Shown: positions 1 to 64,000, numbered from the stretch's first letter. The stretch is 64,000 bases of DNA from Peribacillus frigoritolerans (GCA_030562215.1 JAUPFL010000001.1:124001-188000), one strand, 5' to 3'. Numbers and translations: made by a program. The notes: generated from the sequence alone by a model not told the origin.

Positions 1-671
1 CAGGGAGCAGCAGATGCTCTTGATGCACTCAAAGATAAAATAAGAGTGGATCAAGTTGTGATTTCTGTTTTAGCGGGCATTTCCACTGAATTTATGGAAA
101 ATCATCTACAGCTTGGACAGCAGGTTGTGCGGTTGATGCCAAATACCTCGAGCATGATCCGGGAGTCGGCAACTGCGTTATGTCCGGGAAGACATACAGC
201 GATGGACAATGTGATAGCAGTGAAAGAACTGTTTGGCTGTATGGGAAAAGTGTTCTTAATTGAAGAAGAGCAAATGGATATTTTTACAGGAATTGCAGGA
301 AGCGGACCTGCTTACTTCTATTATTTAATGGAGCATATGGAACTCGCTGGCGTTAAAAGGGTATGGATGAAGCGATGGTCCGTGAGATTGTCGCCCAAAC
401 GATTTTAGGCGCAGCCAAGATGATTATGGTGAACGACGAGACACCGGCAAGTCTCAGAGAGAAAGTCACTTCACCAAATGGAACGACGGCATCCGGACTT
501 GATGCTTTACGAAAAAATAATGGCGGCAGAGCCATTTCACAGGCGATTCATCATGCAGCGAAACGTTCGAAAGAGCTGAATGAAGAGATGGCAGTAGCGG
601 ACAGTAAATCGACTATGCCCCCAAGAGTACTGGGGAACTTCAGTGCCATAAAAGGACGGTGTCTAAGTTAA
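1..671 (+). CDS. proC: Pyrroline-5-carboxylate reductase, 5' end outside window, frameshifted
   Basis: ProC makes the last step of proline synthesis, NAD(P)H-dependent reduction of pyrroline-5-carboxylate. The frame is open from base 1, so the N-terminal Rossmann domain starts outside the window. Visible landmarks are VRLMPNTS, the ATALCPG segment, GIAGSGPAYFY and the C-terminal TSPNGTTASGLDAL signature of the family. The first frame runs to about 358 and the rest is read from 363 in another frame. The break sits in the run aaaaggg, where one extra G would restore VKRGMDEA. This is either a pseudogene or a sequencing indel; I favour the latter because both halves are well conserved. Confidence 0.85.
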
Positions 672-798
672 TTTTTTACAGAAATACACCATGGAACCTC
701 CTTAGGTAATTAATATGTATCAAAAGATGCGGTAATCAAATAACAATCCTATCAAATAGTTAAGAAAAAATATAAACGTAAGAAAAACGGAGGACAAC

Positions 799-1857
799 AT
801 GAAGAGAATCCTTAAGATTGCTAGCGCTTTTATCGGAATTCTTATCGGAGCAGGGTTCGCCTCAGGACAAGAAACCATGCTTTATTTTGTAAGCTTCGGG
901 AACTTGGGCACAATTGGAGCTATCATTTCAGTCGCTATTTTTGCATACCTTGGAATGATTCTCATGAAGCTTGGCAGTCGTACACAAACAGATTCGCATC
1001 AGGAAGTAATTTATAAGATTTGTGGTCGCTTTCTCGGCTGTATCATTGATTATGTTCTGAACGCCATCCTATTTGGTATAGGAATTGTCATGATTGCGGG
1101 GTCAGGCTCGATCTTTGATCAGCAATTCGGATTACCTTCCTTTATAGGCACCATTCTTATGACTGTTCTTGTTATGATAACAGTTATGCTGAAAGTTGAC
1201 CGTGTGATTAAGGTAATTGCATCCGTCACACCATTTCTGATTCTTGTCGTACTTGTTCTATTTATTTATAGTATGTTTACAATGAATTCATCTTTTACGT
1301 CACTTGAACCACATGCGCTGGAACAAAATTCAGCTGCGGGACATTGGCTTATATCTGCAATAAACTATATTTCAATAACCATTGCAATGGGGGCTTCCAT
1401 GACACTTGTTATGGGTGGAAATGAACCTGATGAAAGGATATCATCCATTGGAGGACTTACAGGAGGGATCACTTTAGGTTTACTTCTTATAATTAGTCAC
1501 CTTACTATTTTCTCAAATATTAATACTGTATCGGACTTAGATATGCCAATGCTGGGAATCGCCAACAGTATTTCACCTCTCTTAGGCATTCTGTACTCTC
1601 TCGTTCTGTTCGCTATGATTTTCAATACGGCAGTCAGCATGTTCTACTCATTTGGAACACGCTTTTCGGATCCACAGACCACAAAATTTAAATTAATCGT
1701 TATTTCATCACTGTTGATAGGATTTATAGCAAGCTTCTTTGGCTTCACTAAACTTGTTTCCTCTCTCTATCCAATCTTTGGCTATATGGGAATTGTTCTT
1801 ATTATCGTTCTCATCATTGCTCCATTCCGAATGAGTCGATTAACGAAAGAAAATTAA
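799..1857 (+). CDS. YkvI-family membrane transporter-like protein
   Basis: A 352-residue integral membrane protein with about ten hydrophobic segments. The opening residues, ASAFIGILIGAGFASGQE, are typical of the YkvI family, which is distantly related to APC/LeuT-fold amino-acid transporters. The substrate is unknown. The ATG at 799 follows cggagga at about seven bases. It is monocistronic, with a rho-independent terminator about 20 bp after the stop. The frame is intact, unlike many neighbours. The family call rests on overall pattern and the GAGFASGQE motif. Confidence 0.75.
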   Translation: MKRILKIASAFIGILIGAGFASGQETMLYFVSFGNLGTIGAIISVAIFAYLGMILMKLGSRTQTDSHQEVIYKICGRFLGCIIDYVLNAILFGIGIVMIAGSGSIFDQQFGLPSFIGTILMTVLVMITVMLKVDRVIKVIASVTPFLILVVLVLFIYSMFTMNSSFTSLEPHALEQNSAAGHWLISAINYISITIAMGASMTLVMGGNEPDERISSIGGLTGGITLGLLLIISHLTIFSNINTVSDLDMPMLGIANSISPLLGILYSLVLFAMIFNTAVSMFYSFGTRFSDPQTTKFKLIVISSLLIGFIASFFGFTKLVSSLYPIFGYMGIVLIIVLIIAPFRMSRLTKEN

Positions 1858-1875
1858 ATTGAGGATTGTTTACCC

Positions 1876-1907
1876 AACCTTTCTACTCCATGTGTAGAAA
1901 GGTTTTT
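1876..1907 (+). terminator. Rho-independent terminator after the YkvI-like gene
   Basis: An 11-bp perfect stem (AACCTTTCTAC / GTAGAAAGGTT) with a six-base loop is followed by a short T run. Confidence 0.85.
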
Positions 1908-1981
1908 GAGGAAAGAAAAACTTTCCTTTCCCCTGTATACTTCGGACAAACTAACCTACTAAGAGCTGTTGCAGCATTAAT

Positions 1982-2385
1982 TTAGGGTCTTACATTAACA
2001 ATATGAAGACAATTCACAAATTCACTAAAAGCAATATTAGGAACATATTTTTCGTCATAAAGCTGCATTTGAAAATGATACCAATAAAAATGGATTGGTA
2101 CTGGATAACCCAGTTTGCCTAAATGTTTTTCCATACAGTCTAAATAGCGAAATTCTGGTATTATCTCTCTTGTTTTATCAATATATAACTCTTCCTTATT
2201 CGCGAGGTGTGATAACTTCTGATAAAAACTTTTTTCGTATTTGTTAAAATGAAAATTGTATGTCGCTATATAGATAGCTTTTGTTTCTTTATAACATCTT
2301 GCTAACCAACCATCACAAAAATCCGATTCTTTAAAAAGATCACTTTACCTTCTTGCAAAGGGATTTCTTTTTCATATTTTCAGCC
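1982..2385 (-). pseudogene. Degenerate hypothetical ORF, no start, frameshifted
   Basis: The minus strand reads as protein from about 2385 to a stop at 1982-1984, about 130 codons, with segments such as FCDGWLARCYKETKAIY and GYPVPIHFYWYHFQMQ. One shift is needed at an A run near 2335. Upstream in frame there is a stop and no start codon, so the 5' end is missing or damaged. The product is not recognised. It lies just downstream of a dispersed repeat copy, as the array genes do. Confidence 0.5.
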
Positions 2386-2407
2386 TACCAATTTGATGTT
2401 TCTAATT

Positions 2408-2470
2408 AAACTAACCTGCCTCGTTAGTTCCATTAGAAAAAGCTGCCTTAAAGACAGCTCCGTGGAATAA
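2408..2470 (+). repeat. Array repeat, left and middle hairpins only
   Basis: The left hairpin (CTAAC, CTGCCTC loop, GTTAG) and middle hairpin AGCTGCC..GACAGCT are present; the right hairpin is replaced by cgtggaataagg. This is the first copy seen in the window. Confidence 0.85.
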
Positions 2471-2473
2471 GGG

Positions 2474-2839
2474 TTAATGATTTTTATTTGCATACATTCT
2501 TGCCATTGTCGAAGGTGAAAATGTAATTCTATATTTCCCTTCAAGTTCTTTCTTCATTTTTTTCGTTAAAGTCAATCCTTGTTTATTGTGTTCTTCTTCA
2601 AGTTCAATCCCATTAGGAAGCAATGTATCTTCATCCCAATCAATCCATTCACCATACCTATTTACCCATTCAATCAATTCATTTGTTAACGTATTTGAAA
2701 TCGGAATGTCCTCTATATCCAAGTTACAACCACATTGATTGCACCATATAGGGTCCGCCCCAACATCACCTTCAACTCTTAACTCATATGTTTCTTTTTG
2801 TTCACAAAGACATTCCATATTATTTTCCGACTCCTCCAC
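2474..2839 (-). CDS. Hypothetical zinc-ribbon-like protein, 121 aa
   Basis: An acidic 121-residue protein. An N-terminal CLCEQ and a CNQCGC motif near residue 35 could bind zinc. The rest is charged, with TLTKKMKKELEGKYRITFSPS near the C-terminus. No name can be given. A repeat copy lies on each side (2408-2470 and 2880-2933), so it is a one-gene cassette, antiparallel to the repeats. Its stop is four bases from the downstream repeat. The start may be the M at residue 8 instead of residue 1. Confidence 0.7.
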   Translation of the reverse strand: MEESENNMECLCEQKETYELRVEGDVGADPIWCNQCGCNLDIEDIPISNTLTNELIEWVNRYGEWIDWDEDTLLPNGIELEEEHNKQGLTLTKKMKKELEGKYRITFSPSTMARMYANKNH

Positions 2840-2879
2840 TACCCGCTTTTTTATTATATTTTACATGACTTTTGTTAAA

Positions 2880-2933
2880 GTAACCTGTCCTGTTAGTTCA
2901 ATAAAGAAAAGCGATTCTTATTAAAGAATCGCT
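2880..2933 (+). repeat. Array repeat variant with alternative middle hairpin
   Basis: The left hairpin (loop CTGTCCT) is followed by a different middle stem, GCGATTCTT/AAGAATCGC, also found at 51841-51918. No right hairpin is present. Confidence 0.75.
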
Positions 2934-3032
2934 GAGTTTGTAGACAAATATCATCCGAACTTACGAATAGAATGAAAAGGTGAAATGGGATTAAGATTGA
3001 ATATGCAGAAGAATCTCCTCATTGAGGGAACC

Positions 3033-3296
3033 TCATGTCTTTTCCCTTATTCCTTTTCGTTCATGTAAAATTTCTTGGATGATTTCAATATGAACAAAAG
3101 ACCATGATTTTTCATGAAAGTGAAGAAACACACTTATGGAAAGAATGGAAATATAAATTAAAATGAAGACGACCCAAAGCAAACTCCCATCTTTAAAAAG
3201 GAACTCTTGCAATTGATTTGAAAATAGAAGAAAAAGCCAAGGTCCGGAGGATATTATAATAGGAATGATCCCCGATCCGTTTTTCTCTTTTATCAT
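3033..3296 (-). CDS. Hypothetical membrane protein, 87 aa
   Basis: Two hydrophobic segments (about residues 9-26 and 38-60) separate a short basic N-terminus from a charged C-terminal tail. The family is not recognised. It lies on the minus strand after the 2880 repeat and has no clear RBS, so the start is uncertain. Confidence 0.5.
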   Translation of the reverse strand: MIKEKNGSGIIPIIISSGPWLFLLFSNQLQEFLFKDGSLLWVVFILIYISILSISVFLHFHEKSWSFVHIEIIQEILHERKGIREKT

Positions 3297-3611
3297 ACAA
3301 TAATAAATTTTTTTAACGTATCGCTATCAATGGAACTATAAAAGTTTTGAATTTTTTCCACTTCTATTAGTTTCTTCATATCTTTGAAAGATTGGTCTTT
3401 GTATGATGCTTTTTTAATTGAAGATAAATTTTATGAGCATCTCCCCGTAATGAAAACAATATCTGATCTTTCCCCCTCCAAAAAACTCCTTGCTAAAAGG
3501 CTTTGTAATAATCCGTATTTTTATGTAGTCTTTGTCTTTTATCTTAGCTTGAGGGGGATGACAAACGAATTATCGTCCATACTATTACCATCAGCTCGTA
3601 TATGTAAACCT
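3297..3611. other. About 315 bp with no supportable gene
   Basis: Open frames here lack an RBS and recognisable motifs. The region ends in a strong hairpin at 3612-3652. It may be the degraded remains of a gene, but I cannot identify one. Confidence 0.4.
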
Positions 3612-3652
3612 AAAAGGCCATAATCATCACTCCCGATAATTATGGCCTTTTG
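3612..3652. terminator. Strong bidirectional terminator hairpin
   Basis: A 13-bp perfect stem AAAAGGCCATAAT / ATTATGGCCTTTT has an A run on one side and a T run on the other, so it could stop transcription from either direction. Confidence 0.8.
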
Positions 3653-3733
3653 TTAACGACAACGTGGGGTACAGTGACCTCACTATTATGTGGTGGCCAT
3701 CCCCTTTGGATTGCCTCTCATTCTTAAACGGTT

Positions 3734-3865
3734 TTACTTATTTTCAGATTCATTTTTGCCCGTATCTTCAGCTAATTGTTCAAATGAATGGACCTTACCA
3801 TGTGGATTCTGCGATTGTTTACGATCTTTCCATTGGCGTTCTTGTTGTCGCTTAGATTGAGTCAT
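3734..3865 (-). CDS. Small DUF6254-like protein, 43 aa
   Basis: A short hydrophilic protein starting MTQSKRQQERQWKDRK and containing NPHGKVHSFEQLAED. It matches my memory of the DUF6254 small proteins of Bacillus, whose function is unknown. The ATG at 3865 is preceded by AAGGAGCTTA at good spacing, and the stop is at 3734-3736. The strong RBS and clean reading frame argue that it is real despite its size. Confidence 0.7.
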   Translation of the reverse strand: MTQSKRQQERQWKDRKQSQNPHGKVHSFEQLAEDTGKNESENK

Positions 3866-3977
3866 CTAAATAAGCTCCTTTACATAAAGTTCAGTAAAAA
3901 GTTTGAAGCAATGATAAGCCTCCACCCTTTGTACTCGGTGCAGGCATCACTTATCCTCAGTTCAAGTCTGGCAAGTA

Positions 3978-4163
3978 TTAATTAATGCATGCCTTTCCAC
4001 TCACCTTGATTTTTAGATGCTTTTTCTTTTTTGCTTTATTTTTATGTGCTTGATTAGCATTTGCACTGCCAAATTCTTTAGAGAATTCAGAATCAGTTTT
4101 GCTTGAATCAAATCCTTGTTTGTTTTTTTGATCTGCATCATTTTTCTTTGTTCGTTTTGCCAT
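3978..4163 (-). CDS. Small acid-soluble spore protein-like (gamma type?)
   Basis: A 61-residue lysine-, asparagine- and serine-rich protein starting MAKRTKKNDADQKNKQ. DSEFSKEFGSANANQ resembles the EFASETN-Q repeats of gamma-type spore proteins (SspE), which are amino-acid stores degraded on germination. The RBS AAGGAGGGG lies nine bases before the ATG. The last dozen residues (HLKIKVSGKACIN) look unlike the rest and may follow a frameshift. The assignment is by composition and is moderate. Confidence 0.5.
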   Translation of the reverse strand: MAKRTKKNDADQKNKQGFDSSKTDSEFSKEFGSANANQAHKNKAKKKKHLKIKVSGKACIN

Positions 4164-4184
4164 GTATACCCCTCCTTCTTATCT

Positions 4185-4572
4185 TTAGTATGAGATCAGA
4201 AAGAAGAAATATACTCCGAATAAAAACCGTAGTAGCATGAATCCGACATGTAATTCGGGTAAATAATAAAGTGAATAATACATGGACGGCTTAATAATTC
4301 CATGTTCATACCAAGAAGAAGAAATGTAAGCGTTCGGTCCCTGAAACATAACAAGCACATCTTCACAGGTTTCAAATGATCTCCACTGAGGATTTCCATA
4401 AGCCAGATGCCCAGTAAGATAGTAATCATCACCTTTTTATTTAACCCCAAAGGTAAATGAGTCGCATTGTTTTCCCTTGATCTGTTGTGACAATCGTTCC
4501 AAAAGAGTTTTCTTGAACAAAATCCCAAATTTCAACAACATTTATGACCTTATAATAATTTGGATTATACAT
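4185..4572 (-). CDS. paiB: PaiB-like FMN-binding transcriptional regulator, frameshifted, C-terminus lost
   Basis: Merged frames give MYNPNYYKV at the start, then VQENSFGTIV, THLPLGLNKKGDDYYLTGH, AYGNPQWRSFE and FQGPNAYISSSWYE. These are the conserved blocks of PaiB, a negative regulator of sporulation and degradative enzymes. Two one-base losses at G runs (atgcgact for atggcgact, and aaaaaggtgat) break the frame. After SSWYE the protein no longer looks like PaiB and ends early compared with the usual 200 or so residues. It follows paiA by 23 bp on the same strand, as in Bacillus subtilis paiAB. Confidence 0.8.
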
Positions 4573-4595
4573 AATGATCCATCTTTCAAAATAAG

Positions 4596-5113
<518 letters not shown>

Positions 5114-5138
5114 TTAAATATGCCGCTCCTTTATATAA

Positions 5139-5590
5139 TCAATAATTTCTCTTGTTTCCCTTTTTTACAGTTTCCCAGTCTTTTTCTACATTTTTTCTTA
5201 CTCTTTGAAGAAGATCGGAAATGGTTTCTACTTCACTTTCGGAAAATCCCTCCAATGCAACGATATTGGAATAATCATTTTCTCTTTTTATAAAAGGATA
5301 AACATTTTTCCCTTTCTCCGTTGGAAAGAGTTTTTTAATTTTTTGTTGTGTTTATCTTCTTTCTTTTCAATAAAGCCATTGATTTCAAGTTTTTTTATAG
5401 CACGAGCTGCTGTTGTTCGATCTACTTTTATCATCTCAGCTAACTTTTCTTGTATGATTCCTGGGTTTTCACATATTCGCACAAGGTACAAATACTGCCC
5501 TTTTGTAAGGTCATATTCTTTAAATTCGATATTACTTATGGAATCCAATGCCCTTGCTATCATTCCAATTTCACGAAGAATTTCCTTCAT
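5139..5590 (-). CDS. MarR-family transcriptional regulator, one frameshift
   Basis: A winged-helix repressor of about 150 residues: MKEILREIGMIARALD, then LTKGQYLYLVRICENPGIIQ, and the recognition helix region IKVDRTTAARAIKKLEINGFI. After an A run near 5330 the frame changes and continues as LFPTEKGKNVYPFIKREN to the stop at 5139. It is divergent from a YczE-like gene and upstream of paiA. The shared 116-bp gap holds two inverted repeats, so it probably controls both directions. Confidence 0.8.
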
Positions 5591-5612
5591 AATTAACTCC
5601 TCAGCGCGTTTT

Positions 5613-5630
5613 TTGTTGCAAATGCAATAA
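5613..5630. promoter_or_regulatory. Candidate MarR operator 1
   Basis: An imperfect inverted repeat, TTGTTGCAAATGCAATAA, lies just upstream of the marR start and resembles the second site at 5660-5677. Confidence 0.55.
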
Positions 5631-5659
5631 AAATATCATATGTTTAATTTAACTTAATT

Positions 5660-5677
5660 TTGTTGTGTTTGCAACAA
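5660..5677. promoter_or_regulatory. Candidate MarR operator 2
   Basis: A perfect TTGTTG-N6-CAACAA palindrome sits between the divergent marR and yczE-like genes. It shares its half-site with the repeat at 5613-5630. Confidence 0.6.
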
Positions 5678-5706
5678 AAAAAAATAATGATAAAGGGGTC
5701 GTTATA

Positions 5707-6351
5707 GTGAAATATGTTTTTTATGTATTGGGAATTTTAATCTTAACCCTTGGTATTTCTTTCACTATACAATCAGACCTTGGAACTTCACCTTTTGATG
5801 CACTTTTGGTCGGTCTGTCCATTAATGTGGGGCTTACTGTGGGAAGTTGGGAAATAATAATAATAGCTTTGATCTTGATATGTTTTAATTCATTCTTAAA
5901 AAGGCAAAGACCAGAAGTTTTGGGGTTGTTAACAGCATTTATAACGGGTATTGGTATTGATATGTGGCTTTTTTATTGCACAATTTGATAACACCTGAAC
6001 TATGGTACAGCAAAGTTGTTTGTTTTGGAATCGGCTTAGTTGTTATAGGATTAGGAACTGCAACATATTTACACACAAATTTTGCACCGATTCCAGTTGA
6101 CCGATTAACATTAATCATACAAGAATTAACGAAAACAAATATATTTTTTCGAGAACAGTCATTTACCTCGCATTCTTGATAATGGCAATGATTTCAAATG
6201 GACCAATTGGAGTTGGAACTTTATTGACCGTTTGTTTAGGGGGCTAATACTCAATTACTTTATGCCAGTTACTGAAAAAGTATTAGACCGCATATTAACA
6301 CACTCTAGTACATCACCGAATTATGATAAAGATAAAAAACATTCCATATAG
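5707..6351 (+). CDS. YczE/YitT-like membrane protein, three frameshifts
   Basis: Merged frames give a membrane protein of about 212 residues with YVFYVLGILILTLGISF, QSDLGTSPFDALLVGLS, a GIGLVVIGLGTATYL segment and TNFAPIPVDRLTLIIQ. This is the pattern of the YczE family (function unclear). The likely start is GTG 5707, preceded by aaagggg. Shifts occur near 5968, 6165 and 6240, at T- or G-rich runs. It is transcribed away from marR and may be its regulatory target. Confidence 0.65.
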
Positions 6352-6362
6352 AATGATTTTTA
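6338..6362 (+). terminator. Short terminator overlapping the yczE-like stop
   Basis: CATTC/GAATG around the stop codon is followed by a T-rich stretch. The stem is short. Confidence 0.4.
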
Positions 6363-6371
6363 TCTTTATTG

Positions 6372-6436
6372 TTCCCCTTTAGTTGCATAAGAAGGCAGCT
6401 CCGATCCTCAGCTAACACACCTGTTAGTTCATTAAG
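6372..6436 (+). repeat. Array repeat, left part degraded
   Basis: The left part is reduced to cccctttagttgcataag. The middle stem is only half present (GGCAGCTCCGATCCTCAG), and the right hairpin is CTAACACACCTGTTAGTTCATTAAG-like and complete. Confidence 0.75.
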
Positions 6437-6790
6437 AAAGTCTATTTTTTTATTTCTTCTTCAACTAAATGACCCGATACATATAATAGAACGCAATCCC
6501 TACTTCGGAAAAGCTCCATGCTCTTGAATAATCATCCATATAACTTCTTTAAGTATGATCTTAATTGAATAGCATATCCTCGTCTTTAACCAACTTTATT
6601 TAATGCAACATCTTTATTGTCATCAACATGATCAGGTCTTTTGAATCGGCCACCATCTTCCTATTTAATAAGTATTTGGTAAAAAATGTAGGTTGATAGC
6701 ATTATTTGATTTGGAATGTATTGTCAAATATTTTGTTTTGTAGTAACCTATCAGCGATTTAAATCGCACCGATCTAATAGCGGATAGTCC
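6437..6790. other. Gene-poor gap of about 350 bp
   Basis: No full gene is visible. A minus-strand stretch near 6590-6660 reads RFKRPDHVDDNKDVALNKVG before a stop, which may be the tail of a lost small gene. The rest is A/T-rich leader DNA. Confidence 0.4.
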
Positions 6791-6835
6791 AATGGCAGTA
6801 AACAGCTGTTACTATTCAATAAGGGAGGAATTGGA

Positions 6836-8511
6836 ATGTCCAGGTTACACAAGCATTTTTTCAATTGTCCTTGTTATGCTTTTGACCTTTGGCATCTTTG
6901 CACCTGTACAGACACAAGCAACTTCAAACGGTGGAGGATACTGGGTCCCAGACGACAAGATCAAGAAGGCAACCGAACTGATGAAGCAAGGCAAATCCCT
7001 CGGGGAGCTTGAAATCAAACAAGATCAAATCCAGCAAAAAGAAGGCATTCAGACATTAGAAGAATTGATGGAAGTAGACCAGCAAAGTAAAGCGACATAC
7101 AGAACGAACTTGGCACCTCCGATCAAGACGGCGGTCGGATGGGTACCCCGGAATTTGACTATGATCATATCCAGACTGTAGATGAATGCCGGAGAAGTCC
7201 TGACAGCAGTTCAGAAACAGGGTATATCAAGAACCGTTATTCCTTCTGTTGGTCCCATGTGGCGACATATCAAGTCCCTATAAAATGTATCGGAGGGATC
7301 TGTATAAACGCAGGGGTTCAATTTCAATTCACGGAAATAGGTTATGGTTCCAACCAAAGCCGGAACATGAGAATCTATTATACACTTGACGATATCATCG
7401 TGACCGATCCAGCTTTAAATGGAGCCAAGTTGAAAATCGATATGGTATGTGAATCGAAATTGAACGCAGGTGACTGTAAAGAGGATCCCGACTATCCACC
7501 GACGGAAAGAACGATCGCCCACTGGAAAAACACGAACTTCAGTACGGAAATCTTCACCTCAGAAGCGCCCCCAGCAACTGATTCAAATCCTGACCAGTTG
7601 GGATACATGGAATTTTGGCCGAAACTCACCCTTACCCATTCAGCAAGGAAATACAAAAAAGCATAGATGGCATCAAACAGACCGTCCGATATGACTCTGC
7701 AAAATACATGTTCGCTTTCCCAGATCAATATTTCCGGCAAGGAGCCGTATTCAGCAAAGCCACACCGGTCTTCAATGTCCCGATCACGAAACCTGAATTC
7801 GAAATGCTAACTGAAGCCGGCCAGCATTGGAAGGACGCTATGGACCACCCAGAACAGACAAAGCCTCAAATGATTGGAAAGAAAATACCGGGAGCTGTAG
7901 GAGACAGCACACTGACACGGATGTATACAAAACGTCATCAGGAGGAATACAACCGTAATAGGAACAAGACACGAAGGATTTGTGACCGGGAGTTCGGAGA
8001 TGAGGATCGGACAGGAAAGCAGTGTGACGAATATCCTTTCGCTTCCACCTGGGAAGGTTCATCGACGAACGGATCGGATAATTTTTCTGTAAGAATGATT
8101 TCCGCTGATTCGAACGGTGCTGCAGGGACATGGCTCGGTGCCTGGTACGCCTATGACCGGATTCTGGATGGAGACGCTTTTAATGTAGAGGTCGAAGCTC
8201 CTGAAAAAATCGCGACGATCCGATCGGAAGGTCAGCCTCAGGACGGCCAGGATAACCGATCAAGTGATAACTTCACGATCGGGAACATCCCTGCTTACGC
8301 GACCAAGTTACAATGGAAAATCGTCGACGGTCCTAAAGATGCAAAATTCGATGTCATGAAAGACATCAGCTTCGGTATCGACGAAACGATCTTCTATGAT
8401 CTTACAGACGGGTCCGAGTCAGAAATCGAAACGAGTGAAGATTTCTACATCGCCAGACCGGAAAACACCGATGGAGAAAGCTTTACTGTCGAAGTCTACG
8501 CAATCCCTTAA
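6836..8511 (+). CDS. Large secreted NucA/NucB-type deoxyribonuclease, frameshifted
   Basis: Merged frames give a protein of about 560 residues. The likely start is ATG 6836, after gggagg, giving MSRLHKHF then a hydrophobic signal segment (SIVLVMLLTFGIFAPV) and a probable cut after QTQA. The middle, with several cysteines (DECRRSP, CIGGICINAG), is not recognised. The C-terminal part holds CDREFG, CDEYPFASTWEGS and DSNGAAGTWLGAWYA, the catalytic-region signature of NucA/NucB nucleases. A final beta-rich domain of about 100 residues follows. Shifts occur near 6863 (T run), 7139 and 7625. NucB itself is only about 140 residues, so this is a multi-domain secreted relative, perhaps used against biofilm DNA or competitors. 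Confidence 0.75.
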
Positions 8512-8543
8512 TAATAAAAGGTTAGTTGAATAAAAGACGAAGG

Positions 8544-8595
8544 CTAGTCAAAAGAGCTTGGAGATTCCAATCTAAGCTCTTTTGACTAGGTATTT
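8544..8595 (+). terminator. Strong terminator after the nuclease gene
   Basis: A 16-bp perfect stem, CTAGTCAAAAGAGCTT with its complement, spans 8544-8589. Confidence 0.85.
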
Positions 8596-9150
8596 ATAGT
8601 GACTGCCTCCATCATATCCCCGATAACGAAATAAGCAAATTATGTATTTTCCATAGATGACATTCCAATTAATTATATCTGCATTAACTCTCTTCTACAT
8701 TTAAATCTTTTATAGTTCTTGTTTCACTAATCTGATACGTTGTTTTTTCACAACTACCACTTTTATACCTCCCAATGATAGCTTTATTTCTTGTTTTTTT
8801 CCTCCTTTGTATCCTTTAAAGAGCAAGAAGTATGTATTACAATATATCAATAGTTATAAAATGGTATTTTAGTTAATGATTACATATCACTAAGAGGGGA
8901 AAAGTAGGGAATTTTCTGTAATTCATGGCGATTATCACTTCTTAATCATGGTTAGTAACAGTCTGCTTGTCGTTAAAATTTTAAAGAACCTTATTGCATA
9001 TTAAATAAGGCCGCCCAAAAGGAGAAACTTTAAATTTATATTGAAATCAATTTTATCAGGTCATAATACAATACAATCTTATGTATTTAGTTTGTGATCA
9101 ATTTTTTGAAAATTATTTCTTTTCGAGAAAGTAAAATCTAGTTCTTTCAT
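8596..9150. other. Intergenic region upstream of brnQ
   Basis: About 550 bp of A/T-rich sequence without a supportable ORF. I see no clear T-box or other leader element. An RBS (GGAGG at 9151) marks its end. Confidence 0.5.
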
Positions 9151-9162
9151 GGAGGTTTTAAT

Positions 9163-10502
9163 TTGGCTACTAGAGTACCATTTTCATTTATATTAGTTAT
9201 TGGTTTAATGTTATTTGCTCTATTTTTTGGGGCAGGAAATTTAATTTTTCCACCAATGCTTGGTCAATCAGCAGGAATGAATATCTGGTCAGCAAATGCA
9301 GGGTTTTTAATAACAGGAGTTGGCTTACCGCTACTTGGTGTGTTAGCACTTGGTTTTTCGGGGAAAGATGATTTACAGTCGTTGGCAAGTCGGGTACACC
9401 CTGTATTTGGTATTGTATTCACAACCGTTCTTTATTTAGCCATTGGTCCTTTATTTGCTTTGCCTAGATCAGGAAACGTTTCATTTGAAATCGGTGTAAA
9501 ACCTTTTTGTCCGACAATCCAGGCTCTGCACCTTTACTTATTTTTACAATCATCTTCTTTAGCATTACGTGCCTTTTTTCAATCAATCCCGCGAAAGTTG
9601 TCGGAATTGTCGGGAAAATATTAACACCAATCAAGATAACGTTCATTGGAATTTAGTAGTAGTTGCTTTTAATCATCCAATCGGAGATTTTCAAGCACCT
9701 ATTAAGAATTATTCAGTTCAACCATTTTTTAATGGGTTTAGAGAAGGTTATTTAACAATGGATACGCTTGCATCTTTTGTTTTCGGCATCATCGTCATTA
9801 ATGCCATAAAAGAAAAAGGTGCTAGAACAAAAAACAAATTTTGGTTGTTTGTGGAAAAGCAACTGGAATTGCTGCCTTTTTCCTGGCAACCATGTATTCA
9901 GCTCTTTCTTATATGGGTGCTTCAAGTGTAGAAAAACTTGGACACCTGGAAAATGGAGGCACTATCTTAGCAAAAGTCTCGGATTATTATTTTGGAGCTT
10001 ATGGCGGGATATTATTAGGATTAATGATTACAGTAGCTTGTTTAACAACAAGCGTGGGACTTGTTACATCTTGTTCTTCATTCTTCCATAAACTATTTCC
10101 AAAGGTTTCTTACAAAACAATTGCTATTAGTTTATCTATTTTTAGTGCAATAGTTGCCAATATTGGGCTAACCCAGTTAATTGCTGTTTCTATTCCACTC
10201 TTAACAGCTATTTATCCATTAGCCATTGTATTAATTTTCTTGACATTTTTTCATTCTTTATTTAAAGGGAAAGCTGAAGTGTATCAAGGAAGCTTACTTC
10301 TAACATTTATCATTAGTTTATTTGATGGATTAAATCGAGCCGGTATACACATTTCATCCATTAATAATTTTTTTAATGAAATTCTTCCTATGTACGATGT
10401 CGGACTAGGTGGATTATTCCAGCAATTGTTGGAGGATTTATAGGGTTTAGCAGTAACATACTACGAGGGAAATTCGGTCTTAATCCCCCAACTAGTAGTT
10501 AA
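9163..10502 (+). CDS. brnQ: Branched-chain amino acid:cation symporter BrnQ, several frameshifts
   Basis: BrnQ imports leucine, isoleucine and valine with sodium. The TTG start at 9163 lies behind GGAGGTTT. The opening PFSFILVIGLMLFALFFGAGNL and IFPPMLGQSAG are family hallmarks. Later segments such as TMDTLASFVFGIIVINAI, YMGASS and LTTSVGLVTSCSSFF follow in shifting frames. At least four one-base shifts are needed (near 9500, 9640, 9840 and 10410) to reach FGLNPPTSS at the stop 10500-10502. All segments remain conserved, so sequence error is as likely as decay. It has its own terminator. Confidence 0.85.
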
Positions 10503-10516
10503 GTAAATATTAAAAT

Positions 10517-10556
10517 AAGGTCAACCCAGTGATTTTCTACTGGTTGACCTTTTAAA
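10517..10556 (+). terminator. Terminator after brnQ
   Basis: A 13-bp stem AAGGTCAACCAGT-like / ACTGGTTGACCTT is followed by TTTT. Confidence 0.85.
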
Positions 10557-10651
10557 ATTGAATGTCGAGGCCTGGAACAGCCCTTTTAGCCCACCTAGTT
10601 CCTCTACTAAAAAGAGGCTGCTTAACGTAACCTTTTTAGTACAATCATTTT

Positions 10652-11584
10652 CTATTTATTTTTTACTTTAAGGGCCTTTATTACTTCTTCTGTTGCCTCA
10701 GCAATAAGCTCGTCGTTGTAATCAGCATCTTTTTTATCACGACTTGAAAGTACAGCAAGAACAATTGGATCTCCTTTTGATGGCCAAATGATTGAAATGT
10801 CATTTCGCGTACCATATGATCCTGCTCCAGTCTTATCAGCCACTACCCAACCTTTCGGCACTCCTGCACGAATTAACGCATCTCCAGTAGTATTTCTCTT
10901 CATCCAATCTATTAAAAGTTCACGTTTCTCAGTTGGAAGTGCATCTCCCAATGTAAAAGCCTGAAGACTAGTAGCAAGTGCCCTTGGTGTACTCGTATCG
11001 TGAGTTTCACCAGGATTAACTTCATTTAAATCCGGCTCAAATCGCTCAGGGTTGGTAACATTATCTCCAATTTTCTCCAGTGCTTTTTTAAATCCAGTCG
11101 GTCCCCCCAGTTGCTTAAGGATAAGGTTTCCAGCAGTATTGTCACTGTATCGAAGAGAAGCATCAGAAAGCTCCTTAAGAGTCATCCCCGTATCAACATG
11201 CTTTTCTGTAATCGGATTATAATTAACAAGATCCTCACGTGTATAGGTAATTCTTTGATTAAGTTCTTCTATTGATTTCTGTTGTAAAAGTGCTCCTACA
11301 GCTAGAGCCTTATGAGTAGATGCATAAGCAAAACGCTCATCTGGATGATAGGTTACTGTTTGGTTTGTGCCAGTATCCAACGCAAAGACACCAAGTTTAG
11401 CATCATATTTTTCTTCAAGCTTAGCAAAATGATGATTATTGGCACTTTCTTGTTTTTTAGGTTTAGCTATTTCAGCATTAACGTTATTGTTTGAACAACC
11501 TACAAGCGTTGCACATGAAAGAAATAGAACAGGCATAATTTTTCTGAATGCGGAAGTACTAAAAATGTTTCTCAATGATTTCAT
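10652..11584 (-). CDS. bla: Class A beta-lactamase, lipoprotein type
   Basis: A 310-residue serine beta-lactamase that hydrolyses penicillins outside the membrane. It has a signal segment with a lipobox (LVGC, residues 27-30), the active-site STHK (S70-x-x-K73), YSDN (the 130 loop), the omega-loop ERFEPDLNE (E166 region) and DKTGAG (the 234 box). It resembles the Bacillus penicillinases. It is divergent from blaR1, and the shared 290-bp gap carries three BlaI-type operators, so expression should be penicillin-inducible. The frame is intact. Confidence 0.95.
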   Translation of the reverse strand: MKSLRNIFSTSAFRKIMPVLFLSCATLVGCSNNNVNAEIAKPKKQESANNHHFAKLEEKYDAKLGVFALDTGTNQTVTYHPDERFAYASTHKALAVGALLQQKSIEELNQRITYTREDLVNYNPITEKHVDTGMTLKELSDASLRYSDNTAGNLILKQLGGPTGFKKALEKIGDNVTNPERFEPDLNEVNPGETHDTSTPRALATSLQAFTLGDALPTEKRELLIDWMKRNTTGDALIRAGVPKGWVVADKTGAGSYGTRNDISIIWPSKGDPIVLAVLSSRDKKDADYNDELIAEATEEVIKALKVKNK

Positions 11585-11739
11585 TTAAATTCAACCTCTT
11601 TCTAAAAAGTATTTATTATGTATTCTCCTGGGATAGCAGCCGGATCTTTAACTCTTGCACCCTATCTTTTGTTCATGGTGTAGACCTCCTGACTTTTTGA
11701 TTAGACTCTTATGTACGAATTGAAAAAGTTTTAACGGAT

Positions 11740-11785
11740 TACATTTGTAGTCTTATTACATCTGTAGTACAGTATTACATATGTA
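11740..11785. promoter_or_regulatory. Three BlaI operators in the bla/blaR1 divergent gap
   Basis: Three TACA-N2-TGTA dyads sit at 11740-11749, 11757-11766 and 11776-11785. They are about 17-19 bp apart, which places BlaI dimers on similar helix faces. TACAnnTGTA is the known BlaI/MecI core. Confidence 0.85.
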
Positions 11786-11875
11786 ATCAAATAAAGTCAA
11801 TTCTTTATTTTTTCACCCTCAAGCCACGATAAAAATGCTATATACCTGTTTTTTAAAATTTATAAGTCAAGAGAG

Positions 11876-13702
11876 TTGGTATTGAAGGACATGTTTTTAA
11901 CTCATTTTATAATAGGTCTATTGGTGTCTTCATTTTCCGTTACTGTTATTCTACTTATACGAAAATGGTTTGGCAGACAATTAACAGCAAAATGGCACTA
12001 TCATTTGTGGATGTTTCTTTTTATGGCTTTAGCCCTTCCATTGATACCTACTGATTTATATAATTTCAGTACCCTCTTTAGCGGTGGGGATACATATCAG
12101 GCTAATGCACCCAGCTCTAATATGAACATAAATGGAACTGATATGATGCATGGCCTGCACCTTATACAAGACTTTTCCGTATCGGTCAATCGGCCGGACC
12201 TGTCCTTACTTAATATTGGAGTGGTGGGTCTTTGGATGGCAGGGATGCTTTTATTTACCTTTACCATGGTTCGTGGATGGCTCACACTTAGAAGGATAAA
12301 GAATTATTCTTCTCCGTTTTCCAATCAAGAAGTTCTCGTGCTTTTCGAAGAATGCAAGAAAAGACTACAGATTAAAAAATCAATAAAGATTGTTTTTTCG
12401 AAAAGAGTCCAATCTCCAATGATATTCGGACTTTTTCAAACATATATCGTCTTACCTTCCCAGCATGAAAACTGGCTTAGCTTGAAAAATTATGAGTATA
12501 TCTTTCTACATGAACTAAGTCACTATAAAAACAAGGATTTGCTGACAAATTACGTGATATTGTTCTATCAAATCATTTATTGGTTTAATCCCCTTGTCTG
12601 GCTTGCTTTTAGAGAAATGAGATTGGATCGGGAAATCGCATGTGATACATCTGTTTTACAGTTACTAGATGATAATTCATTTAGTGAATATGGAAATACA
12701 ATCATTAATTTTTTGGATCTTTCAAAACGGTCAAGTAAGCTACAGATAGTGACACATTTAAACGGTTCGAAGCTTCAAATCAAAAAACGAATTGAACGAA
12801 TTTCTGCCTATAAACATTCCACAAAAAAACCAATAAGAAAAAGCGTCTTTATTTATGTTTTGGCCAGTATCATTTTGACAATCCAATTACCTTTCGTTTC
12901 CGCATTTGCGACGGAAAACGACCGATACTATTTTAATAATGATGGAGTGGTTTTTGAGGATTTTCATCAATTCTTTAAAGGGTATGAAGGAAGCTTTGTT
13001 TTATATGATCATGACGCACAGCAATATCGCATTTATAATGAAGAGAAAAGTACGTTGCGGGTATCACCTGATTCCACATATAAAATCTATAGTGCCTTAT
13101 TTGCACTGGAAGCAAATGTGATATCACCCGAAGAATCCACCCTTTCATGGGATGGGACGGAGCAACCCTATGACGCTTGGAATATGGATCAGGATGTTTC
13201 ATCTGCTTTACAAAATTCTGTAAACTGGTATTTCCAAGAATTAGATCGCAGAACAGGATTTGAAACAATACAATCCAATCTACAAGCGATAAACTATGGA
13301 AATTCCGATATATCTGGGGAATTGGGCGAATTCTGGCTCGAATCCTCATTGAAAATTTCTCCAGTCGAGCAAGTCCAACTGCTGCAAGCCTTTTATTACA
13401 ATCAATTGGGATATAATGAAATGCATATCCAAGCTGTAAAGGAAGCACTACTCTTAGAAAAGAGTGAGGAAGCTCGCCTATCAGGAAAAACAGGTACAGG
13501 AACAGTGAATGGAAAAAACATCAATGGTTGGTTTATCGGGTATGTAGAGACGAAGAACAATACTTATTTCTTTGCTACCAATATACAAAATGAAGATGAT
13601 TCATCTGGGAGCAAGGCAGGAGAAATTACTTTATCAATTTTAAAAGATTTAGGAATCTATAAAGAAAATGGAGGGGAGAAAAATGGAGAAAAACATTCCT
13701 AG
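11876..13702 (+). CDS. blaR1: BlaR1 penicillin sensor-transducer
   Basis: A 608-residue membrane sensor. The N-terminal half has four membrane segments and the M56 zinc-protease motif HELSHYKNKD, followed by REMRLDREIACD. The C-terminal extracellular penicillin-binding domain has STYKIY (the acylated S-x-x-K) and SGKTGTG. Beta-lactam acylation activates the protease, which leads to loss of BlaI. Its start is uncertain: TTG 11876, TTG 11882 or ATG 11891. It overlaps blaI by about 20 bp, indicating translational coupling. Confidence 0.93.
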   Translation: MVLKDMFLTHFIIGLLVSSFSVTVILLIRKWFGRQLTAKWHYHLWMFLFMALALPLIPTDLYNFSTLFSGGDTYQANAPSSNMNINGTDMMHGLHLIQDFSVSVNRPDLSLLNIGVVGLWMAGMLLFTFTMVRGWLTLRRIKNYSSPFSNQEVLVLFEECKKRLQIKKSIKIVFSKRVQSPMIFGLFQTYIVLPSQHENWLSLKNYEYIFLHELSHYKNKDLLTNYVILFYQIIYWFNPLVWLAFREMRLDREIACDTSVLQLLDDNSFSEYGNTIINFLDLSKRSSKLQIVTHLNGSKLQIKKRIERISAYKHSTKKPIRKSVFIYVLASIILTIQLPFVSAFATENDRYYFNNDGVVFEDFHQFFKGYEGSFVLYDHDAQQYRIYNEEKSTLRVSPDSTYKIYSALFALEANVISPEESTLSWDGTEQPYDAWNMDQDVSSALQNSVNWYFQELDRRTGFETIQSNLQAINYGNSDISGELGEFWLESSLKISPVEQVQLLQAFYYNQLGYNEMHIQAVKEALLLEKSEEARLSGKTGTGTVNGKNINGWFIGYVETKNNTYFFATNIQNEDDSSGSKAGEITLSILKDLGIYKENGGEKNGEKHS

Positions 13703-14063
13703 CATATCAGAATCAGAATGGGAAATCATGAACGTGCTTTGGGATAAAGCCCCTCAAACAGCAAATGACATCATAGTTTCCTTACAGGAGAGTACGCACT
13801 GGAAGCCGAAAACCATACGCACCCTTCTAGATCGATTGGTTCAAAAAGATGTAGTGGGTGTTAATAAAAATCTAAGAGTTTACACCTTTTACCCGCTCTA
13901 TACACAGGAAGAGTGCCAGCGTGCCGAGACCGAATCATTTATCAACCGTATCTATGGAGGTACCTTGAAATCCATGCTTGTCCAATTCATCCAGGAAGAT
14001 ACCCTGTCTGATGATGATGTCAATGAACTACGCTTTATTTTAAATAAGAAACCTAAAAAGTAA
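13683..14063 (+). CDS. blaI: BlaI repressor of the penicillinase regulon
   Basis: A winged-helix repressor of 126 residues from ATG 13683 (behind GGAGGGGA), or 131 from 13668. It has ISESEWEIMNVLWDKAPQTANDI and the recognition segment KPKTIRTLLDRLVQKD. It binds the TACAnnTGTA sites at 11740-11785 and silences bla and its own operon until BlaR1 signals. It is the last gene of the blaR1-blaI operon and is followed by a terminator. Confidence 0.93.
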   Translation: MEKNIPSISESEWEIMNVLWDKAPQTANDIIVSLQESTHWKPKTIRTLLDRLVQKDVVGVNKNLRVYTFYPLYTQEECQRAETESFINRIYGGTLKSMLVQFIQEDTLSDDDVNELRFILNKKPKK

Positions 14064-14073
14064 TAATATTAAA

Positions 14074-14106
14074 AAGCGATTTGGAATTTATCCAAATCGC
14101 TTCTTT
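14074..14106 (+). terminator. Terminator after blaI
   Basis: A stem AAGCGATTTGGA / TCCAAATCGCTT with a five-base loop is followed by a T-rich stretch. Confidence 0.85.
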
Positions 14107-14198
14107 CGGTCGAAATGGCTAATTATAGGAAAAAATCAGTTTAAGTAATGTTATGATCGCAAGTACTATAAAACCCTCTTATAAAGCACGATTACGGA

Positions 14199-14690
14199 TC
14201 AAAAAATCCAGTTGAAAAGAGTGTAAACTCCGATTAATGCAAAGAGAATTGTTAATATTATGATTGAGAAGCAACCCAAACTAAACAAATTATCTTTCAG
14301 TTGATCGTCAGGTCGTTCCAACAGACTCTCTTTCACTTTATTCTGTATAGGCGAAATTACCTGATCCAATTCCAGTCTTATTAAAATTTCATTATCACCT
14401 TTAAATTTCAGAGCTCGTGCTATTCTTAAAGGATCGTTTCCCATGGATTTTTCGAATAAAATACACGCTTTTACCATCTCTGATGTCTTATTCTTTTCTA
14501 AATACCAGTAACGACCTGCCATTGAAGGATATTTCAATGCAAAATAGATGTCCCCCAACCTTCTGCGGAGTTCTAACTCATTAGGATATGTCGAAATTAA
14601 CCCATGTAGCCTATCCCTTGCTTTCCCTAAATCATTTTTTTCAATGTCCTCTTCTATCTTTTTAATCGTTTTAACAGGTACCTTTTCTAT
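14199..14690 (-). CDS. DUF6584-like protein, start unclear
   Basis: The minus strand reads EKVPVKTIKKIEEDIEK, ARDRLHGLISTYPNELEL, then LGDIYFALKYPSMAGRYWYLE and KACILFEKSMGNDPLRIARAL, ending with a hydrophobic tail (SIIILTILFALIGVYTLF). This matches the DUF6584 small TPR-like proteins of Bacillus, of unknown function. No start codon is in frame at the expected place near 14690, so an indel near the 5' end is likely. A downstream TTG (14558) would lose the first third. Confidence 0.65.
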   Translation of the reverse strand: MEKVPVKTIKKIEEDIEKNDLGKARDRLHGLISTYPNELELRRRLGDIYFALKYPSMAGRYWYLEKNKTSEMVKACILFEKSMGNDPLRIARALKFKGDNEILIRLELDQVISPIQNKVKESLLERPDDQLKDNLFSLGCFSIIILTILFALIGVYTLFNWIF

Positions 14691-14750
14691 ACAATCACCC
14701 CATTATCTTTTTCTTTATAGTCTTTATTTCTAGATAGTTCTAAATAGTTC

Positions 14751-14784
14751 CTTCTTCAACAACCTGCACCTTTAGTTCCATAAG
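14751..14784 (+). repeat. Degenerate left half of the array repeat
   Basis: The sequence ttcaacaacctgcacctttagttccataag aligns with the left hairpin and its 3' tail. Middle and right hairpins are absent. Confidence 0.55.
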
Positions 14785-14796
14785 ACTTATGTAGAG

Positions 14797-14827
14797 GTGA
14801 CATATACTGTGACATATACTGTGACAT
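14797..14827 (+). repeat. Short tandem repeat, unit tgacatatactg
   Basis: The 12-bp unit tgacatatactg occurs twice in a row and is followed by a partial third unit (tgacata). I see no function for it. Confidence 0.6.
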
Positions 14828-14833
14828 AAAAAA

Positions 14834-14852
14834 TAGACGGTTTTACCGTCTA
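14834..14852. terminator. Small hairpin, possible terminator
   Basis: A seven-bp stem TAGACGG/CCGTCTA with a five-base loop. An A run on one side fits termination of minus-strand transcription from upstream genes. Confidence 0.4.
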
Positions 14853-14936
14853 ATAGATTGCACTAGTTTTCTTAATAAAAAATAAACCTAAGATTACGAA
14901 AAGAGAAAATAGAACTAATTGGAATACTTAGCAACC

Positions 14937-16078
14937 TTAGTCAAACATATATGATCTTTTTCGATAGCTTATTGAAAAGATTAATCCCATTGCTAACATA
15001 TTGCCCATTAATGAGCTTCCTCCATAACTTATAAAAGGTAAAGGTATTCCTGTTATAGGTACTAGGCCTATATTCATTCCGACATTCTCAAAAACATGGA
15101 AAAAAATCATAGAAGTAACACCGGTACATATGAAAGATTCAAAACTATTTTTTACTTCTAGAGCTAACTTCACTATACCCGAAATAAGGAGAAAATAAAT
15201 TGTTACTACAATACTAGCCCCAAAGAAACCATATTTAGAAGAAATAACGCTAAATATAAAATCCGTATGTGCTTCAGGAACATATATTCCCTTTTCCAGA
15301 TAACCGTAAACCCCTCCTGAACCAATGGCTAATAATGCTTTGGTTAAATTATAACCTTCACCTGATGCATAAGATTCTGGATCAATCCAAGCATAAATCC
15401 TTCCTAATTGATATGTTGCGAATCCCATTGATTGAAGCATTTCAGGGTTAAAAAAGACTAAGTATATAAGGATGCCAGCAATTAAGGAAATAATAATAAA
15501 AATAACACTAATTATTTTCCATGATATTCCCGAAACAATAAAAATCCCTGTAAAAATACATATTAATACTAAAGACGTACCTAAATCCGGTTGTAGCATA
15601 ATTAAAAGTATGGGAAGAGCTGTAGCAGCTCCCATCTTAATTAATAGTAACAAATCCGTTTTTAAAGTTTTATCTAAATATTTACCATGATGTTTTTGTA
15701 CCAAGAAACTTAAACAAATTATTAAAGATATTTTTGTGAATTCAGCTGGTTGTAGAGATCCGATTCCCGGAAGTTGAAACCAACTTTTAGCTCCATTTAT
15801 TTCACGAGCTATTGATTCAGGTGCCAAAATTAACGCGATCAATAGAATTATGCTAAATGAGTAAATAAACCAATTCAAGCGCAATATCTGTTCAGAATCT
15901 AAATACATCATTCCTAAAATTATTCCGGCTCCTACTATATACCAAGTTATTTGTCTAAATAAAAATTCCCTTCATATTGACCAAAATCTTGAGCATTTAA
16001 TATAGCAATACAACTTGTTATAAATAGTAAAAGTAAAAGTGTAATCAGGTTGTAATCTAATTTATTTTTTGAATTCAT
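14937..16078 (-). CDS. FtsW/RodA/SpoVE-family cell-wall polymerase, one frameshift
   Basis: SEDS proteins polymerise peptidoglycan glycan strands. The merged product is about 380 residues with ten membrane segments. Landmarks are NGAKSWFQLPGIGSLQPAEFTK, LLIMLQPDLGTSLVL, EAHTDFIFSVI and the end motif GIPLPFISYGGSSLM. The ATG at 16078 lies behind AAGGGG. The N-terminal stretch MNSKNKLDYNLITLLLLL is in another frame, joined by one T at the run near 15965. It is an extra paralogue outside any visible cell-division cluster, so its partner PBP is unknown. Confidence 0.85.
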
Positions 16079-16149
16079 GAATTTCCCCTTGTAAATATTT
16101 GTTTATTTTATAATTTAGTTGCAGGACCTGTATCCTTTTTACGAGAAAA

Positions 16150-17046
16150 CTAATTGTTGGGCAGTTGGATGCCACGCCAGCCGCTTACATCGCATTGGCC
16201 ATATCCATTATCACCCACAGCTACCACCGTGCCGTCCGATTTAAGACCGACGGTATGGGCACAACCCGCCGCAATCGCCACAATATCGCGCCAATCACTT
16301 ACATTACATTGGCCATACTCATTCCAACCCACAGCCGCCACAGTACCGTCTGATTTAAGACCGATTGTATGATTACTACCCACCGCTATCGCCATAATAC
16401 CGTGCCAGCCGCTTACATCACATTGGTCATTTTTATTCCAACCCACAGCTACCACCGTGCCGTCCGATTTAAGACCGATTGTATGAAGATAACCCGCCGC
16501 GACCGCTACAATATCGCTCCAGCCGCTTACATTGCATTGGAGATACCGATTATTACCCACAGCCTTCACCGTTCCGTCCAATTTAAGACCTATGGTATGC
16601 CAGTCACCCGCCGCGACCGCCACAATATCATGCCAGCCGCTTACATTGCATTCAACTTCATTATTTCGGCCCACAGCTACCACCGTGCCATCCGATTTAA
16701 GACCAATGGTACGACGCCAACCTGCCGCGACCGCTACAATATCGCGCCAGTCGTTTACATCACATTGGTTATGCTTATTCCAACCCACAGCCGCCATAGT
16801 ACTGTCAGATTTAAGACCGATTGTATGAGCATTCCCCGTGTTCGTCGCCATATGAACATTACCAGCCGCGACCGCCACAATATCGCTCCAGCCGCTTACA
16901 TCACATTGGCCATATTTATTATCACCCACAGCTTTCACCGTTCCGTCAGATTTAAGCCCAACGGTATGACGACGCCCTGCCGCTATGGTATCTTTAGGCC
17001 ACCGTTTCACCTTTAACAGCGCTTCTTTCGGTGAAATGTAATCCAT
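16150..17046 (-). CDS. RCC1-like seven-repeat beta-propeller protein
   Basis: 298 residues made almost wholly of seven repeats of about 40 residues, built on IVAVAAG..HTIGLKSDGTVVAVG..QCDVSGW. This is the RCC1/alpha-tubulin-suppressor pattern, and seven units would close one propeller. Unit 2 is nine residues longer (an insert of about MATNTGNAH). No signal peptide is visible. The RBS AAGGAGG precedes the ATG. The head is KEALLKVKRWPKD and the tail ILPNN-like. Its ligand is unknown; RCC1 folds in bacteria usually bind proteins or carbohydrates. It lies just downstream of an array repeat. Confidence 0.85.
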   Translation of the reverse strand: MDYISPKEALLKVKRWPKDTIAAGRRHTVGLKSDGTVKAVGDNKYGQCDVSGWSDIVAVAAGNVHMATNTGNAHTIGLKSDSTMAAVGWNKHNQCDVNDWRDIVAVAAGWRRTIGLKSDGTVVAVGRNNEVECNVSGWHDIVAVAAGDWHTIGLKLDGTVKAVGNNRYLQCNVSGWSDIVAVAAGYLHTIGLKSDGTVVAVGWNKNDQCDVSGWHGIMAIAVGSNHTIGLKSDGTVAAVGWNEYGQCNVSDWRDIVAIAAGCAHTVGLKSDGTVVAVGDNGYGQCDVSGWRGIQLPNN

Positions 17047-17103
17047 CTTTTACCTCCTTGAAAACAAGACCTATTTTATTATTGTATCACTTTTGCTTGT
17101 TAT

Positions 17104-17190
17104 ACTGACCTGCCCCTTTAGTTCCATAAAAAAAGTGCTGCCTTAAAGACAGCTCCAATCTTCAGCTAAAGCAACTGTTAGTTCATTAAG
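17104..17190 (+). repeat. Array repeat, complete
   Basis: Three hairpins are present: left loop CTGCCCC with a TTTAG arm, middle AGTGCTGCC..GACAGCT, and right CTAAAGCAACTGTTAG with a TTCATTAAG tail. Its middle is shared with the copy at 17962, and the two bracket ccdA. Confidence 0.9.
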
Positions 17191-17192
17191 AC

Positions 17193-17899
17193 TTAGAAAC
17201 CAGTAAAGCCACCAAATACATTATTTGTGAGAAAAGATGTGATATTGGTCATCCAATCAAAAAACAAGACACCCCCCATTAGAATTGTTAAATAACCACC
17301 AATTTGAGTTATTTTGCGGTTATATTTTTTATCCATCCTGATTTTCCTATAAAAAATGACATTGTTAAGAACGGTAAGGAAAACCCAAGTATATAAGCAA
17401 TCATATATACTAAACCCTGGCCAGTCGATAAACCAAGTGTTATAACGGCACCTAATATTGGTCCTATGCAAGGAGTCCAACCAGCAGCATATCCTATTCC
17501 AATTAGAATAGAACCTATATAACCAGACGGGCGATTTTTAAAATTTATTTTCCTGTCCATCATTAAGAATTTTGGTTGAAAAATCCCAACAATCATTAAA
17601 CCAAAAATAATTATCAAAATAGCCCCTACCTGTCTAATTAAATCAATATATTCATAAAAGAGATCGTAAATAAAGGAAGTTGATAACCCTAATATTACAA
17701 AAATAATAGAAAATCCAATCAAAAAGAATAAGGTATGAAGCATTGGTCTGCGGTTTAATTTGTTATTATCTTCTTTTAATTCACTAACTGATAATCCTGT
17801 AATATATGATAAAAACGCAGGATATAAGGGCAAACAGCAAGGAGATATAAAAGAAAGTACCCCTGCACCAAAAGATAAAAAATATTTAAGTCTCCCAAT
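17193..17899 (-). CDS. ccdA: CcdA thiol-disulfide membrane transporter, one frameshift
   Basis: CcdA carries reducing equivalents across the membrane for cytochrome c maturation and spore synthesis. Landmarks are GAGVLSFISPCCLPLYPAFLS (redox cysteine), GYAAGWTPCIGPILGA (second redox cysteine) and a GGFTGF end. An A6 run near 17315 breaks the frame before TQIGGYLTILMG. The reading frame upstream has no ATG/GTG/TTG; ATT at 17899, eight bases after GGAGGAAA, gives IGRLKYFLSFGAG and is the probable (rare) start. The stop abuts the 17104 repeat, and the gene is bracketed by two near-identical repeats. Confidence 0.85.
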
Positions 17900-17961
17900 C
17901 TAATTTCCTCCAGTTTTGATTTTCTCTTGTATATAACTTTACCATATTTATCTATATCCTC

Positions 17962-18045
17962 TTAAACTACTCTGCCCCGTTAGTTCCATAAAAAAAGTGC
18001 TGCCTTAAAGACAGCTCCAATCTTCAGCTACGCACCCGTTAGTTA
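17962..18045 (+). repeat. Array repeat, complete
   Basis: The left hairpin has loop CTGCCCC, the middle is AGTGCTGCC..GACAGCT, and the right is CTACGCACCCGTTAGTT. It follows the 5' end of ccdA. Confidence 0.9.
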
Positions 18046-18212
18046 ACACACAGAGGATATAAGACTATTGTAGAGTTGACCAATATTCGTAATCTGTTTA
18101 AATTTTGCTATATTTTTTTCAAAAAAACAATATAGGAAAATAGGTAGGTACTGCTATTCCTACAATTAAAGATGCCCAATAATAACGTACTTTTAATTAA
18201 ATTGTTGTATGG

Positions 18213-18662
18213 TCAATGTTTTTGATTCTCTTTATTAGATAGGTATTCTGCTACATCTTTTGGAACTTTAAAATTTAAATGTAGTTTCTTGGTTCTAAGT
18301 TCGATATAAGGGCTATCTTTATATGTAATAATTGTAGCGATTTGTTTAAGTTCCTTTTTATCTGTATTTGGCTCTCCTAGTTTGACTGTATCTTCTTGGT
18401 ACATCTTATAAATATACCCTTCAGTTGAATTTGAAGGAGTATCTGCAATAAGCCATTTATTAATTTTAAGTGTATTAACAAATTCATTCACTTCATCTTG
18501 ATTGTCTATAACGCTTAAAACCAATTCTGGATTTTCTTCTGACGATACTTCTATCTTTTGGGATTTATAAAGCCCAGGGTCTTCTTTCAGATCTTTTTTT
18601 TCATTGCTGCACCCGAATAAAAGTACAGAAACAAATATAAATATCATAGAAATTTTTTTCAT
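18213..18662 (-). CDS. Hypothetical lipoprotein, 149 aa
   Basis: The start MKKISMIFIFVSVLLFGCSN gives a lipoprotein signal with the lipobox LFGC. The ATG at 18662 follows AAGGCAAG; an upstream ATG at 18698 lacks support. The mature part is acidic then basic (SSEENPELVLSVIDNQDEV, KKLHLNFKVPKDVAEYL). The family is not recognised. It lies in the same direction as the VOC gene upstream. Confidence 0.7.
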   Translation of the reverse strand: MKKISMIFIFVSVLLFGCSNEKKDLKEDPGLYKSQKIEVSSEENPELVLSVIDNQDEVNEFVNTLKINKWLIADTPSNSTEGYIYKMYQEDTVKLGEPNTDKKELKQIATIITYKDSPYIELRTKKLHLNFKVPKDVAEYLSNKENQKH

Positions 18663-18718
18663 ACTTGCCTTCCCCCTCAAAGAATCAAAACCATACACTC
18701 ACTAAATAAAGAAAATTT

Positions 18719-19402
18719 TCACCTTTCCCGATACACCTGAAATTCATTATCAGGATTGATGATTATTTTATTGTTATTTATTAATGTAATTTCAAGAGGA
18801 AATATGGCAGATGTTTTATCGGAAAATATCCACCTTCTACCAGGTTGGGCTAATATGATAAATATTCCATTCCTTCTTTCACCCATGAAATTAAGGGATT
18901 TTTTACTTATTGTATTATTGTCACGCTCGTACACACCAATTTCATTTAATTTTTCGCTCACACCTATAGTGTCTTCTACAATTAAACCTATTTCACTTAT
19001 GTTTAAAATGCTTTTAACCGAAAAAGGCTCCATACTATCTTCAGCAATTTCATATCTTGAAATAAATTCTACTATATTACCAGAAGGATCATAGAAGTAT
19101 AGAGCATGGGCAGGTAAATGAGCAAAATCAGCTTCATCTACCCCATCTTCAACCAGTAAACTTACTCTTTCTTTTGCCCATGATTTTGCCTCATTAAATT
19201 TGTTAGCCGGTATGTTAAAAGCAAAATGATAATAGGGGTCACCTTTTACTTCTTTTGTTGTAAACTCAAATTCACCTGTACCAACAGCAATTCGAAAGCT
19301 ATTCTTATCTTCATTAATGAGAGAAAAACCTAACGTTCCAATATAGAAATTTTTCATTTGCATTAAACTTTTAGTCTGTAAAACAATCGATTTAATTTCC
19401 AT
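18719..19402 (-). CDS. VOC (glyoxalase-like) family protein, 227 aa
   Basis: The N-terminal half carries a VOC module: SIVLQTKSLMQMKNFYIGTLG, YHFAFNIP and HALYFYDPSGNIVEFISR. The C-terminal half (SVKSILNISEIGLIVEDT) begins a second, weaker module. VOC proteins coordinate a metal through histidine and glutamate pairs and act as lyases, dioxygenases or drug-binding proteins; the substrate here is unknown. The ATG at 19402 follows GGGAGGTG. Confidence 0.75.
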   Translation of the reverse strand: MEIKSIVLQTKSLMQMKNFYIGTLGFSLINEDKNSFRIAVGTGEFEFTTKEVKGDPYYHFAFNIPANKFNEAKSWAKERVSLLVEDGVDEADFAHLPAHALYFYDPSGNIVEFISRYEIAEDSMEPFSVKSILNISEIGLIVEDTIGVSEKLNEIGVYERDNNTISKKSLNFMGERRNGIFIILAQPGRRWIFSDKTSAIFPLEITLINNNKIIINPDNEFQVYRER

Positions 19403-19556
19403 TGATAATAACACCTCCCTTGCATATCTAATTATGTGAGTAAGCCATTTATAAAACGTACTGACATTCTGATTAAATCATAAATATCATTTTAAGTAAA
19501 TTTATTCTATTTTTACCTATATATACTAAACAACCTTATTGTTGCTGTTGAAATCT

Positions 19557-19643
19557 AGTCACTGCCCCTTTAGCTGCATAAGAAAAGGAGCTGCTGATCA
19601 GCTCCTGATAATGTAGTAAAACATCTGTTAATTCATTCATTAA
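19557..19643 (+). repeat. Array repeat with altered middle hairpin
   Basis: The left arm is CACTGCCCCTTTAG, the middle stem is GGAGCTGCTGATCAGCTCC, and the right end is reduced to acatctgttaattcattcattaag. Confidence 0.75.
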
Positions 19644-19772
19644 GAAAAGCATGTCTTATTAAAGAACCGCTCCCTTTTGTTGAGAACCGACAATATTATT
19701 AAAAGCTTTGAAGCTTGTTCACGCGTTTATTGCAATAAAGAAATCCGTTAGCGCAATTAATGTTAGATGCAC

Positions 19773-20156
19773 TCAACTATAATCTTCAATTAATGATATT
19801 TTCCCTTCATTAAGTCCAAAAATGGACTTTCCTTTTAATTGAATCTTATCTCCACTCTTTAATCCGTTAGGCAAATCAACAGCCAGTATTGCTTCATATT
19901 CAATTTGCACTTCTGTCTTATCTTCTATAGCATTATAGTCAATAACCTTCTGACGGCGACTAGAGAAAATCTTTGACGACTTTTCCGCCAGTTCTCTAAA
20001 CTCTTGTATTCCTCTGGTCTCTGTGTTCATTTCGCCATTCGTGAAATTCCTAAACATGATCTCTTTATGGAGGAGTTTAACCATACTTTCAATATCAAAC
20101 GAATTGTAGGTCATAATATAATTTTCAATGATTTTTTTGCTCTTTTCACTAATCAT
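19773..20156 (-). CDS. NTF2/SnoaL-like protein, 127 aa
   Basis: A single cone-shaped alpha+beta domain is suggested by KIIENYIMTYNSFDIESMVKL, LLHKEIMFRNF, GIQEFRELAEKSS and a C-terminal GEGKISLIEDYS-type strand. Such proteins are isomerases, cyclases or ligand binders; the substrate is unknown. The RBS GAGGGG precedes the ATG at good spacing. Confidence 0.65.
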   Translation of the reverse strand: MISEKSKKIIENYIMTYNSFDIESMVKLLHKEIMFRNFTNGEMNTETRGIQEFRELAEKSSKIFSSRRQKVIDYNAIEDKTEVQIEYEAILAVDLPNGLKSGDKIQLKGKSIFGLNEGKISLIEDYS

Positions 20157-20329
20157 GATATACCCCTCTCATCAATATAATTTTTTTCAATATATATTCT
20201 TTTACGGCACATATATTCCCTACAATTCCCACAAAATAATACAATCAAGTATGTAGAGGATCACTTGAGTTTCCGAGAGGTGTTACTGGTTTTTAGGTCT
20301 ATTTTTGCAAAAGCAATTGGCATCTGTTT

Positions 20330-20360
20330 CTTCAACAATCTAGCCCAATTGTTGAACAAA
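20330..20360 (+). repeat. Relative of the array hairpin with CAACAAT/ATTGTTG stem
   Basis: CTTCAACAATCTAGCCCAAT followed by TGTTGAAC forms a hairpin with the same flanks (cttcaac, gaacaaag) and pyrimidine-rich loop as the main repeat, but a different stem. Confidence 0.5.
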
Positions 20361-20430
20361 GTTTAAATAGTACTCTTGAACCTTTTTGTAAATAATAAGT
20401 TTGTTAAACAATAAATGGAGGAGGACTTGT

Positions 20431-20589
20431 ATGCAACAGAATCAACCAGCTAAAGGGAACTTGGGTTCAATTATGAAACCGGAATTTGCCGGAACTGATG
20501 CACAAAAAGTAAAACAACAAATTCAAAAAGATGTAAGCGAAGGACAAGGTGCAATGACTTCCCGAGAGGCAGGAGCAATGCGCGATTAA
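20431..20589 (+). CDS. Small hydrophilic protein, 52 aa
   Basis: It starts MQQNQPAKGNLGSIMKPEF and contains AQKVKQQIQKDVSEGQGAMT and REAGAMRD. The REAG motif loosely recalls spore proteins, but I cannot place the family. ATG 20431 follows GGAGGAGG at good spacing. It is followed directly by a GC-rich hairpin. Confidence 0.65.
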   Translation: MQQNQPAKGNLGSIMKPEFAGTDAQKVKQQIQKDVSEGQGAMTSREAGAMRD

Positions 20590-20590
20590 A

Positions 20591-20628
20591 AAGCGCCCCG
20601 TATTCAACAATCGGGCGCTATTGTTGAA
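20591..20628 (+). terminator. Two overlapping hairpins after the 52-aa gene
   Basis: AGCGCCCCG pairs with CGGGCGCT. An overlapping CAACAAT/ATTGTTG stem (20606-20627) belongs to the same hairpin family as 20330-20360, so the two folds are mutually exclusive. Confidence 0.6.
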
Positions 20629-20644
20629 TAAACAACATATTTTT

Positions 20645-20672
20645 AACCCCGTCCTACATTTAGAACGGGGTT
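20645..20672. terminator. Terminator hairpin, duplicated at 22045
   Basis: AACCCCGT/ACGGGGTT with flanks ttttt and ttatgcttgttt. Nearly the same sequence recurs at 22045-22071, so the DUF2089 cluster lies between two copies. Confidence 0.65.
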
Positions 20673-20797
20673 ATGCTTGTTTGAGCTTTTAAAATTAAAT
20701 AACTTTATTGTCTTTTTACAGTTTTCTCGGAATTGTAGCGAGAAATTAGGATTTTCGTTCAAAATGCCAGTCAGTTGTAGGTGTATTCTATAATAAA

Positions 20798-21078
20798 TCA
20801 TAGTCTAACCTTAACCTCCGTCCCGTCCTTAGCTCTGACATCCACTAGCACGATCCCCTTATAATTTTTCAGTTCCTTGACAATAGGCTTTAGCGTCTTT
20901 TTGTCTATTAGTGGAAAGGTAAAGTCCAGTTTTTTCTTTCAAAGTGCTCTTTTGTCCATTTGTTTGCATTTTGCTGAATAAATTTTGATGACAAAATTGA
21001 AATAACAATGTTTAAAATGGCATATGGAATTGGGATGGTAAACCGAACGTCTTTTGCTTTCACTTTTACATGCATCAT
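20798..21078 (-). CDS. Small hypothetical protein of the DUF2089 cluster, one frameshift
   Basis: The start MMHVKVKAKDVRFTIPIPYA lies ten bases after the previous gene. Then ANKWTKEHFERKK is followed, after a one-base A-run shift near 20930, by TLKPIVKELKNYKGIVLVDV and DGTEVKVRL. It is about 93 residues. It resembles the C-terminal part of its upstream neighbour's family (SHOCT/YvlB-like). It is the last gene of a three-gene operon; function unknown. Confidence 0.6.
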
Positions 21079-21088
21079 AAACAAATCA

Positions 21089-21478
21089 CTAATCAATGAT
21101 GACCGAAACGGTATCCCCGTTTGCCGATTTAATATCAACAATTTGGCCATCTAATTCGTTTTCGATCGCTTCAATGATAAGGCTTATGTCTATATCTTTA
21201 ACGTATTTTTCCGATTGGGGAATACTCGCTGCGATGCTGTGACCAGCCATTAATACTACCTTGACAAGTTTTATAGGCAAGTTGACCGTGACGTTATCAT
21301 TTTCTGCTGATACAACACGAATTTTTAGGGTTTTATCTAAATATTTAGTCGGTTTTTCAAATAGCTTATTACCTGTTTGTTCTTTCTCTTTTAATACTTG
21401 AATCAGTTCTGATCCCTTATCTGCATCAATCTTCCCTTCTTGAACCATTGTTAACACTCTTGTAATTTCCTCTTTCAT
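21089..21478 (-). CDS. SHOCT/YvlB-like protein, 129 aa
   Basis: The N-terminal stretch MKEEITRVLTMVQEGKIDAD, followed by KGSELIQVLKEKE, is the short helical SHOCT-like motif found in YvlB-type proteins. The rest (TLKIRVVSAENDNVTVNLPI, LIIEAIENELDGQIVDI) is a repeated alpha/beta unit. It probably associates with the DUF2089 protein encoded upstream, by gene order only. Confidence 0.65.
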   Translation of the reverse strand: MKEEITRVLTMVQEGKIDADKGSELIQVLKEKEQTGNKLFEKPTKYLDKTLKIRVVSAENDNVTVNLPIKLVKVVLMAGHSIAASIPQSEKYVKDIDISLIIEAIENELDGQIVDIKSANGDTVSVIID

Positions 21479-21491
21479 GATAAATTCCTCC

Positions 21492-21856
21492 CTATTCCTC
21501 TTTTAAGAGCTTAATGGCTTCTTCTGGTGTGATTTCGCCATTTTCCAACATGGTGACAATTTTTTCTCGTCTACTTCATTTTTCTTCTTCTGCACATATC
21601 CAAGGGATGAAATGATTTCTGTTAGCTTGCCTCGAACCGTTGGATACGAAATCCCCAGTTCCTTTTCAACTTCTTTGATATTCCCTCTGCAAGTTAAAAA
21701 TACTTCCACAAAATGAAGCTGATCCTTTGATAAGGATGCCAGCTTTGATAATTCAAACTCATTTTCAATCGTAGTGTCACAATGAGAGCAATGCAATTTT
21801 GTAATTTTCAATGTCTTACTGCAGACAGGACAATTTGTGATTACTTTATAAGCCAT
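21492..21856 (-). CDS. DUF2089 zinc-ribbon regulator, one frameshift
   Basis: It starts MAYKVITNCPVCSKTLKITK and has a second CxxC (LHCSHCDTTIE), making a zinc ribbon. A helix-turn-helix follows (CRGNIKEVEKELGISYPTVR). An A6 run near 21575 breaks the frame; the restored tail reads VTMLENGEITPEEAIKLL, ending at 21492. DUF2089 proteins are thought to be DNA-binding. It is first in the cluster. Confidence 0.75.
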
Positions 21857-21947
21857 AATGGAATGCAATTCCTCCCTTTTAGTTGATTCGATTATATAAC
21901 ATGAAATTAAAAATATAAATAGTAAAATTAAAATTATTCAATCAAAA

Positions 21948-21984
21948 ATCAATAATATTAATTAGTTGTTTAATATTATTGATT
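21948..21984. other. Long A/T-rich perfect hairpin upstream of the DUF2089 operon
   Basis: A stem of about 15 bp (AATCAATAATATTAA / TTAATATTATTGATT) lies in a 160-bp region of very low GC between two outward-reading genes' ends. It could be a regulator site or an old insertion scar. Confidence 0.5.
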
Positions 21985-22044
21985 ATCCATTTTCAATTCA
22001 ATTATTATATTTACCATAATGGTTAAATTAAACAACTATATTTT

Positions 22045-22071
22045 AACCCCGTTCTAATTTAGAACGGGGTT
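22045..22071. terminator. Terminator hairpin, twin of 20645
   Basis: An 11-bp stem AACCCCGTTCT/AGAACGGGGTT is followed by tatgctcg. Confidence 0.7.
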
Positions 22072-22135
22072 ATGCTCGTTTTCAAATTTTTTTAAGGGAC
22101 TAACACAGGTGGTGAAATAAAAGGGGAGCACCTCT

Positions 22136-22995
22136 CTATTCCATCCACTTTTTGTAGAGGGCATCAAATTTCCCCTGAGCTTCATTTCATCCATCCACAT
22201 TTCCAAGTAGCTTGCATAAATGAAATCGCCTCTTGGGATCATATAGCCTTTTTCACTGTTTGTGAAAGGCTTGTCAGTTTGAGCCGCATACAATCTGGGA
22301 TCCGCTTTTGCATACAGCATTGCTTCTACTGTGTCAGTGATCATAACATCATACGTACCTTCTGCAACAAGATGCGGGATGTCAAGGTTGTTTTCTACAA
22401 CCGTTACGTTAGCTTTGTTAAGATACTGACGGACAAATTCTTCATTTGTTCCGCCTGGATTTACGCCAATGCGTACAGAAGGCTTGTTGATATCTTCAAT
22501 GGTAAGATACTTGTCTTTATCTTCCTTGCGAATCAATGGCACCTTACCGAATGAAAGGTAACCTTGGGATACATAAGCGCTTTTTTTGTCTGGCTGTGTT
22601 GCGAGTCACACCGCCCACAGCGATATCAAATTTATCCGCTTGCAGGTCTTTCATCATCGTAGGCCATGTGGTAGCGACAAATTCCACCTCCACACCAAGA
22701 TCTTTGCCAAGCTCTTTGGCAGCGTCCACGTCAATGCCTTCATACTCATTTGTTTCCGGGTTCAAGTAGGTAAATGGTTTGTAGTCCCCCGTCATTCCTA
22801 CCCGGATGTATCCACGTTTGATAATTTCATCAAGCTGGGAAGACTCAACTTTTTCAAATGCCTTGGTGCATTTTTAGCTGCCGGTTCAGCCGAGACGTTT
22901 TGCGAGGAGATCAGGTCGTGACTGACATACCCAGTCCCCAGCAAGGATAAGCTGATCACTCCAGCCATCAGTGTTTTTTTCCAATTGTTAAACAT
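22136..22995 (-). CDS. Solute-binding protein / PheC-like cyclohexadienyl dehydratase fold, frameshifted
   Basis: Merged frames give about 285 residues. An N-terminal signal peptide (MFNNWKKTLMAGVISLSLLG) leads into the periplasmic binding fold: YKPFTYLNPETNEYEGIDVD, FDIAVGGVTRN, SVRIGVNPGGTNEEFV and DVMITDTVEAMLY. The GGTNEEFV block recalls PheC-type secreted dehydratases as well as amino-acid binding proteins. Shifts occur near 22155, 22550, 22790 and 22860. No permease is adjacent, which favours an enzyme or an orphan binder. The stop is at 22136. Confidence 0.7.
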
Positions 22996-23109
22996 GTGAT
23001 TTCCTCCGTTTTTTTCTGTATTTTTAATTAATCTATCAATTAGTAAAAATACAACAAAATAAGAGAATCACCTTCAAAAAACAAATATTTTTCCAAGTTG
23101 ATAGGAAAA

Positions 23110-23147
23110 GGACTACACATATTAGTCATATCTAAAATGTGTAGTCC
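23110..23147 (-). terminator. Terminator hairpin
   Basis: GGACTACACAT/ATGTGTAGTCC, 11 bp, lies downstream of the 23199 gene on the minus strand, with a T-rich tail in that direction. Confidence 0.7.
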
Positions 23148-23198
23148 TCATTTAATTTCCTGTTGAACTGAAGCTGCTGTTTGTTGAAGAAGTAAAAT

Positions 23199-23614
23199 TC
23201 ATTTTTCAAATCTAACTAATGTTTTTTCTGGAATTTCAATCTGGTCAATATCAAAGTTATTGATTTGGAGGGTAATCTCACCATCTCGCTTTTCAGCTTC
23301 TTCTCCTACCCAACAACTATACAGTTCAAAAAAATCACCTTTCCCAAGGTTACTGTCCATAACTTCACATAATTCGATTAGCTTCATTTTTGATTCGGCA
23401 CAAGTTTTTGATTCATAAATTCTGAAATCTCAATTCCCCAATGACTTGATACCTCATAAACGAAAGGAGTAGTAAACTGATATTTCTTTACATTAAGCAA
23501 GTCAAACTCACTGGCAAAACAACAGCCAATATAAAAAAGTTCATCTGAATACTCATCATCATTAATCGGTATTTCTATATTACACCCAATATAGGAAGCC
23601 AAGCTCATTTCCAT
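23199..23614 (-). CDS. Hypothetical protein, 139 aa, one frameshift
   Basis: The N-terminal frame reads MSLASYIGCNIEIPINDDEY, FYIGCCFASEFDLLNV and HWGIEISEF. The C-terminal frame reads LIELCEVMDSNLGKGDFFEL, SCWVGEEAEKRDGEI and EKTLVRFEK. The pieces overlap by four bases at a run of five A near 23397; one more A would join them as NQKTCAESKMKLIEL. I therefore treat it as one acidic cytosolic protein. Function is unknown. It is upstream-flanked by a complete array repeat. Confidence 0.65.
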
Positions 23615-23669
23615 TCACTCCTAGTTATTCCTTCCTGAACCATTTTACTACAAATAACCATTACCCTTG

Positions 23670-23751
23670 TTAAACTAACCTGCCCCGTTAGTTCCATACA
23701 GAAAAGCTGCCTTAAAGACAGCTCCGAACTTCAGCTAACGCACCCGTTATC
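23670..23751 (+). repeat. Array repeat, complete
   Basis: Left TAAC-CTGCCCC-GTTAGTT, middle AGCTGCC..GACAGCT and right CTAACGCACCCGTTA. The tail is truncated. Confidence 0.9.
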
Positions 23752-23765
23752 ATTAACAATTGAGT

Positions 23766-23929
23766 TAATAAATATATCTAAAAGTCTCATATTTTCCATA
23801 TTTGATAACAGTTTTAAATTCTTCTCCACCATTTTTATCATTTAACAAAGCATCCATCTTATCATCTTTAATATTGTAATGTCTCTTATTCAGAAAGCCT
23901 ACACTTCGGATTGTTGGATGTAGTTCCCA
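23766..23929 (-). pseudogene. C-terminal fragment of an unknown gene
   Basis: The minus strand reads VGFLNKRHYNIKDDK, EEFKTVIKYGKYETFRYIY and a stop. No start codon or RBS is in frame. It lies between two complete repeats, so it may be a decayed cassette. Confidence 0.45.
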
Positions 23930-23994
23930 CCTTTACAGATTGATTAAGCATACCATGATTTTCTAACACACAGTACGAATACACTGTGCTTGTG

Positions 23995-24083
23995 GAACTA
24001 TCCAGCCCCGATAGTTGCACAAAGAAAGAGCTGCTTTAAAGGCAGCTCTGATCTTCAGCTAACGCACCTGTTAGTAAAATAAG
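23995..24083 (+). repeat. Array repeat, complete, with compensatory arm change
   Basis: The left hairpin is ACTATC-CAGCCC-CGATAGT: both arms carry the change, preserving pairing. The middle is AGCTGCTTTAAAGGCAGCT (perfect) and the right CTAACGCACCTGTTAG. Confidence 0.9.
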
Positions 24084-24181
24084 TTCAGCCAAATATTTCT
24101 GGTTGAAACCATCAATTCACCGTCGGTCCACCATTTGGCGAATAATTTAGCATATATCCCACCGCCATCATACTTCTTATT
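24076..24181 (-). pseudogene. Short coding remnant after the lipoprotein gene
   Basis: A minus-strand frame reads KKYDGGGIYAKLFAKWWTDG, then RNIWLNLFY and stops near the repeat tail. It overlaps the end of the 24177 gene in a different frame. It may be that gene's true C-terminus after an indel. Confidence 0.35.
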
Positions 24182-24572
24182 CCCTTTTTCTTTTATCTAA
24201 GCTATGAAGGTTAGAATTATTTGTCTGGATTTTGTAAAAATCAATCATTTCTTCATAATCATATGTTTTTAATACCAAACCATTTTCATCGAACACAATG
24301 AATGCAGGTTCTTTCTTTAATTCAAGTTTAGGATATTGCTCATTCAATGACTCATAAGATGAAGTATTCGTAATAGGTCCCACATTGGTTATGTTGTTGT
24401 CCTCTAGTAAATCCACTGTAATTTCTTTTCCAATAGCTTGTAGCGAATACCTATGACCTTCACTAGGTAAAAGATTTGGATGAATTCGAGCGAAATCATC
24501 TTTTTCATTCGTGCACGCTACTAGCATTGATAAGATTAGAAATATTAAACTTCCATATATAATCTTTTTCAT
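24177..24572 (-). CDS. Hypothetical lipoprotein, about 131 aa
   Basis: It starts MKKIIYGSLIFLILSMLVAC, a lipoprotein signal with the lipobox LVAC. The mature part contains LLPSEGHRYSLQAIGKEITV, KKEPAFIVFDENGLVLKTY and EEMIDFYKIQTN, a pattern seen in small Bacillus lipoproteins of unknown role. The C-terminus (DKRKRE) may be frameshifted, since a good frame continues beyond. It lies between complete repeats. Confidence 0.65.
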   Translation of the reverse strand: MKKIIYGSLIFLILSMLVACTNEKDDFARIHPNLLPSEGHRYSLQAIGKEITVDLLEDNNITNVGPITNTSSYESLNEQYPKLELKKEPAFIVFDENGLVLKTYDYEEMIDFYKIQTNNSNLHSLDKRKRE

Positions 24573-24755
24573 ATTCAACTCCCTAATATTAATGTTTCAT
24601 CAACAATTTTGCCTCTTTACTGAAATAAACAAATATCAATCATTTGGTAAATTGTAGAAATTTATTTTATCATAGGTTGTTTCTGTTGAGAACAGGCAGT
24701 TATCAACAATCATTTTACTTACCGTTGCATCATCATTTCGATGCCTGATGCGGTT

Positions 24756-24845
24756 GTTCAACTAAACTGCCCCTTTAGGCCATAAGAAAAAGCTGCCTTA
24801 AAGACAGCTCCGAACTTCAGCTAACGCACCCGTTAGTTCATTAAG
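24756..24845 (+). repeat. Array repeat, complete
   Basis: Left AACTAAACTGCCCCTTTAG, middle AGCTGCC..GACAGCT, right CTAACGCACCCGTTAG and tail TTCATTAAG. Confidence 0.9.
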
Positions 24846-24933
24846 AAAATAAGAAACTCGTATTACCAAACTCCTTTTAATCTTAAATTTCTTACTATAC
24901 GCATTTAGATTCAATTAACAGTAACAATTCAAA

Positions 24934-25782
24934 TTAATTTATAGTCGTTCTTTTTCCGAATAAATAATATATCAAATATCCCAATAGATTAAATAAAGTA
25001 AATACCAGAATCCAACCAATATTTAATCGTTTATGATGATATGCGTTGATGATTGCCCAAATCGAGAATAACGTCCAATAAATTGCCACCCCTGCAAACA
25101 AAATAGCCATTATTGGCATATTTAAGTATCTCTCTTCCATATTAACAAGCCACTTATCATCACCGTTTCCGTAAGGAAAGAATCTAGGTTTTAACCAATC
25201 TGGTGCCCATACTGATCTATTGTATTGATAGTCTGGGTCAATATGTTCTACATATTCAAAAATACCTCTGTCATAATTTTTGTAATCACTCTCTTTTACT
25301 TCTCTTACGTTGTATATTTTTACAGATGATATAAAGTCGGTGCCTTTTACCAACCTTTCAATTTCTTCTCCCATTTGTGGTGTAACAGATGTCTTATTTC
25401 CCAATAGAGAACGGATATCTGTTGCAACATAAGAGATTTGGTTTGCATTTGATTCTACTTTTTGCCTTTCTATAACGAAAGTCGATACGGATATGATTAG
25501 AAACGCTACTGCAAGATAAAGGACCCATTTAATAAAAGTTTTTTGTGCTCTAAACAATTGAGCAACAATAGACCGCATTTCTTTTTCTCCACCGAAACGA
25601 TCAATGGCAATTTCAATTGCTTCTTGCTCCGTTTTTCCTTCTAACTTCAACTCATAAACAGCTTCTAACAAATGACTTTTCATTTCTGCTTTTAATTCTT
25701 GAATTTCTTTCTTATTTCCACCCACATTTTGATAAACCGAATCGACAAATGCTTCAATTTGGGTCATTTTTTTCTCCCCCAA
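24934..25782 (-). CDS. Permease-prefix (DUF1700-like) membrane protein, 282 aa
   Basis: An N-terminal cytosolic domain (IEAFVDSVYQNVGGNKKEIQ, LKAEMKSHLLEAVYELKLEG, AIEIAIDRFGGEKEM) resembles the permease-prefix/DUF1700 module that typically accompanies PadR regulators. One membrane span follows, then an extracellular region of about 110 residues (YDRGIFEYVEHIDPDY), then two C-terminal spans. It overlaps the upstream padR gene by 19 bp, so they form an operon. PadR-DUF1700 pairs sense envelope stress; that role is inferred. Confidence 0.75.
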   Translation of the reverse strand: MGEKKMTQIEAFVDSVYQNVGGNKKEIQELKAEMKSHLLEAVYELKLEGKTEQEAIEIAIDRFGGEKEMRSIVAQLFRAQKTFIKWVLYLAVAFLIISVSTFVIERQKVESNANQISYVATDIRSLLGNKTSVTPQMGEEIERLVKGTDFISSVKIYNVREVKESDYKNYDRGIFEYVEHIDPDYQYNRSVWAPDWLKPRFFPYGNGDDKWLVNMEERYLNMPIMAILFAGVAIYWTLFSIWAIINAYHHKRLNIGWILVFTLFNLLGYLIYYLFGKRTTIN

Positions 25783-26114
25783 TCTAAAAATGAATCAATC
25801 ACATCTCTTACAAATTCCCATTCCAAACGCTTTTGTTCAAATCCTTTTTCACCCATTGATGTAAGTTTGTAATATTTTCTTCTTCCTCCAGGTCCTTGCT
25901 CATCCCCCCAGTAAGAAGAAATCCATTCATTCTTTTCTAATCTCTTTAAAGACAGATAAAGTGTACCTTCTTTTAATTCAAATTGATCATCACTCTTTTC
26001 TCGAACGATTTTGGCTAATTCATAGCCGTACATATCCCTCCTATGTAAAAGTGACAGGATGAGCGTGTCTATATGACCTTTTAAGACTTCTTTATTAATC
26101 TCCAATTTTTCCAC
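25764..26114 (-). CDS. PadR-family transcriptional regulator, 116 aa
   Basis: A winged helix typical of PadR: LKGHIDTLILSLLHRRDMYG, YELAKIVREKSDDQFELKEG, TLYLSLKRLEKNEWISSYW and GPGGRRKYYKLT. It usually represses its own operon. It is the first gene of the padR-DUF1700 pair. The start M at 26114 has a purine-rich stretch (gaggtgg) upstream. Confidence 0.88.
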   Translation of the reverse strand: MEKLEINKEVLKGHIDTLILSLLHRRDMYGYELAKIVREKSDDQFELKEGTLYLSLKRLEKNEWISSYWGDEQGPGGRRKYYKLTSMGEKGFEQKRLEWEFVRDVIDSFLDWGRKK

Positions 26115-26189
26115 CTCTTGGAATTAATATATTTTATATTACTTTATAATGCAAGGTATTCTTTCGAAGAATATTATAAAACCTTATGC

Positions 26190-26228
26190 AACTAATCTGC
26201 CCCGATAGTTCCATAAGAAAAAGAGCAC
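26190..26228 (+). repeat. Array repeat, left hairpin only
   Basis: CAACTAATCTGCCCCGATAG plus the ttccataagaaaaagagc tail; middle and right parts are lost. Confidence 0.75.
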
Positions 26229-26276
26229 TTCCTTTTCTTGAAGAAATTCACCCAATGTAGTTTAATAAGCAACTGA

Positions 26277-26579
26277 TTATTTTTGTTTCTTTCTTCTTCT
26301 CGTACGAACAAGATAAATAATGATGACAATTGGAAGTATGTAGATAAGGAAAATTACTCCGAAAAGCCAAGTTACACTCAAGAAGAACTCTCCATTGCTA
26401 CAGCCTGAAGTTCCGCAAAGTGTGTCTCTAAATCCTTTTTCAGATGCATCAGCATAAAAACTTAGCAGTCCAAAGTATCCAAAACCAACAGCCCAAAACA
26501 ACCAAAATACTCCTATTAGGATGCACGCCATTACTACGTTAAATCTTTTCTTTAACAATCTATTCACCTCATAATGCAT
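26277..26579 (-). CDS. Hypothetical two-span membrane protein, 100 aa
   Basis: Two membrane segments (VVMACILIGVFWLFWAVGF and SVTWLFGVIFLIYILPIVII) flank an outer loop with two cysteines (LCGTSGCSNG) that may form a disulfide. The C-terminus is strongly basic (RTRRRKKQK). The family is not recognised. An array repeat remnant lies just downstream. Confidence 0.6.
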   Translation of the reverse strand: MHYEVNRLLKKRFNVVMACILIGVFWLFWAVGFGYFGLLSFYADASEKGFRDTLCGTSGCSNGEFFLSVTWLFGVIFLIYILPIVIIIYLVRTRRRKKQK

Positions 26580-26756
26580 AACCTTTAATATTTATTGAAT
26601 TTCAATTAAATTTGTCTACTTTATTGTACAACCAAAAGATAAAATTCAGGTTGCCCAAGATACACTAATTATTGAACAATCCTGACCTTTATAAAGAAAA
26701 GGAGCTGTTTCCAGCCCCATATAGTAGTAATGCACCCTTTTGTTTAATTTTGTGTT

Positions 26757-27066
26757 TTTTTCAATTCTGGAACGTGAAACTGGTAAGGATGCCGTATTGG
26801 AAAAACAAACGGACTCCATTTTCAAACTCATTCATAAGGGTCAACATCAAGAATTAGAAACTCTAGATTTAAGAATGAGGCGAAAAAATATGCCCTTCGT
26901 GGAGAAGTCTTGCTTGCTGATTTGGAAGAACACCACCCAAATCATGGCTATACCATTGAACGAGTGATTGAACTTCTCTACATGGATTTTATAGATAAAT
27001 TACGTAATGGAGATAATACTGAAGCTATGAATACCATACTCCTTATCCTAGATAGTGAAGAATAAT
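26757..27066 (+). pseudogene. Hypothetical protein fragment, frameshifted
   Basis: The plus strand reads ETGKDAVLEKQTDSIFKLIH, QHQELETLDLR, then (after one shift near 26870) NEAKKYALRGEVLLADLEEH, GYTIERVIELLYMDFIDKL and ends LILDSEE at 27066. The reading is clearly protein-like, but no start codon fits, so the 5' end is lost. The family is not recognised. Confidence 0.5.
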
Positions 27067-27222
27067 AAATAGCCTAAAGGCTTTGGCAAGGTTAACCCCG
27101 CTATGGATCTTTAGTATATGTGTAACGGATTATGTAATCATGAAATTTATTAAAAGTACCGTAAAAATCTTTATCCCAGCGGACATTTGATAAACAATCC
27201 TGATACTTGGAATAATAAAAAT

Positions 27223-27254
27223 AAAAAGCCCTTCTCACACGAGAGGGCTTTTTT
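27223..27254. terminator. Bidirectional terminator
   Basis: AAAAAGCCCTTCTC / GAGAGGGCTTTTTT with a short loop ends the 27259 gene on the minus strand. Confidence 0.85.
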
Positions 27255-27258
27255 GTTA

Positions 27259-27822
27259 TTAATATTCACTTACAGAATAACTTTTGTATGTTAACTTGTT
27301 GTTTTCAAAAACCGTATATACATGTGTGTCAGTAGTGTCACTGTAACGGCTCCAGGTATAATCTTTCTCGGTAATACCGCCAGAGGTATATGTTGAATCT
27401 AATTTCATATATTCACCTGTGATAGATACCATTTGATTATAAGTCATTCCTTTTTTTACATTCGTATATTCATTGAAAGTTATACCATTTTTAATGGGAG
27501 TAAAGAAATATCCCTTGGCTGTTTTTGTATACTTGACCCACTTTGTTCCTACTTTATCATAGTCTACAAATGTTACTGTAGCATATGAAAAGTTTTTATT
27601 TGTTGAATATGGAGTTAACGTTACAGCTTTAGTTGTTTTTGCATTAATTGTATTACCTTTATAATCTTGAACCTTATAGGTAGTACCCACTAAGGCGCTC
27701 TTATAGAAAGTTGAACCGATCGGCTTTGTTACTGTTGCAGCTTCTCCTTCATTTGCTCCAACTCCTGCCAGTAATCCTAGAGCTAATAATCCTACAGTCA
27801 ATGCCTTTGCTAGTTTTTTCAT
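27259..27822 (-). CDS. Secreted protein with a BamE/DUF3862-like domain, 187 aa
   Basis: A signal peptide (MKKLAKALTVGLLALGLLAG, probable cut after GEAA) is followed by a beta-rich domain (YKVQDYKGNTINAKTTKAV, YATVTFVDYDKVGTKWVKY). The C-terminal domain has FNEYTNVKKGMTYNQMVSI, TGEYMKLDSTYT and TYTWSRYSD-like strands, the pattern of the DUF3862/SmpA-type fold. Function is unknown; it is probably extracellular. The RBS GGGGAGAAA is well placed. Confidence 0.7.
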   Translation of the reverse strand: MKKLAKALTVGLLALGLLAGVGANEGEAATVTKPIGSTFYKSALVGTTYKVQDYKGNTINAKTTKAVTLTPYSTNKNFSYATVTFVDYDKVGTKWVKYTKTAKGYFFTPIKNGITFNEYTNVKKGMTYNQMVSITGEYMKLDSTYTSGGITEKDYTWSRYSDTTDTHVYTVFENNKLTYKSYSVSEY

Positions 27823-27935
27823 CTTGATTTCTCCCCCAACCCGTTAGTTATTATGATTTTATATGTACATTTGTAGTATACCTATTATTATTAACATAAT
27901 CTACCTCACAGATTGCTCAACAATCAAATAATTAT

Positions 27936-28172
27936 GTGGTGGTAACTTTGTTTATCTCCCCAATGCCATTGCACAAAACAGAGCAACCCTTCGAGGACGA
28001 TAATTTTATTACCGAGCTTGATGGTATCAGATTAATACTTTCTAAGTTTGATGATCGAATAAAATTGTATACTCGTCACAACAATGAGGTCACAAAGAAA
28101 TTCCCCGAATTGCTCCAGTTGGATATTGAGGATGGAACAATATTATCTAGACCTAATTATAAAAAACCTTAA
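27936..28172 (+). pseudogene. Fragment of an ATP-dependent DNA ligase adenylation domain
   Basis: FISPMPLHKTEQPFEDDNFI then ELDGIRLILSKFDDRIKLYT and RHNNEVTKKFPELLQLDI match the start of the small Bacillus ATP-dependent DNA ligases. In those, motif I is K-L-DG-R; here the sequence is TELDGIR, and the adenylated lysine is missing. The frame ends after 78 codons, where the enzyme would continue for about 200 more. It is a dead gene remnant. Confidence 0.6.
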
Positions 28173-28191
28173 TAAATAAAGGAGATTTATA

Positions 28192-28347
28192 AATGACTAT
28201 GCTGATGTAGCAGGAACAAATGGTACTGTTTTTTCAAGTGTAGATGCTTCATCTGAAGTTACTGATTCAAAAGCTGAAAAAGTAGGCTATGATATGAATG
28301 CTGTAGGCACTTATAAATTAACTGGTAAACTTAATAATGGTATATAG
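28192..28347 (+). pseudogene. Remnant of a secreted or prophage-like protein
   Basis: The frame reads DYADVAGTNGTVFSSVDASS, EVTDSKAEKVGYDMNAVGTY, KLTGKLNNGI and stops. An RBS (aaggaga) and ATG sit in another frame just before, so the start and body are disjoined. No signal peptide remains. Confidence 0.4.
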
Positions 28348-28457
28348 TTCTTACTAGTTATATCAAACTTACTTCTTTAAATAAAAGTAGTAAAGTTGCT
28401 CGTGTTTATCAAAAATACACATATAGAGATTAAAATTTTTAATGGAGTTGAATTAAA

Positions 28458-28574
28458 ATGAATGTATCGTCTTCTTATTTTATATTTGGTTTAATAAATA
28501 TGATTTTAATGATTGGAGCTATACCAGCTATCATATACGCATTATATTTATTACGTAAAATTTCAAAAAAATAA
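28458..28574 (+). CDS. Single-span membrane peptide, 38 aa
   Basis: MNVSSSYFIFGLINMILMIG then IPAIIYALYLLRKISKK. One hydrophobic span ends in a basic tail. The upstream tggagttgaa gives a plausible RBS, and a strong terminator follows within five bases, which supports a real gene. Function is unknown. Confidence 0.55.
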   Translation: MNVSSSYFIFGLINMILMIGAIPAIIYALYLLRKISKK

Positions 28575-28578
28575 AGAA

Positions 28579-28618
28579 AAAAAGGAAGAGGGACTTTTGT
28601 AGTCCTCTTCCTTTTTTG
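28579..28618 (+). terminator. Strong terminator
   Basis: AAGGAAGAGGACT-type stem, 13-14 bp with one bulge, is followed by six T. Confidence 0.85.
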
Positions 28619-29060
28619 GTGTCTTTGTTTCTTCAGCCAATTACATTAAGAAAAATTCCAAAACACACTTCCTAGGGGTTCCACCAGCATTTTATACGAA
28701 ACCCCTCAAATGAACGTTTTAGGGAAATTCCTAATATATCAAGCTTTTTATCCTTAGCGTGGGAAATCTGATAAATGGATGGTGCTATTGCTATCTGGGA
28801 AGAAAGCAAAAAAGCTATATCGGGGCTTTTACTTCGATACTGATGTGATTTCAGTTATTGATTCCGTTGAGAGTGGAGTTAAGTCCGGATTAATCAATGA
28901 GTGTTTGCGAAGCGTGTTTATGTCGAAGAACTTACTATAAGATGTTGTTTTAAGGTCCTAGCAAGCCGTATAACAAGTGTTAGCGTTTTACTCAATGTAA
29001 AATAGTCCAACAAACTATTAAACGGCCTGTATGACCGAAATACTTGAACATTTTTGTGTT
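28619..29060. other. 440 bp without a supportable gene
   Basis: A plus-strand stretch (28780-28940) reads protein-like in pieces (DGAIAIWEESKKAISGLLLR, VISVIDSVESGVKSGL) but is cut by stops in every frame. I regard it as decayed coding sequence. Confidence 0.4.
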
Positions 29061-29092
29061 TCTTAATGAACTAACGCACCCGTTAGTTTAAG
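29061..29092 (+). repeat. Array repeat, right hairpin only
   Basis: CTTAATGAACTAACGCACCC plus GTTAGTTTAAG, a near-perfect palindrome of the right hairpin with its tail. Confidence 0.85.
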
Positions 29093-29134
29093 TACAATCC
29101 TTCACAATCTATTAGTAGGACTCTCCCCAAAAAA

Positions 29135-29298
29135 CTATCTAAAGAAATTTTTGATTGCTTCAATGCGTATTTTATGACCACAATCATCGCAACAAAAAGT
29201 CCTACTCTTTCTTTCCTTAAATTGTTTATATTTTAGTGAACCTTCGTATACTCTGAATATTTTTTACAACTATAACAAAGTACCTCATAGTAAATCAT
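29135..29298 (-). CDS. Small zinc-ribbon protein, about 54 aa, one frameshift
   Basis: ATG 29298 gives MIYYEVLCYSCKKYSEYT; after one shift near 29232 it continues FKERKSRTFCCDDCGHKIRI and EAIKNFFR. Two CxxC pairs make a zinc ribbon. The RBS TAGGAGGAT is strong. The family is not certain (YlaI-like in size). Confidence 0.6.
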
Positions 29299-29320
29299 TG
29301 TTATCCTCCTATGTGACACA

Positions 29321-29914
29321 TTACTTTTTAGTTGATTTATCGAAGATTGTAACCAGTTCTCTAGTATACTCCTGAACATCTAAATGTGGCTTTCTCATTA
29401 ATTCAATGGTGAACCCGTCAATGGCATTTCTTATTGTTAACGCCATCACCCTTGCCGATGGTCTTGTAAATTCTCGGAAAATTCCTTCTTGCATCCCTAG
29501 GGTGAGAATATTTTCAATTGGAAGTAAAATAGTTTCATCATGGTCTGCTGCAAACCGAAGTTTACCATCAGCAGTTCTCTGATTAGAAACCGTTTCTATA
29601 ACAGCGAAAACATGCTTCCGATTTTCATCTACGAATGTAAGATTGGATTCAATATACACCCGAAGCATTTCTTTAGGAGATTTTTGAGCTTCTATTCGTG
29701 GAGCAATATATGATTGCCAAGCCATATAGTATTCAATAGGTATTTGCTCCAATAATTCCTCTTTATTTGCAAAGTGATAAGAAATAACCCCCTTACTGAT
29801 TTTTGCACGTTTTGCAATTTGTCCTAAAGAGGCTTGAGCGTAACCTACTTCTGCGATTGTTTCAATCGCACATTCCACAATTTGAGCTCTACGAGCTTTT
29901 TCGATGAATGACAT
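29321..29914 (-). CDS. TetR-family transcriptional regulator, 197 aa
   Basis: The DNA-binding domain reads RAQIVECAIETIAEVGYAQA, SLGQIAKRAKISKGVISYHF and ANKEELLEQI. The ligand domain has IVTNQ-type loops and NAIDGFTIELMRKPHLDV. No adjacent efflux gene is obvious. GTACAGTCGTAC-like dyad sequence lies 50 bp upstream (29961-29973) and may be its own operator. The frame is intact. Confidence 0.88.
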   Translation of the reverse strand: MSFIEKARRAQIVECAIETIAEVGYAQASLGQIAKRAKISKGVISYHFANKEELLEQIPIEYYMAWQSYIAPRIEAQKSPKEMLRVYIESNLTFVDENRKHVFAVIETVSNQRTADGKLRFAADHDETILLPIENILTLGMQEGIFREFTRPSARVMALTIRNAIDGFTIELMRKPHLDVQEYTRELVTIFDKSTKK

Positions 29915-29987
29915 TTGTTTTTGGTTAGTTAGATCATTTTTTTACTCATGTTCTTATTTTAGTACAGTCGTACAAAAAAACAAACAA

Positions 29988-30021
29988 AAAACATTTAGGT
30001 GAAGATTATCTAAATGTTTTT
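29988..30021. terminator. Hairpin upstream of the TetR gene
   Basis: AAACATTTAG / CTAAATGTTTTT with an 11-base loop. It can terminate plus-strand transcription, or minus-strand transcription arriving from the VOC cassette upstream. Confidence 0.65.
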
Positions 30022-30033
30022 GAACCCCTTTAT

Positions 30034-30122
30034 ACAACTATCCTGCCCCGTTAGTGACATAAGAAAAAGCTGCCTTAAAGACAGCTCAGATTTTTCAGCT
30101 AACGCACCCGTTAGCTCTTTAA
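30034..30122 (+). repeat. Array repeat, complete
   Basis: Left CAACTATCCTGCCCCGTTAG, middle AGCTGCC..GACAGCT, right CTAACGCACCCGTTAGCTC. Confidence 0.9.
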
Positions 30123-30157
30123 GGCCTTGTATTGTACTCTATGTTTCAAAAAAGAAC

Positions 30158-30526
30158 TTATAAGTTCAAATTTTGAATCATTTCTACCCTATTACCAAAT
30201 GGGTCTCTAAATTCAAATCGTTCAAAATTTGGAATTGGAACACCATCAAGTATTTGTATATTCTCTTTTGTTAATCTATTTTTCCAATATGAGATGTCTT
30301 CTACTTCGTAAGCAATATGTGCTTTAGTTTTCAATCTATCAAAATCATCTTCTGTTCCTATATGTACATCTTTATCACCGACTTTTAACCAAAATCCTCC
30401 TCGTCCTTTAAGGGATTCGGGTTTTTCGATTTCTTGTAAACCTAAAATACCACAATAGAAATTTTTAGCCTTTTCTTCAGTCTCCTTTGGAATAGTTATC
30501 TGAACGTGATGTAATCCTTTAATCAT
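30158..30526 (-). CDS. VOC/glyoxalase-family protein, 122 aa
   Basis: A single VOC module from ATG 30526 (behind aggggtga): MIKGLHHVQITIPKETEEKA, FYCGILGLQEIEKP, KDVHIGTEDDF, HIAYEVEDISYWKNRL, and FEFRDPFGNRVEMIQN with the C-terminal glutamate ligand. HHVQI supplies the first histidine. It may be a lactoylglutathione-lyase-like or drug-binding protein. It is a one-gene cassette between repeats 30034 and 30672. Confidence 0.85.
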   Translation of the reverse strand: MIKGLHHVQITIPKETEEKAKNFYCGILGLQEIEKPESLKGRGGFWLKVGDKDVHIGTEDDFDRLKTKAHIAYEVEDISYWKNRLTKENIQILDGVPIPNFERFEFRDPFGNRVEMIQNLNL

Positions 30527-30671
30527 TTTATCACCCCTATGAATTCGAATTTTTCCCAAAATTTCCCCTTTAACTAAAGGATACTAAACTTCCAAAGTAA
30601 ATAAAATTTTATATTATTTATAAAAATACATAAGAATCTCTTATGGTTAATGTTTTATATTTATAGTTACA

Positions 30672-30821
30672 TCTTCAATTAACCTGCCCCGGTAGTTCAT
30701 TAAGCCAAAAAGGCCACCAAATGGCAGACCCGATCTCACTAACGCACCCATTAATTAAAGAAGAAAAGCTGCCTTAAAGACAGCTCTGATCTTTAGCTAA
30801 CACACCCGGTAGTTCAACAAG
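30672..30821 (+). repeat. Two fused/nested array repeats
   Basis: A left hairpin (TAACCTGCCCCGGTAG) with a foreign middle (GGCCACCAAATGG) and right hairpin (CTAACGCACCCATTA) is followed at once by a second middle AGCTGCC..GACAGCT and a second right hairpin (CTAACACACCCGGTAG). There is no gene between. Confidence 0.85.
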
Positions 30822-30878
30822 AAAACAGCTTAATAATAGAGTTTAGAGTTTTGTTTCAATTACCTATTAGTACAATTA

Positions 30879-31043
30879 CTATTTTTCCCTAAGATGATTT
30901 AATAGTGCAATAGCTAATAAAAGTATTGATAAGCCAGTCCCTGAACTATCGGGTCCCTCATCGAAGAAAATTGGAGAAACAAAGTGATTTAAAACTGTAA
31001 TGATTACAGCAAATGTAACCAAAGAAATATTTGTTATCTTCAA
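30879..31043 (-). CDS. Small membrane protein, about 54 aa
   Basis: The likely start is TTG 31043, after AGGAGGATTTTTCC, giving LKITNISLVTFAVIITVLNH and a second hydrophobic segment SGTGLSILLLAIALLNHL. The upstream ATG at 31076 lacks an RBS. Two spans are separated by FFDEGPDS. Function is unknown. It is a cassette between repeats 30672 and 31091. Confidence 0.55.
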   Translation of the reverse strand: MKITNISLVTFAVIITVLNHFVSPIFFDEGPDSSGTGLSILLLAIALLNHLREK

Positions 31044-31090
31044 AGGAAAAATCCTCCTATTAATTATCGAAAGCAAGTAAAAATTCTCCT

Positions 31091-31180
31091 TTGAACTATC
31101 CTGCCCCTATAGTTGCATAACGAAAAAGCTGCCTTAAAGACAGCTCTGATCTTCAGCTAACGCACCCATTAGCTGAATAA
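31091..31180 (+). repeat. Array repeat, complete
   Basis: Left GAACTATCCTGCCCCTATAG, middle AGCTGCC..GACAGCT, right CTAACGCACCCATTAG. Confidence 0.9.
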
Positions 31181-31189
31181 GGAGTCAAT

Positions 31190-31465
31190 CTACGAAAAAA
31201 AGACCCATAAAGCGAAAGCACCTATTACAACTGGAATGATTGATAACAGTATAAGAATTATTTTCGCTATAATGTAGGATTTACTTGCTATTTTGTGAAA
31301 AAGTATCATATCCTGTTCTGCCCAAGAAGCATAGGTATCATTTCTTATCCATTTCCACTTCTTAACTTCCTTCAGATGTTCTTCTTCCGTATATTTTAAC
31401 AAAACCAATATGAAAAAGATTATTCCTGGAATTAAAAACAATAATCCAACAACCAAAGCATCCAA
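31190..31465 (-). CDS. Two-span membrane protein, about 91 aa
   Basis: TTG 31465 (behind AGGAGGAGAAAGA) starts LDALVVGLLFLIPGIIFFIL. A charged cytosolic stretch (KYTEEEHLKEVKKWKWIRND) follows, then a second span (AKIILILLSIIPVVIGAFAL). The family is not recognised. Its stop lies ten bases from the 31091 repeat. Confidence 0.6.
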   Translation of the reverse strand: MDALVVGLLFLIPGIIFFILVLLKYTEEEHLKEVKKWKWIRNDTYASWAEQDMILFHKIASKSYIIAKIILILLSIIPVVIGAFALWVFFS

Positions 31466-31550
31466 TCTTTCTCCTCCTAAAAGGCTGTAATTCACATAAT
31501 TTTATCAGAAAACAATCATTTAGCCTTTAGGTAGAATATGGACATTCTTC

Positions 31551-31638
31551 TTCAACTATCCTGCCCCGTTTGTGCAGTAAAAAAGGGATCACCGCAGCGA
31601 TCCCAATCTATAACTCTCGCGCCCGTTTGTTCAATAAG
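31551..31638 (+). repeat. Array repeat with different middle hairpin
   Basis: The left arm is TTCAACTATCCTGCCCCG, the middle is GGGATCACCGCAGCGATCCC, and the right is CGCGCCCGTTTG with a ttcaataag tail. Confidence 0.8.
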
Positions 31639-31662
31639 AGAGATGAACATTTTTGGATTTCT

Positions 31663-32025
31663 TTAATTATCTCTTAAACGTTTCCTTAGTTCTGAGGCAA
31701 CATCAGTTGGGTTATGGATTTGAAAAATGACATATTTATACTTTTTATGTCCATTCAACTCAATTATGACTAGTGGTTCCCTACGTTCATAGGATAAGAA
31801 GTACCATTCATCCGAATATTTAAAACTACCCTCAAAAATATTTAATGGGGAAAATGAAGTACCAGGCATCCTTAGCATCCATTGTGGTGCGTCAAAATAA
31901 TCAACTAATACATCATTTATTATGTGGTAAGGAATTTGAACTTTTCGTTTCAAAGCAAAGTATCCAGTTAAACCTGTTAACTTTAAAATAAGTTCATTTT
32001 CACCAAAATGTATTTCTCTGCCCAA
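31663..32025 (-). CDS. Hypothetical protein, about 120 aa
   Basis: TTG 32025 (after GGGGAGGTATATAAA) or GTG/ATG near 32055 could start it. The sequence has YFALKRKVQIPYHIINDVLV, SFSPLNIFEGSFKYSDEWYF and LVIIELNGHKKYKYVIFQI, a beta-rich pattern like bacterial PH-domain proteins, and a helical C-terminus. That similarity is weak. It is a one-gene cassette. Confidence 0.6.
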   Translation of the reverse strand: MGREIHFGENELILKLTGLTGYFALKRKVQIPYHIINDVLVDYFDAPQWMLRMPGTSFSPLNIFEGSFKYSDEWYFLSYERREPLVIIELNGHKKYKYVIFQIHNPTDVASELRKRLRDN

Positions 32026-32098
32026 TTTATATACCTCCCCACAAGGATTTTCCACTTTAATATTTCCATTTTAACATCTCTTTTAGTTGTTACCCTTA

Positions 32099-32188
32099 TT
32101 GAAGTAACCTGCCCCGATAGTTCCATAAGAAAAAGCTGCCTTAAAGACAGCTCCGATCTTAAGCTAAAGCACCCGTTAGTTGATTAAG
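32099..32188 (+). repeat. Array repeat, complete
   Basis: Left GTAACCTGCCCCGATAG, middle AGCTGCC..GACAGCT, right CTAAAGCACCCGTTAG and TTGATTAAG tail. Confidence 0.9.
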
Positions 32189-32202
32189 AATGTTTTTAAA
32201 CG

Positions 32203-32670
32203 TTAACCTTTTAAACCCTCTTTCACTGCCCAATAATGATGTTCGTGAACAAGAAGTTCTCTCACACTGTCAATATTTATCCATTTTATATAGTGGTCAT
32301 CTTCAATTGGTTCCTGCATTTTATCCAACAATTCTGCCAAGTAGAAATATCCGTCATTTAGTAGGGGTTCATTTTTAGTGGATTGAAAATATCTCTTCGC
32401 ATTGCCAATAAAAGAACCTAAAATTACTTTGTACCCTGTTTCTTCTAACATTTCTCTTTCAAGGCATTCTTGATAACTTTCTTCATTTTCAATTCCACCA
32501 CCAGGTAAAAAATAATGTCCTCTGGAATTCTGGACAGCTAATACTTTATCAATTGCAGAATTGAAAATTATTGCATAAACACCTTTTCTTATTTGATAAT
32601 CAAAACCACCTATTTTTTCTCCAAAAACCTTATCCAATTTTTCACCTTCTTGCCCACTTAATCTTACCAA
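32203..32670 (-). CDS. NUDIX hydrolase, 155 aa
   Basis: It cleaves a nucleoside diphosphate linked to some moiety. The Nudix box is GGGIENEESYQECLEREMLE followed by ETGYKV, with all conserved glutamates. Flanking strands are GVYAIIFNSAIDKVLAVQN and GHYFLPGGG. The C-terminus ends HHYWAVKEGLKG. It is the MutT type; substrate unknown. It is a one-gene cassette between repeats at 32099 and 32678. The start is at or after M1; no strong RBS was seen. Confidence 0.88.
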   Translation of the reverse strand: MVRLSGQEGEKLDKVFGEKIGGFDYQIRKGVYAIIFNSAIDKVLAVQNSRGHYFLPGGGIENEESYQECLEREMLEETGYKVILGSFIGNAKRYFQSTKNEPLLNDGYFYLAELLDKMQEPIEDDHYIKWINIDSVRELLVHEHHYWAVKEGLKG

Positions 32671-32677
32671 GTCAAAA

Positions 32678-32709
32678 TCAACTAACCTGCCCCGTTAGCT
32701 TAATAACAA
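32678..32709 (+). repeat. Array repeat, left hairpin only
   Basis: CAACTAACCTGCCCCGTTAG with a cttaata tail; a different sequence follows. Confidence 0.75.
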
Positions 32710-32738
32710 AAAGGCTACATTGCCTGCTCCTCCTAAAT

Positions 32739-32978
32739 TCATTCAGGTTCAACAGTAAAGTTTTTTACTGGCTTTACTATGACTTCTTCAATTGTAAAAT
32801 TAGGAGAATCATATTTAAGATATATATGTCCTTTCCTTACGTATTCCTCAGCTTCCTCAATGGTTTTAAAGCGTTTAGCATAACCATCACCAGAGCACCT
32901 GTCCGGATAGCCTGTTGAACGTAAATCCTCATAAATATAGTATTTGAATTTATTTAAGTAATTGGACACTATGTACAT
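32739..32978 (-). CDS. Hypothetical protein, 79 aa
   Basis: MYIVSNYLNKFKYYIYEDLR, then GYPDRCSGDGYAKRFKTIEE, AEEYVRKGHIYLKYDSP and FTIEEVIVKPVKNFTVEPE. It is a compact alpha/beta protein without membrane segments. It is not recognised. The RBS aaggagg lies before the ATG. It is a cassette between 32678 and 33033. Confidence 0.65.
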   Translation of the reverse strand: MYIVSNYLNKFKYYIYEDLRSTGYPDRCSGDGYAKRFKTIEEAEEYVRKGHIYLKYDSPNFTIEEVIVKPVKNFTVEPE

Positions 32979-33032
32979 TAAAAATCCTCCTTAAATTCCG
33001 CGATTTATTTACCACAAAAACCCAATTTATTT

Positions 33033-33110
33033 CTTCAACTAACCTGCCCCGTTAGTTCCATAAAGAAAAAGCTGCCTTAAAGACAGCTCCGATCTTCAGC
33101 TAACGCACCA
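33033..33110 (+). repeat. Array repeat, nearly complete
   Basis: Left CAACTAACCTGCCCCGTTAG, middle AGCTGCC..GACAGCT, right arm CTAACGCACC only. Confidence 0.88.
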
Positions 33111-33116
33111 TCAATC

Positions 33117-33530
33117 CTACAAATTCTTATTGGCTTTCTTCATTGCTTCTATTAAGTTCTCCGCAAAAATACGTGGTGAATTAGCGTCATAATGGCCTTT
33201 TACAATATCAATAATTACTTTTCCTGTTGAATCCATTGTAAGGTTCGAAATATAATCATGTTTTCCAGAAGCAGACTTATACCAAAACTCCAATTTGTCA
33301 CCATTAATTATTGCTTTCAAACCTCTAGATGTATTTGAAACTACCTCATCTAGCGCACTTTGCTTGAGTCCACCAAACGTCTTTTCTGAAGCATTAACTG
33401 TTGCATCAGAAGCAAATTTGGCTATTTCAGAAATCGCCTTAGACTTTTTTCCAGAATTCCCCCTCCTTGCTGCAAAGCATCCAAAAACTGTTGTTACTAC
33501 TAGAGGTACAATCGCTTTTGATATTTTCAT
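33117..33530 (-). CDS. Hypothetical secreted or anchored protein, 137 aa
   Basis: A short hydrophobic N-terminus (MKISKAIVPLVVTTVFGCFA) includes a VFGC that could be a lipobox. It is followed by basic and helical stretches (SEIAKFASDATVNASEKTFG) and LEFWYKSASGKHDYISNLTM, then RIFAENLIEAMKKANKN. Function is unknown. The gene ends seven bases from the repeat. Confidence 0.6.
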   Translation of the reverse strand: MKISKAIVPLVVTTVFGCFAARRGNSGKKSKAISEIAKFASDATVNASEKTFGGLKQSALDEVVSNTSRGLKAIINGDKLEFWYKSASGKHDYISNLTMDSTGKVIIDIVKGHYDANSPRIFAENLIEAMKKANKNL

Positions 33531-33639
33531 ATCGTCATATCTCCTAATTTAATTAAATTTCTGTGTCATCAGATCTACTTTTCTTCACAAATCTTCCTGA
33601 ATATTAACATAAATATCCGTTTTGTTAATTAATATTATT

Positions 33640-33803
33640 TTGTAGATTTAAAACAAAGTTTGATCAAATTAATCCAAGAAACCTTGTTAAATGAATAAAT
33701 AGAAAGAGCATGTTTTGAAAAAAGATTAATTAAAACATGCCCTTATAATATTTAATTGGATTATTCTTTTATAAAAAAGATTGATCCTTTTTGTGTTCCT
33801 TAT
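33640..33803 (+). repeat. Extended repeat segment preceding a right hairpin
   Basis: A 160-bp A/T-rich stretch containing aagtttgatcaaattaat, aaaacatgcccttataat and aaaaagattgatc is repeated in part at 47955-48090 and 59010-59061. In each case it leads into the right-hairpin motif or a gene end. Confidence 0.65.
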
Positions 33804-33831
33804 GCAACTAAGCACCCGTTAGTTCATTAAG
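33804..33831 (+). repeat. Array repeat, right hairpin only; supplies a stop codon
   Basis: CAACTAAGCACCCGTTAG plus TTCATTAAG. The TTA of the tail is the stop codon of the hydrolase gene on the minus strand. Confidence 0.85.
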
Positions 33832-34684
33832 AATAGGTTTTCGTTGTCAGTCCTTTGAAATCAGAAACCATCTGAAGGAATTCTTCTTTCTCTTCTAAAT
33901 ACGGTACGTGATTACTTTTTTCAAAAATATAAAGTTTGGAATTTTTTAAACCTGCATTTATTTCTTCAGAAAAAACAAGAGGACATTGGGCATCGTATCT
34001 TCCACAATAAACAATGGTCGGGATAGTAACCTGATACAGTTCATTTTGAATGTCGTAGTTTGGCAAGTCATTAAAGGAATAATAATCTAGCCTTTTTTGT
34101 ACAACTTTTCCACTGCTCGGTTTCTTAAAATATTCATCCCATCTTTCTATGTTATATAAAGACATATTAGTCCATTCTCTGTTAGCATTTCTTCGCTCTT
34201 CAGTGGTAGAGTCAGGAGATTTTAATACGGCAAAAATCTTTTTTAGTTTTTTATTTAGTGGACTACGAGGACTATAAATACTCCCTTCGTGTTCCATATA
34301 TCTTTTAGTAGCAGTTGCTCCTCCAACTAATAGTTTTGTCAGAGATTTTGGAAACATTGTTGCATAAATTAAACCAAGCATTCCTCCAGTTGAATGCCCT
34401 GCAAAGCACCATTTATTATAATTTAAAGCTTCCCTAATAGCCTCTAAATCCTTAGAGGTTTCCTTCATACTTAATTCCTCTTCTATACCTGCTTTGCAAG
34501 AGTTTCCTGCTTCTTTTAAGTTTATTAGATAAACTTTGAATTGACTTAAAAAAGTGTCGGCGAAATAATAACCTAATTCATTAAACTCACTATATAAATG
34601 GGTAATACACACTGGTTCTCCTTTTCCTTGGGTAAAGATTTCAAACTTTCCACGAGATGTACTTATAAACATTCTCTCCCACAT
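33827..34684 (-). CDS. Alpha/beta hydrolase (proline-iminopeptidase type), 285 aa
   Basis: The nucleophile elbow is FAGHSTGGMLGL. The acid is likely the Asp in VYCGRYDAQCPL, and the His is in FEKSNHVPYLEE. The early HLYSEFNELGYYFADTF replaces the usual HG oxyanion strand and is distinctive for this subgroup. The cap region (PRSPLNKKLKKIF) is helical. Substrate unknown. The stop TAA is encoded by the downstream repeat (33827-33829), so the gene 3' end and repeat are fused. Confidence 0.85.
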   Translation of the reverse strand: MWERMFISTSRGKFEIFTQGKGEPVCITHLYSEFNELGYYFADTFLSQFKVYLINLKEAGNSCKAGIEEELSMKETSKDLEAIREALNYNKWCFAGHSTGGMLGLIYATMFPKSLTKLLVGGATATKRYMEHEGSIYSPRSPLNKKLKKIFAVLKSPDSTTEERRNANREWTNMSLYNIERWDEYFKKPSSGKVVQKRLDYYSFNDLPNYDIQNELYQVTIPTIVYCGRYDAQCPLVFSEEINAGLKNSKLYIFEKSNHVPYLEEKEEFLQMVSDFKGLTTKTYS

Positions 34685-34759
34685 AATGTTCCCCCAAAAA
34701 CGAAATGTATATTATTGTAAATTCGGCATTTTTTAGAGGAAATCCTTCCAAGTTACTGA

Positions 34760-34848
34760 TGAACTAAACTGCCCCGTTAGTGCCATAAGAAAAAGCTGCC
34801 TTAAAGACAGCTCCGATCTTCAGCTAAAGCACCCGTTAGCTAAACAAG
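34760..34848 (+). repeat. Array repeat, complete
   Basis: Left GAACTAAACTGCCCCGTTAG, middle AGCTGCC..GACAGCT, right CTAAAGCACCCGTTAG. Confidence 0.9.
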
Positions 34849-34857
34849 AAGTTATAG

Positions 34858-35364
34858 TTATTGCACTTTTTTTAAAAAATATTGAACATCTTTTGGTGAT
34901 TTTAAGATAATAACTTCTTTATCTTTAGACAACTGATCAAGTCTCTCTAAAATTTTAGGTCGTTTTGTCTTGGGATATTCCCATATCCATTTAAAAAACT
35001 CAAAGGAAAATCTTTCTTCGCAACCTTCTCCCATATCTGGTCTTGTTTTATTTCGATATTGAAGCATTCTTTTAAATGCACGAAAGACGCAAATTGTTCT
35101 CGGAATATCAAGAAAGATTATTGTATCGGCTGCATTAAGTCTTATCTCCATTGTCCCACCATAGTTCCCATCAATAATCCATTCTTCTTCTTTAACCAAT
35201 TCCTTTTGAACTTTTCTTTGTTCATCTCTTGGAACACCTACCCAATTAGGTTTCCAAAATAATGCATCAAGATGATAAACATTTCTTTTTGACTTTTCGC
35301 CTAACTGCCTTGCCAAAGTGGATTTTCCAGAACCCCCCGAACCAATAATTACAATTTTTTTCAC
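34858..35364 (-). CDS. P-loop kinase of the DNA-topology-modulation/FlaR type, 168 aa
   Basis: GTG 35364 (behind AGGGGAGG) gives VKKIVIIGSGGSGKSTLARQ, a Walker A of the adenylate-kinase-like class. It continues YHLDALFWKPNWVGVPRDEQ, EEWIIDGNYGGTMEIRL, ADTIIFLDIPRTICVFRAFK and a C-terminal lid. Proteins of this kind are often called FlaR or topology-modulation proteins, but probably phosphorylate small molecules. It is a one-gene cassette. Confidence 0.82.
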   Translation of the reverse strand: MKKIVIIGSGGSGKSTLARQLGEKSKRNVYHLDALFWKPNWVGVPRDEQRKVQKELVKEEEWIIDGNYGGTMEIRLNAADTIIFLDIPRTICVFRAFKRMLQYRNKTRPDMGEGCEERFSFEFFKWIWEYPKTKRPKILERLDQLSKDKEVIILKSPKDVQYFLKKVQ

Positions 35365-35421
35365 CAGATACCTCCCCTTATAAAAGCAAACTAATTCCAC
35401 AAAAAAGGGTAATAATCCTTC

Positions 35422-35507
35422 TTAAGCAATCCTGCCCCGTTAGTTCCATAAGAAAAAGCTGCCTTAATGACAGCTCCGATCTTCAGCTAACGCACCCGTT
35501 AGTTTAA
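35422..35507 (+). repeat. Array repeat, complete
   Basis: Left CAATCCTGCCCCGTTAG, middle AGCTGCCTTAATGACAGCT (variant base shared with the next copy), right CTAACGCACCCGTTAG. Confidence 0.9.
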
Positions 35508-35585
35508 GTGTATTAAATCACAAACTTAGCTGGTTTTGTTTAATAAGAAAGATGTGCTCAAAACTCATTTTTATTCATTATCAGG

Positions 35586-35670
35586 AATGCTGCCCCGTTA
35601 GTAGTTGCATAAAGAAAAAGCTGCCTTAATGACAGCTCCGATCTTAAGCTAACGCACCCAATAGTTTAAG
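35586..35670 (+). repeat. Array repeat, complete, close behind the previous one
   Basis: Left AATGCTGCCCCGTTAGTAG, middle AGCTGCCTTAATGACAGCT, right CTAACGCACCCAATAG. Only about 80 bp lie between it and the previous copy, with no ORF. Confidence 0.9.
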
Positions 35671-35707
35671 TACATTTTTCACTTACTGGTTAATTCAATG
35701 GTGACAG

Positions 35708-36109
35708 CTATCTCTTTTCAATCGCCATACGCAAGTTTGAAATGACACCAAGAAGCACTAGTAACGAACAAAACATTTTTTCAAAAGGTGTTCCTAATAA
35801 TTGTTGTAAAAACCCAAAAGACCAAAGTACAACAAAAAACCAACATATAATGGTTCTTCCTCTTTTATGTTTATAAAGTCTATTTCCACCAACAATTTGC
35901 GTGAAGACTCCTCCCATAATACAAATAATGATACTTATAATCGATATTGGTAGTTGAGCAGCATAGGAAACAGACCGTCCACCATTAACCCATGTGAATG
36001 GAATAACACCGCTAATAATAAGAACATGGAGTAACAATGTTATTCCGTAAAAACAAATCCCCATAAATACAGCCATTTTCAGTTCAATTTTTCTAACTCT
36101 TCTTAGCAT
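35708..36109 (-). CDS. Hypothetical membrane protein, 133 aa
   Basis: Four hydrophobic segments: GICFYGITLLLHVLIISGVI, LPISIISIIICIMGGVF, TIICWFFVVLWSFGFLQQLL and MFCSLLVLLGVISNLRMAI. Both ends are basic. The family is not recognised. It is a one-gene cassette after repeat 35586. Confidence 0.65.
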   Translation of the reverse strand: MLRRVRKIELKMAVFMGICFYGITLLLHVLIISGVIPFTWVNGGRSVSYAAQLPISIISIIICIMGGVFTQIVGGNRLYKHKRGRTIICWFFVVLWSFGFLQQLLGTPFEKMFCSLLVLLGVISNLRMAIEKR

Positions 36110-36255
36110 ATATAACCTCGCTTTTTCCCAACTTTACTGTATTACACGTTACCCTTATTATATTGGAGACCACGGAGATGAATCATTATCAAATTTATGC
36201 TTTAACAGAAAAATCCATGCTAATCCAAATTAAAATAAAGGTTTAGGCATTCTTG

Positions 36256-36281
36256 TTAAACTATCACACCCTTTAGTCTAA
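36256..36281 (+). repeat. Degenerate array hairpin
   Basis: TTAAACTATCACACCCTTTAG plus a tctaag tail, most like the right hairpin. Confidence 0.5.
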
Positions 36282-36303
36282 GTACATTTGTTCACATATT
36301 AGT

Positions 36304-36531
36304 TCAAATAGAAGATAAATTAAAAAAGAGCAGATAATTTTTAGTTATCTGCCCTTCCTTTTTAACGGTTGGAATGACTATTGACTGCCTAGACCAAAAC
36401 ATTATCATTACCACCAACCGTCCAACATTATATCGCGCTAATACTATTGAAAATCCACCAAATATATAAATACTTACTTTAATAAAATTATTTTGTTCAT
36501 TAATTAATAAAGTTTTTAAATTGATTTTCAA
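36304..36531 (-). CDS. Hypothetical small protein, 75 aa
   Basis: TTG 36531 after GAGGAGATATAAC gives MKINLKTLLINEQNNFIKVS, then a hydrophobic stretch (IYIFGGFSIVLARYNVGRLV). The C-terminal half is unremarkable and may be frameshifted. The only support is the good RBS. Confidence 0.4.
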   Translation of the reverse strand: MKINLKTLLINEQNNFIKVSIYIFGGFSIVLARYNVGRLVVMIMFWSRQSIVIPTVKKEGQITKNYLLFFNLSSI

Positions 36532-36602
36532 GTTATATCTCCTCTTGCATAGTCGTGCTAATTAAATTATTTTTAAGGGGACTGTTCCTATTTCTCGAAT
36601 TA

Positions 36603-36629
36603 AAAAACCGGGCGGCATCAGCCGTCCGG
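36603..36629 (-). terminator. Terminator of the DUF1540 gene
   Basis: A nine-bp GC-rich stem CCGGGCGGC/GCCGTCCGG with loop ATCA is followed on the minus strand by a T run. Confidence 0.88.
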
Positions 36630-36645
36630 CCCATTCTGTATTCCA

Positions 36646-36804
36646 TTATTGTTTGCGAGGTTCAAAGGTTTTACAAGCCGTTTCCTCAACATTGTCAGCA
36701 TCATTGTTATCAAGGCCCACGACATAAATGGAGTCGGCAACACATTGATTCCCCTCGGCCCAGTACGTACAATTCTCTACGTTACACAAAACTTCGAGTT
36801 TCAT
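36646..36804 (-). CDS. DUF1540 cysteine-rich small protein, 52 aa
   Basis: MKLEVLCNVENCTYWAEGNQ, CVADSIYVVG, then DADNVEETACKTFEPRKQ. Four cysteines in the C-x4-C-x7-C...C arrangement are typical of DUF1540, a short probable metal-binding domain found in spore-formers. The RBS GAGGAGGAGA and a terminator within 20 bp of the stop frame it neatly. Confidence 0.82.
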   Translation of the reverse strand: MKLEVLCNVENCTYWAEGNQCVADSIYVVGLDNNDADNVEETACKTFEPRKQ

Positions 36805-37030
36805 AAAATGTCTCCTCCTCTTTATCGTTTAGTAACATATCCCCGTTTTTGGATATGGATAAACTCTCATAAGCTTCTTCCTTCTTCTATGGAATTACCC
36901 AAATGTCTGTAAAACCAAGCTCCCACTAGCCTTCTTTGCTGACCATAAGAGCATATAGAATGGAATTCGCTATGCCTTCCGCTGCTTCTGGAGGCAATTA
37001 TCAAAAGGCTGACGAAGCAGCCATACCTAC
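36805..37030. other. Short gap with no supportable gene
   Basis: Minus-strand pieces such as WFYRHLGNSIEEGRS are visible, without start or RBS. Possibly decayed. Confidence 0.4.
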
Positions 37031-37059
37031 TTAAACTAACGCACCCGTTAGTTCAACAA
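37031..37059 (+). repeat. Array repeat, right hairpin only
   Basis: TTAAACTAACGCACCCGTTAG plus ttcaacaa. Confidence 0.8.
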
Positions 37060-37069
37060 CGTATGATAT

Positions 37070-37384
37070 TTATGATGTCAATTTCAAACCCACTACTGCT
37101 ACTAAAATTGCCCCTATAAATAAAATTCGTTTCCAATCTTTTGATTCTCCATAAAACAACATTCCAATAATTACTCCTCCCACAGTTCCAATCCCTGTCC
37201 ATACCGCATAGGAGATTCCCATAGGGAGAGTTTTCATAGCTAAACTTAGAAAACCAAAACTAATTATAAATCCCATAAATAATACTATATACGACTGTAA
37301 GTTTTTATCTTTAACAACTTTATTCATACCCGTAACTCCAACCACTTCAAAAGCTCCAGCCAAGACAAGATATAACCAAGCCAT
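37070..37384 (-). CDS. ykkD: SMR efflux subunit, YkkD-like, 104 aa
   Basis: A four-span small multidrug resistance protein: MAWLYLVLAGAFEVVGVTGM with the key membrane glutamate, MKTLPMGISYAVWTGIGTVG (the SMR signature) and FIGAILVAVVGLKLTS. It is encoded directly after its partner with no gap, as in YkkCD-type heterodimeric exporters. Substrates could be guanidinium compounds or cationic drugs. No guanidine riboswitch is visible upstream of the pair. Confidence 0.88.
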   Translation of the reverse strand: MAWLYLVLAGAFEVVGVTGMNKVVKDKNLQSYIVLFMGFIISFGFLSLAMKTLPMGISYAVWTGIGTVGGVIIGMLFYGESKDWKRILFIGAILVAVVGLKLTS

Positions 37385-37726
37385 TTATACTGCACCTTCT
37401 TTCTTGCTTGATTCAGTTGTGACAAGTTTTAATCCTACTACACCAGACAGAAGGAGGAGAATAAACAATATTTTTGTCCAACTGAAAGGTTCTCCAAAAA
37501 CCACCATTTCCACCAAGACTGTTCCCGCAGTTCCTATTCCTGTAAAGACAGCATAGACAGTAGCAACGGGTAGTTTTTTTGTAGCTTTCATCAAAACAAC
37601 AAAGGATACATAGATAAGAAAAAATGTGCCCGCCCAAGAAATCAAATTATTTGAATACTTCAATCCCATTGCCCACAATATCTCAATAATACCGGCAATA
37701 ATAACATTAGCCCAATTTCGATTCAT
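37385..37726 (-). CDS. ykkC: SMR efflux subunit, YkkC-like, 113 aa
   Basis: ATG 37726 after TTGGAGGG gives MNRNWANVIIAGIIEILWAM with the conserved glutamate, then LPVATVYAVFTGIGTAGTVL and FILLLLSGVVGLKLV. It is the upstream member of the SMR pair. A partial duplicate of its own 5' end lies about 100 bp upstream (37762-37838). A 12-bp palindrome at 37883 may be an operator. Confidence 0.88.
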   Translation of the reverse strand: MNRNWANVIIAGIIEILWAMGLKYSNNLISWAGTFFLIYVSFVVLMKATKKLPVATVYAVFTGIGTAGTVLVEMVVFGEPFSWTKILFILLLLSGVVGLKLVTTESSKKEGAV

Positions 37727-37761
37727 AAAATTCCCTCCAAGATCACTAATCATTAGAAAGT

Positions 37762-37838
37762 CCACGCAAATGCAAATACCAAGCAATAATACCGGCAATA
37801 ATAATATATGCCCACTTTCGATTCATTAAATTCCCTCC
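37762..37838 (-). pseudogene. Tandem remnant of the ykkC 5' end
   Basis: The minus strand from about 37838 repeats the RBS and start of ykkC (GGAGGGAATTT, ATG, then MNRKWAYIIIAGII) for about 60 bp before diverging and stopping. It is a partial gene duplication in tandem. Confidence 0.75.
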
Positions 37839-37882
37839 AATCCCATTTCCTAAAATCGCTCTGACGTCATTCCATCAGGCTA

Positions 37883-37894
37883 ACGAACGTTCGT
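37883..37894. promoter_or_regulatory. Palindrome, possible TetR-type operator
   Basis: ACGAACGTTCGT is a perfect 12-bp palindrome just upstream of the SMR pair and its remnant. The regulator is not in the neighbourhood. Confidence 0.55.
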
Positions 37895-37961
37895 AAGGTA
37901 AATTTAACATTAACTTTTTCTCTAGTCAATTTTATTTTTCTTAATAAATTCAACAATTGTT

Positions 37962-37992
37962 ATTCAACTAACCTGCCCCGTTAGTTAATTAA
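37962..37992 (+). repeat. Array repeat, left hairpin only
   Basis: TTCAACTAACCTGCCCCG plus TTAGTTAATTAAG. It is followed by 100 bp of sequence related to 39394-39480. Confidence 0.8.
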
Positions 37993-38280
37993 GGGTGACT
38001 TTTTCACTTTAAATTGAATGTAGATTATGTAAAAAATCGTACATTCAAATCGTGTATTGGCGGCCACACCCTGTAAGTTAAATAGTATGTAGATTATTTT
38101 CTTATCAAAATATATCTTAGCAGATACGATTTACGCTCCATTTCTGCTCTTTTTTGATAAACAGCATACTCCCTTATTTTTTGTAAAATGAGCATTCTTG
38201 AAAAATCCACATATCCCTAATTGCTTGTCCTATACAAGATAATTTTACAGACATATCTTGTTAAAGAGGACAAGGGGGCG
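37993..38280. other. Intergenic region with partial repeat of 39394-39480
   Basis: It contains gaatgtagattatgtaaaaa and a ggcggcc block which recur in variant form near 39420-39480. No gene. Confidence 0.4.
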
Positions 38281-38357
38281 TAGTATGGGCAATTCTTTTT
38301 TAACCACTATTGTCCATACTTTTCCAGTCCTTTACAATTTTTAAAGGAGGGATAGAT

Positions 38358-38441
38358 ATGGGCAATGGTGAAAATGGTGTAAACACTGGTTTGATCCTTG
38401 TGCTTTTCATCCTACTAGTGATTATCTTAGTAGGACTGTAA
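38358..38441 (+). CDS. YjcZ-family sporulation peptide, 27 aa
   Basis: MGNGENGVNTGLILVLFILL then VIILVGL. The Gly-rich start and single hydrophobic C-terminal span ending near the stop are typical of YjcZ-type small sporulation proteins. The RBS AAAGGAGGG is ideal. A second, broken copy of the start (MGNSFLTTIV) lies at 38285. Confidence 0.75.
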   Translation: MGNGENGVNTGLILVLFILLVIILVGL

Positions 38442-38454
38442 ATAATAAGTAAAC

Positions 38455-38503
38455 AAAGGGCAAGGAGCTGACTCTTTTTTTGGAGTCAGCTCTTTGCCCT
38501 TTT
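38455..38503. terminator. Strong bidirectional terminator
   Basis: AAAGGGCAAGGAGCTGACTC pairs with its complement around a T-rich loop, a stem of about 20 bp serving both converging genes. Confidence 0.9.
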
Positions 38504-38509
38504 ACATTG

Positions 38510-39148
38510 CTATTCTTTATTTTCATTCTTGCCTTCACTTTCGCCTACAATTTTATAAAGGCTACGTACAACCGGTAAGATTTCTAATACTTTATCAATA
38601 TCCAAATTATTAAGGAAGCTTAAATGATTAGGTTGTGGAACTTGAGACATCGAATACATAGCAGGTCCCGTTTCTGTACCTTTATAAAAGCTAAGTGCAA
38701 CCGGTAAGATTTTATCCAAATTTTCTGTACCTTTAAAAAATCTACGTACAACCGGTAAGATTTCTAATACTTTATCAATATCCAAATTATTAAGGAAGCT
38801 TAAAGAATTAGGTTGTGGAACTTGAGACATCGGATACATAGCAGGTCCCGTTTCTGTATCTTTAAAAAGGCTACGTACAATCGGTAAGAGGGTTAACATT
38901 GTGTCAGCATCAAGATTAGCAAGTATGTTTGAAGAATTTGTAGTAGGTACATTTTGTTGCATCGAAGAAATTGCAGTCCCCATTTTTTCCAGATTACTAT
39001 TTAATAGCGTTATTTCATTTAAGACTTTATTCAATGTTTCTGTTGTCTCTCTCTGTAGTTCCAACATTTGAGTTTGTACTTCTTTTTTATCTCCCAAAAC
39101 TTCTCCCCCTTTTGTTTTCGTTTCTTTACTTCCTTTTTCTTTGTCCAT
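38510..39148 (-). CDS. Coiled-coil protein with internal duplication, about 212 aa
   Basis: ATG 39148 follows GGGAGAAG and gives MDKEKGSKETKTKGGEVLGD. A coiled coil (MLELQRETTETLNKVLNEIT, LLNSNLEKMGTAISSMQQ) precedes two copies of a unit with TGPAMYPMSQVPQPN, FLNNLDIDKVLEILPVV and RSLYK/RRFFKGTE. At DNA level the copies at about 38561-38689 and 38742-38870 are nearly identical, 181 bp apart, so the duplication is recent. The composition resembles spore-coat-associated proteins, but no function can be assigned. Confidence 0.65.
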   Translation of the reverse strand: MDKEKGSKETKTKGGEVLGDKKEVQTQMLELQRETTETLNKVLNEITLLNSNLEKMGTAISSMQQNVPTTNSSNILANLDADTMLTLLPIVRSLFKDTETGPAMYPMSQVPQPNSLSFLNNLDIDKVLEILPVVRRFFKGTENLDKILPVALSFYKGTETGPAMYSMSQVPQPNHLSFLNNLDIDKVLEILPVVRSLYKIVGESEGKNENKE

Positions 39149-39265
39149 TAATGTTTCTTCTCCCGTCTTTTTCAAAATTTGATACAAAAAAGTAAATTCA
39201 GGTTGTCCACAATATATTATGTTTAACAACAGTGTGAAGTATAGACGAAGGTGTAATAACGTCTC

Positions 39266-39302
39266 AAAAAAGACACTAGCAATAGCTGTGTCTTTTTTTT
39301 TT
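39266..39302. terminator. Bidirectional terminator
   Basis: AAAAAAGACAC / GTGTCTTTTTTTT with an 11-base loop. Confidence 0.8.
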
Positions 39303-39365
39303 CCTTATTTTTTACTTAATCTGCTTCGTTACTTTAAAGCCGTCTGGTTCGGCAGCTTGACCTTC

Positions 39366-39507
39366 AATTCAAGCCTGCCCTGATAGTTAATTAAAAGTAT
39401 TTGTTTGGTGCTTTTTACTTGAGGCCGAATGTATGATTTGTATAAGAATCATACGTTCAAAAGGCCGCCATTTGGCGGCCTTCTTATGGCGCTAACGCAC
39501 CCGTTAG
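39366..39507 (+). repeat. Array repeat with long foreign middle
   Basis: Left hairpin AAGCCTGCCCTGATAG-like (39366-39393), then about 95 bp with a GAATGTATGATT stem and a GGCCGCC/GGCGGCC stem, then right hairpin CTAACGCACCCGTTAG (39492-39507), directly joined to the 378-bp element. Confidence 0.75.
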
Positions 39508-39885
39508 CCATCCATGAAGCGCAAAAATCAGCGCTTCACCACAGAGAATGAAAATTGGTCTCTATGTCGATAATGTTTTAATGGCTGGCGAAGAAGGTCG
39601 TTGAACTATGGTGCCTTTGAGCCCATCCGTTAGTCTGACTCCGACGACCACGGTGTACCACCGACTGTCGCGCCCTTTATGGGTAGCACTCATGGGAGAT
39701 TAATCCTTTTTTGGTCGTCGCGCTAGCCTCTACTTAATTTGCTATGATTGGAGGTTTTTGTTTAACGATTGACCAAACTCAATCAGATTACTCATAAGGC
39801 TTGCCTTTTTTTAAAAAGCGTTTTTACTGGGTCTATTTTGTTGTGCTTTTTTCTGGATTTTGAGCTTTTTTAATTTTCATGGGAG
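39508..39885 (+). mobile_element. ORF-less structured element, copy A, 378 bp
   Basis: This is one of three copies (others 51070 and 60039). It begins CCATCCATGAAGCGC with a GAAGCGC/GCGCTTC hairpin and ends TTTTCATGGGAG; the ends share an inverted CCATGAA/TTCATGG. It lies exactly after GTTAG of the right hairpin and before tttaag, with no target duplication. Inside, CGACGACC (39642) pairs with GGTCGTCG (39713) and CGGTG with CACCG, suggesting a folded RNA. No ORF is present. It could be a non-autonomous IS200/IS605-like element or an unknown structured RNA. Confidence 0.7.
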
Positions 39886-39900
39886 TTTAAGTACATCACT

Positions 39901-40511
39901 TCACATTCCAAAATATTGACTTCTATCATTTCTCTTCACAATCACTAAATAAATAAAAATACTTACAATCATTAGACAAAAGGTAACATTTTGTGCAATA
40001 CCAACGATGTCACTCCAGCTACTTGTACCATATACAAACAACTGCAAGATTAACCCTCCAAGTAAAATCAGTAGTACATAAGGTGTTTTTTTATTAAAAA
40101 CCCTACAATTCCACCAGAGATACCACCAATGGTTGACGCCCCATACCAGTTCACATATGAGATCGCCAGTTCTTTAAATGATATCGTTACTGTTACTGGT
40201 ACATCTATATAAAAATATCTAATCACGAAATAAAACGTAATTGCAGTGATTGTATAAATGGCCCCAAGTAACGCAGCCTGCTTAATGTTCCTCGCAAATA
40301 AATAGCCAACAAGCATTGCTAAAATAAACCACATTGGTAATGAATTAATCATTACCGCAAAATACGAAATGACGAATTCAAGAACTGTTATACCGTCACC
40401 TAAAAACGTTAAATTATCAGAAATAACTGAAAAAATTGCAACAATTAAACCAACGATTAATGTAAAGGTAACAAACTTCCAATGCACTCTATATTCTTGG
40501 TTCTCCTTCAA
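39901..40511 (-). CDS. Hypothetical membrane protein, about 203 aa, one frameshift
   Basis: Six spans are suggested: FVTFTLIVGLIVAIFSVIS, SYFAVMINSLPMWFILAML, AALLGAIYTITAITFYFVI, STIGGISGGIVGFLIKK, then (after an A7 shift near 40090) PYVLLILLGGLILQLFVYG and TFCLMIVSIFIYLVIV. The stop is at 39901. No family recognised. Copy A of the structured element lies 16 bp downstream of its stop. Confidence 0.6.
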
Positions 40512-40668
40512 AAAAGCACCTCCCTATTAATCCTTATGATTTCTAGGTGTATGTACTAAGTGGTTCATACACCATATAGATGTACTATATCCATAATACA
40601 CAAAACGTGTCAATATGGTTTAGAACAAATTCTTGTTTAAATAGTTACACTTTTAGTATGAAAATCCC

Positions 40669-40748
40669 CTAACCTGCCCCTTTAGCATAAAGAAAAAGCT
40701 GCCTTAAAGACAGCTCCTGATCTTCAACTAACTCACCCGTTGTTTTAA
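40669..40748 (+). repeat. Array repeat, complete
   Basis: Left CCTAACCTGCCCCTTTAG, middle AGCTGCC..GACAGCT, right CTAACTCACCCGTTG. Confidence 0.88.
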
Positions 40749-40787
40749 ACAGTAATTCTCTCAAAATATAAATATATTTTGTTCTTC

Positions 40788-40831
40788 CACGAACCTGCCC
40801 ATTAGCCCAAGAAGCGACTACTCTTCTTGGG
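40788..40831 (+). repeat. Array hairpin variant
   Basis: ACGAACCTGCCCATTAG followed by a different stem, GCCCAAGAAG..CTTCTTGGGC. Confidence 0.6.
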
Positions 40832-40968
40832 CAAACGTCCCCTTTCGAAAAACAATTCATATGCCGGAATCTTGTATGCTAACTTTTCAGGCAAATCAGA
40901 CCCTAATAATAATCAAATATTAATACGCTTTGAATAACGTATTCAAAAAACATAAAAACTACATAAAA

Positions 40969-41424
40969 TTACTTAATTTCATAGTTCAGCCAAACTGCCT
41001 TTTGTGCCCCAATTTTGTCATATAACGATTGGGCAGTAAGATTATCATGTGCTGTTTCCCAAATCATATGAGAATAGTCATTCTCTCTAATATAAGTGAC
41101 ACAGGACTGAAGTAGTTTTTCACCAATTTTTTGTCCTCTTACATCAGGTTTTACAAATAGATCATGAAGGAAAGCCATTCGTTTCACTTCTAATGTATTA
41201 AAAGTAAAATATAAAGTGGAAAAACCAACTAAGTGATGCGGTTCCTTTTCTACAACAAACTGGATACCTTCATAGGGATTTTCAAGTAAATGATTGATCA
41301 ATCTTTTGAGTGAATCATCACTTGGACGAGGACACTTGTAGAAATCAACGATGTATTGGTTCATTAATTCGAGAAGTTGTGGGATATCATGTTTTGCAGC
41401 AGTCCTAATATTTACTGTTTCCAT
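40969..41424 (-). CDS. GNAT-family N-acetyltransferase, 151 aa
   Basis: A full GNAT fold: VNIRTAAKHDIPQLLELMNQ, VGFSTLYFTFNTLEVKRMAF, the acetyl-CoA strand LHDLFVKPDVRGQKIGEKLL and the C-terminal DNLTAQSLYDKIGAQKAVWL. The substrate is unknown. The RBS GGGAGGAG precedes the ATG. It lies between array repeats. Confidence 0.88.
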   Translation of the reverse strand: METVNIRTAAKHDIPQLLELMNQYIVDFYKCPRPSDDSLKRLINHLLENPYEGIQFVVEKEPHHLVGFSTLYFTFNTLEVKRMAFLHDLFVKPDVRGQKIGEKLLQSCVTYIRENDYSHMIWETAHDNLTAQSLYDKIGAQKAVWLNYEIK

Positions 41425-41520
41425 ATTATTTCTCCTCCCAATTTTAAACTTTTCAATATTAGGTCATGCAATTTTAATACCAAAAAATAACAGACACCTA
41501 AGATTAATTCATATGTTTGT

Positions 41521-41575
41521 TGAACTAAACTGCCCCGATAGTTCCATAAGACAAAGATGTACCAAAGCAACTCCC
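41521..41575 (+). repeat. Array repeat, left hairpin and altered middle
   Basis: GAACTAAACTGCCCCGATAG with a middle of accaaagcaactc type, also seen at 42483-42563. Confidence 0.75.
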
Positions 41576-41650
41576 TTATTTCATCTGTTGAGTTAAAACC
41601 TGTTAAAATATGTAATGTAAGCAAGATAACTAATTAAATGGGGGAGAAAT

Positions 41651-41995
41651 ATGAATGTAGAACTAACAAGATTTAGAATTAAGGAAGGTAAATCGGAACG
41701 GGTAGATGAATGGTTAAAGTTTCTAAACGAAAATATGAATGATGTGCTGATAACCCTTGAAGCCGAAAAAATGTATGTTGAAACTATATTTAGAGAACGT
41801 CTAAATGGTGATGAGTTTTTATATTGGTACTCTGTCCAGGGTCCAGGCGGACAAGAAGTCCAGGAATCAGACCACTGGATAGATAAGAAGCATTTAGAGT
41901 ATTGGAAAGAATGTATTGATGAAACATTCAGACCTGTTGATTTAAAAACGGAAGTAGTTATGGTTCCAGAAAATATAAGACAAAATATGAAATGA
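41651..41995 (+). CDS. DUF6176-family protein, 114 aa
   Basis: MNVELTRFRIKEGKSERVDE, WLKFLNENMNDVLITLEAEK, MYVETIFRERLNGDEFLYWY and DHWIDKKHLEYWKECIDETF match DUF6176 proteins, which look like small dimeric ferredoxin-fold proteins of unknown role. The RBS GGGGGAG precedes the ATG. Unlike most array genes it is on the plus strand and brings its own terminator. Confidence 0.78.
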   Translation: MNVELTRFRIKEGKSERVDEWLKFLNENMNDVLITLEAEKMYVETIFRERLNGDEFLYWYSVQGPGGQEVQESDHWIDKKHLEYWKECIDETFRPVDLKTEVVMVPENIRQNMK

Positions 41996-42020
41996 CCTCT
42001 ACTATTTGAGGTCTTTTTTT
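41994..42020 (+). terminator. Terminator of the DUF6176 gene
   Basis: GACCTC/GAGGTC with an eight-base loop and seven T; it overlaps the stop codon. Confidence 0.85.
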
Positions 42021-42107
42021 GCTCTTTTTGATATTTTGATACGCTGAAATAAGCAATTACCTCTCGTTTCTACACTCTACTTTTCTCTAAATTACACCCG
42101 TTCTTAT

Positions 42108-42195
42108 GTAACTAACCTGCCCCGTTACTACCATAAGAAAAAGCTGCCTTAAAGACAGCTCAGATCTTCATCTAACACACCCGTTAGTTCATTAA
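42108..42195 (+). repeat. Array repeat, complete; supplies a stop codon
   Basis: Left TAACTAACCTGCCCCGTTAC, middle AGCTGCC..GACAGCT, right CTAACACACCCGTTAG plus TTCATTAA. The TTA in its GTTAG arm is the stop of the next gene. Confidence 0.9.
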
Positions 42196-42441
42196 CTTTT
42201 CATACGATAAAATTACAATTCCACATATTACAGATACTCCTAAAAATGATAATACATAAAAATAAGGATGCGTAACACTCCCAAACTCTACCTCGTTTTG
42301 AAGGGTTGCTACTGTATCCCATGTACTCTCAATATCTGGTTTATAGTTTTTTGTTTTTATATAACCGACTAACATCATAACTACTACATAGATTACATGA
42401 ATTGAAATTGAACCTATAATTGCTTGAAGAACCACCTTCAT
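42184..42441 (-). CDS. Hypothetical membrane protein, 85 aa; C-terminus encoded by the repeat
   Basis: ATG 42441 after GAGGTGCA gives MKVVLQAIIGSISIHVIYVV. A second span is YFYVLSFLGVSVICGIVIL. The last residues, LMN and the stop, are read from the repeat tail and its GTTAG arm (42184-42195). Another cassette, the DUF1232 gene at 43863, ends with the same LMN-stop for the same reason. Function unknown. Confidence 0.65.
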   Translation of the reverse strand: MKVVLQAIIGSISIHVIYVVVMMLVGYIKTKNYKPDIESTWDTVATLQNEVEFGSVTHPYFYVLSFLGVSVICGIVILSYEKLMN

Positions 42442-42482
42442 ATTGCACCTCATTTTTTTACTCATTTTACCATATTTAGCGA

Positions 42483-42563
42483 CAGAACTGCCCCTTTAGC
42501 TCCATAAGAAAAAAGAGCTGCCAAAGCAACTCCCTTATTGAAGTAAAGCACCCGTTAATTGAA
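42483..42563 (+). repeat. Array repeat with altered middle
   Basis: Left ACAGAACTGCCCCTTTAG, middle GAGCTGCCAAAGCAACTC, right TAAAGCACCCGTTAATT. Confidence 0.8.
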
Positions 42564-42705
42564 TATCTTCAATTATCAACTTCCCAACATAACAAAATAC
42601 CTATTTTGTTATGTTGATAAAGCTTATATCTCCGATAAAAAGACTATGTTAAAAGAACCTCACTGATTTTTATGGTAAAATTCATATAAAAAAGGGTGAC
42701 ATAAA

Positions 42706-43185
42706 ATGGATATACAAATAAGAAAAGCTAACTTAGATGACATTGAATTAATTACTAGTATGGTAGCAAAGCTTCTTTCTGAATTAGGTGATGAAGCTGT
42801 AAATAGTAAGGAGTTTAAAGATGTTTGTACCGAGTTACTAGGTAAAGAGAGAAATCTTTATACTGCATTTTTAGCATTCAAGGAAGATCAATGTGTTGGG
42901 ATAATTACACTATCAGAATTTGCATCTTTGTATGCAAAAGGGATCGGCGGTGTTATTCAAGAATTATACATAGTACCTAATGTTAGATCTCAAGGAATAG
43001 GAGACCTATTAATTGATGCTGCAAAGGAATATGGAATTAATCGTGGCTGGACAAGAATAGAAGTAGGTGCTCCTGATGCTGAAAAGTGGAATAGAACTGT
43101 TTCTTTTTATAAACGTGAAGGCTTTATAGAAGTAGGACCGCGTTTAAAATATCCTTTAAAAAAATTAGAACCTAACGCAACATAA
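42706..43185 (+). CDS. GNAT-family N-acetyltransferase, 159 aa
   Basis: MDIQIRKANLDDIELITSMV, then QELYIVPNVRSQGIGDLLID (acetyl-CoA loop) and EKWNRTVSFYKREGFIEVG. The enzyme is of the general GNAT type; substrate unknown. The RBS AAAGGGTGA is present and a terminator follows within 25 bp. It is a plus-strand cassette, parallel to the repeats. Confidence 0.88.
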   Translation: MDIQIRKANLDDIELITSMVAKLLSELGDEAVNSKEFKDVCTELLGKERNLYTAFLAFKEDQCVGIITLSEFASLYAKGIGGVIQELYIVPNVRSQGIGDLLIDAAKEYGINRGWTRIEVGAPDAEKWNRTVSFYKREGFIEVGPRLKYPLKKLEPNAT

Positions 43186-43204
43186 TACTTATTTGAGTGC
43201 GTGT

Positions 43205-43245
43205 AAAAAAACTGATGAAATTTATAGATTTCATCAGTTTTTTTA
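43205..43245 (+). terminator. Terminator of the GNAT gene
   Basis: AAAAACTGATGAAAT pairs with ATTTCATCAGTTTTT. Confidence 0.88.
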
Positions 43246-43253
43246 TGTGGTGT

Positions 43254-43284
43254 CTTAGTGAACTAACGCACCCGTTAGTTTAAG
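43254..43284 (+). repeat. Array repeat, right hairpin only; left end of a duplicated cassette
   Basis: GTGAACTAACGCACCCGTTAG plus TTTAAGTAG. Homology with 53690 onward begins at its tail. Confidence 0.85.
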
Positions 43285-43378
43285 TAGATTATTTCACAAT
43301 CATAGTAAGTTCCACAGAAAAAGGCATAAATCCTTCCTGCTGAATCAATGCCTTCACTTTTTGAAATTAACTTTACTA

Positions 43379-43711
43379 TTATTTTTTTTTAGTTAACATA
43401 TAGCTTTGTTTTATCATTTCGTAAATGTCTTCCTTTGGTACAGTACCGTCAAGAATTATCGAATTCCAATGGTCCTTATTAAGATGAAATGCCGGAACTA
43501 CCGAATGGTAAATCTGACGCCAATAATTCAAAAAACCGGGTTCACACTTAACATTAATCCAATTATGGCCATCTTTTTCAAATATCCACGCAAACACTTT
43601 CTTGTTATCTATATGTCGCATTAACGTCCAATTCTTATTACGAAATGGATAATCTTCATATGTATTACCCATTCCTAAACAATAACCGATAGCTTCCTCT
43701 CTATTTTTCAT
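43379..43711 (-). CDS. MmcQ/YjbR-family protein, copy 1, 110 aa
   Basis: MKNREEAIGYCLGMGNTYED, YPFRNKNWTLMRHIDNKKVF, AWIFEKDGHNWINVKCEPGF, VVPAFHLNKDHWNSIILDG and VPKEDIYEMIKQSYMLTKKK. This is the compact YjbR/MmcQ CyaY-like fold, possibly DNA-binding. A second copy at 53768-54115 is about 95% identical, including 100 bp downstream. The duplication ends lie in the flanking repeats. Confidence 0.85.
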   Translation of the reverse strand: MKNREEAIGYCLGMGNTYEDYPFRNKNWTLMRHIDNKKVFAWIFEKDGHNWINVKCEPGFLNYWRQIYHSVVPAFHLNKDHWNSIILDGTVPKEDIYEMIKQSYMLTKKK

Positions 43712-43786
43712 TGTTAACCTCTTCTCTAACATAATAACTTGCTAGTTAAAGCTACATCCTTAATTTTAACCCCTGGACACTTTATT

Positions 43787-43875
43787 ACACTAACCTACCC
43801 CTATAGTTGCATAAAGAAAAAGCTGCCATAAAGACAGCTCCGAACTTCTGCTAACGCACCCGTTAGTTCATTAAG
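43787..43875 (+). repeat. Array repeat, complete; right end of the duplicated cassette; supplies a stop codon
   Basis: Left CACTAACCTACCCCTATAG, middle AGCTGCCATAAAGACAGCT, right CTAACGCACCCGTTAG plus TTCATTAAG. The TTA in the right arm ends the DUF1232 gene. Confidence 0.9.
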
Positions 43876-44246
43876 CGATAAATATTAATAATAGCCCATA
43901 TTATGATTAAGCCCCAAATCATTACGATTATTGTGCCGACTATCCAATTCTTCGGCTTACCATTTTTCATCATTTCTTCTGCCTTAACTTCACAGTCGGT
44001 TAATACACTCTTTGGTATCATCTTTAATGCGATCATTATCCCTATTGGAACCAGAATTACATCGTCTAGGTAGCCTAGAATGGGGATAAAATCAGGTATT
44101 AGGTCTATGGGACTGAATGCATAAGCTACAACACAAGCCGTATATACTTTTGCATACCAAGGCACCCGTACATCTTTACAAGCCAAATAAAGTATAAAAA
44201 TCTGTCGTTTTAGACTCCTCGCCCAGTTCTTAATTTTATTAAACAT
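43863..44246 (-). CDS. DUF1232 (YkvA-like) membrane protein, 127 aa
   Basis: ATG 44246 after AGGAGAAA gives MFNKIKNWARSLKRQIFILY. The DUF1232 core is VPWYAKVYTACVVAYAFSPI, DLIPDFIPILGYLDDVILV. A C-terminal span (VGTIIVMIWGLIIIWAIINI) follows. The last residues LMN and the stop are encoded by the repeat. Function is unknown. Confidence 0.85.
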   Translation of the reverse strand: MFNKIKNWARSLKRQIFILYLACKDVRVPWYAKVYTACVVAYAFSPIDLIPDFIPILGYLDDVILVPIGIMIALKMIPKSVLTDCEVKAEEMMKNGKPKNWIVGTIIVMIWGLIIIWAIINIYRLMN

Positions 44247-44318
44247 TTTTTCTCCTATAATAGTTAAGATTTTATTTTCATTATATAACAAAATAAGATT
44301 TACAAAGGATTGTTATCG

Positions 44319-44403
44319 CACTAACCTGCCCCCATAGTTGCATAAAGAAAGAGCTGCCTTAAAGACAGCTCTGATCTTCAACTAACACACCTGTTGGCTG
44401 AAG
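44319..44403 (+). repeat. Array repeat, complete
   Basis: Left CACTAACCTGCCCCCATAG, middle AGCTGCC..GACAGCT, right CTAACACACCTGTTGG with tail ctgaag. Confidence 0.9.
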
Positions 44404-44409
44404 ATTTAA

Positions 44410-44943
44410 TTACTTATTACTTTCAAGTAATGAATAGACATAGGTATCGTGAGCTTCACCATTTTGATACATATATTTCTTCAAAACTCCCTCTTTTTGA
44501 AAACCAATTTTAGTTAGTAAATTATTAGATGCTTCATTGTCAATAAATACAACAGCACCTATACGAGTTAAATCCATAACATCAAAGCCATATGAAAGAA
44601 CTTTAGATATTGCTTCTGAAGTATATCCTTTTCTCCACTGCTCTGGATGGATTTCATACCCTATTTCTGCTCTTTTATGTTTAGGTAACCAAGCATTAAA
44701 GCCAATTGTTCCAATTATTCCTTTGGTCTCCTTTCTCTCAATCCCCCAGCGTATGCCTCTTTTTTCATCGTAGTTTTTTGAAAAGAAGTCAACGAACCTC
44801 TCTGCTTGCTCTATACTCTGTAATGTTTCTTGTCCATAATAACGTGTTACATTGTTGTTAGAAAAACAAGCAAAAATACCTTCTGCATCCTCTTTTGTTA
44901 TTTCTCTTAGCATTAGTCTTTCTGTCTCTAATATTGGAAACAT
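44410..44943 (-). CDS. RimJ/RimL-type GNAT acetyltransferase, 177 aa
   Basis: FPILETERLMLREITKEDAE, GTIGFNAWLPKHKRAEIGYE, IHPEQWRKGYTSEAISKVLS and NEASNNLLTKIGFQKEGVLK follow the RimJ/RimL order, including the YEIHPEQWRKGY acetyl-CoA site. Targets in this group are protein N-termini or small amines. It is a one-gene cassette whose stop is seven bases from the repeat. Confidence 0.9.
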   Translation of the reverse strand: MFPILETERLMLREITKEDAEGIFACFSNNNVTRYYGQETLQSIEQAERFVDFFSKNYDEKRGIRWGIERKETKGIIGTIGFNAWLPKHKRAEIGYEIHPEQWRKGYTSEAISKVLSYGFDVMDLTRIGAVVFIDNEASNNLLTKIGFQKEGVLKKYMYQNGEAHDTYVYSLLESNK

Positions 44944-45011
44944 TAATAACTCCCCTTGTTTGGCTCTTATGTATTTTTATTACATATAATACCATACATT
45001 ACATTAAGTTC

Positions 45012-45046
45012 CTTAATGAACTAACCTGCCCCGTTAGTGCCATAAG
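45012..45046 (+). repeat. Array repeat, left hairpin with flanks
   Basis: CTTAATGAACTAACCTGCCC plus CGTTAGTGCCATAAG; the middle and right are absent. Confidence 0.82.
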
Positions 45047-45078
45047 TTACCATAATATTACTTTTAGGTAGCGTATTA

Positions 45079-45321
45079 TTAGAAACGGTTCACAAAACGG
45101 TATCCTGTTATTTCATAACCCAATTCTTTATCAAATTGATGTGCTTCATCTTTACGTCCTATACCACTAGCTAACCATGTATCTACACATTTATGTTTGT
45201 TTGCTAAATTCTCAACAAATTCCATTAAACTCCGGCACACATTTGAATCGACACTTATTATAAAAATTTCACCAAATCGATTTAAATCTTCAATCTTTTC
45301 TCTTATACGAAACTCTAACAT
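45079..45321 (-). pseudogene. C-terminal part of a GNAT acetyltransferase
   Basis: The stretch SLMEFVENLANKHKCVDTWL, GIGRKDEAHQFDKELGYEIT and GYRFVNRF is the GNAT C-terminal half, but the N-terminal strands and the acetyl-CoA loop upstream are missing. An ATG at 45321 could still start an 80-residue product. It is a truncated cassette. Confidence 0.6.
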
Positions 45322-45438
45322 TCCTAGAATTGAATCAGTTTCCTCTTAATAATGTTTACTAAAACTTTACATGAAATATAATCCTCATATGTTATTTTTG
45401 GGTTACTCCTTATTTTTTATAAATAAATATTGGTTTTT

Positions 45439-45455
45439 TTAACATTTAATTTACA
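45439..45455 (+). promoter_or_regulatory. Candidate PhoP box upstream of the phosphatase gene
   Basis: Two direct TT(A/T)ACA hexamers (45439-45444 and 45450-45455) are 11 bp apart, the spacing of Bacillus PhoP half-sites. A third weaker match follows. They lie about 80 bp before the start, consistent with phosphate-starvation control. Confidence 0.6.
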
Positions 45456-45536
45456 ACCTATTAAAAATATATTAATATACTTCCCCTATAATTCTCTTTA
45501 GCACGTATAATACGACAACAATTGGAGGTAACAACA

Positions 45537-46936
45537 TTGTTTAAAAAGAAGTTAAAGAAAAAGCTATTTCCAGTAGCTGTTCTTTCAACAGTTGCCATTA
45601 GTGGTTTAATGGGTGGTTTCTCACATGTAAGCGCAGAGGATTCTGTGAATAAGAACGCAACAAATAATGGGGAAATCAAAAACGTCATTGTTTTAATCGG
45701 TGATGGCATGGGAGTTTCTTATACTTCGGCTCATCGTTATTTAAAAGACAATCCATCAACAAAAGTTGTAGAACCAACAACATTTGATCAATACCTTGTT
45801 GGACAACAAACAACTTACCCGGAAGACCCTGAACAAAATGTAACGGACTCTGCTTCTGCAGCAACTGCCATGTCTGCAGGTATTAAAACATATAACAGCG
45901 CGATTGCAGTTGACAATGATGGTTCAGAGGCAAAAACGGTTCTTGAAGCTGCTAGAGAAAAAGGAAAAGCAACAGGTCTTGTTGCAACTTCTGAAATTAC
46001 ACATGCAACACCTGCTTCTTTCGGATCACATGATCACAGCCGTAAAAATATGAACTCAATTGCTGATGATTATTTTGATGAAATGGTGAATGGCCAACAT
46101 AAAATCGACGTTCTTCTTGGTGGCGGTAAGAGCAACTTTGAACGTAAAGACCGCAATCTATCAGAAGAATTCAAAAAAGATGGATACAGCTATGTGGAAA
46201 ACCGTGAAGACATGTTAAAAGATAAAAATGGCAAAGTTCTTGGTTTATTTGCTGATGGCGGACTTCCAAAGAAAATTGACCGTACAGCAGAAGTTCCTTC
46301 ATTAAAAGAAATGACAAACACTGCTCTTTCAAAATTAAACAAAGATAAAGACGGGTTCTTCCTAATGGTGGAAGGAAGCCAGATTGATTGGGCAGGACAT
46401 GACAATGATATTGTTGGCGCTATGAGTGAGATGGATGACTTTGAACAAGCATATAAAGCAGCAATTGAGTTTGCAAAAAAGACAAGCATACATTAGTAGT
46501 AGCAACAGCTGACCACTCAACCGGCGGATACTCGATTGGTGCGGACGGAATTTACAACTGGTTCAGCGAACCAATCAAAGCTGCAAAGCGGACACCTGAC
46601 TTCATGGCGCAAGAAATTGCTAACGGTGCAGGTGTTGAAGCAACATTGAAAAAGTATATTGATCAAAATATCCTAGCATTAACAGAAAAAGAAATTCAAT
46701 CAGTTGAAGACGCAGCTGAAACAAAGAAAGTTCTTGATATCGATAATGCGATTGAGAACATTTTCAATAAGCGTTCTCACACTGGTTGGACAACAGGCGG
46801 ACATACAGGTGAAGATGTTCCTGTGTATGCATTCGGACCATCAAGTGAAAAATTTGCTGGACAAATCGACAACACTGAAATTGCAAAAAATGTTTTTGAT
46901 GTCTTAGATTACGATATTAAAATTCAAGATAAGTAA
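45537..46936 (+). CDS. Secreted alkaline phosphatase (PhoA/PhoB type), one frameshift
   Basis: TTG 45537 behind GGAGGTAA gives MFKKKLKKKLFPVAVLSTVA and a signal peptide ending near SHVSAED. Catalytic landmarks: VIVLIGDGMGVSYTSA (metal site), VTDSASAATAMSAG (phosphorylated serine), THATPASFGSHDHSR, EGSQIDWAGHDND, ATADHSTGGYSIG and HTGEDVPVYAFGP. The frame breaks at gcaaaaaagac near 46480; one A restores FAKKDKHTLVVATADHS. It releases phosphate from organic esters outside the cell and is preceded by a likely Pho box. Confidence 0.92.
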
Positions 46937-46954
46937 GAAATAAATGGGCAAGCT

Positions 46955-46997
46955 AAAAGTATCCCGTTGCTATAGTACAAGCAACGGGAACTTTTTT
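46955..46997 (+). terminator. Terminator of the phosphatase gene
   Basis: CCCGTTGC/GCAACGGG with outer AAAAGT/ACTTTT pairs and a six-T run. Confidence 0.88.
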
Positions 46998-47025
46998 GAA
47001 TATTGAATCCTACGGAGGAATCATC

Positions 47026-47768
47026 ATGAAAAAGACTCTTTCTATATTTTTTTAATCATGCTCCTTGTTGGCTGTTCATCAAATGCCAGTCCTGAAAGCA
47101 ATGAAAAAATACAGGGAACCAAAACCAAACAGAAAATAACGCCAACGAAAAAAATGATGAAACCAAACAGCAAAAGAATCAGGAGCAAACTGGGAGCAAA
47201 ATTGACGAGTATCAGCCTAATCCTCAAGTAACGGATGACCGTTCATTGCAAAAGGTTGGTCAAACATATGCAGACCAAAAAGGGGAAGCCACTTTAAAAG
47301 CGCTTAAAAATATTAATAAAACGTATGAAATTGGATCGATCGAATTAACAATAAGAGATGATGAAATTGATTCACTTAAGACCTGATTATGGTATGATCG
47401 ATTATTTTCACGTATTAACACATGATGAGGAGTTTGATTTTGTTAAAGTTTTCGTTGAGATCAAAAACAAATCTTCAGAGAAAGTGAATTTTGCTCCAAT
47501 CGCATTACTAGAAACGAACACAGGCGAAACTTTTGATTGGCAGAAAGACATTTACCTTGAAGAATTAAACGGTGAAATGGAAGGCAACAGTACAAAATTC
47601 GGAAACCTTGGTTTTATTGTAAATGCAAAAGGTAATCATGCGCATAAGGAAGGGCACAATGAGTCAGATCACAAAGAAGCAAAGGACATTAAGTGGATTG
47701 AAATAACAACAAGTAATGTATTTGATAAAGACCAGAAAAAATTAGCGAAGCGCAAAAATAAGAATTGA
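47026..47768 (+). CDS. Lipoprotein with a C-terminal DUF4352-like domain, frameshifted
   Basis: ATG 47026 after GGAGGAAT starts MKKTLSIFF; one T restores the lipoprotein signal LIMLLVGCSSN. A low-complexity linker rich in N, Q, K and E (about residues 25-70) follows. Then comes a beta-sandwich pattern (TYEIGSIELTIRD, FHVLTHDEEFDFVKVFVEIK, NKSSEKVNFAPIALLETN), like DUF4352/telokin-like domains. Shifts occur near 47050, 47116 and 47360. Role unknown; it is surface-exposed. Confidence 0.7.
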
Positions 47769-47807
47769 GTTTTAATTCTATGTAAATGAAGATTTCCCGA
47801 AATGGAG

Positions 47808-47832
47808 AACCCCTTGACTGCCAAGGGGTTTT
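47808..47832 (+). terminator. Terminator
   Basis: AACCCCTTG/CAAGGGGTT with a five-base loop and T-rich tail. Confidence 0.85.
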
Positions 47833-48083
47833 ATTTTGATGGGTTCCTTTAAGAGTGATTACGAAAACAAAAGTTATAAATTGAAAAAATGGTAAAAGAA
47901 ATCACTTGTAAGTATGTTAAATTAATTTTCGGAGGACAGTTTTTAAACCATTTAACTTTAAGGCTATATAATAAAGTTTAATCAAATTAATGCTATTCCT
48001 TGAGAAAAGATTAATCAAACATGCCCTTATGATATTTAATTAAATTATTCTTTAATAAAAAAGATTGATCATTTTTGTGATCC
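47833..48083. repeat. Gene-free gap containing the extended repeat segment
   Basis: The part from about 47955 (aagtttaatcaaattaat ... acatgcccttatgatattt ... aaaaagattgatc) repeats 33640-33803 with about 80% similarity. It ends at cttaatgaa, where the array hairpin would begin but is missing. Confidence 0.6.
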
Positions 48084-48311
48084 TTAATGAATTCCGTATA
48101 GACCCAAAACAACACACATTAAACCTCCGAAAATAAATAAAACTTTAAGAAACCAATAATTAAATGTTAGAGGTAAGGGCGTTATATATTTGATGTGTTC
48201 AAAAAACTTTCTATTATCAAACCGGTAACGAGTCGTATAAACCAAACCAGTCCAGGTTGCGATAATACCAAATATAGTTGCAAATATAGACCCAAAAATG
48301 TCTTTGTCCAC
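48084..48311 (-). CDS. Two-span membrane protein, 75 aa
   Basis: MDKDIFGSIFATIFGIIATW carries the first span and WFLKVLFIFGGLMCVVLGLY the second. The loop is basic (TTRYRFDNRKFFEHIKY). The family is not recognised. It follows the extended repeat segment, like other cassettes. Confidence 0.55.
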   Translation of the reverse strand: MDKDIFGSIFATIFGIIATWTGLVYTTRYRFDNRKFFEHIKYITPLPLTFNYWFLKVLFIFGGLMCVVLGLYGIH

Positions 48312-48470
48312 TCTATTAATCCCACCTGAATTTTTCTTTTATACGTTTTCCAAACCATTTTGGTTTAACTGTAAATTCCCCAGAAAACAAGGGTTGCCGC
48401 AGCAACTCTTGTCACAACCGTCTGCTTCCCTCATGATCAATCGTTGGAACATTACCCAGATTTTGTAGTT

Positions 48471-48725
48471 TCACGAACCAAATAACAAAATACAAATAGC
48501 AAAAATGATAATGGCTAAACCAAATAGAATAACAATAGTCTCATAACCCATACGGGATAAATTTTAAAAGTAAAGATAGCAAAAATAAAACATCGGTTTC
48601 ACCTATTGAAGCGTTATTAATTGCTGAATTTCCTATATATTTTTCGTTCGTGTGTTGTTCTTTAGTAAGTTTAAATCCATAAACGATAAATATGACTCCA
48701 AATAAAACAAAAACAAATCACTTTT
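48471..48725 (-). pseudogene. Remains of one or two small membrane proteins
   Basis: A minus-strand frame reads VLFGVIFIVYGFKLTKEQHT, NEKYIGNSAINNASIGETDV and LFLLSLLLKFIPYGL without a start. An ATG at 48551 in another frame gives MGYETIVILFGLAIIIFAIC (26 residues). A single indel would join them. Confidence 0.4.
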
Positions 48726-48726
48726 A

Positions 48727-48755
48727 TTGACAAAAAAATTTACTTGTGCTATAAT
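48727..48755 (+). promoter_or_regulatory. Consensus sigma-A promoter for the methyltransferase
   Basis: TTGACA (48727-48732), a 17-bp spacer and TATAAT (48750-48755): a perfect housekeeping promoter, giving a leader of about 75 nt. Confidence 0.9.
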
Positions 48756-48772
48756 TTACAGTTAAAATATTT

Positions 48773-48832
48773 ATGTGTATAATAAGATTCTCCTGGCCAG
48801 GGGAATCTTATTTTTGCTATATGGGGGATTAA
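48773..48832 (+). promoter_or_regulatory. Leader peptide with internal terminator (attenuator)
   Basis: A 19-codon ORF, MCIIRFSWPGESYFCYMGD, starts at 48773 and stops at 48830-48832, three bases before the methyltransferase ATG. Within it, AATAAGATTC..GAATCTTATTTTT (48779-48813) is a rho-independent terminator. This layout suggests ribosome-mediated attenuation: a ribosome stalled or slowed on the leader would prevent the terminator from forming. The gene RBS (GGGGGA) lies inside the leader's end. Confidence 0.7.
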
Positions 48833-48835
48833 TGT

Positions 48836-49795
48836 ATGAAGAAAAATGAATCAAGTTTAACTTCCTTAATATCAGCCTTTGGTCGAGCATACCACAGTAA
48901 ATATGATACACCCCAAATTTTTGATGATTTTATTGCAAGAGATCTAATTACCCAAAAAGAATTTTCAGATATTCGTGAGAACATGATTAAAGGAATTCAA
49001 TTCTTTAATAAAGAAATTGCAAAGAAGTTTGAAGATCATCCAGATGAAATTTTAAAATGGATTACACAAGTCCAACTTTCTCCAACTCCTTTAGCACGTG
49101 CTGCCTATTGTGAAAATGTATTATTTCATGAAATGTTGCTAGGAGTGAAACAGTATGTCATTCTAGGAGCTGGATTAGATACCTTTTGTTTCCGACATCC
49201 AGAACTAAACGACAGCTTAGAAATATTTGAAGTTGATTATCCAGCCACACAAGACTTTAAAAAGATAAGGTTAGCAAATGCTAATTATCAAATTCCGGAT
49301 AATCTTCATTTTGTTTCAATGGATTTCACCAAAGAGTTTACTATTCAAAATCTTGTTGAAGAATGTTTTAGACCTAACAGAAAAACTTTCTTTAGCTTTT
49401 TAGGTGTTTCTTATTATTTAACAAAAGAGGAAAATGCCAACTTGATTAATAAATTATTTACCAAAGTTCCATCAGGAAGTTCTATCGTTTTTGATTATGC
49501 AGACGACAAACTTTTTGAAGAAAAAGGAATGTCTAACCGAGTTCAAAATATGGTTCAAATGGCTTCAGCTAGTGGTGAGCCTATGAAATCATGTTTTACT
49601 TATGATGAAATGGAAAAAATGTTAGAAAACTCAGGTTTACTCATTTATGAACATTTATCACCTGTTACTATTAATAATCAATTCTTTCGTAATCGTACAG
49701 ACTATTTGTCTGCATTCGAAACGATTCATTACATCCATGCTGTAAAAAATAATATTTCAGTTAATAACCGACTGACCTCTCAATCTTCCCTATGA
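48836..49795 (+). CDS. Class I SAM-dependent methyltransferase of the LCMT/PPM1 type, 319 aa
   Basis: KWITQVQLSPTPLARAAYCE, then the SAM motif YVILGAGLDTFCFRHPE, the acidic loop IFEVDYPATQDFKKIRL, FVSMDFTKEF and TFFSFLGVSYYLTKEE match the bacterial leucine-carboxyl-methyltransferase-like group, often tied to polyketide or small-molecule O-methylation. The consensus promoter, leader peptide and internal terminator are unusual for such a gene and recall antibiotic-induced resistance genes. Whether it modifies a drug or a toxic metabolite is open. Its own terminator overlaps the 3' end. Confidence 0.82.
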   Translation: MKKNESSLTSLISAFGRAYHSKYDTPQIFDDFIARDLITQKEFSDIRENMIKGIQFFNKEIAKKFEDHPDEILKWITQVQLSPTPLARAAYCENVLFHEMLLGVKQYVILGAGLDTFCFRHPELNDSLEIFEVDYPATQDFKKIRLANANYQIPDNLHFVSMDFTKEFTIQNLVEECFRPNRKTFFSFLGVSYYLTKEENANLINKLFTKVPSGSSIVFDYADDKLFEEKGMSNRVQNMVQMASASGEPMKSCFTYDEMEKMLENSGLLIYEHLSPVTINNQFFRNRTDYLSAFETIHYIHAVKNNISVNNRLTSQSSL

Positions 49796-49818
49796 TTGGG
49801 AGGTCAGTCGGTTATTTT
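49763..49818 (+). terminator. Strong terminator overlapping the methyltransferase 3' end
   Basis: AATAACCGACTGACCTC pairs with GAGGTCAGTCGGTTATT, 17 bp, followed by TTTTT. The last codons of the gene lie in its left arm. Confidence 0.9.
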
Positions 49819-50074
49819 TATCTAAGGTTTATATATTTTAATTTTCCTTACTATAAGTTATTCCACAATCTGGCCCTTTATCATCCAATTGTTAGTTGTG
49901 TCTAACAATTGGGGTGCAGTTCATACGTAAGGAATCGACTATTCGGTCGATAAAAAAAGAAGCTTCGAAGAGATTCTTTTTTATGTGAATAATTTGTTAC
50001 ATTTTTTAAAAATATGAAATATTTGGTCAAAAATATGTTATAGTTTTGTTTGATAAAAAAAGGAGGTGCGTACT

Positions 50075-50460
50075 TTGAAAAAAATTATTCTAAGTTTAGC
50101 TCTATTAACTACATTAAGTTTTTCTTTTTTAACCCAGCTAATGCATCTGCAGCTTATGATGATGCTAGAATGGGTAAATATGATAGCACAGTAACTACAA
50201 GTAGAATTACTTTAACTGAATCTGATGATTTATATATCCATGTAGGTAACTTTTCATCAAAAACAGTGAGTGCTTACATATTTAAAAATGGAATCCTATA
50301 TTCTTCAATAACGGGTATAGGATGGACTAATGTACATAAAAAATTGGATGTTTCAGCAGGCGAGTATTCATTACGTTTGTATTGTGGAACAAGAAGTAAT
50401 CCAACAACTGGATGTGTTTCTTATGGGGAAATAGCTGATTATTATACAGATAACCATTAG
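50075..50460 (+). CDS. Small secreted protein, about 128 aa, one frameshift
   Basis: TTG 50075 behind AGGAGGTGCG gives MKKIILSLALLTTLSFSFF; one T restores NPANASAAYDDARMGKYDST, so the signal is cut near ANASA. The mature part is beta-rich (RITLTESDDLYIHVGNFSSK, GEYSLRLYCGTRSNPTTGC) with two cysteines. It resembles small secreted jelly-roll proteins, but no family is clear. Confidence 0.6.
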
Positions 50461-51043
50461 ACTAGGAGAGTTTAAATTTAAAAAAATGATGCAAAATCTC
50501 CCTATTAATCTAGGGCTTTTTATTGATCATCTAGCAAACCCTTGCTACATCAAGGTTGTATACAATCCTGATTAAACGATAAAAAACGACTAAGAACCGA
50601 ACCTCTGATAAACATGGGTTTGGTTTTTAGCTACTTCCTAAATTGTTATTATGTGAACTAGCGTTTTTTCGTTCGTTGAAGACGAAAAACCAAAAGCATT
50701 GTTTAACAGAGGCTATTTTAAAGAACGATTAAATCAGAAAGAGAAGCGGAAAAAGCTGAAAAAAGGCTTCTTTGCTCGACTTTTCGGGAAGTGAACAAAG
50801 AGCCTACAAAAAAAAAAAAGGGGGTATGACCAACCCTGGTTAGTTTGTCATACCCCCATTATACAATAATTAACTTTCCAGTTAAAATCATACAGATTAC
50901 TTACCGGGACTTTTCTTTTATAACCCATTCTTCAATAAGGGGTAGCGGCAGGAAAATGCGGATATACAACGTTAAAGGGTATCACCAACAATTTTAAATC
51001 AAAATTCGATTTCCTGTACATTAAGAAATTAATTTTTTATTTA
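50461..51043. other. Gene-poor region with a coding remnant
   Basis: A plus-strand frame at 50670-50794 reads EDEKPKALFNRGYFKERLNQ, KEKRKKLKKGFFARLFGK and stops, with no start: the tail of a lost basic protein. The remainder holds a terminator at 50820 and no other gene. Confidence 0.45.
50820..50858 (+). terminator. Strong hairpin, terminator-like
   Basis: GGGGGTATGAC pairs with GTCATACCCCC around a 16-base loop. An A12 run lies just before it, so it suits minus-strand termination best. Confidence 0.75.
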
Positions 51044-51069
51044 TCTTAATCAACTAACGCACCCGTTAG
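51044..51069 (+). repeat. Array repeat, right hairpin, joined to element copy B
   Basis: CTTAATCAACTAACGCACCC plus GTTAG; the structured element begins at the next base. Confidence 0.85.
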
Positions 51070-51450
51070 CCATCCATGAAGCGCAAAAAATCAGCGCTTC
51101 ACCACAGAGAATGAAAATGGTTCAGAACCGTCAATACTAATTCTATGGCTGGAAGAGGAAGGTCGATGAACTATGGTGCGTTAGAGCCCATCCGTTAGTC
51201 TGACTCCAACGACCACGTGTACCACCGACTGTCGCGCCCTTTTTGGGTAGCACTCATGGAAGATTAATCCTTTTTTGGTCGTCGCGCTAGCCTCTACTTA
51301 ATTTGCTTTGATTGGAGGTTTTTGTTTAACGATTGACCAAACTCAATCAGATCACTCATTAGGCTCAGCCTTTTTTTAAAAAGCGTTTTTACTGGGTCTA
51401 TTTTGTTGTGATTTTTTCTGGATTTTGAGCTTTTTTAATTTTCATGGGAG
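51070..51450 (+). mobile_element. ORF-less structured element, copy B, 381 bp
   Basis: The ends match copies A and C (CCATCCATGAAG ... TTTTCATGGGAG). The stretch around 51118-51175 differs more from A and C than the rest, while the pairing blocks CGACCACG..GGTCGTCG and GCCCAT..TGGGTAG are kept. It follows GTTAG and precedes tttaataacc. Its last bases encode the C-terminus and stop of the gene at 51442. Confidence 0.7.
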
Positions 51451-51768
51451 TTTAATAACCAAACTTAATTTTTTTATTTTTTCGAAATAGAAACCTGTCC
51501 CATTTTCTTGTGGAACAAACCCTTGTTGAGCTGAACTATTTTCTACCATATTTTGCTCTTCTGCTGTTTTAACTGTGGTAACATCTTTTCCTTCAGCTAC
51601 CATACCTTCTCTACGATCTTGATCCTCTCTAGTAACAAGTTTATATGTATCTGTTTGTTTTGAGGAAACTTCTGCAGATGCTTCTGTCTTTTGCAAGTCT
51701 TTCGCAAAACCGATTGATACTGCAAAAACTCCTGCAAAACCAAGGGTTAAAACTAATTTCCCTTTCAT
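51442..51768 (-). CDS. Small secreted or anchored protein, 108 aa; 3' end in element copy B
   Basis: ATG 51768 gives MKGKLVLTLGFAGVFAVSIG, a signal or anchor. The mature part is acidic and Gln-rich (KTEASAEVSSKQTDTYKLVT, AEEQNMVENSSAQQGFVPQ). The stop TGA at 51442 and the final codons come from the inserted element, so the original tail may have been replaced. No family recognised. Confidence 0.6.
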   Translation of the reverse strand: MKGKLVLTLGFAGVFAVSIGFAKDLQKTEASAEVSSKQTDTYKLVTREDQDRREGMVAEGKDVTTVKTAEEQNMVENSSAQQGFVPQENGTGFYFEKIKKLSLVIKLP

Positions 51769-51840
51769 ATAAAAACCTCCCAATAATTTCTAATTATTAG
51801 TATTTCACCACAACTAAAACTATGTTACTTTTAATTTTAA

Positions 51841-51918
51841 TTCTTCAACTAAACTGCCCCGTTAGTTCATTAAAAAAAGCGATTCTTATTAAAGAATCGC
51901 GCCCCGTTAGTTAAATAA
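51841..51918 (+). repeat. Array repeat with the GCGATTCTT middle
   Basis: Left TTCAACTAAACTGCCCCG, middle GCGATTCTTATTAAAGAATCGC-type stem, right GCCCCGTTAG plus ttaaataa. Same middle as 2880-2933. Confidence 0.82.
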
Positions 51919-51930
51919 CCCCATAGGTAA

Positions 51931-52281
51931 TTACAACTCACTGTTACTTCCTTTTATGTCAATACTCGCCTTTTCAAAACATATATTAACTGTCCGTTCG
52001 TTTGAACGAGTACGATGCATTGTATTAGCAGGAACAGTAAATATTTCACCTGGTTTCAAAGAAACTGTTTCATTATTTTCTAAGTCTATGAAAAGTTCAC
52101 CTTCTAATACATAAAATAATTCATCGCAATCGTCGTGTTTATGCCAGTGAAATTCTCCATTTATCACAGCTATTCTAAGAGCGTGGTCATTTACTTCACT
52201 TACGATAAAGTTTGTGTAGTCCTTTTGGTCTTGTATTAATTCGTGTAGGTTAAAAACTTCTAATTGTCCCTTTTTTTGCAT
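51931..52281 (-). CDS. Cupin-domain protein, 116 aa
   Basis: ATG 52281 after AAAGGAGAAAG gives MQKKGQLEVFNLHELIQDQK. Cupin motif 1 is FHWHKHDDCDELFYVLEGE and motif 2 PGEIFTVPANTMHRTRS; the His/Glu/His metal ligands are present. It is a small single-domain cupin, perhaps a sugar isomerase or dioxygenase relative; substrate unknown. It is a one-gene cassette. Confidence 0.85.
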   Translation of the reverse strand: MQKKGQLEVFNLHELIQDQKDYTNFIVSEVNDHALRIAVINGEFHWHKHDDCDELFYVLEGELFIDLENNETVSLKPGEIFTVPANTMHRTRSNERTVNICFEKASIDIKGSNSEL

Positions 52282-52352
52282 ACTCTTTCTCCTTTGAAAA
52301 TCTAATCTTCTTAAATAGACTAAATTCGACAATAGAACGAAATAACCTTTTT

Positions 52353-52416
52353 TCTTCAACTGACCGTTCATTAAGCCTTATTCCATTAAATGGCCCAATT
52401 GTTACAAACAACACTC
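52353..52416 (+). repeat. Secondary repeat leading into an array repeat
   Basis: The sequence ctgaccgttcattaagcc, then ttattccattaaatggccc and aattgtt, recurs at 56823-56892. In both places it runs straight into a left array hairpin. Confidence 0.75.
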
Positions 52417-52504
52417 TTAAACTAAACTGCCCCGATAGTTCCATAAAGAAAAAGCTGCCTTAAAGACAGCTCGGATCTTAAGCTAACGTACCTGTTAGTT
52501 CAAG
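52417..52504 (+). repeat. Array repeat, complete; supplies a stop codon
   Basis: Left AAACTAAACTGCCCCGATAG, middle AGCTGCC..GACAGCT, right CTAACGTACCTGTTAG plus ttcaag. The TCA of its tail is the stop TGA of the DUF3888 gene. Confidence 0.9.
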
Positions 52505-52879
52505 AGGTTGATTTTTTATCTTGAATGGTTTTGTGTGAAAATCCAGTTAAAACAGTGGTGAAAGGGGTTATCTCTAAAGTTATAGTCTCAAGCCCTATAT
52601 CGTATGGTTTTTTTTCTGTTTCCACTTCCAATTTCATTATGAAATGGAACTCTTCTTTTCAATTCTTCTTATTTCCATTACTCTTGCACTATACAAGTGG
52701 AAATCTCGGTATTCTCCAAAATAACCTACAATTGCATCGTTAATATTTCTTGATACTAACGTTAAAAGAGTATCTTTAAATATATCCTCTTTAAAGTTGG
52801 GTTCAGCATAGACAAATTTAGCATGAATTTGAAAACACATAATTAGAACAAATATTATAACCATAATTTTTCTCACCAA
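52500..52879 (-). CDS. DUF3888-family secreted protein, about 125 aa, frameshifted
   Basis: A signal peptide (MVRKIMVIIFVLIMCFQIHA) precedes FKEDIFKDTLLTLVSRNIND, AIVGYFGEYRDFHLYSARVM, then after one shift near 52660 FIMKLEVETEKKPYDIGLET and ITLEITPFTTVLTGF. These blocks match DUF3888, a small secreted family of Bacillus with unknown role. The stop lies in the repeat tail at 52500-52502. Confidence 0.75.
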
Positions 52880-52930
52880 GGTACACCACCTTTAACTATA
52901 TTAAAGGTATTATCCCCATTTTTTGATTTT

Positions 52931-53019
52931 CTTAATGAACTAAACTGCCCCGTTAGTTACATAAGGAAATGCTGCCTAAAAGACCACTTGACCTTCAGCT
53001 AACTCCACCGTTAGTTGAA
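52931..53019 (+). repeat. Array repeat, diverged
   Basis: Left GAACTAAACTGCCCCGTTAG intact, middle degraded (ATGCTGCCTAAAAGACCACT), right CTAACTCCACCGTTAG plus ttgaa. Confidence 0.82.
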
Positions 53020-53033
53020 ATATTTAATAACTT

Positions 53034-53545
53034 CTATTCGCTTAGTATGTTCAACCAAAATTTTTCTACTTCCCCTAGTTGGGTATAGTAATTATCCGCT
53101 CCATCGAAAAAAACTTTCACCACATTCACTGCTTGTAATTTGTAAACTTTGAAAAGAAATTTCTTTCCCGTTTTCTCCAGTAAAACTTTTTCTTCTCGAT
53201 AAGTGAACACATTGTTCATTAATTGCTTTCTGATGTTCATTTTCATCCACATAATAGTATTTATTATTTACATTTTTATCAACATCCTTATATGGAGTAG
53301 AAGTAAGGTAAATACCATATTGTTGGATTTCAGTTCCTTTCAAAGCAGTCAACTTTTTTAGTTCTATTGGTATGACTGTATATTTATCTTCTTTTTTAAC
53401 GCAGGCTCATTAGGGATGCCGTATATAACCAAAACAGAGCCCTCGAAGTCATTAGGAATAAGGTATAGTTCGTTTGATTTTTCTTCTTTAAATGAACACC
53501 CCCAATGATGAACAAAAGTATTATTATCAAAAAGGATCGCTTCAT
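53034..53545 (-). CDS. DUF6843-like lipoprotein, frameshifted
   Basis: ATG 53545 gives MKRSFLIIILLFIIGG, and one shift restores the lipobox as GGCSFKEEKSNELYLIPNDF. Then come EGSVLVIYGIPNEPALKKED, KYTVIPIELKKLTALKGTEI, NKYYYVDENEHQKAINEQCV and SLQITSSECGESFFRWSG. This is the pattern of DUF6843 lipoproteins. Further shifts occur near 53395 and 53100. Function unknown. Confidence 0.72.
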
Positions 53546-53606
53546 AGAACCCAACTCCATTTTACTTAAGTTAATGGCCACATTCTTTTCTATTTGGCAT
53601 ACTAAT

Positions 53607-53690
53607 TCTACTATCCTGCCCCTAAAATCCCATTAGAAAAAGAGCTGCTAACCAGCTCTGATATTGAAGTAACGCACCCATTACTTTAAG
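53607..53690 (+). repeat. Array repeat with altered middle; left end of duplicated cassette
   Basis: Left ACTATCCTGCCCCTAAAA, middle AGAGCTGCTAACCAGCTCT, right TAACGCACCCATTAC plus TTTAAGTAG, where homology to the first YjbR cassette starts. Confidence 0.82.
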
Positions 53691-53767
53691 TAGAATATTT
53701 CACAATCATAGTAAGTTCCACAGAAAAAGGCATAAATCCTTCCTGCTGAATCAATGCCTTCACTTTT

Positions 53768-54115
53768 TTAAATTAACTTTACTATTACTTTTTTAGTTAA
53801 CATATAGCTTTGTTTTATCATTTCGTAAATGTCTTCCTTTGGAACAGTACCGTCAAGAATTATCGAATTCCAATGGTCCTTATTAAGATGAAATGCCGGA
53901 ACTACCGAATTGTAAATCTGACGCCAATAATCCAAAAAACCGAGTTCACATTTCACATTAATCCAAATATGGCCATCTTTTTCAAATATCCACGCAAATA
54001 CTTTCTTGTTATCTATATGTCGCATTAACGTCCAATTCTTATCGCGAAATGGATAATCTTCATATGTATTCCCCATCCCTAAACAGTAACCGATAGCTTC
54101 CTCTCTATTTTTCAT
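53768..54115 (-). CDS. MmcQ/YjbR-family protein, copy 2, 115 aa
   Basis: MKNREEAIGYCLGMGNTYED as in copy 1 (43379), with few substitutions (e.g. FRDKNW, ICELGFLDYW-type changes). The C-terminus runs five residues longer (VIVKLI) because the poly-T tract differs. The downstream 90 bp (cacaatcatagtaagttcca ...) is almost the same as at 43290-43378. It is a clear intragenomic cassette duplication. Confidence 0.85.
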   Translation of the reverse strand: MKNREEAIGYCLGMGNTYEDYPFRDKNWTLMRHIDNKKVFAWIFEKDGHIWINVKCELGFLDYWRQIYNSVVPAFHLNKDHWNSIILDGTVPKEDIYEMIKQSYMLTKKVIVKLI

Positions 54116-54192
54116 TGTTAACCTCTTCTCTAAAATAATAACTTTCTAATTTTTTAATTGCATCCTAAATTATGGGCCTTGGACCCTTTATT

Positions 54193-54222
54193 GCACTAAC
54201 CTGCCCCTTTAGTTCCATAAGA
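54193..54222 (+). repeat. Array repeat, left hairpin; right end of duplicated cassette
   Basis: GCACTAACCTGCCCCTTTAG plus ttccataag. Confidence 0.82.
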
Positions 54223-54553
54223 AGTAAACAACTTTATTATTTTTATATAACTATATTGTAAATTAAACATCTATATTATAACTGCATAAAACGTTGATAA
54301 TGTTGCTTTGAAATAAAGTTTGATTAAAAACACCTCTTAAACCCGTATTTTTCGGTAAATAAGAAGAATCCATTTTGAAAAAAATCGATCAAAATGGATT
54401 TTTATCTAGCAGTTTTAAGTTATGGTTTTATAAAAATGTCTAATCATTTTCTACCTTCGATCTTCAACAATCACGCCCGTTTTGTTTAATAAGGAGATGG
54501 TAAGTTATTAGTTAATTTAGAAGGACAATTTCACGGTCCTTCGGTTGGTGGGT
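54223..54553. other. Gene-free region with repeat-like hairpins
   Basis: It contains a stem tccattttg/caaaatgga near 54371-54401 and a right-hairpin-like cttcaacaatcacgcccg at 54463-54490. No ORF. Confidence 0.45.
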
Positions 54554-54985
54554 TTAAAACATGGTCTGCGAAGTCACTTGCCATTGGATCCCTGATTGGC
54601 GAATTTGTTCAGCAGCTAATTGATAATTATATTCTGTCTCACGCAATTCTATATCAGGACCAAGCAATGCCCAACACGCCCCACTTGCAGCACTTTGAAG
54701 TCCAACACTGCCTGCGTTAATAATCCTTTTATTAAGTACAGTGCGGTCAAAATGAATATGTGTGTGACCATAAACTATTATGTCTTGCTTCACTGAGTCA
54801 ATCATGTGTTCAATCTCTATTTCTGGGGTATCTCTACGAATAGCTTCTTCATCACTTCTTGGTGAACCATGAAAACAAACAAGACTTCACCCAACCCATC
54901 GATATTTAAAGTAATATCTTTTTGTAAACTATTTAAGAATGTCAACTGAGACTCGGTTAGATATTGATTGTCATGTTAACTAAAT
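54554..54985 (-). pseudogene. 5'-truncated metallophosphoesterase
   Basis: The minus strand reads HDNQYLTESQLTFLNSLQKD, then (after one shift near 54885) CFHGSPRSDEEAIRRDTPEI, DIIVYGHTHIHFDRTV, NAGSVGLQSAASGACWALLG. These are the later metal motifs (GHTH) of YfcE-type phosphoesterases. The first motifs (DxH, GDxxD) and most of GNHD are missing, so the protein is inactive unless an error removed them. Confidence 0.7.
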
Positions 54986-55085
54986 ACTCGATTTATAAAG
55001 TTCTGCTACTCACCATTTCAGGAACTTTTTCACCTTCTACTTTGCAATCTGTGTCAGCTACACTGGTATCAGGCCAATTATGATG

Positions 55086-55400
55086 TTAAGAGAGTAGCTG
55101 TAATCCTATCACTCCAAAAACAATAAGAGTAACACTTACAAAACGTGCCGTGCTTTTTGATTCTCCAAATAAAAACATATTTAACAATACAGCACCTGCT
55201 GTTCCTATTCCAATCCAAACTGCGTAAGCTATACTTACTTGTAAAAATTGAAAAGATGTATATAAGAAAAAGAAAGAGACACCAAATCCTCCTAAATAAA
55301 TTACTCCATTCAATAATGTTTTGTTCTGACTATACTTTTTAAGACCCATCACACCAATGATTTCACTAATTGCTGCCAAGAAGACAAATACCCAACCCAT
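55086..55400 (-). CDS. SMR efflux subunit 2 (YkkD/YvdS-like), 104 aa
   Basis: MGWVFVFLAAISEIIGVMGL with the conserved glutamate, VSIAYAVWIGIGTAGAVLLN and LIVFGVIGLQLLS: four spans. It is encoded directly after its partner, with two bases between, and probably forms a heterodimeric exporter of cationic drugs. The TetR gene upstream makes this a yvdTSR-like operon. Confidence 0.87.
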   Translation of the reverse strand: MGWVFVFLAAISEIIGVMGLKKYSQNKTLLNGVIYLGGFGVSFFFLYTSFQFLQVSIAYAVWIGIGTAGAVLLNMFLFGESKSTARFVSVTLIVFGVIGLQLLS

Positions 55401-55402
55401 CT

Positions 55403-55753
55403 TTAAGCAACTCCTTTCGTTACTTTTTCCTCTTCTTTGATATCAGCTAACTTCAGGCCGATAACGCCTGCCACTATAACTAATATCAAGAAGAATTTTG
55501 CAAGACTAAAACTTACATCAAAAAGCAAGACATCCATAAAGAACGTTCCCACAGTTCCTGCTCCTGCAAAAATAGCATACACCGTGCCTGTTGGGAGACT
55601 TTCACATGCTTTAGAAAGGAAGTAAAAGTCGATAAGAATAACACCTAAAATCAACACCCAATGCCACCATGTTTGGGCAGTATTAAAACCGAACACCCAA
55701 ATGAGTTCAAAAAGACAAGTTAATATTACATATAGCCAAGCTTTATTTTTCAT
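55403..55753 (-). CDS. SMR efflux subunit 1 (YkkC/YvdR-like), 116 aa
   Basis: MKNKAWLYVILTCLFELIWV with the membrane glutamate, then LPTGTVYAIFAGAGTVGTFF (SMR signature) and LILVIVAGVIGLKLADIKEE. The RBS GAGGAGAGG lies nine bases before the ATG. A dyad related to the TetR operator lies at 55850-55867. Confidence 0.87.
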   Translation of the reverse strand: MKNKAWLYVILTCLFELIWVFGFNTAQTWWHWVLILGVILIDFYFLSKACESLPTGTVYAIFAGAGTVGTFFMDVLLFDVSFSLAKFFLILVIVAGVIGLKLADIKEEEKVTKGVA

Positions 55754-55849
55754 AAGACCTCTCCTCTTATACTAATTTAACGTTTATTATCTGCTAATAA
55801 GGAATTCATATGTTTAACAATTTCGCTTTTACACACCCCCTGAAAATTG

Positions 55850-55867
55850 AATGAATGTCAGTCATTT
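55850..55867. promoter_or_regulatory. Possible second TetR operator before the SMR pair
   Basis: AATGAATGTCAGTCATTT shares half-sites (TGAATG, TCATT) with the perfect dyad at 56517-56539. Confidence 0.5.
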
Positions 55868-55884
55868 TAAGAGTAAACAAAAAG

Positions 55885-55905
55885 GTATTGGAAAATCTCC
55901 AATAA
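55885..55905 (-). terminator. Hairpin between tetR and the SMR genes
   Basis: TATTGGA/TCCAATA-type stem is followed on the minus strand by CCTTTTTG. It could limit read-through from the regulator. Confidence 0.6.
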
Positions 55906-55910
55906 CTTCT

Positions 55911-56495
55911 TCAGGTTCTTAATAACGATCTTTTTAAGAAGTTAAATATCTCAACCTTAAATACTTCCAGAGTATCATCTTGTTCAAGACTTATATAAAA
56001 TCGTTCAGCAGCATTTTCAATAAGATTTATAATGAGTTTAGCCGTCCATTTTACATTAATGTCACTGATTATTTCATTATTTTTAATACCTTTTTTAATG
56101 TCTCCTCAAACCAATGATAATAAGGCTGATATATCGATTCCCATTTTTCCATTGAATAATCTATAGAAAGACCAGAATAACAAAGGACAATAATATCTTT
56201 GTATGAATTAGTTATGTTAAAGGTTTTATCAATCACAACTTCTAAGACGTCCCAAAAGTTTTCTTTCCCTTGAGTATTTTCCTTAATTCCTTCTAACGTA
56301 GTTGTGAGAAGATTATCTGCAATAGCTGGTATTAAAGCCTTTTTTGATGAGAAATACAAATAAAAAGTGCCTTGTGCAATTCCTGCTTTTTTTTACGATA
56401 TCTGAAATGGAAGTTTTATCAAGTCCTTTTTCAGAAATAACCTCAATTGCGGCTTTCAAAATTTTATTGTATTTTCCATCAGAAGTGTTTACCAT
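55911..56495 (-). CDS. TetR-family regulator of the SMR pair, frameshifted
   Basis: MVNTSDGKYNKILKAAIEVI, SEKGLDKTSISDIVKK, then (one base removed from an A8 run near 56393) AGIAQGTFYLYFSSKKALIP. The ligand domain follows (DVLEVVIDKTFNITNSYKD), and after a second shift near 56080, VKWTAKLIINLIENAAERFY. About 195 residues, stop at 55911. It lies directly upstream of the SMR pair on the same strand and probably represses it. Confidence 0.82.
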
Positions 56496-56516
56496 ACCGT
56501 TAACCTCCTCTTTTTA

Positions 56517-56539
56517 AAATGAATGACTCTCATTCATTT
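56517..56539. promoter_or_regulatory. TetR operator, perfect dyad
   Basis: AAATGAATGA-CTC-TCATTCATTT, two perfect 10-bp arms, sits 20 bp before the TetR start. Confidence 0.75.
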
Positions 56540-56822
56540 TATACCAGTACAAATATTATGTCAAAATAAAATACAATGTATTCAATTTCACCGCCAATTT
56601 CTCTTGTACTTCTACGCATAACGTTGGTTCTCTGGTGAGAGAAAAATTGCATAAAACGTCCTTTTTTATGCATTAGCCATGCTTCTTCAGAAGCCAAAAA
56701 CATTGATTCATCAACCATGTATATAATCCTGCATAAACGATAAATTTAAACATGTTGAAACCCCTTGGCGCCCAAGGGGTTTTGTAAATCCGCATTTCCC
56801 TAACGCTACCCCTTCTTGTGCT
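56540..56822. other. Gene-free stretch with a terminator
   Basis: A terminator hairpin (ACCCCTTGG/CCAAGGGGT-type, 56757-56782) is the only element I can name; it resembles that at 47808. No ORF is supported. Confidence 0.5.
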
Positions 56823-56923
56823 AAACTGACCGTTCATTAAGCCTTATTCCATTAAATGGCCCAATTGTTGAACAAAGACAAACAACATTCTTAAACTAAA
56901 CTGCCCCTATAGTTGCATAAGAT
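56823..56923 (+). repeat. Secondary repeat plus left array hairpin
   Basis: The segment 56823-56892 repeats 52353-52416. Then AAACTAAACTGCCCCTATAG plus ttgcataag (56893-56923), the left hairpin. Confidence 0.78.
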
Positions 56924-57185
56924 CCTTTAAAAGCACAATCAGCTAGTCCAGTATGTTCATAGAATATAGGGGTTCTCATTTAAAACCAATTTTATAAGAC
57001 AAGGGATGTTATAATTTTTTCCTTTTTCGAAGATCTATCAGTAATAAAGATGATGTATTTATTGGTACTGATACAAAGATCAAGCTGTAAGATATTTTCT
57101 GCAGTGGACATAGTGATTGAATGGAGTTCGGATTTAAAAATAGATCAGTAATAATTATAAGGACAAGAAAGGAAAATGAAGAAAA

Positions 57186-57979
57186 ATGGTCATTGAAATT
57201 TTTAGAAGGAGAGAGCAGAAGTATTTAATTACAAAAGAACAGTATGCGGAATTAGTGGAGAATATATCTTCTTATATGCGCTCAGATAAATATGGGAAGG
57301 ACGGCAAATATACCGTAAAAAGTTTATATTTTGAAAGCCCAGATAACAAAATTTACTTTGAAACAAAGAACAAATTAAAATTTCGGCAAAAGCTTCGTTT
57401 ACGTGTATACGAGAACACGGATATTAACGGTACTGCTTTTTTGAAATAAAACAAAAGCATAACAAGGTAGTAAACAAAAGACGATTGGTCCTTCCCTTAG
57501 CTGAAGCTTATCGCTATTTATACTCATCAGAAGAGATATTAGAGGATTATGAGACATCGAATACACAGGTATTCCGGGAAATTCATCATTTTCGACATTT
57601 GTATAACTTACAGCCTGAGATGATTATAATTTACGATCGACATGCGTTTCATGGATTATTTGACCCTGATTTGCGTGTAACATTTGACTTAAATTTACGC
57701 TGCCGTAATGATGATCTGTTTTTGGAAAACGGTTCACAAGGCGAAAACTTTATTGATCCAAATCTAGTCGTACTAGAAGTGAAAGTAAATGATAGTGTTC
57801 CGTTATGGCTGACGCGTATATTACAGGATTTAAACTGCGAACAAGGAAGTACTTCAAAGTATTGCGCGAGTTCAGAGTTATTAAAAAGTAAAGGTATTCC
57901 AATTAGAATTACGAAAGAAGACGGACTAGTTAGGGAGGGGAATAATGGATTTTTTAAATCAGTTTTTTTCAACGAGTGA
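57186..57979 (+). CDS. VTC-domain polyphosphate-polymerase-like protein, one frameshift
   Basis: FRRREQKYLITKEQYAELVE, then GKYTVKSLYFESPDNKIYFE and FRQKLRLRVYENTD. After a T-run shift at 57440 it continues EIKQKHNKVVNKRRLVLPLA, YDRHAFHGLFDPDLRVTFD and VVLEVKVNDSVPLWLTRIL. The basic residues and the final EVK make the tunnel and metal site of VTC-type polyphosphate polymerases. It overlaps the DUF4956 gene by 35 bp. VTC-DUF4956 pairs are known in Bacillus, often with CotH; role not settled. Confidence 0.8.
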
Positions 57980-58628
57980 TGTTGGAAGTGGAACAGAAAT
58001 ATATATGACCTTATTGGCCATGCTGACGGCAACGGTATTAAGTCTAGTCATTACAAAAGTATATCAATTAACCTTTACTGGAGCGCGGTATTCCCAAGCA
58101 TTTGTTCATACGATTATTATGATGAGTGTAATTGTATCTGTTGTCATGAATGTGATTAGTGGAAATGCAGGCATAGCTTTTGGATTATTTGCTGTATTTT
58201 CACTCATCCGGTTTAGAAGTGCAGTAACAGATGCGAAAGACATCGCTTATATCTTTTTTGGTCTATGTGTAGGGATGACAAGTGGACTGTTTCATTTCGA
58301 TCTAGCCATCGTCTTAACCTTATTTGCAAGTTTAATATTTTACCTACTATACAAATTTCAGTATGGAAAAGGAAAAGATACACAAGTTTTAAAAGTTACC
58401 GTTCCTGAGAACTTGAATTATCAAAATTTGCTTGATGACATATTTGAAAAATATACAGAGAGTCATATTCTATGTCAGGTAGAAACGACCAATTTGGGTA
58501 CAATGATTTTATATACCTATATTATTCGAAGTAAGAATGCGACAAAAGACAAAGAATTGCTTGACCGCATTCGAGAAAAAAACGCGAACTTAAAAGTATC
58601 CCTAACTTATTTAGATATAGAGAAATAA
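57945..58628 (+). CDS. DUF4956 membrane protein, 227 aa
   Basis: After a short head (MDFLNQFFSTSDVG) come four spans: MTLLAMLTATVLSLVITKVY, IIMMSVIVSVVMNVISGNAG, IAYIFFGLCVGMTSGLFHF and LAIVLTLFASLIFYLLYKF. GLFAVFSLIRFRSAVTDAKD is the family signature. A cytosolic domain of about 85 residues ends the protein. It overlaps the VTC gene; the two products likely act together at the membrane. Confidence 0.85.
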   Translation: MDFLNQFFSTSDVGSGTEIYMTLLAMLTATVLSLVITKVYQLTFTGARYSQAFVHTIIMMSVIVSVVMNVISGNAGIAFGLFAVFSLIRFRSAVTDAKDIAYIFFGLCVGMTSGLFHFDLAIVLTLFASLIFYLLYKFQYGKGKDTQVLKVTVPENLNYQNLLDDIFEKYTESHILCQVETTNLGTMILYTYIIRSKNATKDKELLDRIREKNANLKVSLTYLDIEK

Positions 58629-58631
58629 AAG

Positions 58632-58712
58632 ACGTACTTCTTCTGTCCAGGAAAGTACTTCCTTTCATTGGTACATTTTCTAATCTGGATTGCCTTGATG
58701 GCAATCCTTTAA
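58632..58712 (+). terminator. Two small hairpins after the DUF4956 gene
   Basis: GTACTT..AAAGTAC at 58632-58656 and GATTGCC/GGCAATC at 58688-58706, the latter followed by ctttaatcttt. Confidence 0.55.
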
Positions 58713-59061
58713 TCTTTATCATTTCTTTGAAATAAGACCACTTAGCCTTGTTCTTAATTTCAAATATAAGAAACAGCACTGTGGTAGAGATTTAGTCATT
58801 CATGTACGAAGACACAAAGTTAAGTACATTGGGGACATGAATTTGAGTACATAGAGTTATTAATCCACTCAAAACCGCACCAATTCAATCTCTAACTATT
58901 TTGAGATACAAAATCGAGTACATTATAAACAGTACAGTCATATAAACTTATCTGTAAACACAAAGGGGAAGGCAATATCTATACCCTCCCCTTTTCGAAC
59001 ACAACTTATTTTTTTAATCTTCTTGATTATTATATAAAAAGATTAATCATTTTTTGTGATC
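58713..59061. other. Gene-free stretch ending in the extended repeat segment
   Basis: A hairpin AAAGGGGA..TCCCCTTT-type lies at 58962-58996. From about 59010, aaaaagattaatcattttttgtgatcc repeats the end of the segments at 33640 and 47955. Confidence 0.5.
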
Positions 59062-59092
59062 CTTAATCAACTAACGCACCCGTTAGTTTAAG
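59062..59092 (+). repeat. Array repeat, right hairpin only
   Basis: TTAATCAACTAACGCACCCG plus TTAGTTTAAG. Confidence 0.85.
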
Positions 59093-59126
59093 TACAATAT
59101 CACAAACTTCACTTACTGCGTAAGTA

Positions 59127-59945
59127 TTAGTTTTGGAACTCTTCAATTCTATCCAACCATTCATTTAATAGAGTACTAAAAAGTTGTGGTTGTTCAATTT
59201 GTAAATTGTGACCTGCTATATCCAATACAGCAAATGTTCCTCGCGGATACTTGTTTACTATGTCAAGAGCATCTTTATATCCAACTGAAGAGTCTTGTCT
59301 TCCTAACAGGAATACACTGGGCTTAATAAAATCAGACTGGTCAATCTTAAAAGAAAATCCATATTTATTCTTAACCTTATTTAGAAACTTTTCATCTCCA
59401 ATTTTACAACCACTTAGAATTTCTTTGTTGTACCTTAACCATGTGTACTCATCAAGTACAATGTTGTTATTTCTAAAATCTTCTAATTCATCCTTTGATA
59501 AATTTCCAATAAACTTTTCATCCATTCTCAATATTTTATGTTTCTCAACTGTTCTATTTTCTGGAAGAGGAATAATAACAGGACATATAAATGCTGCACC
59601 GAGTATTTGTTCTTGATGCTTCTCAATAATGCCTCTAGCTATATAGCCACCGTAAGATTCCCCAGCAATTACGTACTCTTGGTTAGGAATTACAGCTTGA
59701 ATAAAATCTAAAACAGCATTCAGCATTTCATCAGAACTACTTATTTCATTATATTCTTTTGTTAATCCCATTCCAGGTAGGTCAATATAAATACGTCGCC
59801 ACCCCTCCCTCTTGGTAAATATAGGCTCCATACAACCACTCATTAATCGATGGTCCGGAGAATAACCGTGTATCATTAAAATTGGTTTACCTTCTCCTAA
59901 ATCTTCATAATATATTTCGGCTTGGCGAACTTTGCAATATGCCAT
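59127..59945 (-). CDS. Alpha/beta hydrolase, 272 aa
   Basis: ATG 59945 after AGAAAGGAT gives MAYCKVRQAEIYYEDLGEGK. PILMIHGYSPDHRLM is the oxyanion region, VIAGESYGGYIARGI the nucleophile elbow (Ser in GESYGG), VFLLGRQDSSVGY holds the acid and LDIAGHNLQIEQP the histidine. It resembles small epoxide-hydrolase/lipase-type enzymes; substrate unknown. It is a one-gene cassette after repeat 59062. Confidence 0.87.
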   Translation of the reverse strand: MAYCKVRQAEIYYEDLGEGKPILMIHGYSPDHRLMSGCMEPIFTKREGWRRIYIDLPGMGLTKEYNEISSSDEMLNAVLDFIQAVIPNQEYVIAGESYGGYIARGIIEKHQEQILGAAFICPVIIPLPENRTVEKHKILRMDEKFIGNLSKDELEDFRNNNIVLDEYTWLRYNKEILSGCKIGDEKFLNKVKNKYGFSFKIDQSDFIKPSVFLLGRQDSSVGYKDALDIVNKYPRGTFAVLDIAGHNLQIEQPQLFSTLLNEWLDRIEEFQN

Positions 59946-60017
59946 ATTAATCCTTCTTTCTATAAAAATCATTTTAACTAACAATACCTATTTTCTTTTT
60001 GTTTCTTCAATTCCTTC

Positions 60018-60038
60018 TTCAACTAAACTCCCCGTTAG
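60018..60038 (+). repeat. Array repeat, left-hairpin type, joined to element copy C
   Basis: TTCAACTAAACTCCCCGTTAG. Here the structured element sits in a left-type hairpin, still after GTTAG. Confidence 0.8.
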
Positions 60039-60417
60039 CCATCCATGAAGCGCAAAAATCAGCGCTTCACCACAGAGAATGAAAATTGGTCTCTATGTCG
60101 ATAATGTTTTAATGGCTGGCGAAGAAGGTCATTGAACTATGGTGCCTTTGAGCCCATCCGTTAGTCTGACTCCGACGACCACGGTGTACCACCGACTGTC
60201 GCGCCCTTTATGGGTAGCACTCATGGGAGATTAATTCTTTTTTGGTCGTCGCGCTAGCCTCTACTTAATATACTATGATTGGAGGTTTTTTTGTTTAACG
60301 ATCTACCAAACTCAATCAGATCACTCATAAGGCTCAGCCTTTTTTAAAAAGCGTTTTTACTGGGTCTATTTTGTTGTGATTTTTCTGGATTTTGAGCTTT
60401 TTTAATTTTCATGGGAG
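60039..60417 (+). mobile_element. ORF-less structured element, copy C, 379 bp
   Basis: Nearly identical to copy A, including the stretch where B differs. It begins CCATCCATGAAG and ends TTTTCATGGGAG, followed by ttcattaag, the normal continuation of a repeat arm. GTTAG and TTCATTAAG on the two sides therefore reconstitute an uninterrupted repeat tail: the insertion is precise, with no duplication or loss. Confidence 0.75.
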
Positions 60418-60444
60418 TTCATTAAGAAAAGTGAAACTTCTTTA

Positions 60445-60475
60445 AGAATCGCGCCCGATTGTTGAAGATCATTTA
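60445..60475 (+). repeat. Right-hairpin relative with ATTG stem
   Basis: GAATCGCGCCCGATTGTTGAAG resembles the GCGCCCG-type right ends at 31620 and 63249. Confidence 0.5.
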
Positions 60476-60561
60476 TTAAAGGAGAACTACAAGTTTAGTT
60501 TTTAAATTTTTTGAGTTATAATATTAATCGTTATATAGAGGAACTCGGAGGAAACAACAAA

Positions 60562-61152
60562 ATGAGTATGAATGATGAAGTGCGCGATCAAATTATAATA
60601 ACTGCTTTACGCCTTTTTAATACAAAAGGATTTAGTCAAACTTCCATTCAGGATATTATGGAAGCATCTTCTTTACCAAAAGGAGCTATTTACCGTAGAT
60701 TTCCTAACAAAGAGGCAATTGCTCTTGCTACATTTGAAAAAGCAGGAGAAATAATTTGGAACCATATGGTTCAAGCAAGTGAACAAGCGAATACGGCTAC
60801 TGATAAAATAATAGCAATATCATACATTTACCAAGATGCTGTCAATAATCCTCCTATTGAAGGCGGTTGCCCCTTACTAAATACTGCGATTGAAGCCGAT
60901 AATTCCTACCCAGAGCTTCAAAAGGTTGCTTCTGAAAGTTACACCCAAACACTTCTGTTTTTACAATCAATTATTGAGGATGGAATGCGTAATAACGAAT
61001 TCCGTAAAGATATAAACTCCCTTTCTCTGGCTTCATTTCTTATGTCTTCTATGGAAGGCGCAATAATGTCCAGTCGTTTATCATTTAATAATGACCATAT
61101 TTTTTATTGCATTGAACAAATTAAAGCTTTATTGAATTACTATTCTTCTTGA
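60562..61152 (+). CDS. TetR-family regulator (YxaF/LmrA type), 196 aa
   Basis: ATG 60562 after CGGAGGAA gives MSMNDEVRDQIIITALRLFN, TKGFSQTSIQDIMEASSLPK and GAIYRRFPNKEAIALATFEK. The ligand domain has GGCPLLNTAIEADNSYPEL, characteristic of the YxaF/LmrA/AcrR-like group. The following gene has a perfect dyad in front, which is its likely binding site. A terminator separates the two. Confidence 0.87.
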   Translation: MSMNDEVRDQIIITALRLFNTKGFSQTSIQDIMEASSLPKGAIYRRFPNKEAIALATFEKAGEIIWNHMVQASEQANTATDKIIAISYIYQDAVNNPPIEGGCPLLNTAIEADNSYPELQKVASESYTQTLLFLQSIIEDGMRNNEFRKDINSLSLASFLMSSMEGAIMSSRLSFNNDHIFYCIEQIKALLNYYSS

Positions 61153-61186
61153 AAAACCCCCACTTCTAAGTTATTGGGGGTTTTTT
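61152..61186 (+). terminator. Terminator of the TetR gene
   Basis: AAAAACCCCCA with its complement TTGGGGGTTTTTT. Confidence 0.9.
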
Positions 61187-61248
61187 CATTAATAATTCAC
61201 AATTTCATTATATACAATCGAACAATATACTATATAATATAATTTATC

Positions 61249-61267
61249 GGACCGGACGGTCCGGTCC
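61249..61267. promoter_or_regulatory. Perfect 19-bp operator dyad
   Basis: GGACCGGAC-G-GTCCGGTCC lies between the TetR gene and the DJ-1-like gene, just after an A/T-rich promoter-like stretch. It fits TetR control of the downstream operon. Confidence 0.78.
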
Positions 61268-61295
61268 TAAAATAAAGACAGGATGTGTATATAAT

Positions 61296-61942
61296 ATGAA
61301 ATTTCAAATTGTTTTATTTGATGGATTTGATTTAATGGATGCAATTGCTCCTTTTGAGGTTTTGCAGCTGCAGCAATTCTTTCACCTGAAAATGTAATAG
61401 TAGAGTTGGTAACAGCTGAAGGGAAAAGACTAGTCAAAAGTGGCGTTAATGACGTTGGAATTGAAGCAACAGGAGTAATTGATCCGAACGCTGAAGGTGT
61501 TATTTTAGTTCCGGGTGGGGCTGGAGATATGTATGGTGATGGTCCCAATTCGATAGTAACCAAATTAAAGAAAGCTTCTGAAACGAAGCTGAAAACTTCG
61601 TTACAAAAAGCGGTGCAAAACCCTAATATTACCTTAACCACAGTATGCGGAGGTTCTACCCTTTTAGGGATGATGGGACTATTAAATGGCCGACATGCTG
61701 TTACACATCACATGGGGATGGATGCGTTGCCGGCTATGGGGGCTAGGCCAGTATATGCTCGTATAGTAGATGATGGAAACTTAGTCTCCAGTGGTGGTGT
61801 AACTTCAGGTATAGATATTGCCATTTACACAATTGAACAAAAGCTCGGCCCAAAAATTGCTCACTATCTCGAGAAGTTATTTGAGTTTGAACGTAGAGGA
61901 ACAGTTTGGTCAAATAAAGGTCAAGAACCTCGTATCAATTAA
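61296..61942 (+). CDS. DJ-1/PfpI-family protein, one frameshift
   Basis: MKFQIVLFDGFDLMDAIAPF, then (one T in the run near 61362) AAAAILSPENVIVELVTAEG, GVILVPGGAGDMYGDGP, LTTVCGGSTLLGMMGLLNGR (nucleophile cysteine in the elbow) and AVTHHMGMDALPAMGARPVY. It is the transcription-factor-like DJ-1 subgroup that acts as amidase or isonitrile hydratase-like enzymes. It starts the operon controlled by the dyad at 61249. Confidence 0.85.
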
Positions 61943-62003
61943 TAAATAAAGAGGTCCTTTTCTTTTAATTATTTACCTGTATTAAAACGAAAGGAATAAA
62001 CTT

Positions 62004-62438
62004 ATGTATCATCTATTATTACTTGTTCATGTAATTAGTGCGGTACTTCTTGGGAGTTACATTACATTACCTTGGCAAATGAAAAAAATGCTAACTATTC
62101 CAAGAGACAACCTGGTACTTCGCATTAATCTCATTCAATCATATACACGAGCAGGGCATTATTCACTCATCCTCCTACTAGTATCTGGAGGCTTAATGAT
62201 CGTCATATATTCTGCTTTCCCCTCAATAATTTGGGTAGTAGTATCCTTCACCACTTTACTGTTTATTGGTGCTTTTATGGGCATGATTAAAAAAAAACTT
62301 AGGCAAATAAAGGATTCAGAAAAACCAGAGGATCTTTTGAAGAGGAATTTTAAAGTTTTAAGCATGTTTAGTTGGGCATTATTCGTTTGCATACTCTTTG
62401 CACTCATTATAATGACTAATCCTTCTATACTGTTATAA
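62004..62438 (+). CDS. DUF2269-like membrane protein, 144 aa
   Basis: Four spans: MYHLLLLVHVISAVLLGSYI, YSLILLLVSGGLMIVIYSAF, IIWVVVSFTTLLFIGAFMG and LSMFSWALFVCILFALIIMT. The early HVISAVLLGSY resembles DUF2269 proteins. Function unknown. It lies in the run of plus-strand genes after the TetR operator. Confidence 0.65.
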   Translation: MYHLLLLVHVISAVLLGSYITLPWQMKKMLTIPRDNLVLRINLIQSYTRAGHYSLILLLVSGGLMIVIYSAFPSIIWVVVSFTTLLFIGAFMGMIKKKLRQIKDSEKPEDLLKRNFKVLSMFSWALFVCILFALIIMTNPSILL

Positions 62439-62457
62439 AACTGAGGAGGATAGGTAT

Positions 62458-63083
62458 ATGAAGCAACGCAAATTCCTAATTACGATTTTATCAATTATTT
62501 CTGTAATGTGGGTAATGCATACACTATCTAAGAATTTTGTAGTTGATCCAAGTTTTCAGGGATTCCTATCAAAAAAGATGAACTTCTTTCTAATCAAATG
62601 CTATGGGTATTGATGATCCGAGTTCATATTATTCTTGCGATAATTGCACTCCTTACAGGACCTCTCGGAATAATTAAACGATTACGTTTGAAATCCTTAA
62701 CATTTCATCGATGGAATGGTCGAATCTATGTTTCATCTATTTTGTTAAACTTTATTCCCGGTTTATACGTTTCGTTCTTTGCGACAGGTGGCTGGCCAAG
62801 TACAATAGGGTTTCTTATCTTAAATACACTATGGCTTATAACAACAATATTCGGTTATATATATATAAAAAGAAAAGATGTCTTACGGCATAGTCAATGG
62901 ATCATCCGAAGTTTCTTTCTATCCTTTGCCAATATGATCATTTATATCATTGTCGCAATTACACATAATGGATTAGATCTTTCCTATGGTCTTTCATATA
63001 CGATTGCTGTATGGCTTTGCTGGATCTTCAATTTAGCAATTGCAGAAATTGTGATTAGAAAAAATACTTATGATATTAAATAA
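62458..63083 (+). CDS. DUF2306 membrane protein, one frameshift
   Basis: ATG 62458 after GGAGGATA gives MKQRKFLITILSIISVMWVM. One A in the run near 62572 joins it to MLWVLMIRVHIILAIIALLT, GPLGIIKRLRLKSLTFHRWN, GRIYVSSILLNFIPGLYVSF and HSQWIIRSFFLSFANMIIY. The H-R-x-x-GR and HSQWIIRS blocks are typical of DUF2306. It follows the previous gene by 19 bp, so the three genes form an operon. Confidence 0.78.
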
Positions 63084-63378
63084 TTACGAGCCTTTTTGAA
63101 AACTTTAGGTTCGCAATTTCTAACTTTTGGATTTCTTATCTTCTTGGTTAGATTAATTTAACGTGTATCATAGCTTTAATTTACTTAAAGAAATACTCCA
63201 TATTGTTTCAACCTGAACCTATTAAAAGGCACTTTCTTTCTATATGAGAGGAATGCGCCCGTTTGTTGAAAAAGGATATTTTCCCCTGACAGTTTTACAT
63301 GAAATTTAGTTATCGTTAGTCAACATATCTATAAAGATGAGTCAATATGAAGTTATAACTAGTATGGAGGCGGTTATA
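63084..63378. other. Intergenic gap before the DinB gene
   Basis: About 295 bp with no supported ORF. GCGCCCGTTTGTTGAA at 63251-63266 matches the right end of the repeat at 31551. Confidence 0.5.
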
Positions 63379-63909
63379 ATGCTTAAACGTCCGAAAACGA
63401 ATGAATACCATCCGTTTTTCGAGAGCTACATAAGACTTGTTTCTGACGAAGGATTACTTGATATTCTAAAGAAGCAACAAGAGACAACTATTAATTTACT
63501 AAGAGGTATATCTAATGAACAAGCAGCGTACCAATACGAAGCGAAAAAATGGAATTTGAAAGAAGTACTCGGTCACATGGCAGATGCTGAACGCGTACTG
63601 AGTTCTCATGTTCTTGTAGTTGCTCGTGGAGATACTCCTTCATTTACGCCATTTGATAAAGATTTATATATGACTAATGCAGATTTCAGCCGACTTGATT
63701 TCCAAGACATACTTTCAGATTTTTCGATTGTACGACAATGCACCACTTCATTGATCGCCTGTCTTTCCAACGATGCATGGATACGCAAGGGAACAGTTTT
63801 AAATCATCCAACTACTGCACGTGCACTGGCGTACATAATTGCCGGTCATGAACTACATCATCTAGCAATTATCAAGGAAAGATATTTACTAAAATACAGC
63901 ATAGATTAA
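63379..63909 (+). CDS. DinB-superfamily protein, 176 aa
   Basis: ATG 63379 after GGAGGCGG gives MLKRPKTNEYHPFFESYIRL. The four-helix bundle shows EKKQQETTINL-type helix, KWNLKEVLGHMADAERVLSS (first His) and GHELHHLAIIKERYL (the H-x-x-HH metal triad). Such DinB-like proteins are thiol transferases or metal hydrolases; the substrate is unknown. A terminator follows within 15 bp. Upstream in-frame ATGs lack an RBS. Confidence 0.85.
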   Translation: MLKRPKTNEYHPFFESYIRLVSDEGLLDILKKQQETTINLLRGISNEQAAYQYEAKKWNLKEVLGHMADAERVLSSHVLVVARGDTPSFTPFDKDLYMTNADFSRLDFQDILSDFSIVRQCTTSLIACLSNDAWIRKGTVLNHPTTARALAYIIAGHELHHLAIIKERYLLKYSID

Positions 63910-63918
63910 GATTCAAAT

Positions 63919-63951
63919 GAAAAAAGGAAGTCATTTTGATTTCCTTTTTTC
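63919..63951 (+). terminator. Terminator of the DinB gene
   Basis: AAAAAAGGAA/TTCCTTTTTT with an 11-base loop. Confidence 0.85.
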
Positions 63952-64000
63952 ATTTTGCACAAGGCATATTTTACTTAGATCTGGTTCCATAAAATTCGTA

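What the first reader, a model, noticed from the sequence alone, without database searches (positions are those of the whole stretch)
2408..60038. Gene-cassette array with attC-like three-hairpin repeats in a Bacillus-type chromosome
About 45 full or partial copies of one repeat (about 85 bp when complete) separate mostly single genes across 58 kb. About 18 copies are complete. Left hairpin AACTAAC-CTGCCCC-GTTAGTT and right hairpin CTAAC-GCACCC-GTTAG flank a variable middle stem. The left and right units can also pair with each other: CTAAC with the distal GTTAG, and the inner GTTAG with the inner CTAAC. This gives a long folded site with two box pairs, a spacer and a terminal stem, as in integron attC. 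AACTAAC and GTTAGTT match RYYYAAC and GTTRRRY at 6 of 7 positions. Seen: sequence and layout. Known: attC architecture. Inferred: cassette recombination. No tyrosine integrase gene is in the window. Alternatives are REP/MITE-like repeats or dispersed terminators.
Basis: partly seen in the sequence, partly recalled or inferred. Interest (0 to 1): 0.95.

Follow-up and report, generated by a model that had tools for sequence, protein, structure and literature searches.

The report
Integron-like gene cassettes in Peribacillus
Soil bacteria of the Bacillus family carry long strings of mostly single, unrelated genes separated by short one-way repeats, which are likely swapped in and out by a dedicated DNA recombinase, an integron-like gene library in a group where true integrons are very rare.

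Summary
On the cassette strand of the window (a Peribacillus chromosome) a matrix core sites, 35 A and 33 B, 38 of them paired into 19 complete ~80-bp units. A core is a near-palindrome, CTTnTTnAACTAAC-[GGGTGC (A) or GGGGCAG (B)]-GTTAGTTnAAnAAG; mostly single accessory genes lie between. In 21 array regions of 9 Peribacillus genomes, 426 B and 304 A strict matches point one way within each region, 0 the other. Homologous cassettes in different contexts are related between the B spacer and the A spacer and nearly unrelated outside: crossovers fall in the spacers. One cassette is absent in one species and present in another. No genome of 36 reaches the IntI cut-off. A different, Xer-like tyrosine recombinase (279 aa), usually framed like a cassette, has such cores nearby in 24 of 27 loci, against 4 of 71 control recombinase loci. 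The window's own genome shows no close relative of it, so its arrays are integrase-less. Verdict: an integron-like cassette system, not an integron by IntI; attC folding unsupported. Activity of the enzyme on the cores is inferred, not shown.

The parts
17103..17183 (-). complete A-stem-B unit
   Evidence: weight-matrix call
17965..18042 (-). A-stem-B unit, not among the 19: B good, A half degenerate
23673..23752 (-). complete A-stem-B unit
23996..24076 (-). complete A-stem-B unit
24760..24838 (-). complete A-stem-B unit
30036..30116 (-). complete A-stem-B unit
30677..30756 (-). complete A-stem-B unit, followed by a second A core at 30795-30814
31094..31174 (-). complete A-stem-B unit
31554..31631 (-). 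A-stem-B unit with a different stem sequence and A spacer GGGCGC
32102..32181 (-). complete A-stem-B unit
33037..33117 (-). A-stem-B unit, A outer arm degenerate
34762..34841 (-). complete A-stem-B unit
35425..35504 (-). complete A-stem-B unit
42110..42189 (-). complete A-stem-B unit
42481..42560 (-). complete A-stem-B unit
43788..43868 (-). complete A-stem-B unit
44319..44399 (-). complete A-stem-B unit
52420..52500 (-). complete A-stem-B unit
52938..53016 (-). complete A-stem-B unit
53609..53686 (-). complete A-stem-B unit, diverged
2409..2429 (-). B core, lone
2878..2898 (-). B core, lone
6410..6429 (-). A core, lone
14757..14777 (-). B core, lone, diverged
26190..26210 (-). B core, lone
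26725..26744 (-). A core, lone, diverged
29069..29088 (-). A core, lone
30795..30814 (-). A core
32680..32700 (-). B core, lone
33805..33824 (-). A core, lone
35647..35666 (-). A core of a second unit whose B half (35587) is truncated
36259..36278 (-). A core, lone, diverged
37034..37053 (-). A core, lone
37966..37986 (-). B core, lone, perfect inner palindrome
40726..40745 (-). A core; B partner at 40667 degenerate
40788..40807 (-). weak core call (score 15.9)
41523..41543 (-). B core, lone
43261..43280 (-). A core, lone
45019..45039 (-). B core, lone
51847..51867 (-). B core
51892..51912 (-). core-like site of a variant class (GATTCTT right arm)
54194..54214 (-). B core, lone
54466..54486 (-). 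weak variant core (score 18.7)
56894..56914 (-). B core, lone
59069..59088 (-). A core, lone
63248..63267 (-). weak variant core (score 14.3)
39490..39890 (-). A core (39490-39509) with a transposase-less relic of an IS110-family element inserted in it
   Evidence: coordinates converted from the oriented array
51050..51455 (-). A core (51052-51071) with IS110-family relic
60015..60431 (-). core (60021-60040) with IS110-family relic
16150..17046 (-). cassette gene: RCC1-repeat protein
   Evidence: Pfam
17309..17833 (-). cassette gene: no Pfam match
18719..19414 (-). glyoxalase/TxDE-type gene in the array
24177..24578 (-). cassette gene: no Pfam match
24934..26114 (-). two-gene cassette: PadR-type regulator and a second protein
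29321..29914 (-). cassette gene: TetR-type regulator
30158..30559 (-). cassette gene: glyoxalase/bleomycin-resistance fold
31190..31495 (-). cassette gene: no Pfam match
31663..32055 (-). cassette gene: no Pfam match
32203..32670 (-). cassette gene: NUDIX hydrolase
33117..33530 (-). cassette gene: no Pfam match
33827..34684 (-). cassette gene: alpha/beta hydrolase
34858..35400 (-). cassette gene: weakly AAA/kinase-like, all matches under the Pfam cut-offs
35708..36109 (-). cassette gene: no Pfam match
37070..37798 (-). two-gene cassette: pair of small multidrug-resistance-family (SMR) transporters
40969..41424 (-). cassette gene: GNAT acetyltransferase
42184..42465 (-). cassette gene: no Pfam match
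43379..43732 (-). cassette gene: YjbR family
43863..44291 (-). cassette gene: DUF1232
44410..44943 (-). cassette gene: GNAT acetyltransferase
51931..52371 (-). cassette gene: cupin
59127..59984 (-). cassette gene: alpha/beta hydrolase

Best explanation
The window is part of a chromosomal gene-cassette array in a Peribacillus genome, in which mostly single accessory genes are separated by one-way core sites and are likely moved one at a time by a dedicated Xer-like tyrosine recombinase that would cross over in the sites' spacers. A core site has two 14-bp arms forming an inverted repeat and a 6- or 7-bp asymmetric spacer, GGGTGC (A) or GGGGCAG (B); the spacer gives the site its direction (shown by sequence). 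The recombinase would bind the arms and exchange strands in the spacer (inferred). The usual unit between two genes is A, then a terminator stem of about 40 bp, then B, so the commonest gene cassette runs from the B spacer to the next A spacer. Homology between copies of a cassette begins and ends there within a few bases (shown). Recombination between two direct sites of the same spacer type would release a circle that can enter another array at the same type of site (inferred); B-by-B events carry the downstream A and stem along, A-by-A events the upstream stem and B, which would explain why stems are nearly unlinked to both neighbours. The likely enzyme is the 279-aa recombinase family of L216, which is usually framed like a cassette (typically a core about 100 bp before the start and one about 30 bp after the stop) and sits in or next to such arrays. 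The window's own genome has lost it or never had it, so its arrays are now static or depend on an enzyme from elsewhere (inferred).
For: One-way sites: 426 B and 304 A in the common direction of their region, 0 reversed, 21 regions of 9 Peribacillus genomes (own included), 1.35 Mb. Intervals of 300-1500 bp between sites: 375 of 470 hold exactly one ORF of at least 70 aa (44 none); the longest ORF is co-directional in 387 of 426. Functions are unrelated accessory ones (30 ORFs scanned). Cassettes of about 90% identity occur in other orders and neighbourhoods in other species. Homology limits: for 134 pairs of homologous genes with B upstream and different upstream neighbours, excess identity is about 0 left of the B spacer and high right of it; for 109 pairs with A downstream it is high up to the A left arm and small (mostly 0-0.1) from mid-spacer on; the same at lone B (n=35) and lone A (n=26) sites, with a softer edge. 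Single-cassette insertion: G030 gene-A-stem-B-gene against G026 with one extra gene-A-stem-B, junctions in the B spacer. Recombinase: at least one core within up to 1.5 kb in 24 of 27 loci against 4 of 71 control recombinase loci, 0 in shuffled DNA; of 19 loci measured, 16 have a core 97-185 bp before the start and 16 one 15-141 bp after the stop (15 of these within 55); R138, K162/K165, H228, R231, H254, Y263 invariant in an alignment of 11 (9 of the family, 2 Xer; catalytic roles from general knowledge). Other spacers, uniform within an array: on plasmid CP053689 13 of 13 minus-strand cores read TGATGC (7) or TGGCAG (6) with the same arms, as expected if spacers must match between partners while arms bind the enzyme.
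Against: No experiment and no excised circle was seen. The recombinase family has no match above XerC level in the window's genome (E<=1e-25) nor in several array-rich congeners such as G030, G031 and G034, and many copies elsewhere are fragments or have stops. Three of 27 recombinase loci show no core. G050 and G095 have 10 model hits each without a listed close relative (list cut). A second candidate, a XerA-like 279-aa core gene (L115/L138), is at least 90% conserved in 20 of 35 congeners, all with 20 or more model hits, and in the own genome (there frame-broken); against it, it is missing from G040 and G041, which have arrays, and 12 of 12 stretches with its main copy hold no core. But two stretches with a 55% paralog of it do hold cores, and on plasmid pSHB26 such a paralog lies beside the L216-type gene. 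Serine recombinases also lie by arrays of the own genome: L134 has four cores nearby, L137 one, a C2 fragment lies in an array, while four loci of G026, G031 and G034 have none. Of 13 automatically found one-ORF insertion candidates, one has the full A-B pattern on both sides. On CP053689 three further cores were called on the other strand (two with the palindromic spacer GCATGC, one GTATGC). Some genes in the window are on the other strand or lie in intervals without clear sites.
Confidence: 0.82

Rival explanations
1. A true integron (or CALIN): folded single-stranded attC sites recombined by an IntI integrase.
For: Single-gene cassettes in one orientation, functions like integron cassettes, paired core sites with unequal spacers, core ends 6 of 7 like RYYYAAC/GTTRRRY (consensus recalled), units fold better than shuffles.
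Against: No match over the IntI model cut-off in any of 36 genomes; array recombinase scores 104.4 of 265 bits needed; no excess of compensatory pairs; the long fold is not the usual prediction; A as well as B is a crossover; lone cores also act as limits.
Confidence: 0.06
2. Homologous recombination between the ~80-bp repeats shuffles genes; the repeats are only dispersed terminators with palindromic edges.
For: Terminator-like stems in 270 of 302 connectors; repeats long enough for some RecA exchange; no L216-type recombinase in the own genome.
Against: The limits of homology lie within a few bases of the spacers on both sides, without a gradient through the stem; also at cores without a detected partner; other arrays keep the arms but carry other, internally uniform spacers; sites accompany one recombinase family.
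Confidence: 0.06
3. REP/MITE-like elements spread by a transposase (for example the IS110 family found inserted in A cores).
For: IS110-family elements and relics sit inside A cores.
Against: One orientation per array, 0 of 730 reversed; the IS110 elements interrupt the cores and so use them as targets; genes between the cores move as units bounded by the spacers.
Confidence: 0.02
4. Same cassette mechanism, but the acting enzyme is another recombinase: XerC/XerD or the XerA-like L115 family (as XerCD for pdif modules), or a serine recombinase found by some arrays.
For: Several array-rich genomes lack the L216 family; L115 is at least 90% conserved in 20 congeners, all with 20 or more model hits; a 55% paralog of it lies in two core-bearing stretches and beside the L216-type gene on pSHB26; serine recombinase genes lie by arrays of the own genome.
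Against: The main copy of L115 has no cores nearby in 12 of 12 stretches, is absent from G040 and G041 and present (62-66%) in site-poor G003, G020 and G022; XerC/XerD loci among the controls have no cores nearby; four serine-recombinase loci of G026, G031 and G034 have none.
Confidence: 0.13

Closest known systems
Integrons / CALIN (IntI + attC; IntegronFinder definition)
   Same: Long one-way arrays of mostly single accessory genes, a site between genes, gain and loss of one cassette, integrase-less arrays common, functions such as GNAT, glyoxalase, NUDIX, SMR.
   Different: Recombinase not IntI; palindromic core pairs rather than a conserved fold; crossover in both cores of the pair; stem exchangeable; recombinase itself framed like a cassette; no B. 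subtilis-type LexA box (consensus recalled) in 19 upstream regions.
Xer recombinases / pdif modules (pdif recalled, no call)
   Same: Tyrosine recombinase of XerC/XerD type, short core with two arms and 6-7 bp spacer, genes as modules between cores.
   Different: Own recombinase about 30% identical to XerC/XerD; 14-bp near-symmetric arms unlike dif (recalled); dozens of cores in one orientation.
IS1111-attC insertion sequences (recalled) and IS110 elements in REP sites (recalled)
   Same: IS110-family elements insert inside the repeated site.
   Different: Here the IS is a passenger of the array, not its mover.
NCBIfam NF040815 XerA / 'integron integrase' label
   Same: L216 scores 213.7, just under the 220 cut-off; some relatives carry this product name.
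   Different: The label is a name only; the IntI models are far from met.

Membership tests
Integron | IntI-type integrase in the genome (TIGR02249 over cut-off) | tested here: not met
   0 of 36 genomes of the genus; array recombinase 104.4 bits against 265
Integron | IntI-specific insertion in the catalytic domain | tested here: inconclusive
   points to absence: L216 residue 186 aligns to IntI profile position 180, but residue 200 to position 239 of solved IntI4, an offset change of about 45 (two different references); protein is 279 aa
Integron | attC recognised by a conserved fold | tested here: inconclusive
   No compensatory excess; mean fold z -2.9/-2.2, outer arms paired in 27/80 top and 10/80 bottom folds; no Rfam match; the attC model of IntegronFinder was not available
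Integron | site travels with the upstream gene, one crossover point | tested here: not met
   stem nearly unlinked to the upstream gene; limits at A as well as B; one event does carry A-stem-B along
Integron | array of single-gene cassettes in one orientation | tested here: met
Integron | integrase at the proximal end with attI | tested here: inconclusive
   recombinase near the start of an array in G041, beside sites at a contig end in G080, opposite to the cassettes on a Sporosarcina and an 'Arthrobacter' plasmid, within arrays elsewhere; no attI identified
Integron | promoterless cassettes read from Pc | tested here: inconclusive
   no excess of sigma-70-like promoters over shuffled (94 against 105 of 263); terminators between genes
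Integron | SOS control of the integrase (LexA box) | tested here: not met
   best match to the B. subtilis-type box (recalled) has 3-5 mismatches of 10 in 19 of 27 loci examined
Tyrosine site-specific recombinase system | catalytic R, K, HxxR, H, Y | tested here: met
   invariant in 11 sequences
Tyrosine site-specific recombinase system | crossover inside a short spacer between inverted arms | tested here: met
   homology limits
Tyrosine site-specific recombinase system | strand exchange by the enzyme at these sites | not testable with these tools
   bench test needed
REP/MITE | dispersed copies in both orientations | tested here: not met
   0 of 730 reversed
pdif modules (XerC/XerD) | dif-like 11-6-11 sites used by host XerCD | not tested
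   no dif comparison was run; difference of arms is recalled

The most novel reading that the evidence does not exclude
Bacillaceae own a second, independent integron-like system: a Xer-derived integrase that travels as a cassette and builds chromosomal and plasmid libraries of hundreds of single-gene cassettes through paired double-stranded cores, whose spacers act as array-specific addresses.
Probability: 0.75. Interest if true: 0.95.

Novelty: new variant of a known kind. Interest (0 to 1): 0.9.

Why it matters
Integrons are the textbook route by which bacteria stockpile and shuffle single genes, and Firmicutes are described as almost without them: one complete integron (Limnochorda pilosa) and a few CALIN in IntegronFinder 2.0 (PMC9024848, passages read). 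If this reading holds, common soil Bacillaceae have a comparable engine that IntI-based searches miss. In the 21 array regions sampled, 385 ORFs with cores on both sides fall into 287 families, 216 of them singletons (60% identity), so a large pool of unexplored genes is involved. It also gives a clean test bed for how a Xer-type enzyme could become a cassette integrase without folded single-stranded sites.

Tried and rejected
Phage-type integrases beside two other arrays of the genome (C1:1309579 and C1:2361426) looked like integron integrases by position, but their best relatives among the recombinases at hand are phage/ICE-type and they are broken; dropped. The XerA-like L115 protein was first taken as the enzyme; its core location without cores and its absence from G040/G041 argued against it, though a paralog of it does lie by cores. 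Serine recombinases (loci scanned): in the own genome L134 has four cores nearby, L137 one, and a broken C2 copy and one at C1:3582622 lie by model hits; the four loci of G026, G031 and G034 have none; I take those by arrays as passengers, untested. Pairing schemes gave no covariation excess. A promoter search between B and the start codon gave no excess. Literature: eight searches over open PMC papers listed none whose title or abstract start describes such arrays in Bacillaceae; passages of PMC9024848 and PMC9345347 were read. Subscription papers and preprints were not covered. One search's output was cut, so its middle part was not seen.

Rows dropped before counts: one search used 134 of 139 B pairs and 109 of 115 A pairs (those with non-homologous neighbours) of 722 homologous ORF pairs; one search treated L261-L263 (35-38% identity) as controls and left out L127, L216, L230-L233 because they are the array recombinase again; some control loci overlap one another (for example L009/L013, L010/L014). 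One search measured 19 of the 27 recombinase loci (eight, mostly fragments or broken copies, left out) and folded 80 of 255 units. One search crashed halfway; its first part is cited, the rest was rerun. On re-checking I lowered the main confidence from 0.84 to 0.82 because of the serine recombinases and the L115 paralogs by cores.

Full report
WHAT IS THERE. The window is G000:C1:124001-188000 of a 5.4-Mb genome. The genus is Peribacillus, judged by named records that carry the same unit exactly (P. simplex, P. frigoritolerans and two 'Bacillus' sp.). Read in the direction of most genes (minus strand of the window) the order is: gene, A core, terminator stem, B core, next gene. The core is CTTnTTnAACTAAC + spacer + GTTAGTTnAAnAAG; A has GGGTGC, B has GGGGCAG. 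The window has 35 A and 33 B calls and 19 complete units. Chance gives 0.42 left boxes where 20 are found.

HOW WIDE IT IS. In two other genera (G041, G040) the arrays have a similar layout with partly different spacers.

CASSETTES. Across 21 array regions of 9 Peribacillus genomes (own included; 1.35 Mb) there are 570 B and 529 A calls; in 256 of 309 close A-B pairs the distance is 58-60 bp; 375 of 470 intervals of 300-1500 bp contain exactly one ORF of at least 70 aa, and the longest ORF runs with the site in 387 of 426. Of 385 ORFs with sites on both sides, 243 are framed B...A, 69 B...B, 43 A...A and 30 A...B; they form 287 families, 216 singletons. Thirty ORFs of the window were scanned with Pfam: GNAT, glyoxalase, NUDIX, SMR, alpha/beta hydrolase, cupin, TetR, PadR, YjbR and others, while 10 of 30 had no match at E<=0.01. 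This is the mix known from integron cassettes (general knowledge).

WHERE THE CUTS ARE. Blocks of 0.4-3 kb at about 90% identity recur in other orders and next to other genes in other species, though patches of collinearity exist too, the longest a 10-kb stretch shared with G030 that holds no cores. For homologous genes with different neighbours, I compared identity at each site position with that of unrelated site pairs. Upstream (134 pairs) the excess is about nil up to base 4 of the B core, small within the spacer and strong from the right arm on. Downstream (109 pairs) it is strong through the A left arm and small, mostly 0-0.1, from mid-spacer on; the stem is nearly unlinked to either neighbour. 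The same holds at cores without a detected partner, with a softer edge (35 B and 26 A pairs). In G030 two genes are separated by one A-stem-B unit; in G026 a third gene with its own A-stem-B lies between them, with the junctions in the B spacer. It is the one clear case among 13 automatic candidates. These are the marks of site-specific recombination in the spacers; homologous recombination should leave a gradient through the stem (general knowledge).

THE ENZYME. No genome of 36 in the genus reaches the IntI cut-off. In G041, whose contig length equals that of Peribacillus alkalitolerans, an intact 279-aa tyrosine recombinase (L216) lies near the start of an array. Close relatives (at least 50% identity, whole or broken) are listed in 18 of 35 congeners, 6 of 7 other genomes of the family and 5 of 58 further genomes (list cut at about E=3e-32). 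A protein search gave 1601 matches at E<=1e-20; the 120 listed are 63-100% identical, those with names are from Peribacillus, Cytobacillus, Niallia, Neobacillus, Metabacillus, Oceanobacillus and similar genera, and the unlisted rest may include ordinary Xer proteins. Of 27 loci, 24 have a core within up to 1.5 kb, against 4 of 71 loci of other tyrosine recombinases, mostly from the same array-rich genomes, and none in shuffled DNA. Of 19 loci measured, 16 have a core 97-185 bp before the start and 16 one 15-141 bp after the stop, in either orientation to the gene: the recombinase is framed like a cassette. It is 29% identical to XerC and XerD of the genus and keeps the catalytic residues. On plasmids it accompanies cassettes too: Sporosarcina psychrophila pSP10-266k (gene opposite to the cassettes, 9 of 9 cores in one orientation) and the plasmid of 'Arthrobacter citreus' NEB 577, where 13 of 13 minus-strand cores read TGATGC or TGGCAG with unchanged arms and three more were called on the other strand. 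Spacers that differ between arrays but are uniform within one fit the rule that tyrosine recombinases need matching overlaps (general knowledge).

OTHER CANDIDATES. A XerA-like 279-aa protein (L115/L138) is at least 90% conserved in 20 of 35 congeners, all with 20 or more model hits, but its main locus holds no core in 12 of 12 stretches, G040 and G041 lack it, and site-poor genomes have relatives of it. A 55% paralog does lie in two core-bearing stretches and beside the L216-type gene on pSHB26, so a role is not excluded. Serine recombinases lie by some arrays of the own genome, not in the four loci of G026, G031 and G034 that were scanned.

THE OWN GENOME. Neither the window nor its genome shows the L216 family above XerC level, and several array-rich congeners (G030, G031, G034 and others) lack it as well, while G026 and G040 hold broken copies inside arrays. 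The window is thus best seen as an integrase-less array, comparable to CALIN. The assembly has frame breaks (for example a XerD-like gene; completeness 87%), so small losses should be read with care.

WHAT IS INFERRED. Binding to the arms, cutting in the spacer, excision as circles and entry into other arrays are inferred from sequence. Whether the full A-stem-B unit is more active than a lone core, and whether a folded strand plays a part, is open: units fold better than shuffles (mean z -2.9 and -2.2), but the attC-like pairing is the minority prediction and shows no covariation excess.

STANDING. By the IntI criterion this is not an integron; in behaviour it is integron-like. No description was found in the eight literature searches named in Tried and rejected. 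I rate it a new variant of the gene-cassette kind, with a fair case for a separate system.

Noticed in passing
window 39490-39890, 51050-51455, 60015-60431; whole copies in L042-L048 and L049-L053: IS110-family elements (449- and 406-aa open frames) insert inside A cores; the window has three transposase-less relics of one of them.
   Followed up: partly
G031:C1:280585-281421 (L138); paralogs in L156, L157, L266: A XerA-like 279-aa recombinase, conserved in most of the genus, sits in a core locus without sites; a 55% paralog lies by cores and, on a P. simplex plasmid, beside the array recombinase. Its job is unknown.
   Followed up: partly
L134 (G000:C1:2858291-2858710), L029 12598-12902: Serine recombinase genes lie inside arrays of the own genome; perhaps passengers.
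   Followed up: partly
window 46-671 and 4596-5113; G000:C2:1010651-1011164: Several genes (by eye a proC-like and a GNAT-like one; a XerD-like one) are split by frame breaks, which suggests assembly errors (completeness 87%).
   Followed up: no
window 51892, 54466, 63248 and G031/G034 arrays: A further site class with GGGCGC or GGGCCA spacers and different arms (CAGCAATC/GATTCTTGAATAAG) is mixed into the arrays; perhaps a third address.
   Followed up: no
window 16150-17046: The RCC1-repeat cassette has strong internal tandem repeats; a G030 array also holds tandem repeats.
   Followed up: no
L267 2101-4836 (NZ_CP146247.1): A plasmid array of Sporosarcina holds NUDIX, merA and merR between an A and a B core, so metal-resistance genes occur in such arrays.
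   Followed up: no
L268 (CP053689.1): The plasmid recorded as Arthrobacter citreus (Actinomycetota) carries the recombinase and cores otherwise seen in Bacillaceae and kin; the organism name may be wrong.
   Followed up: no
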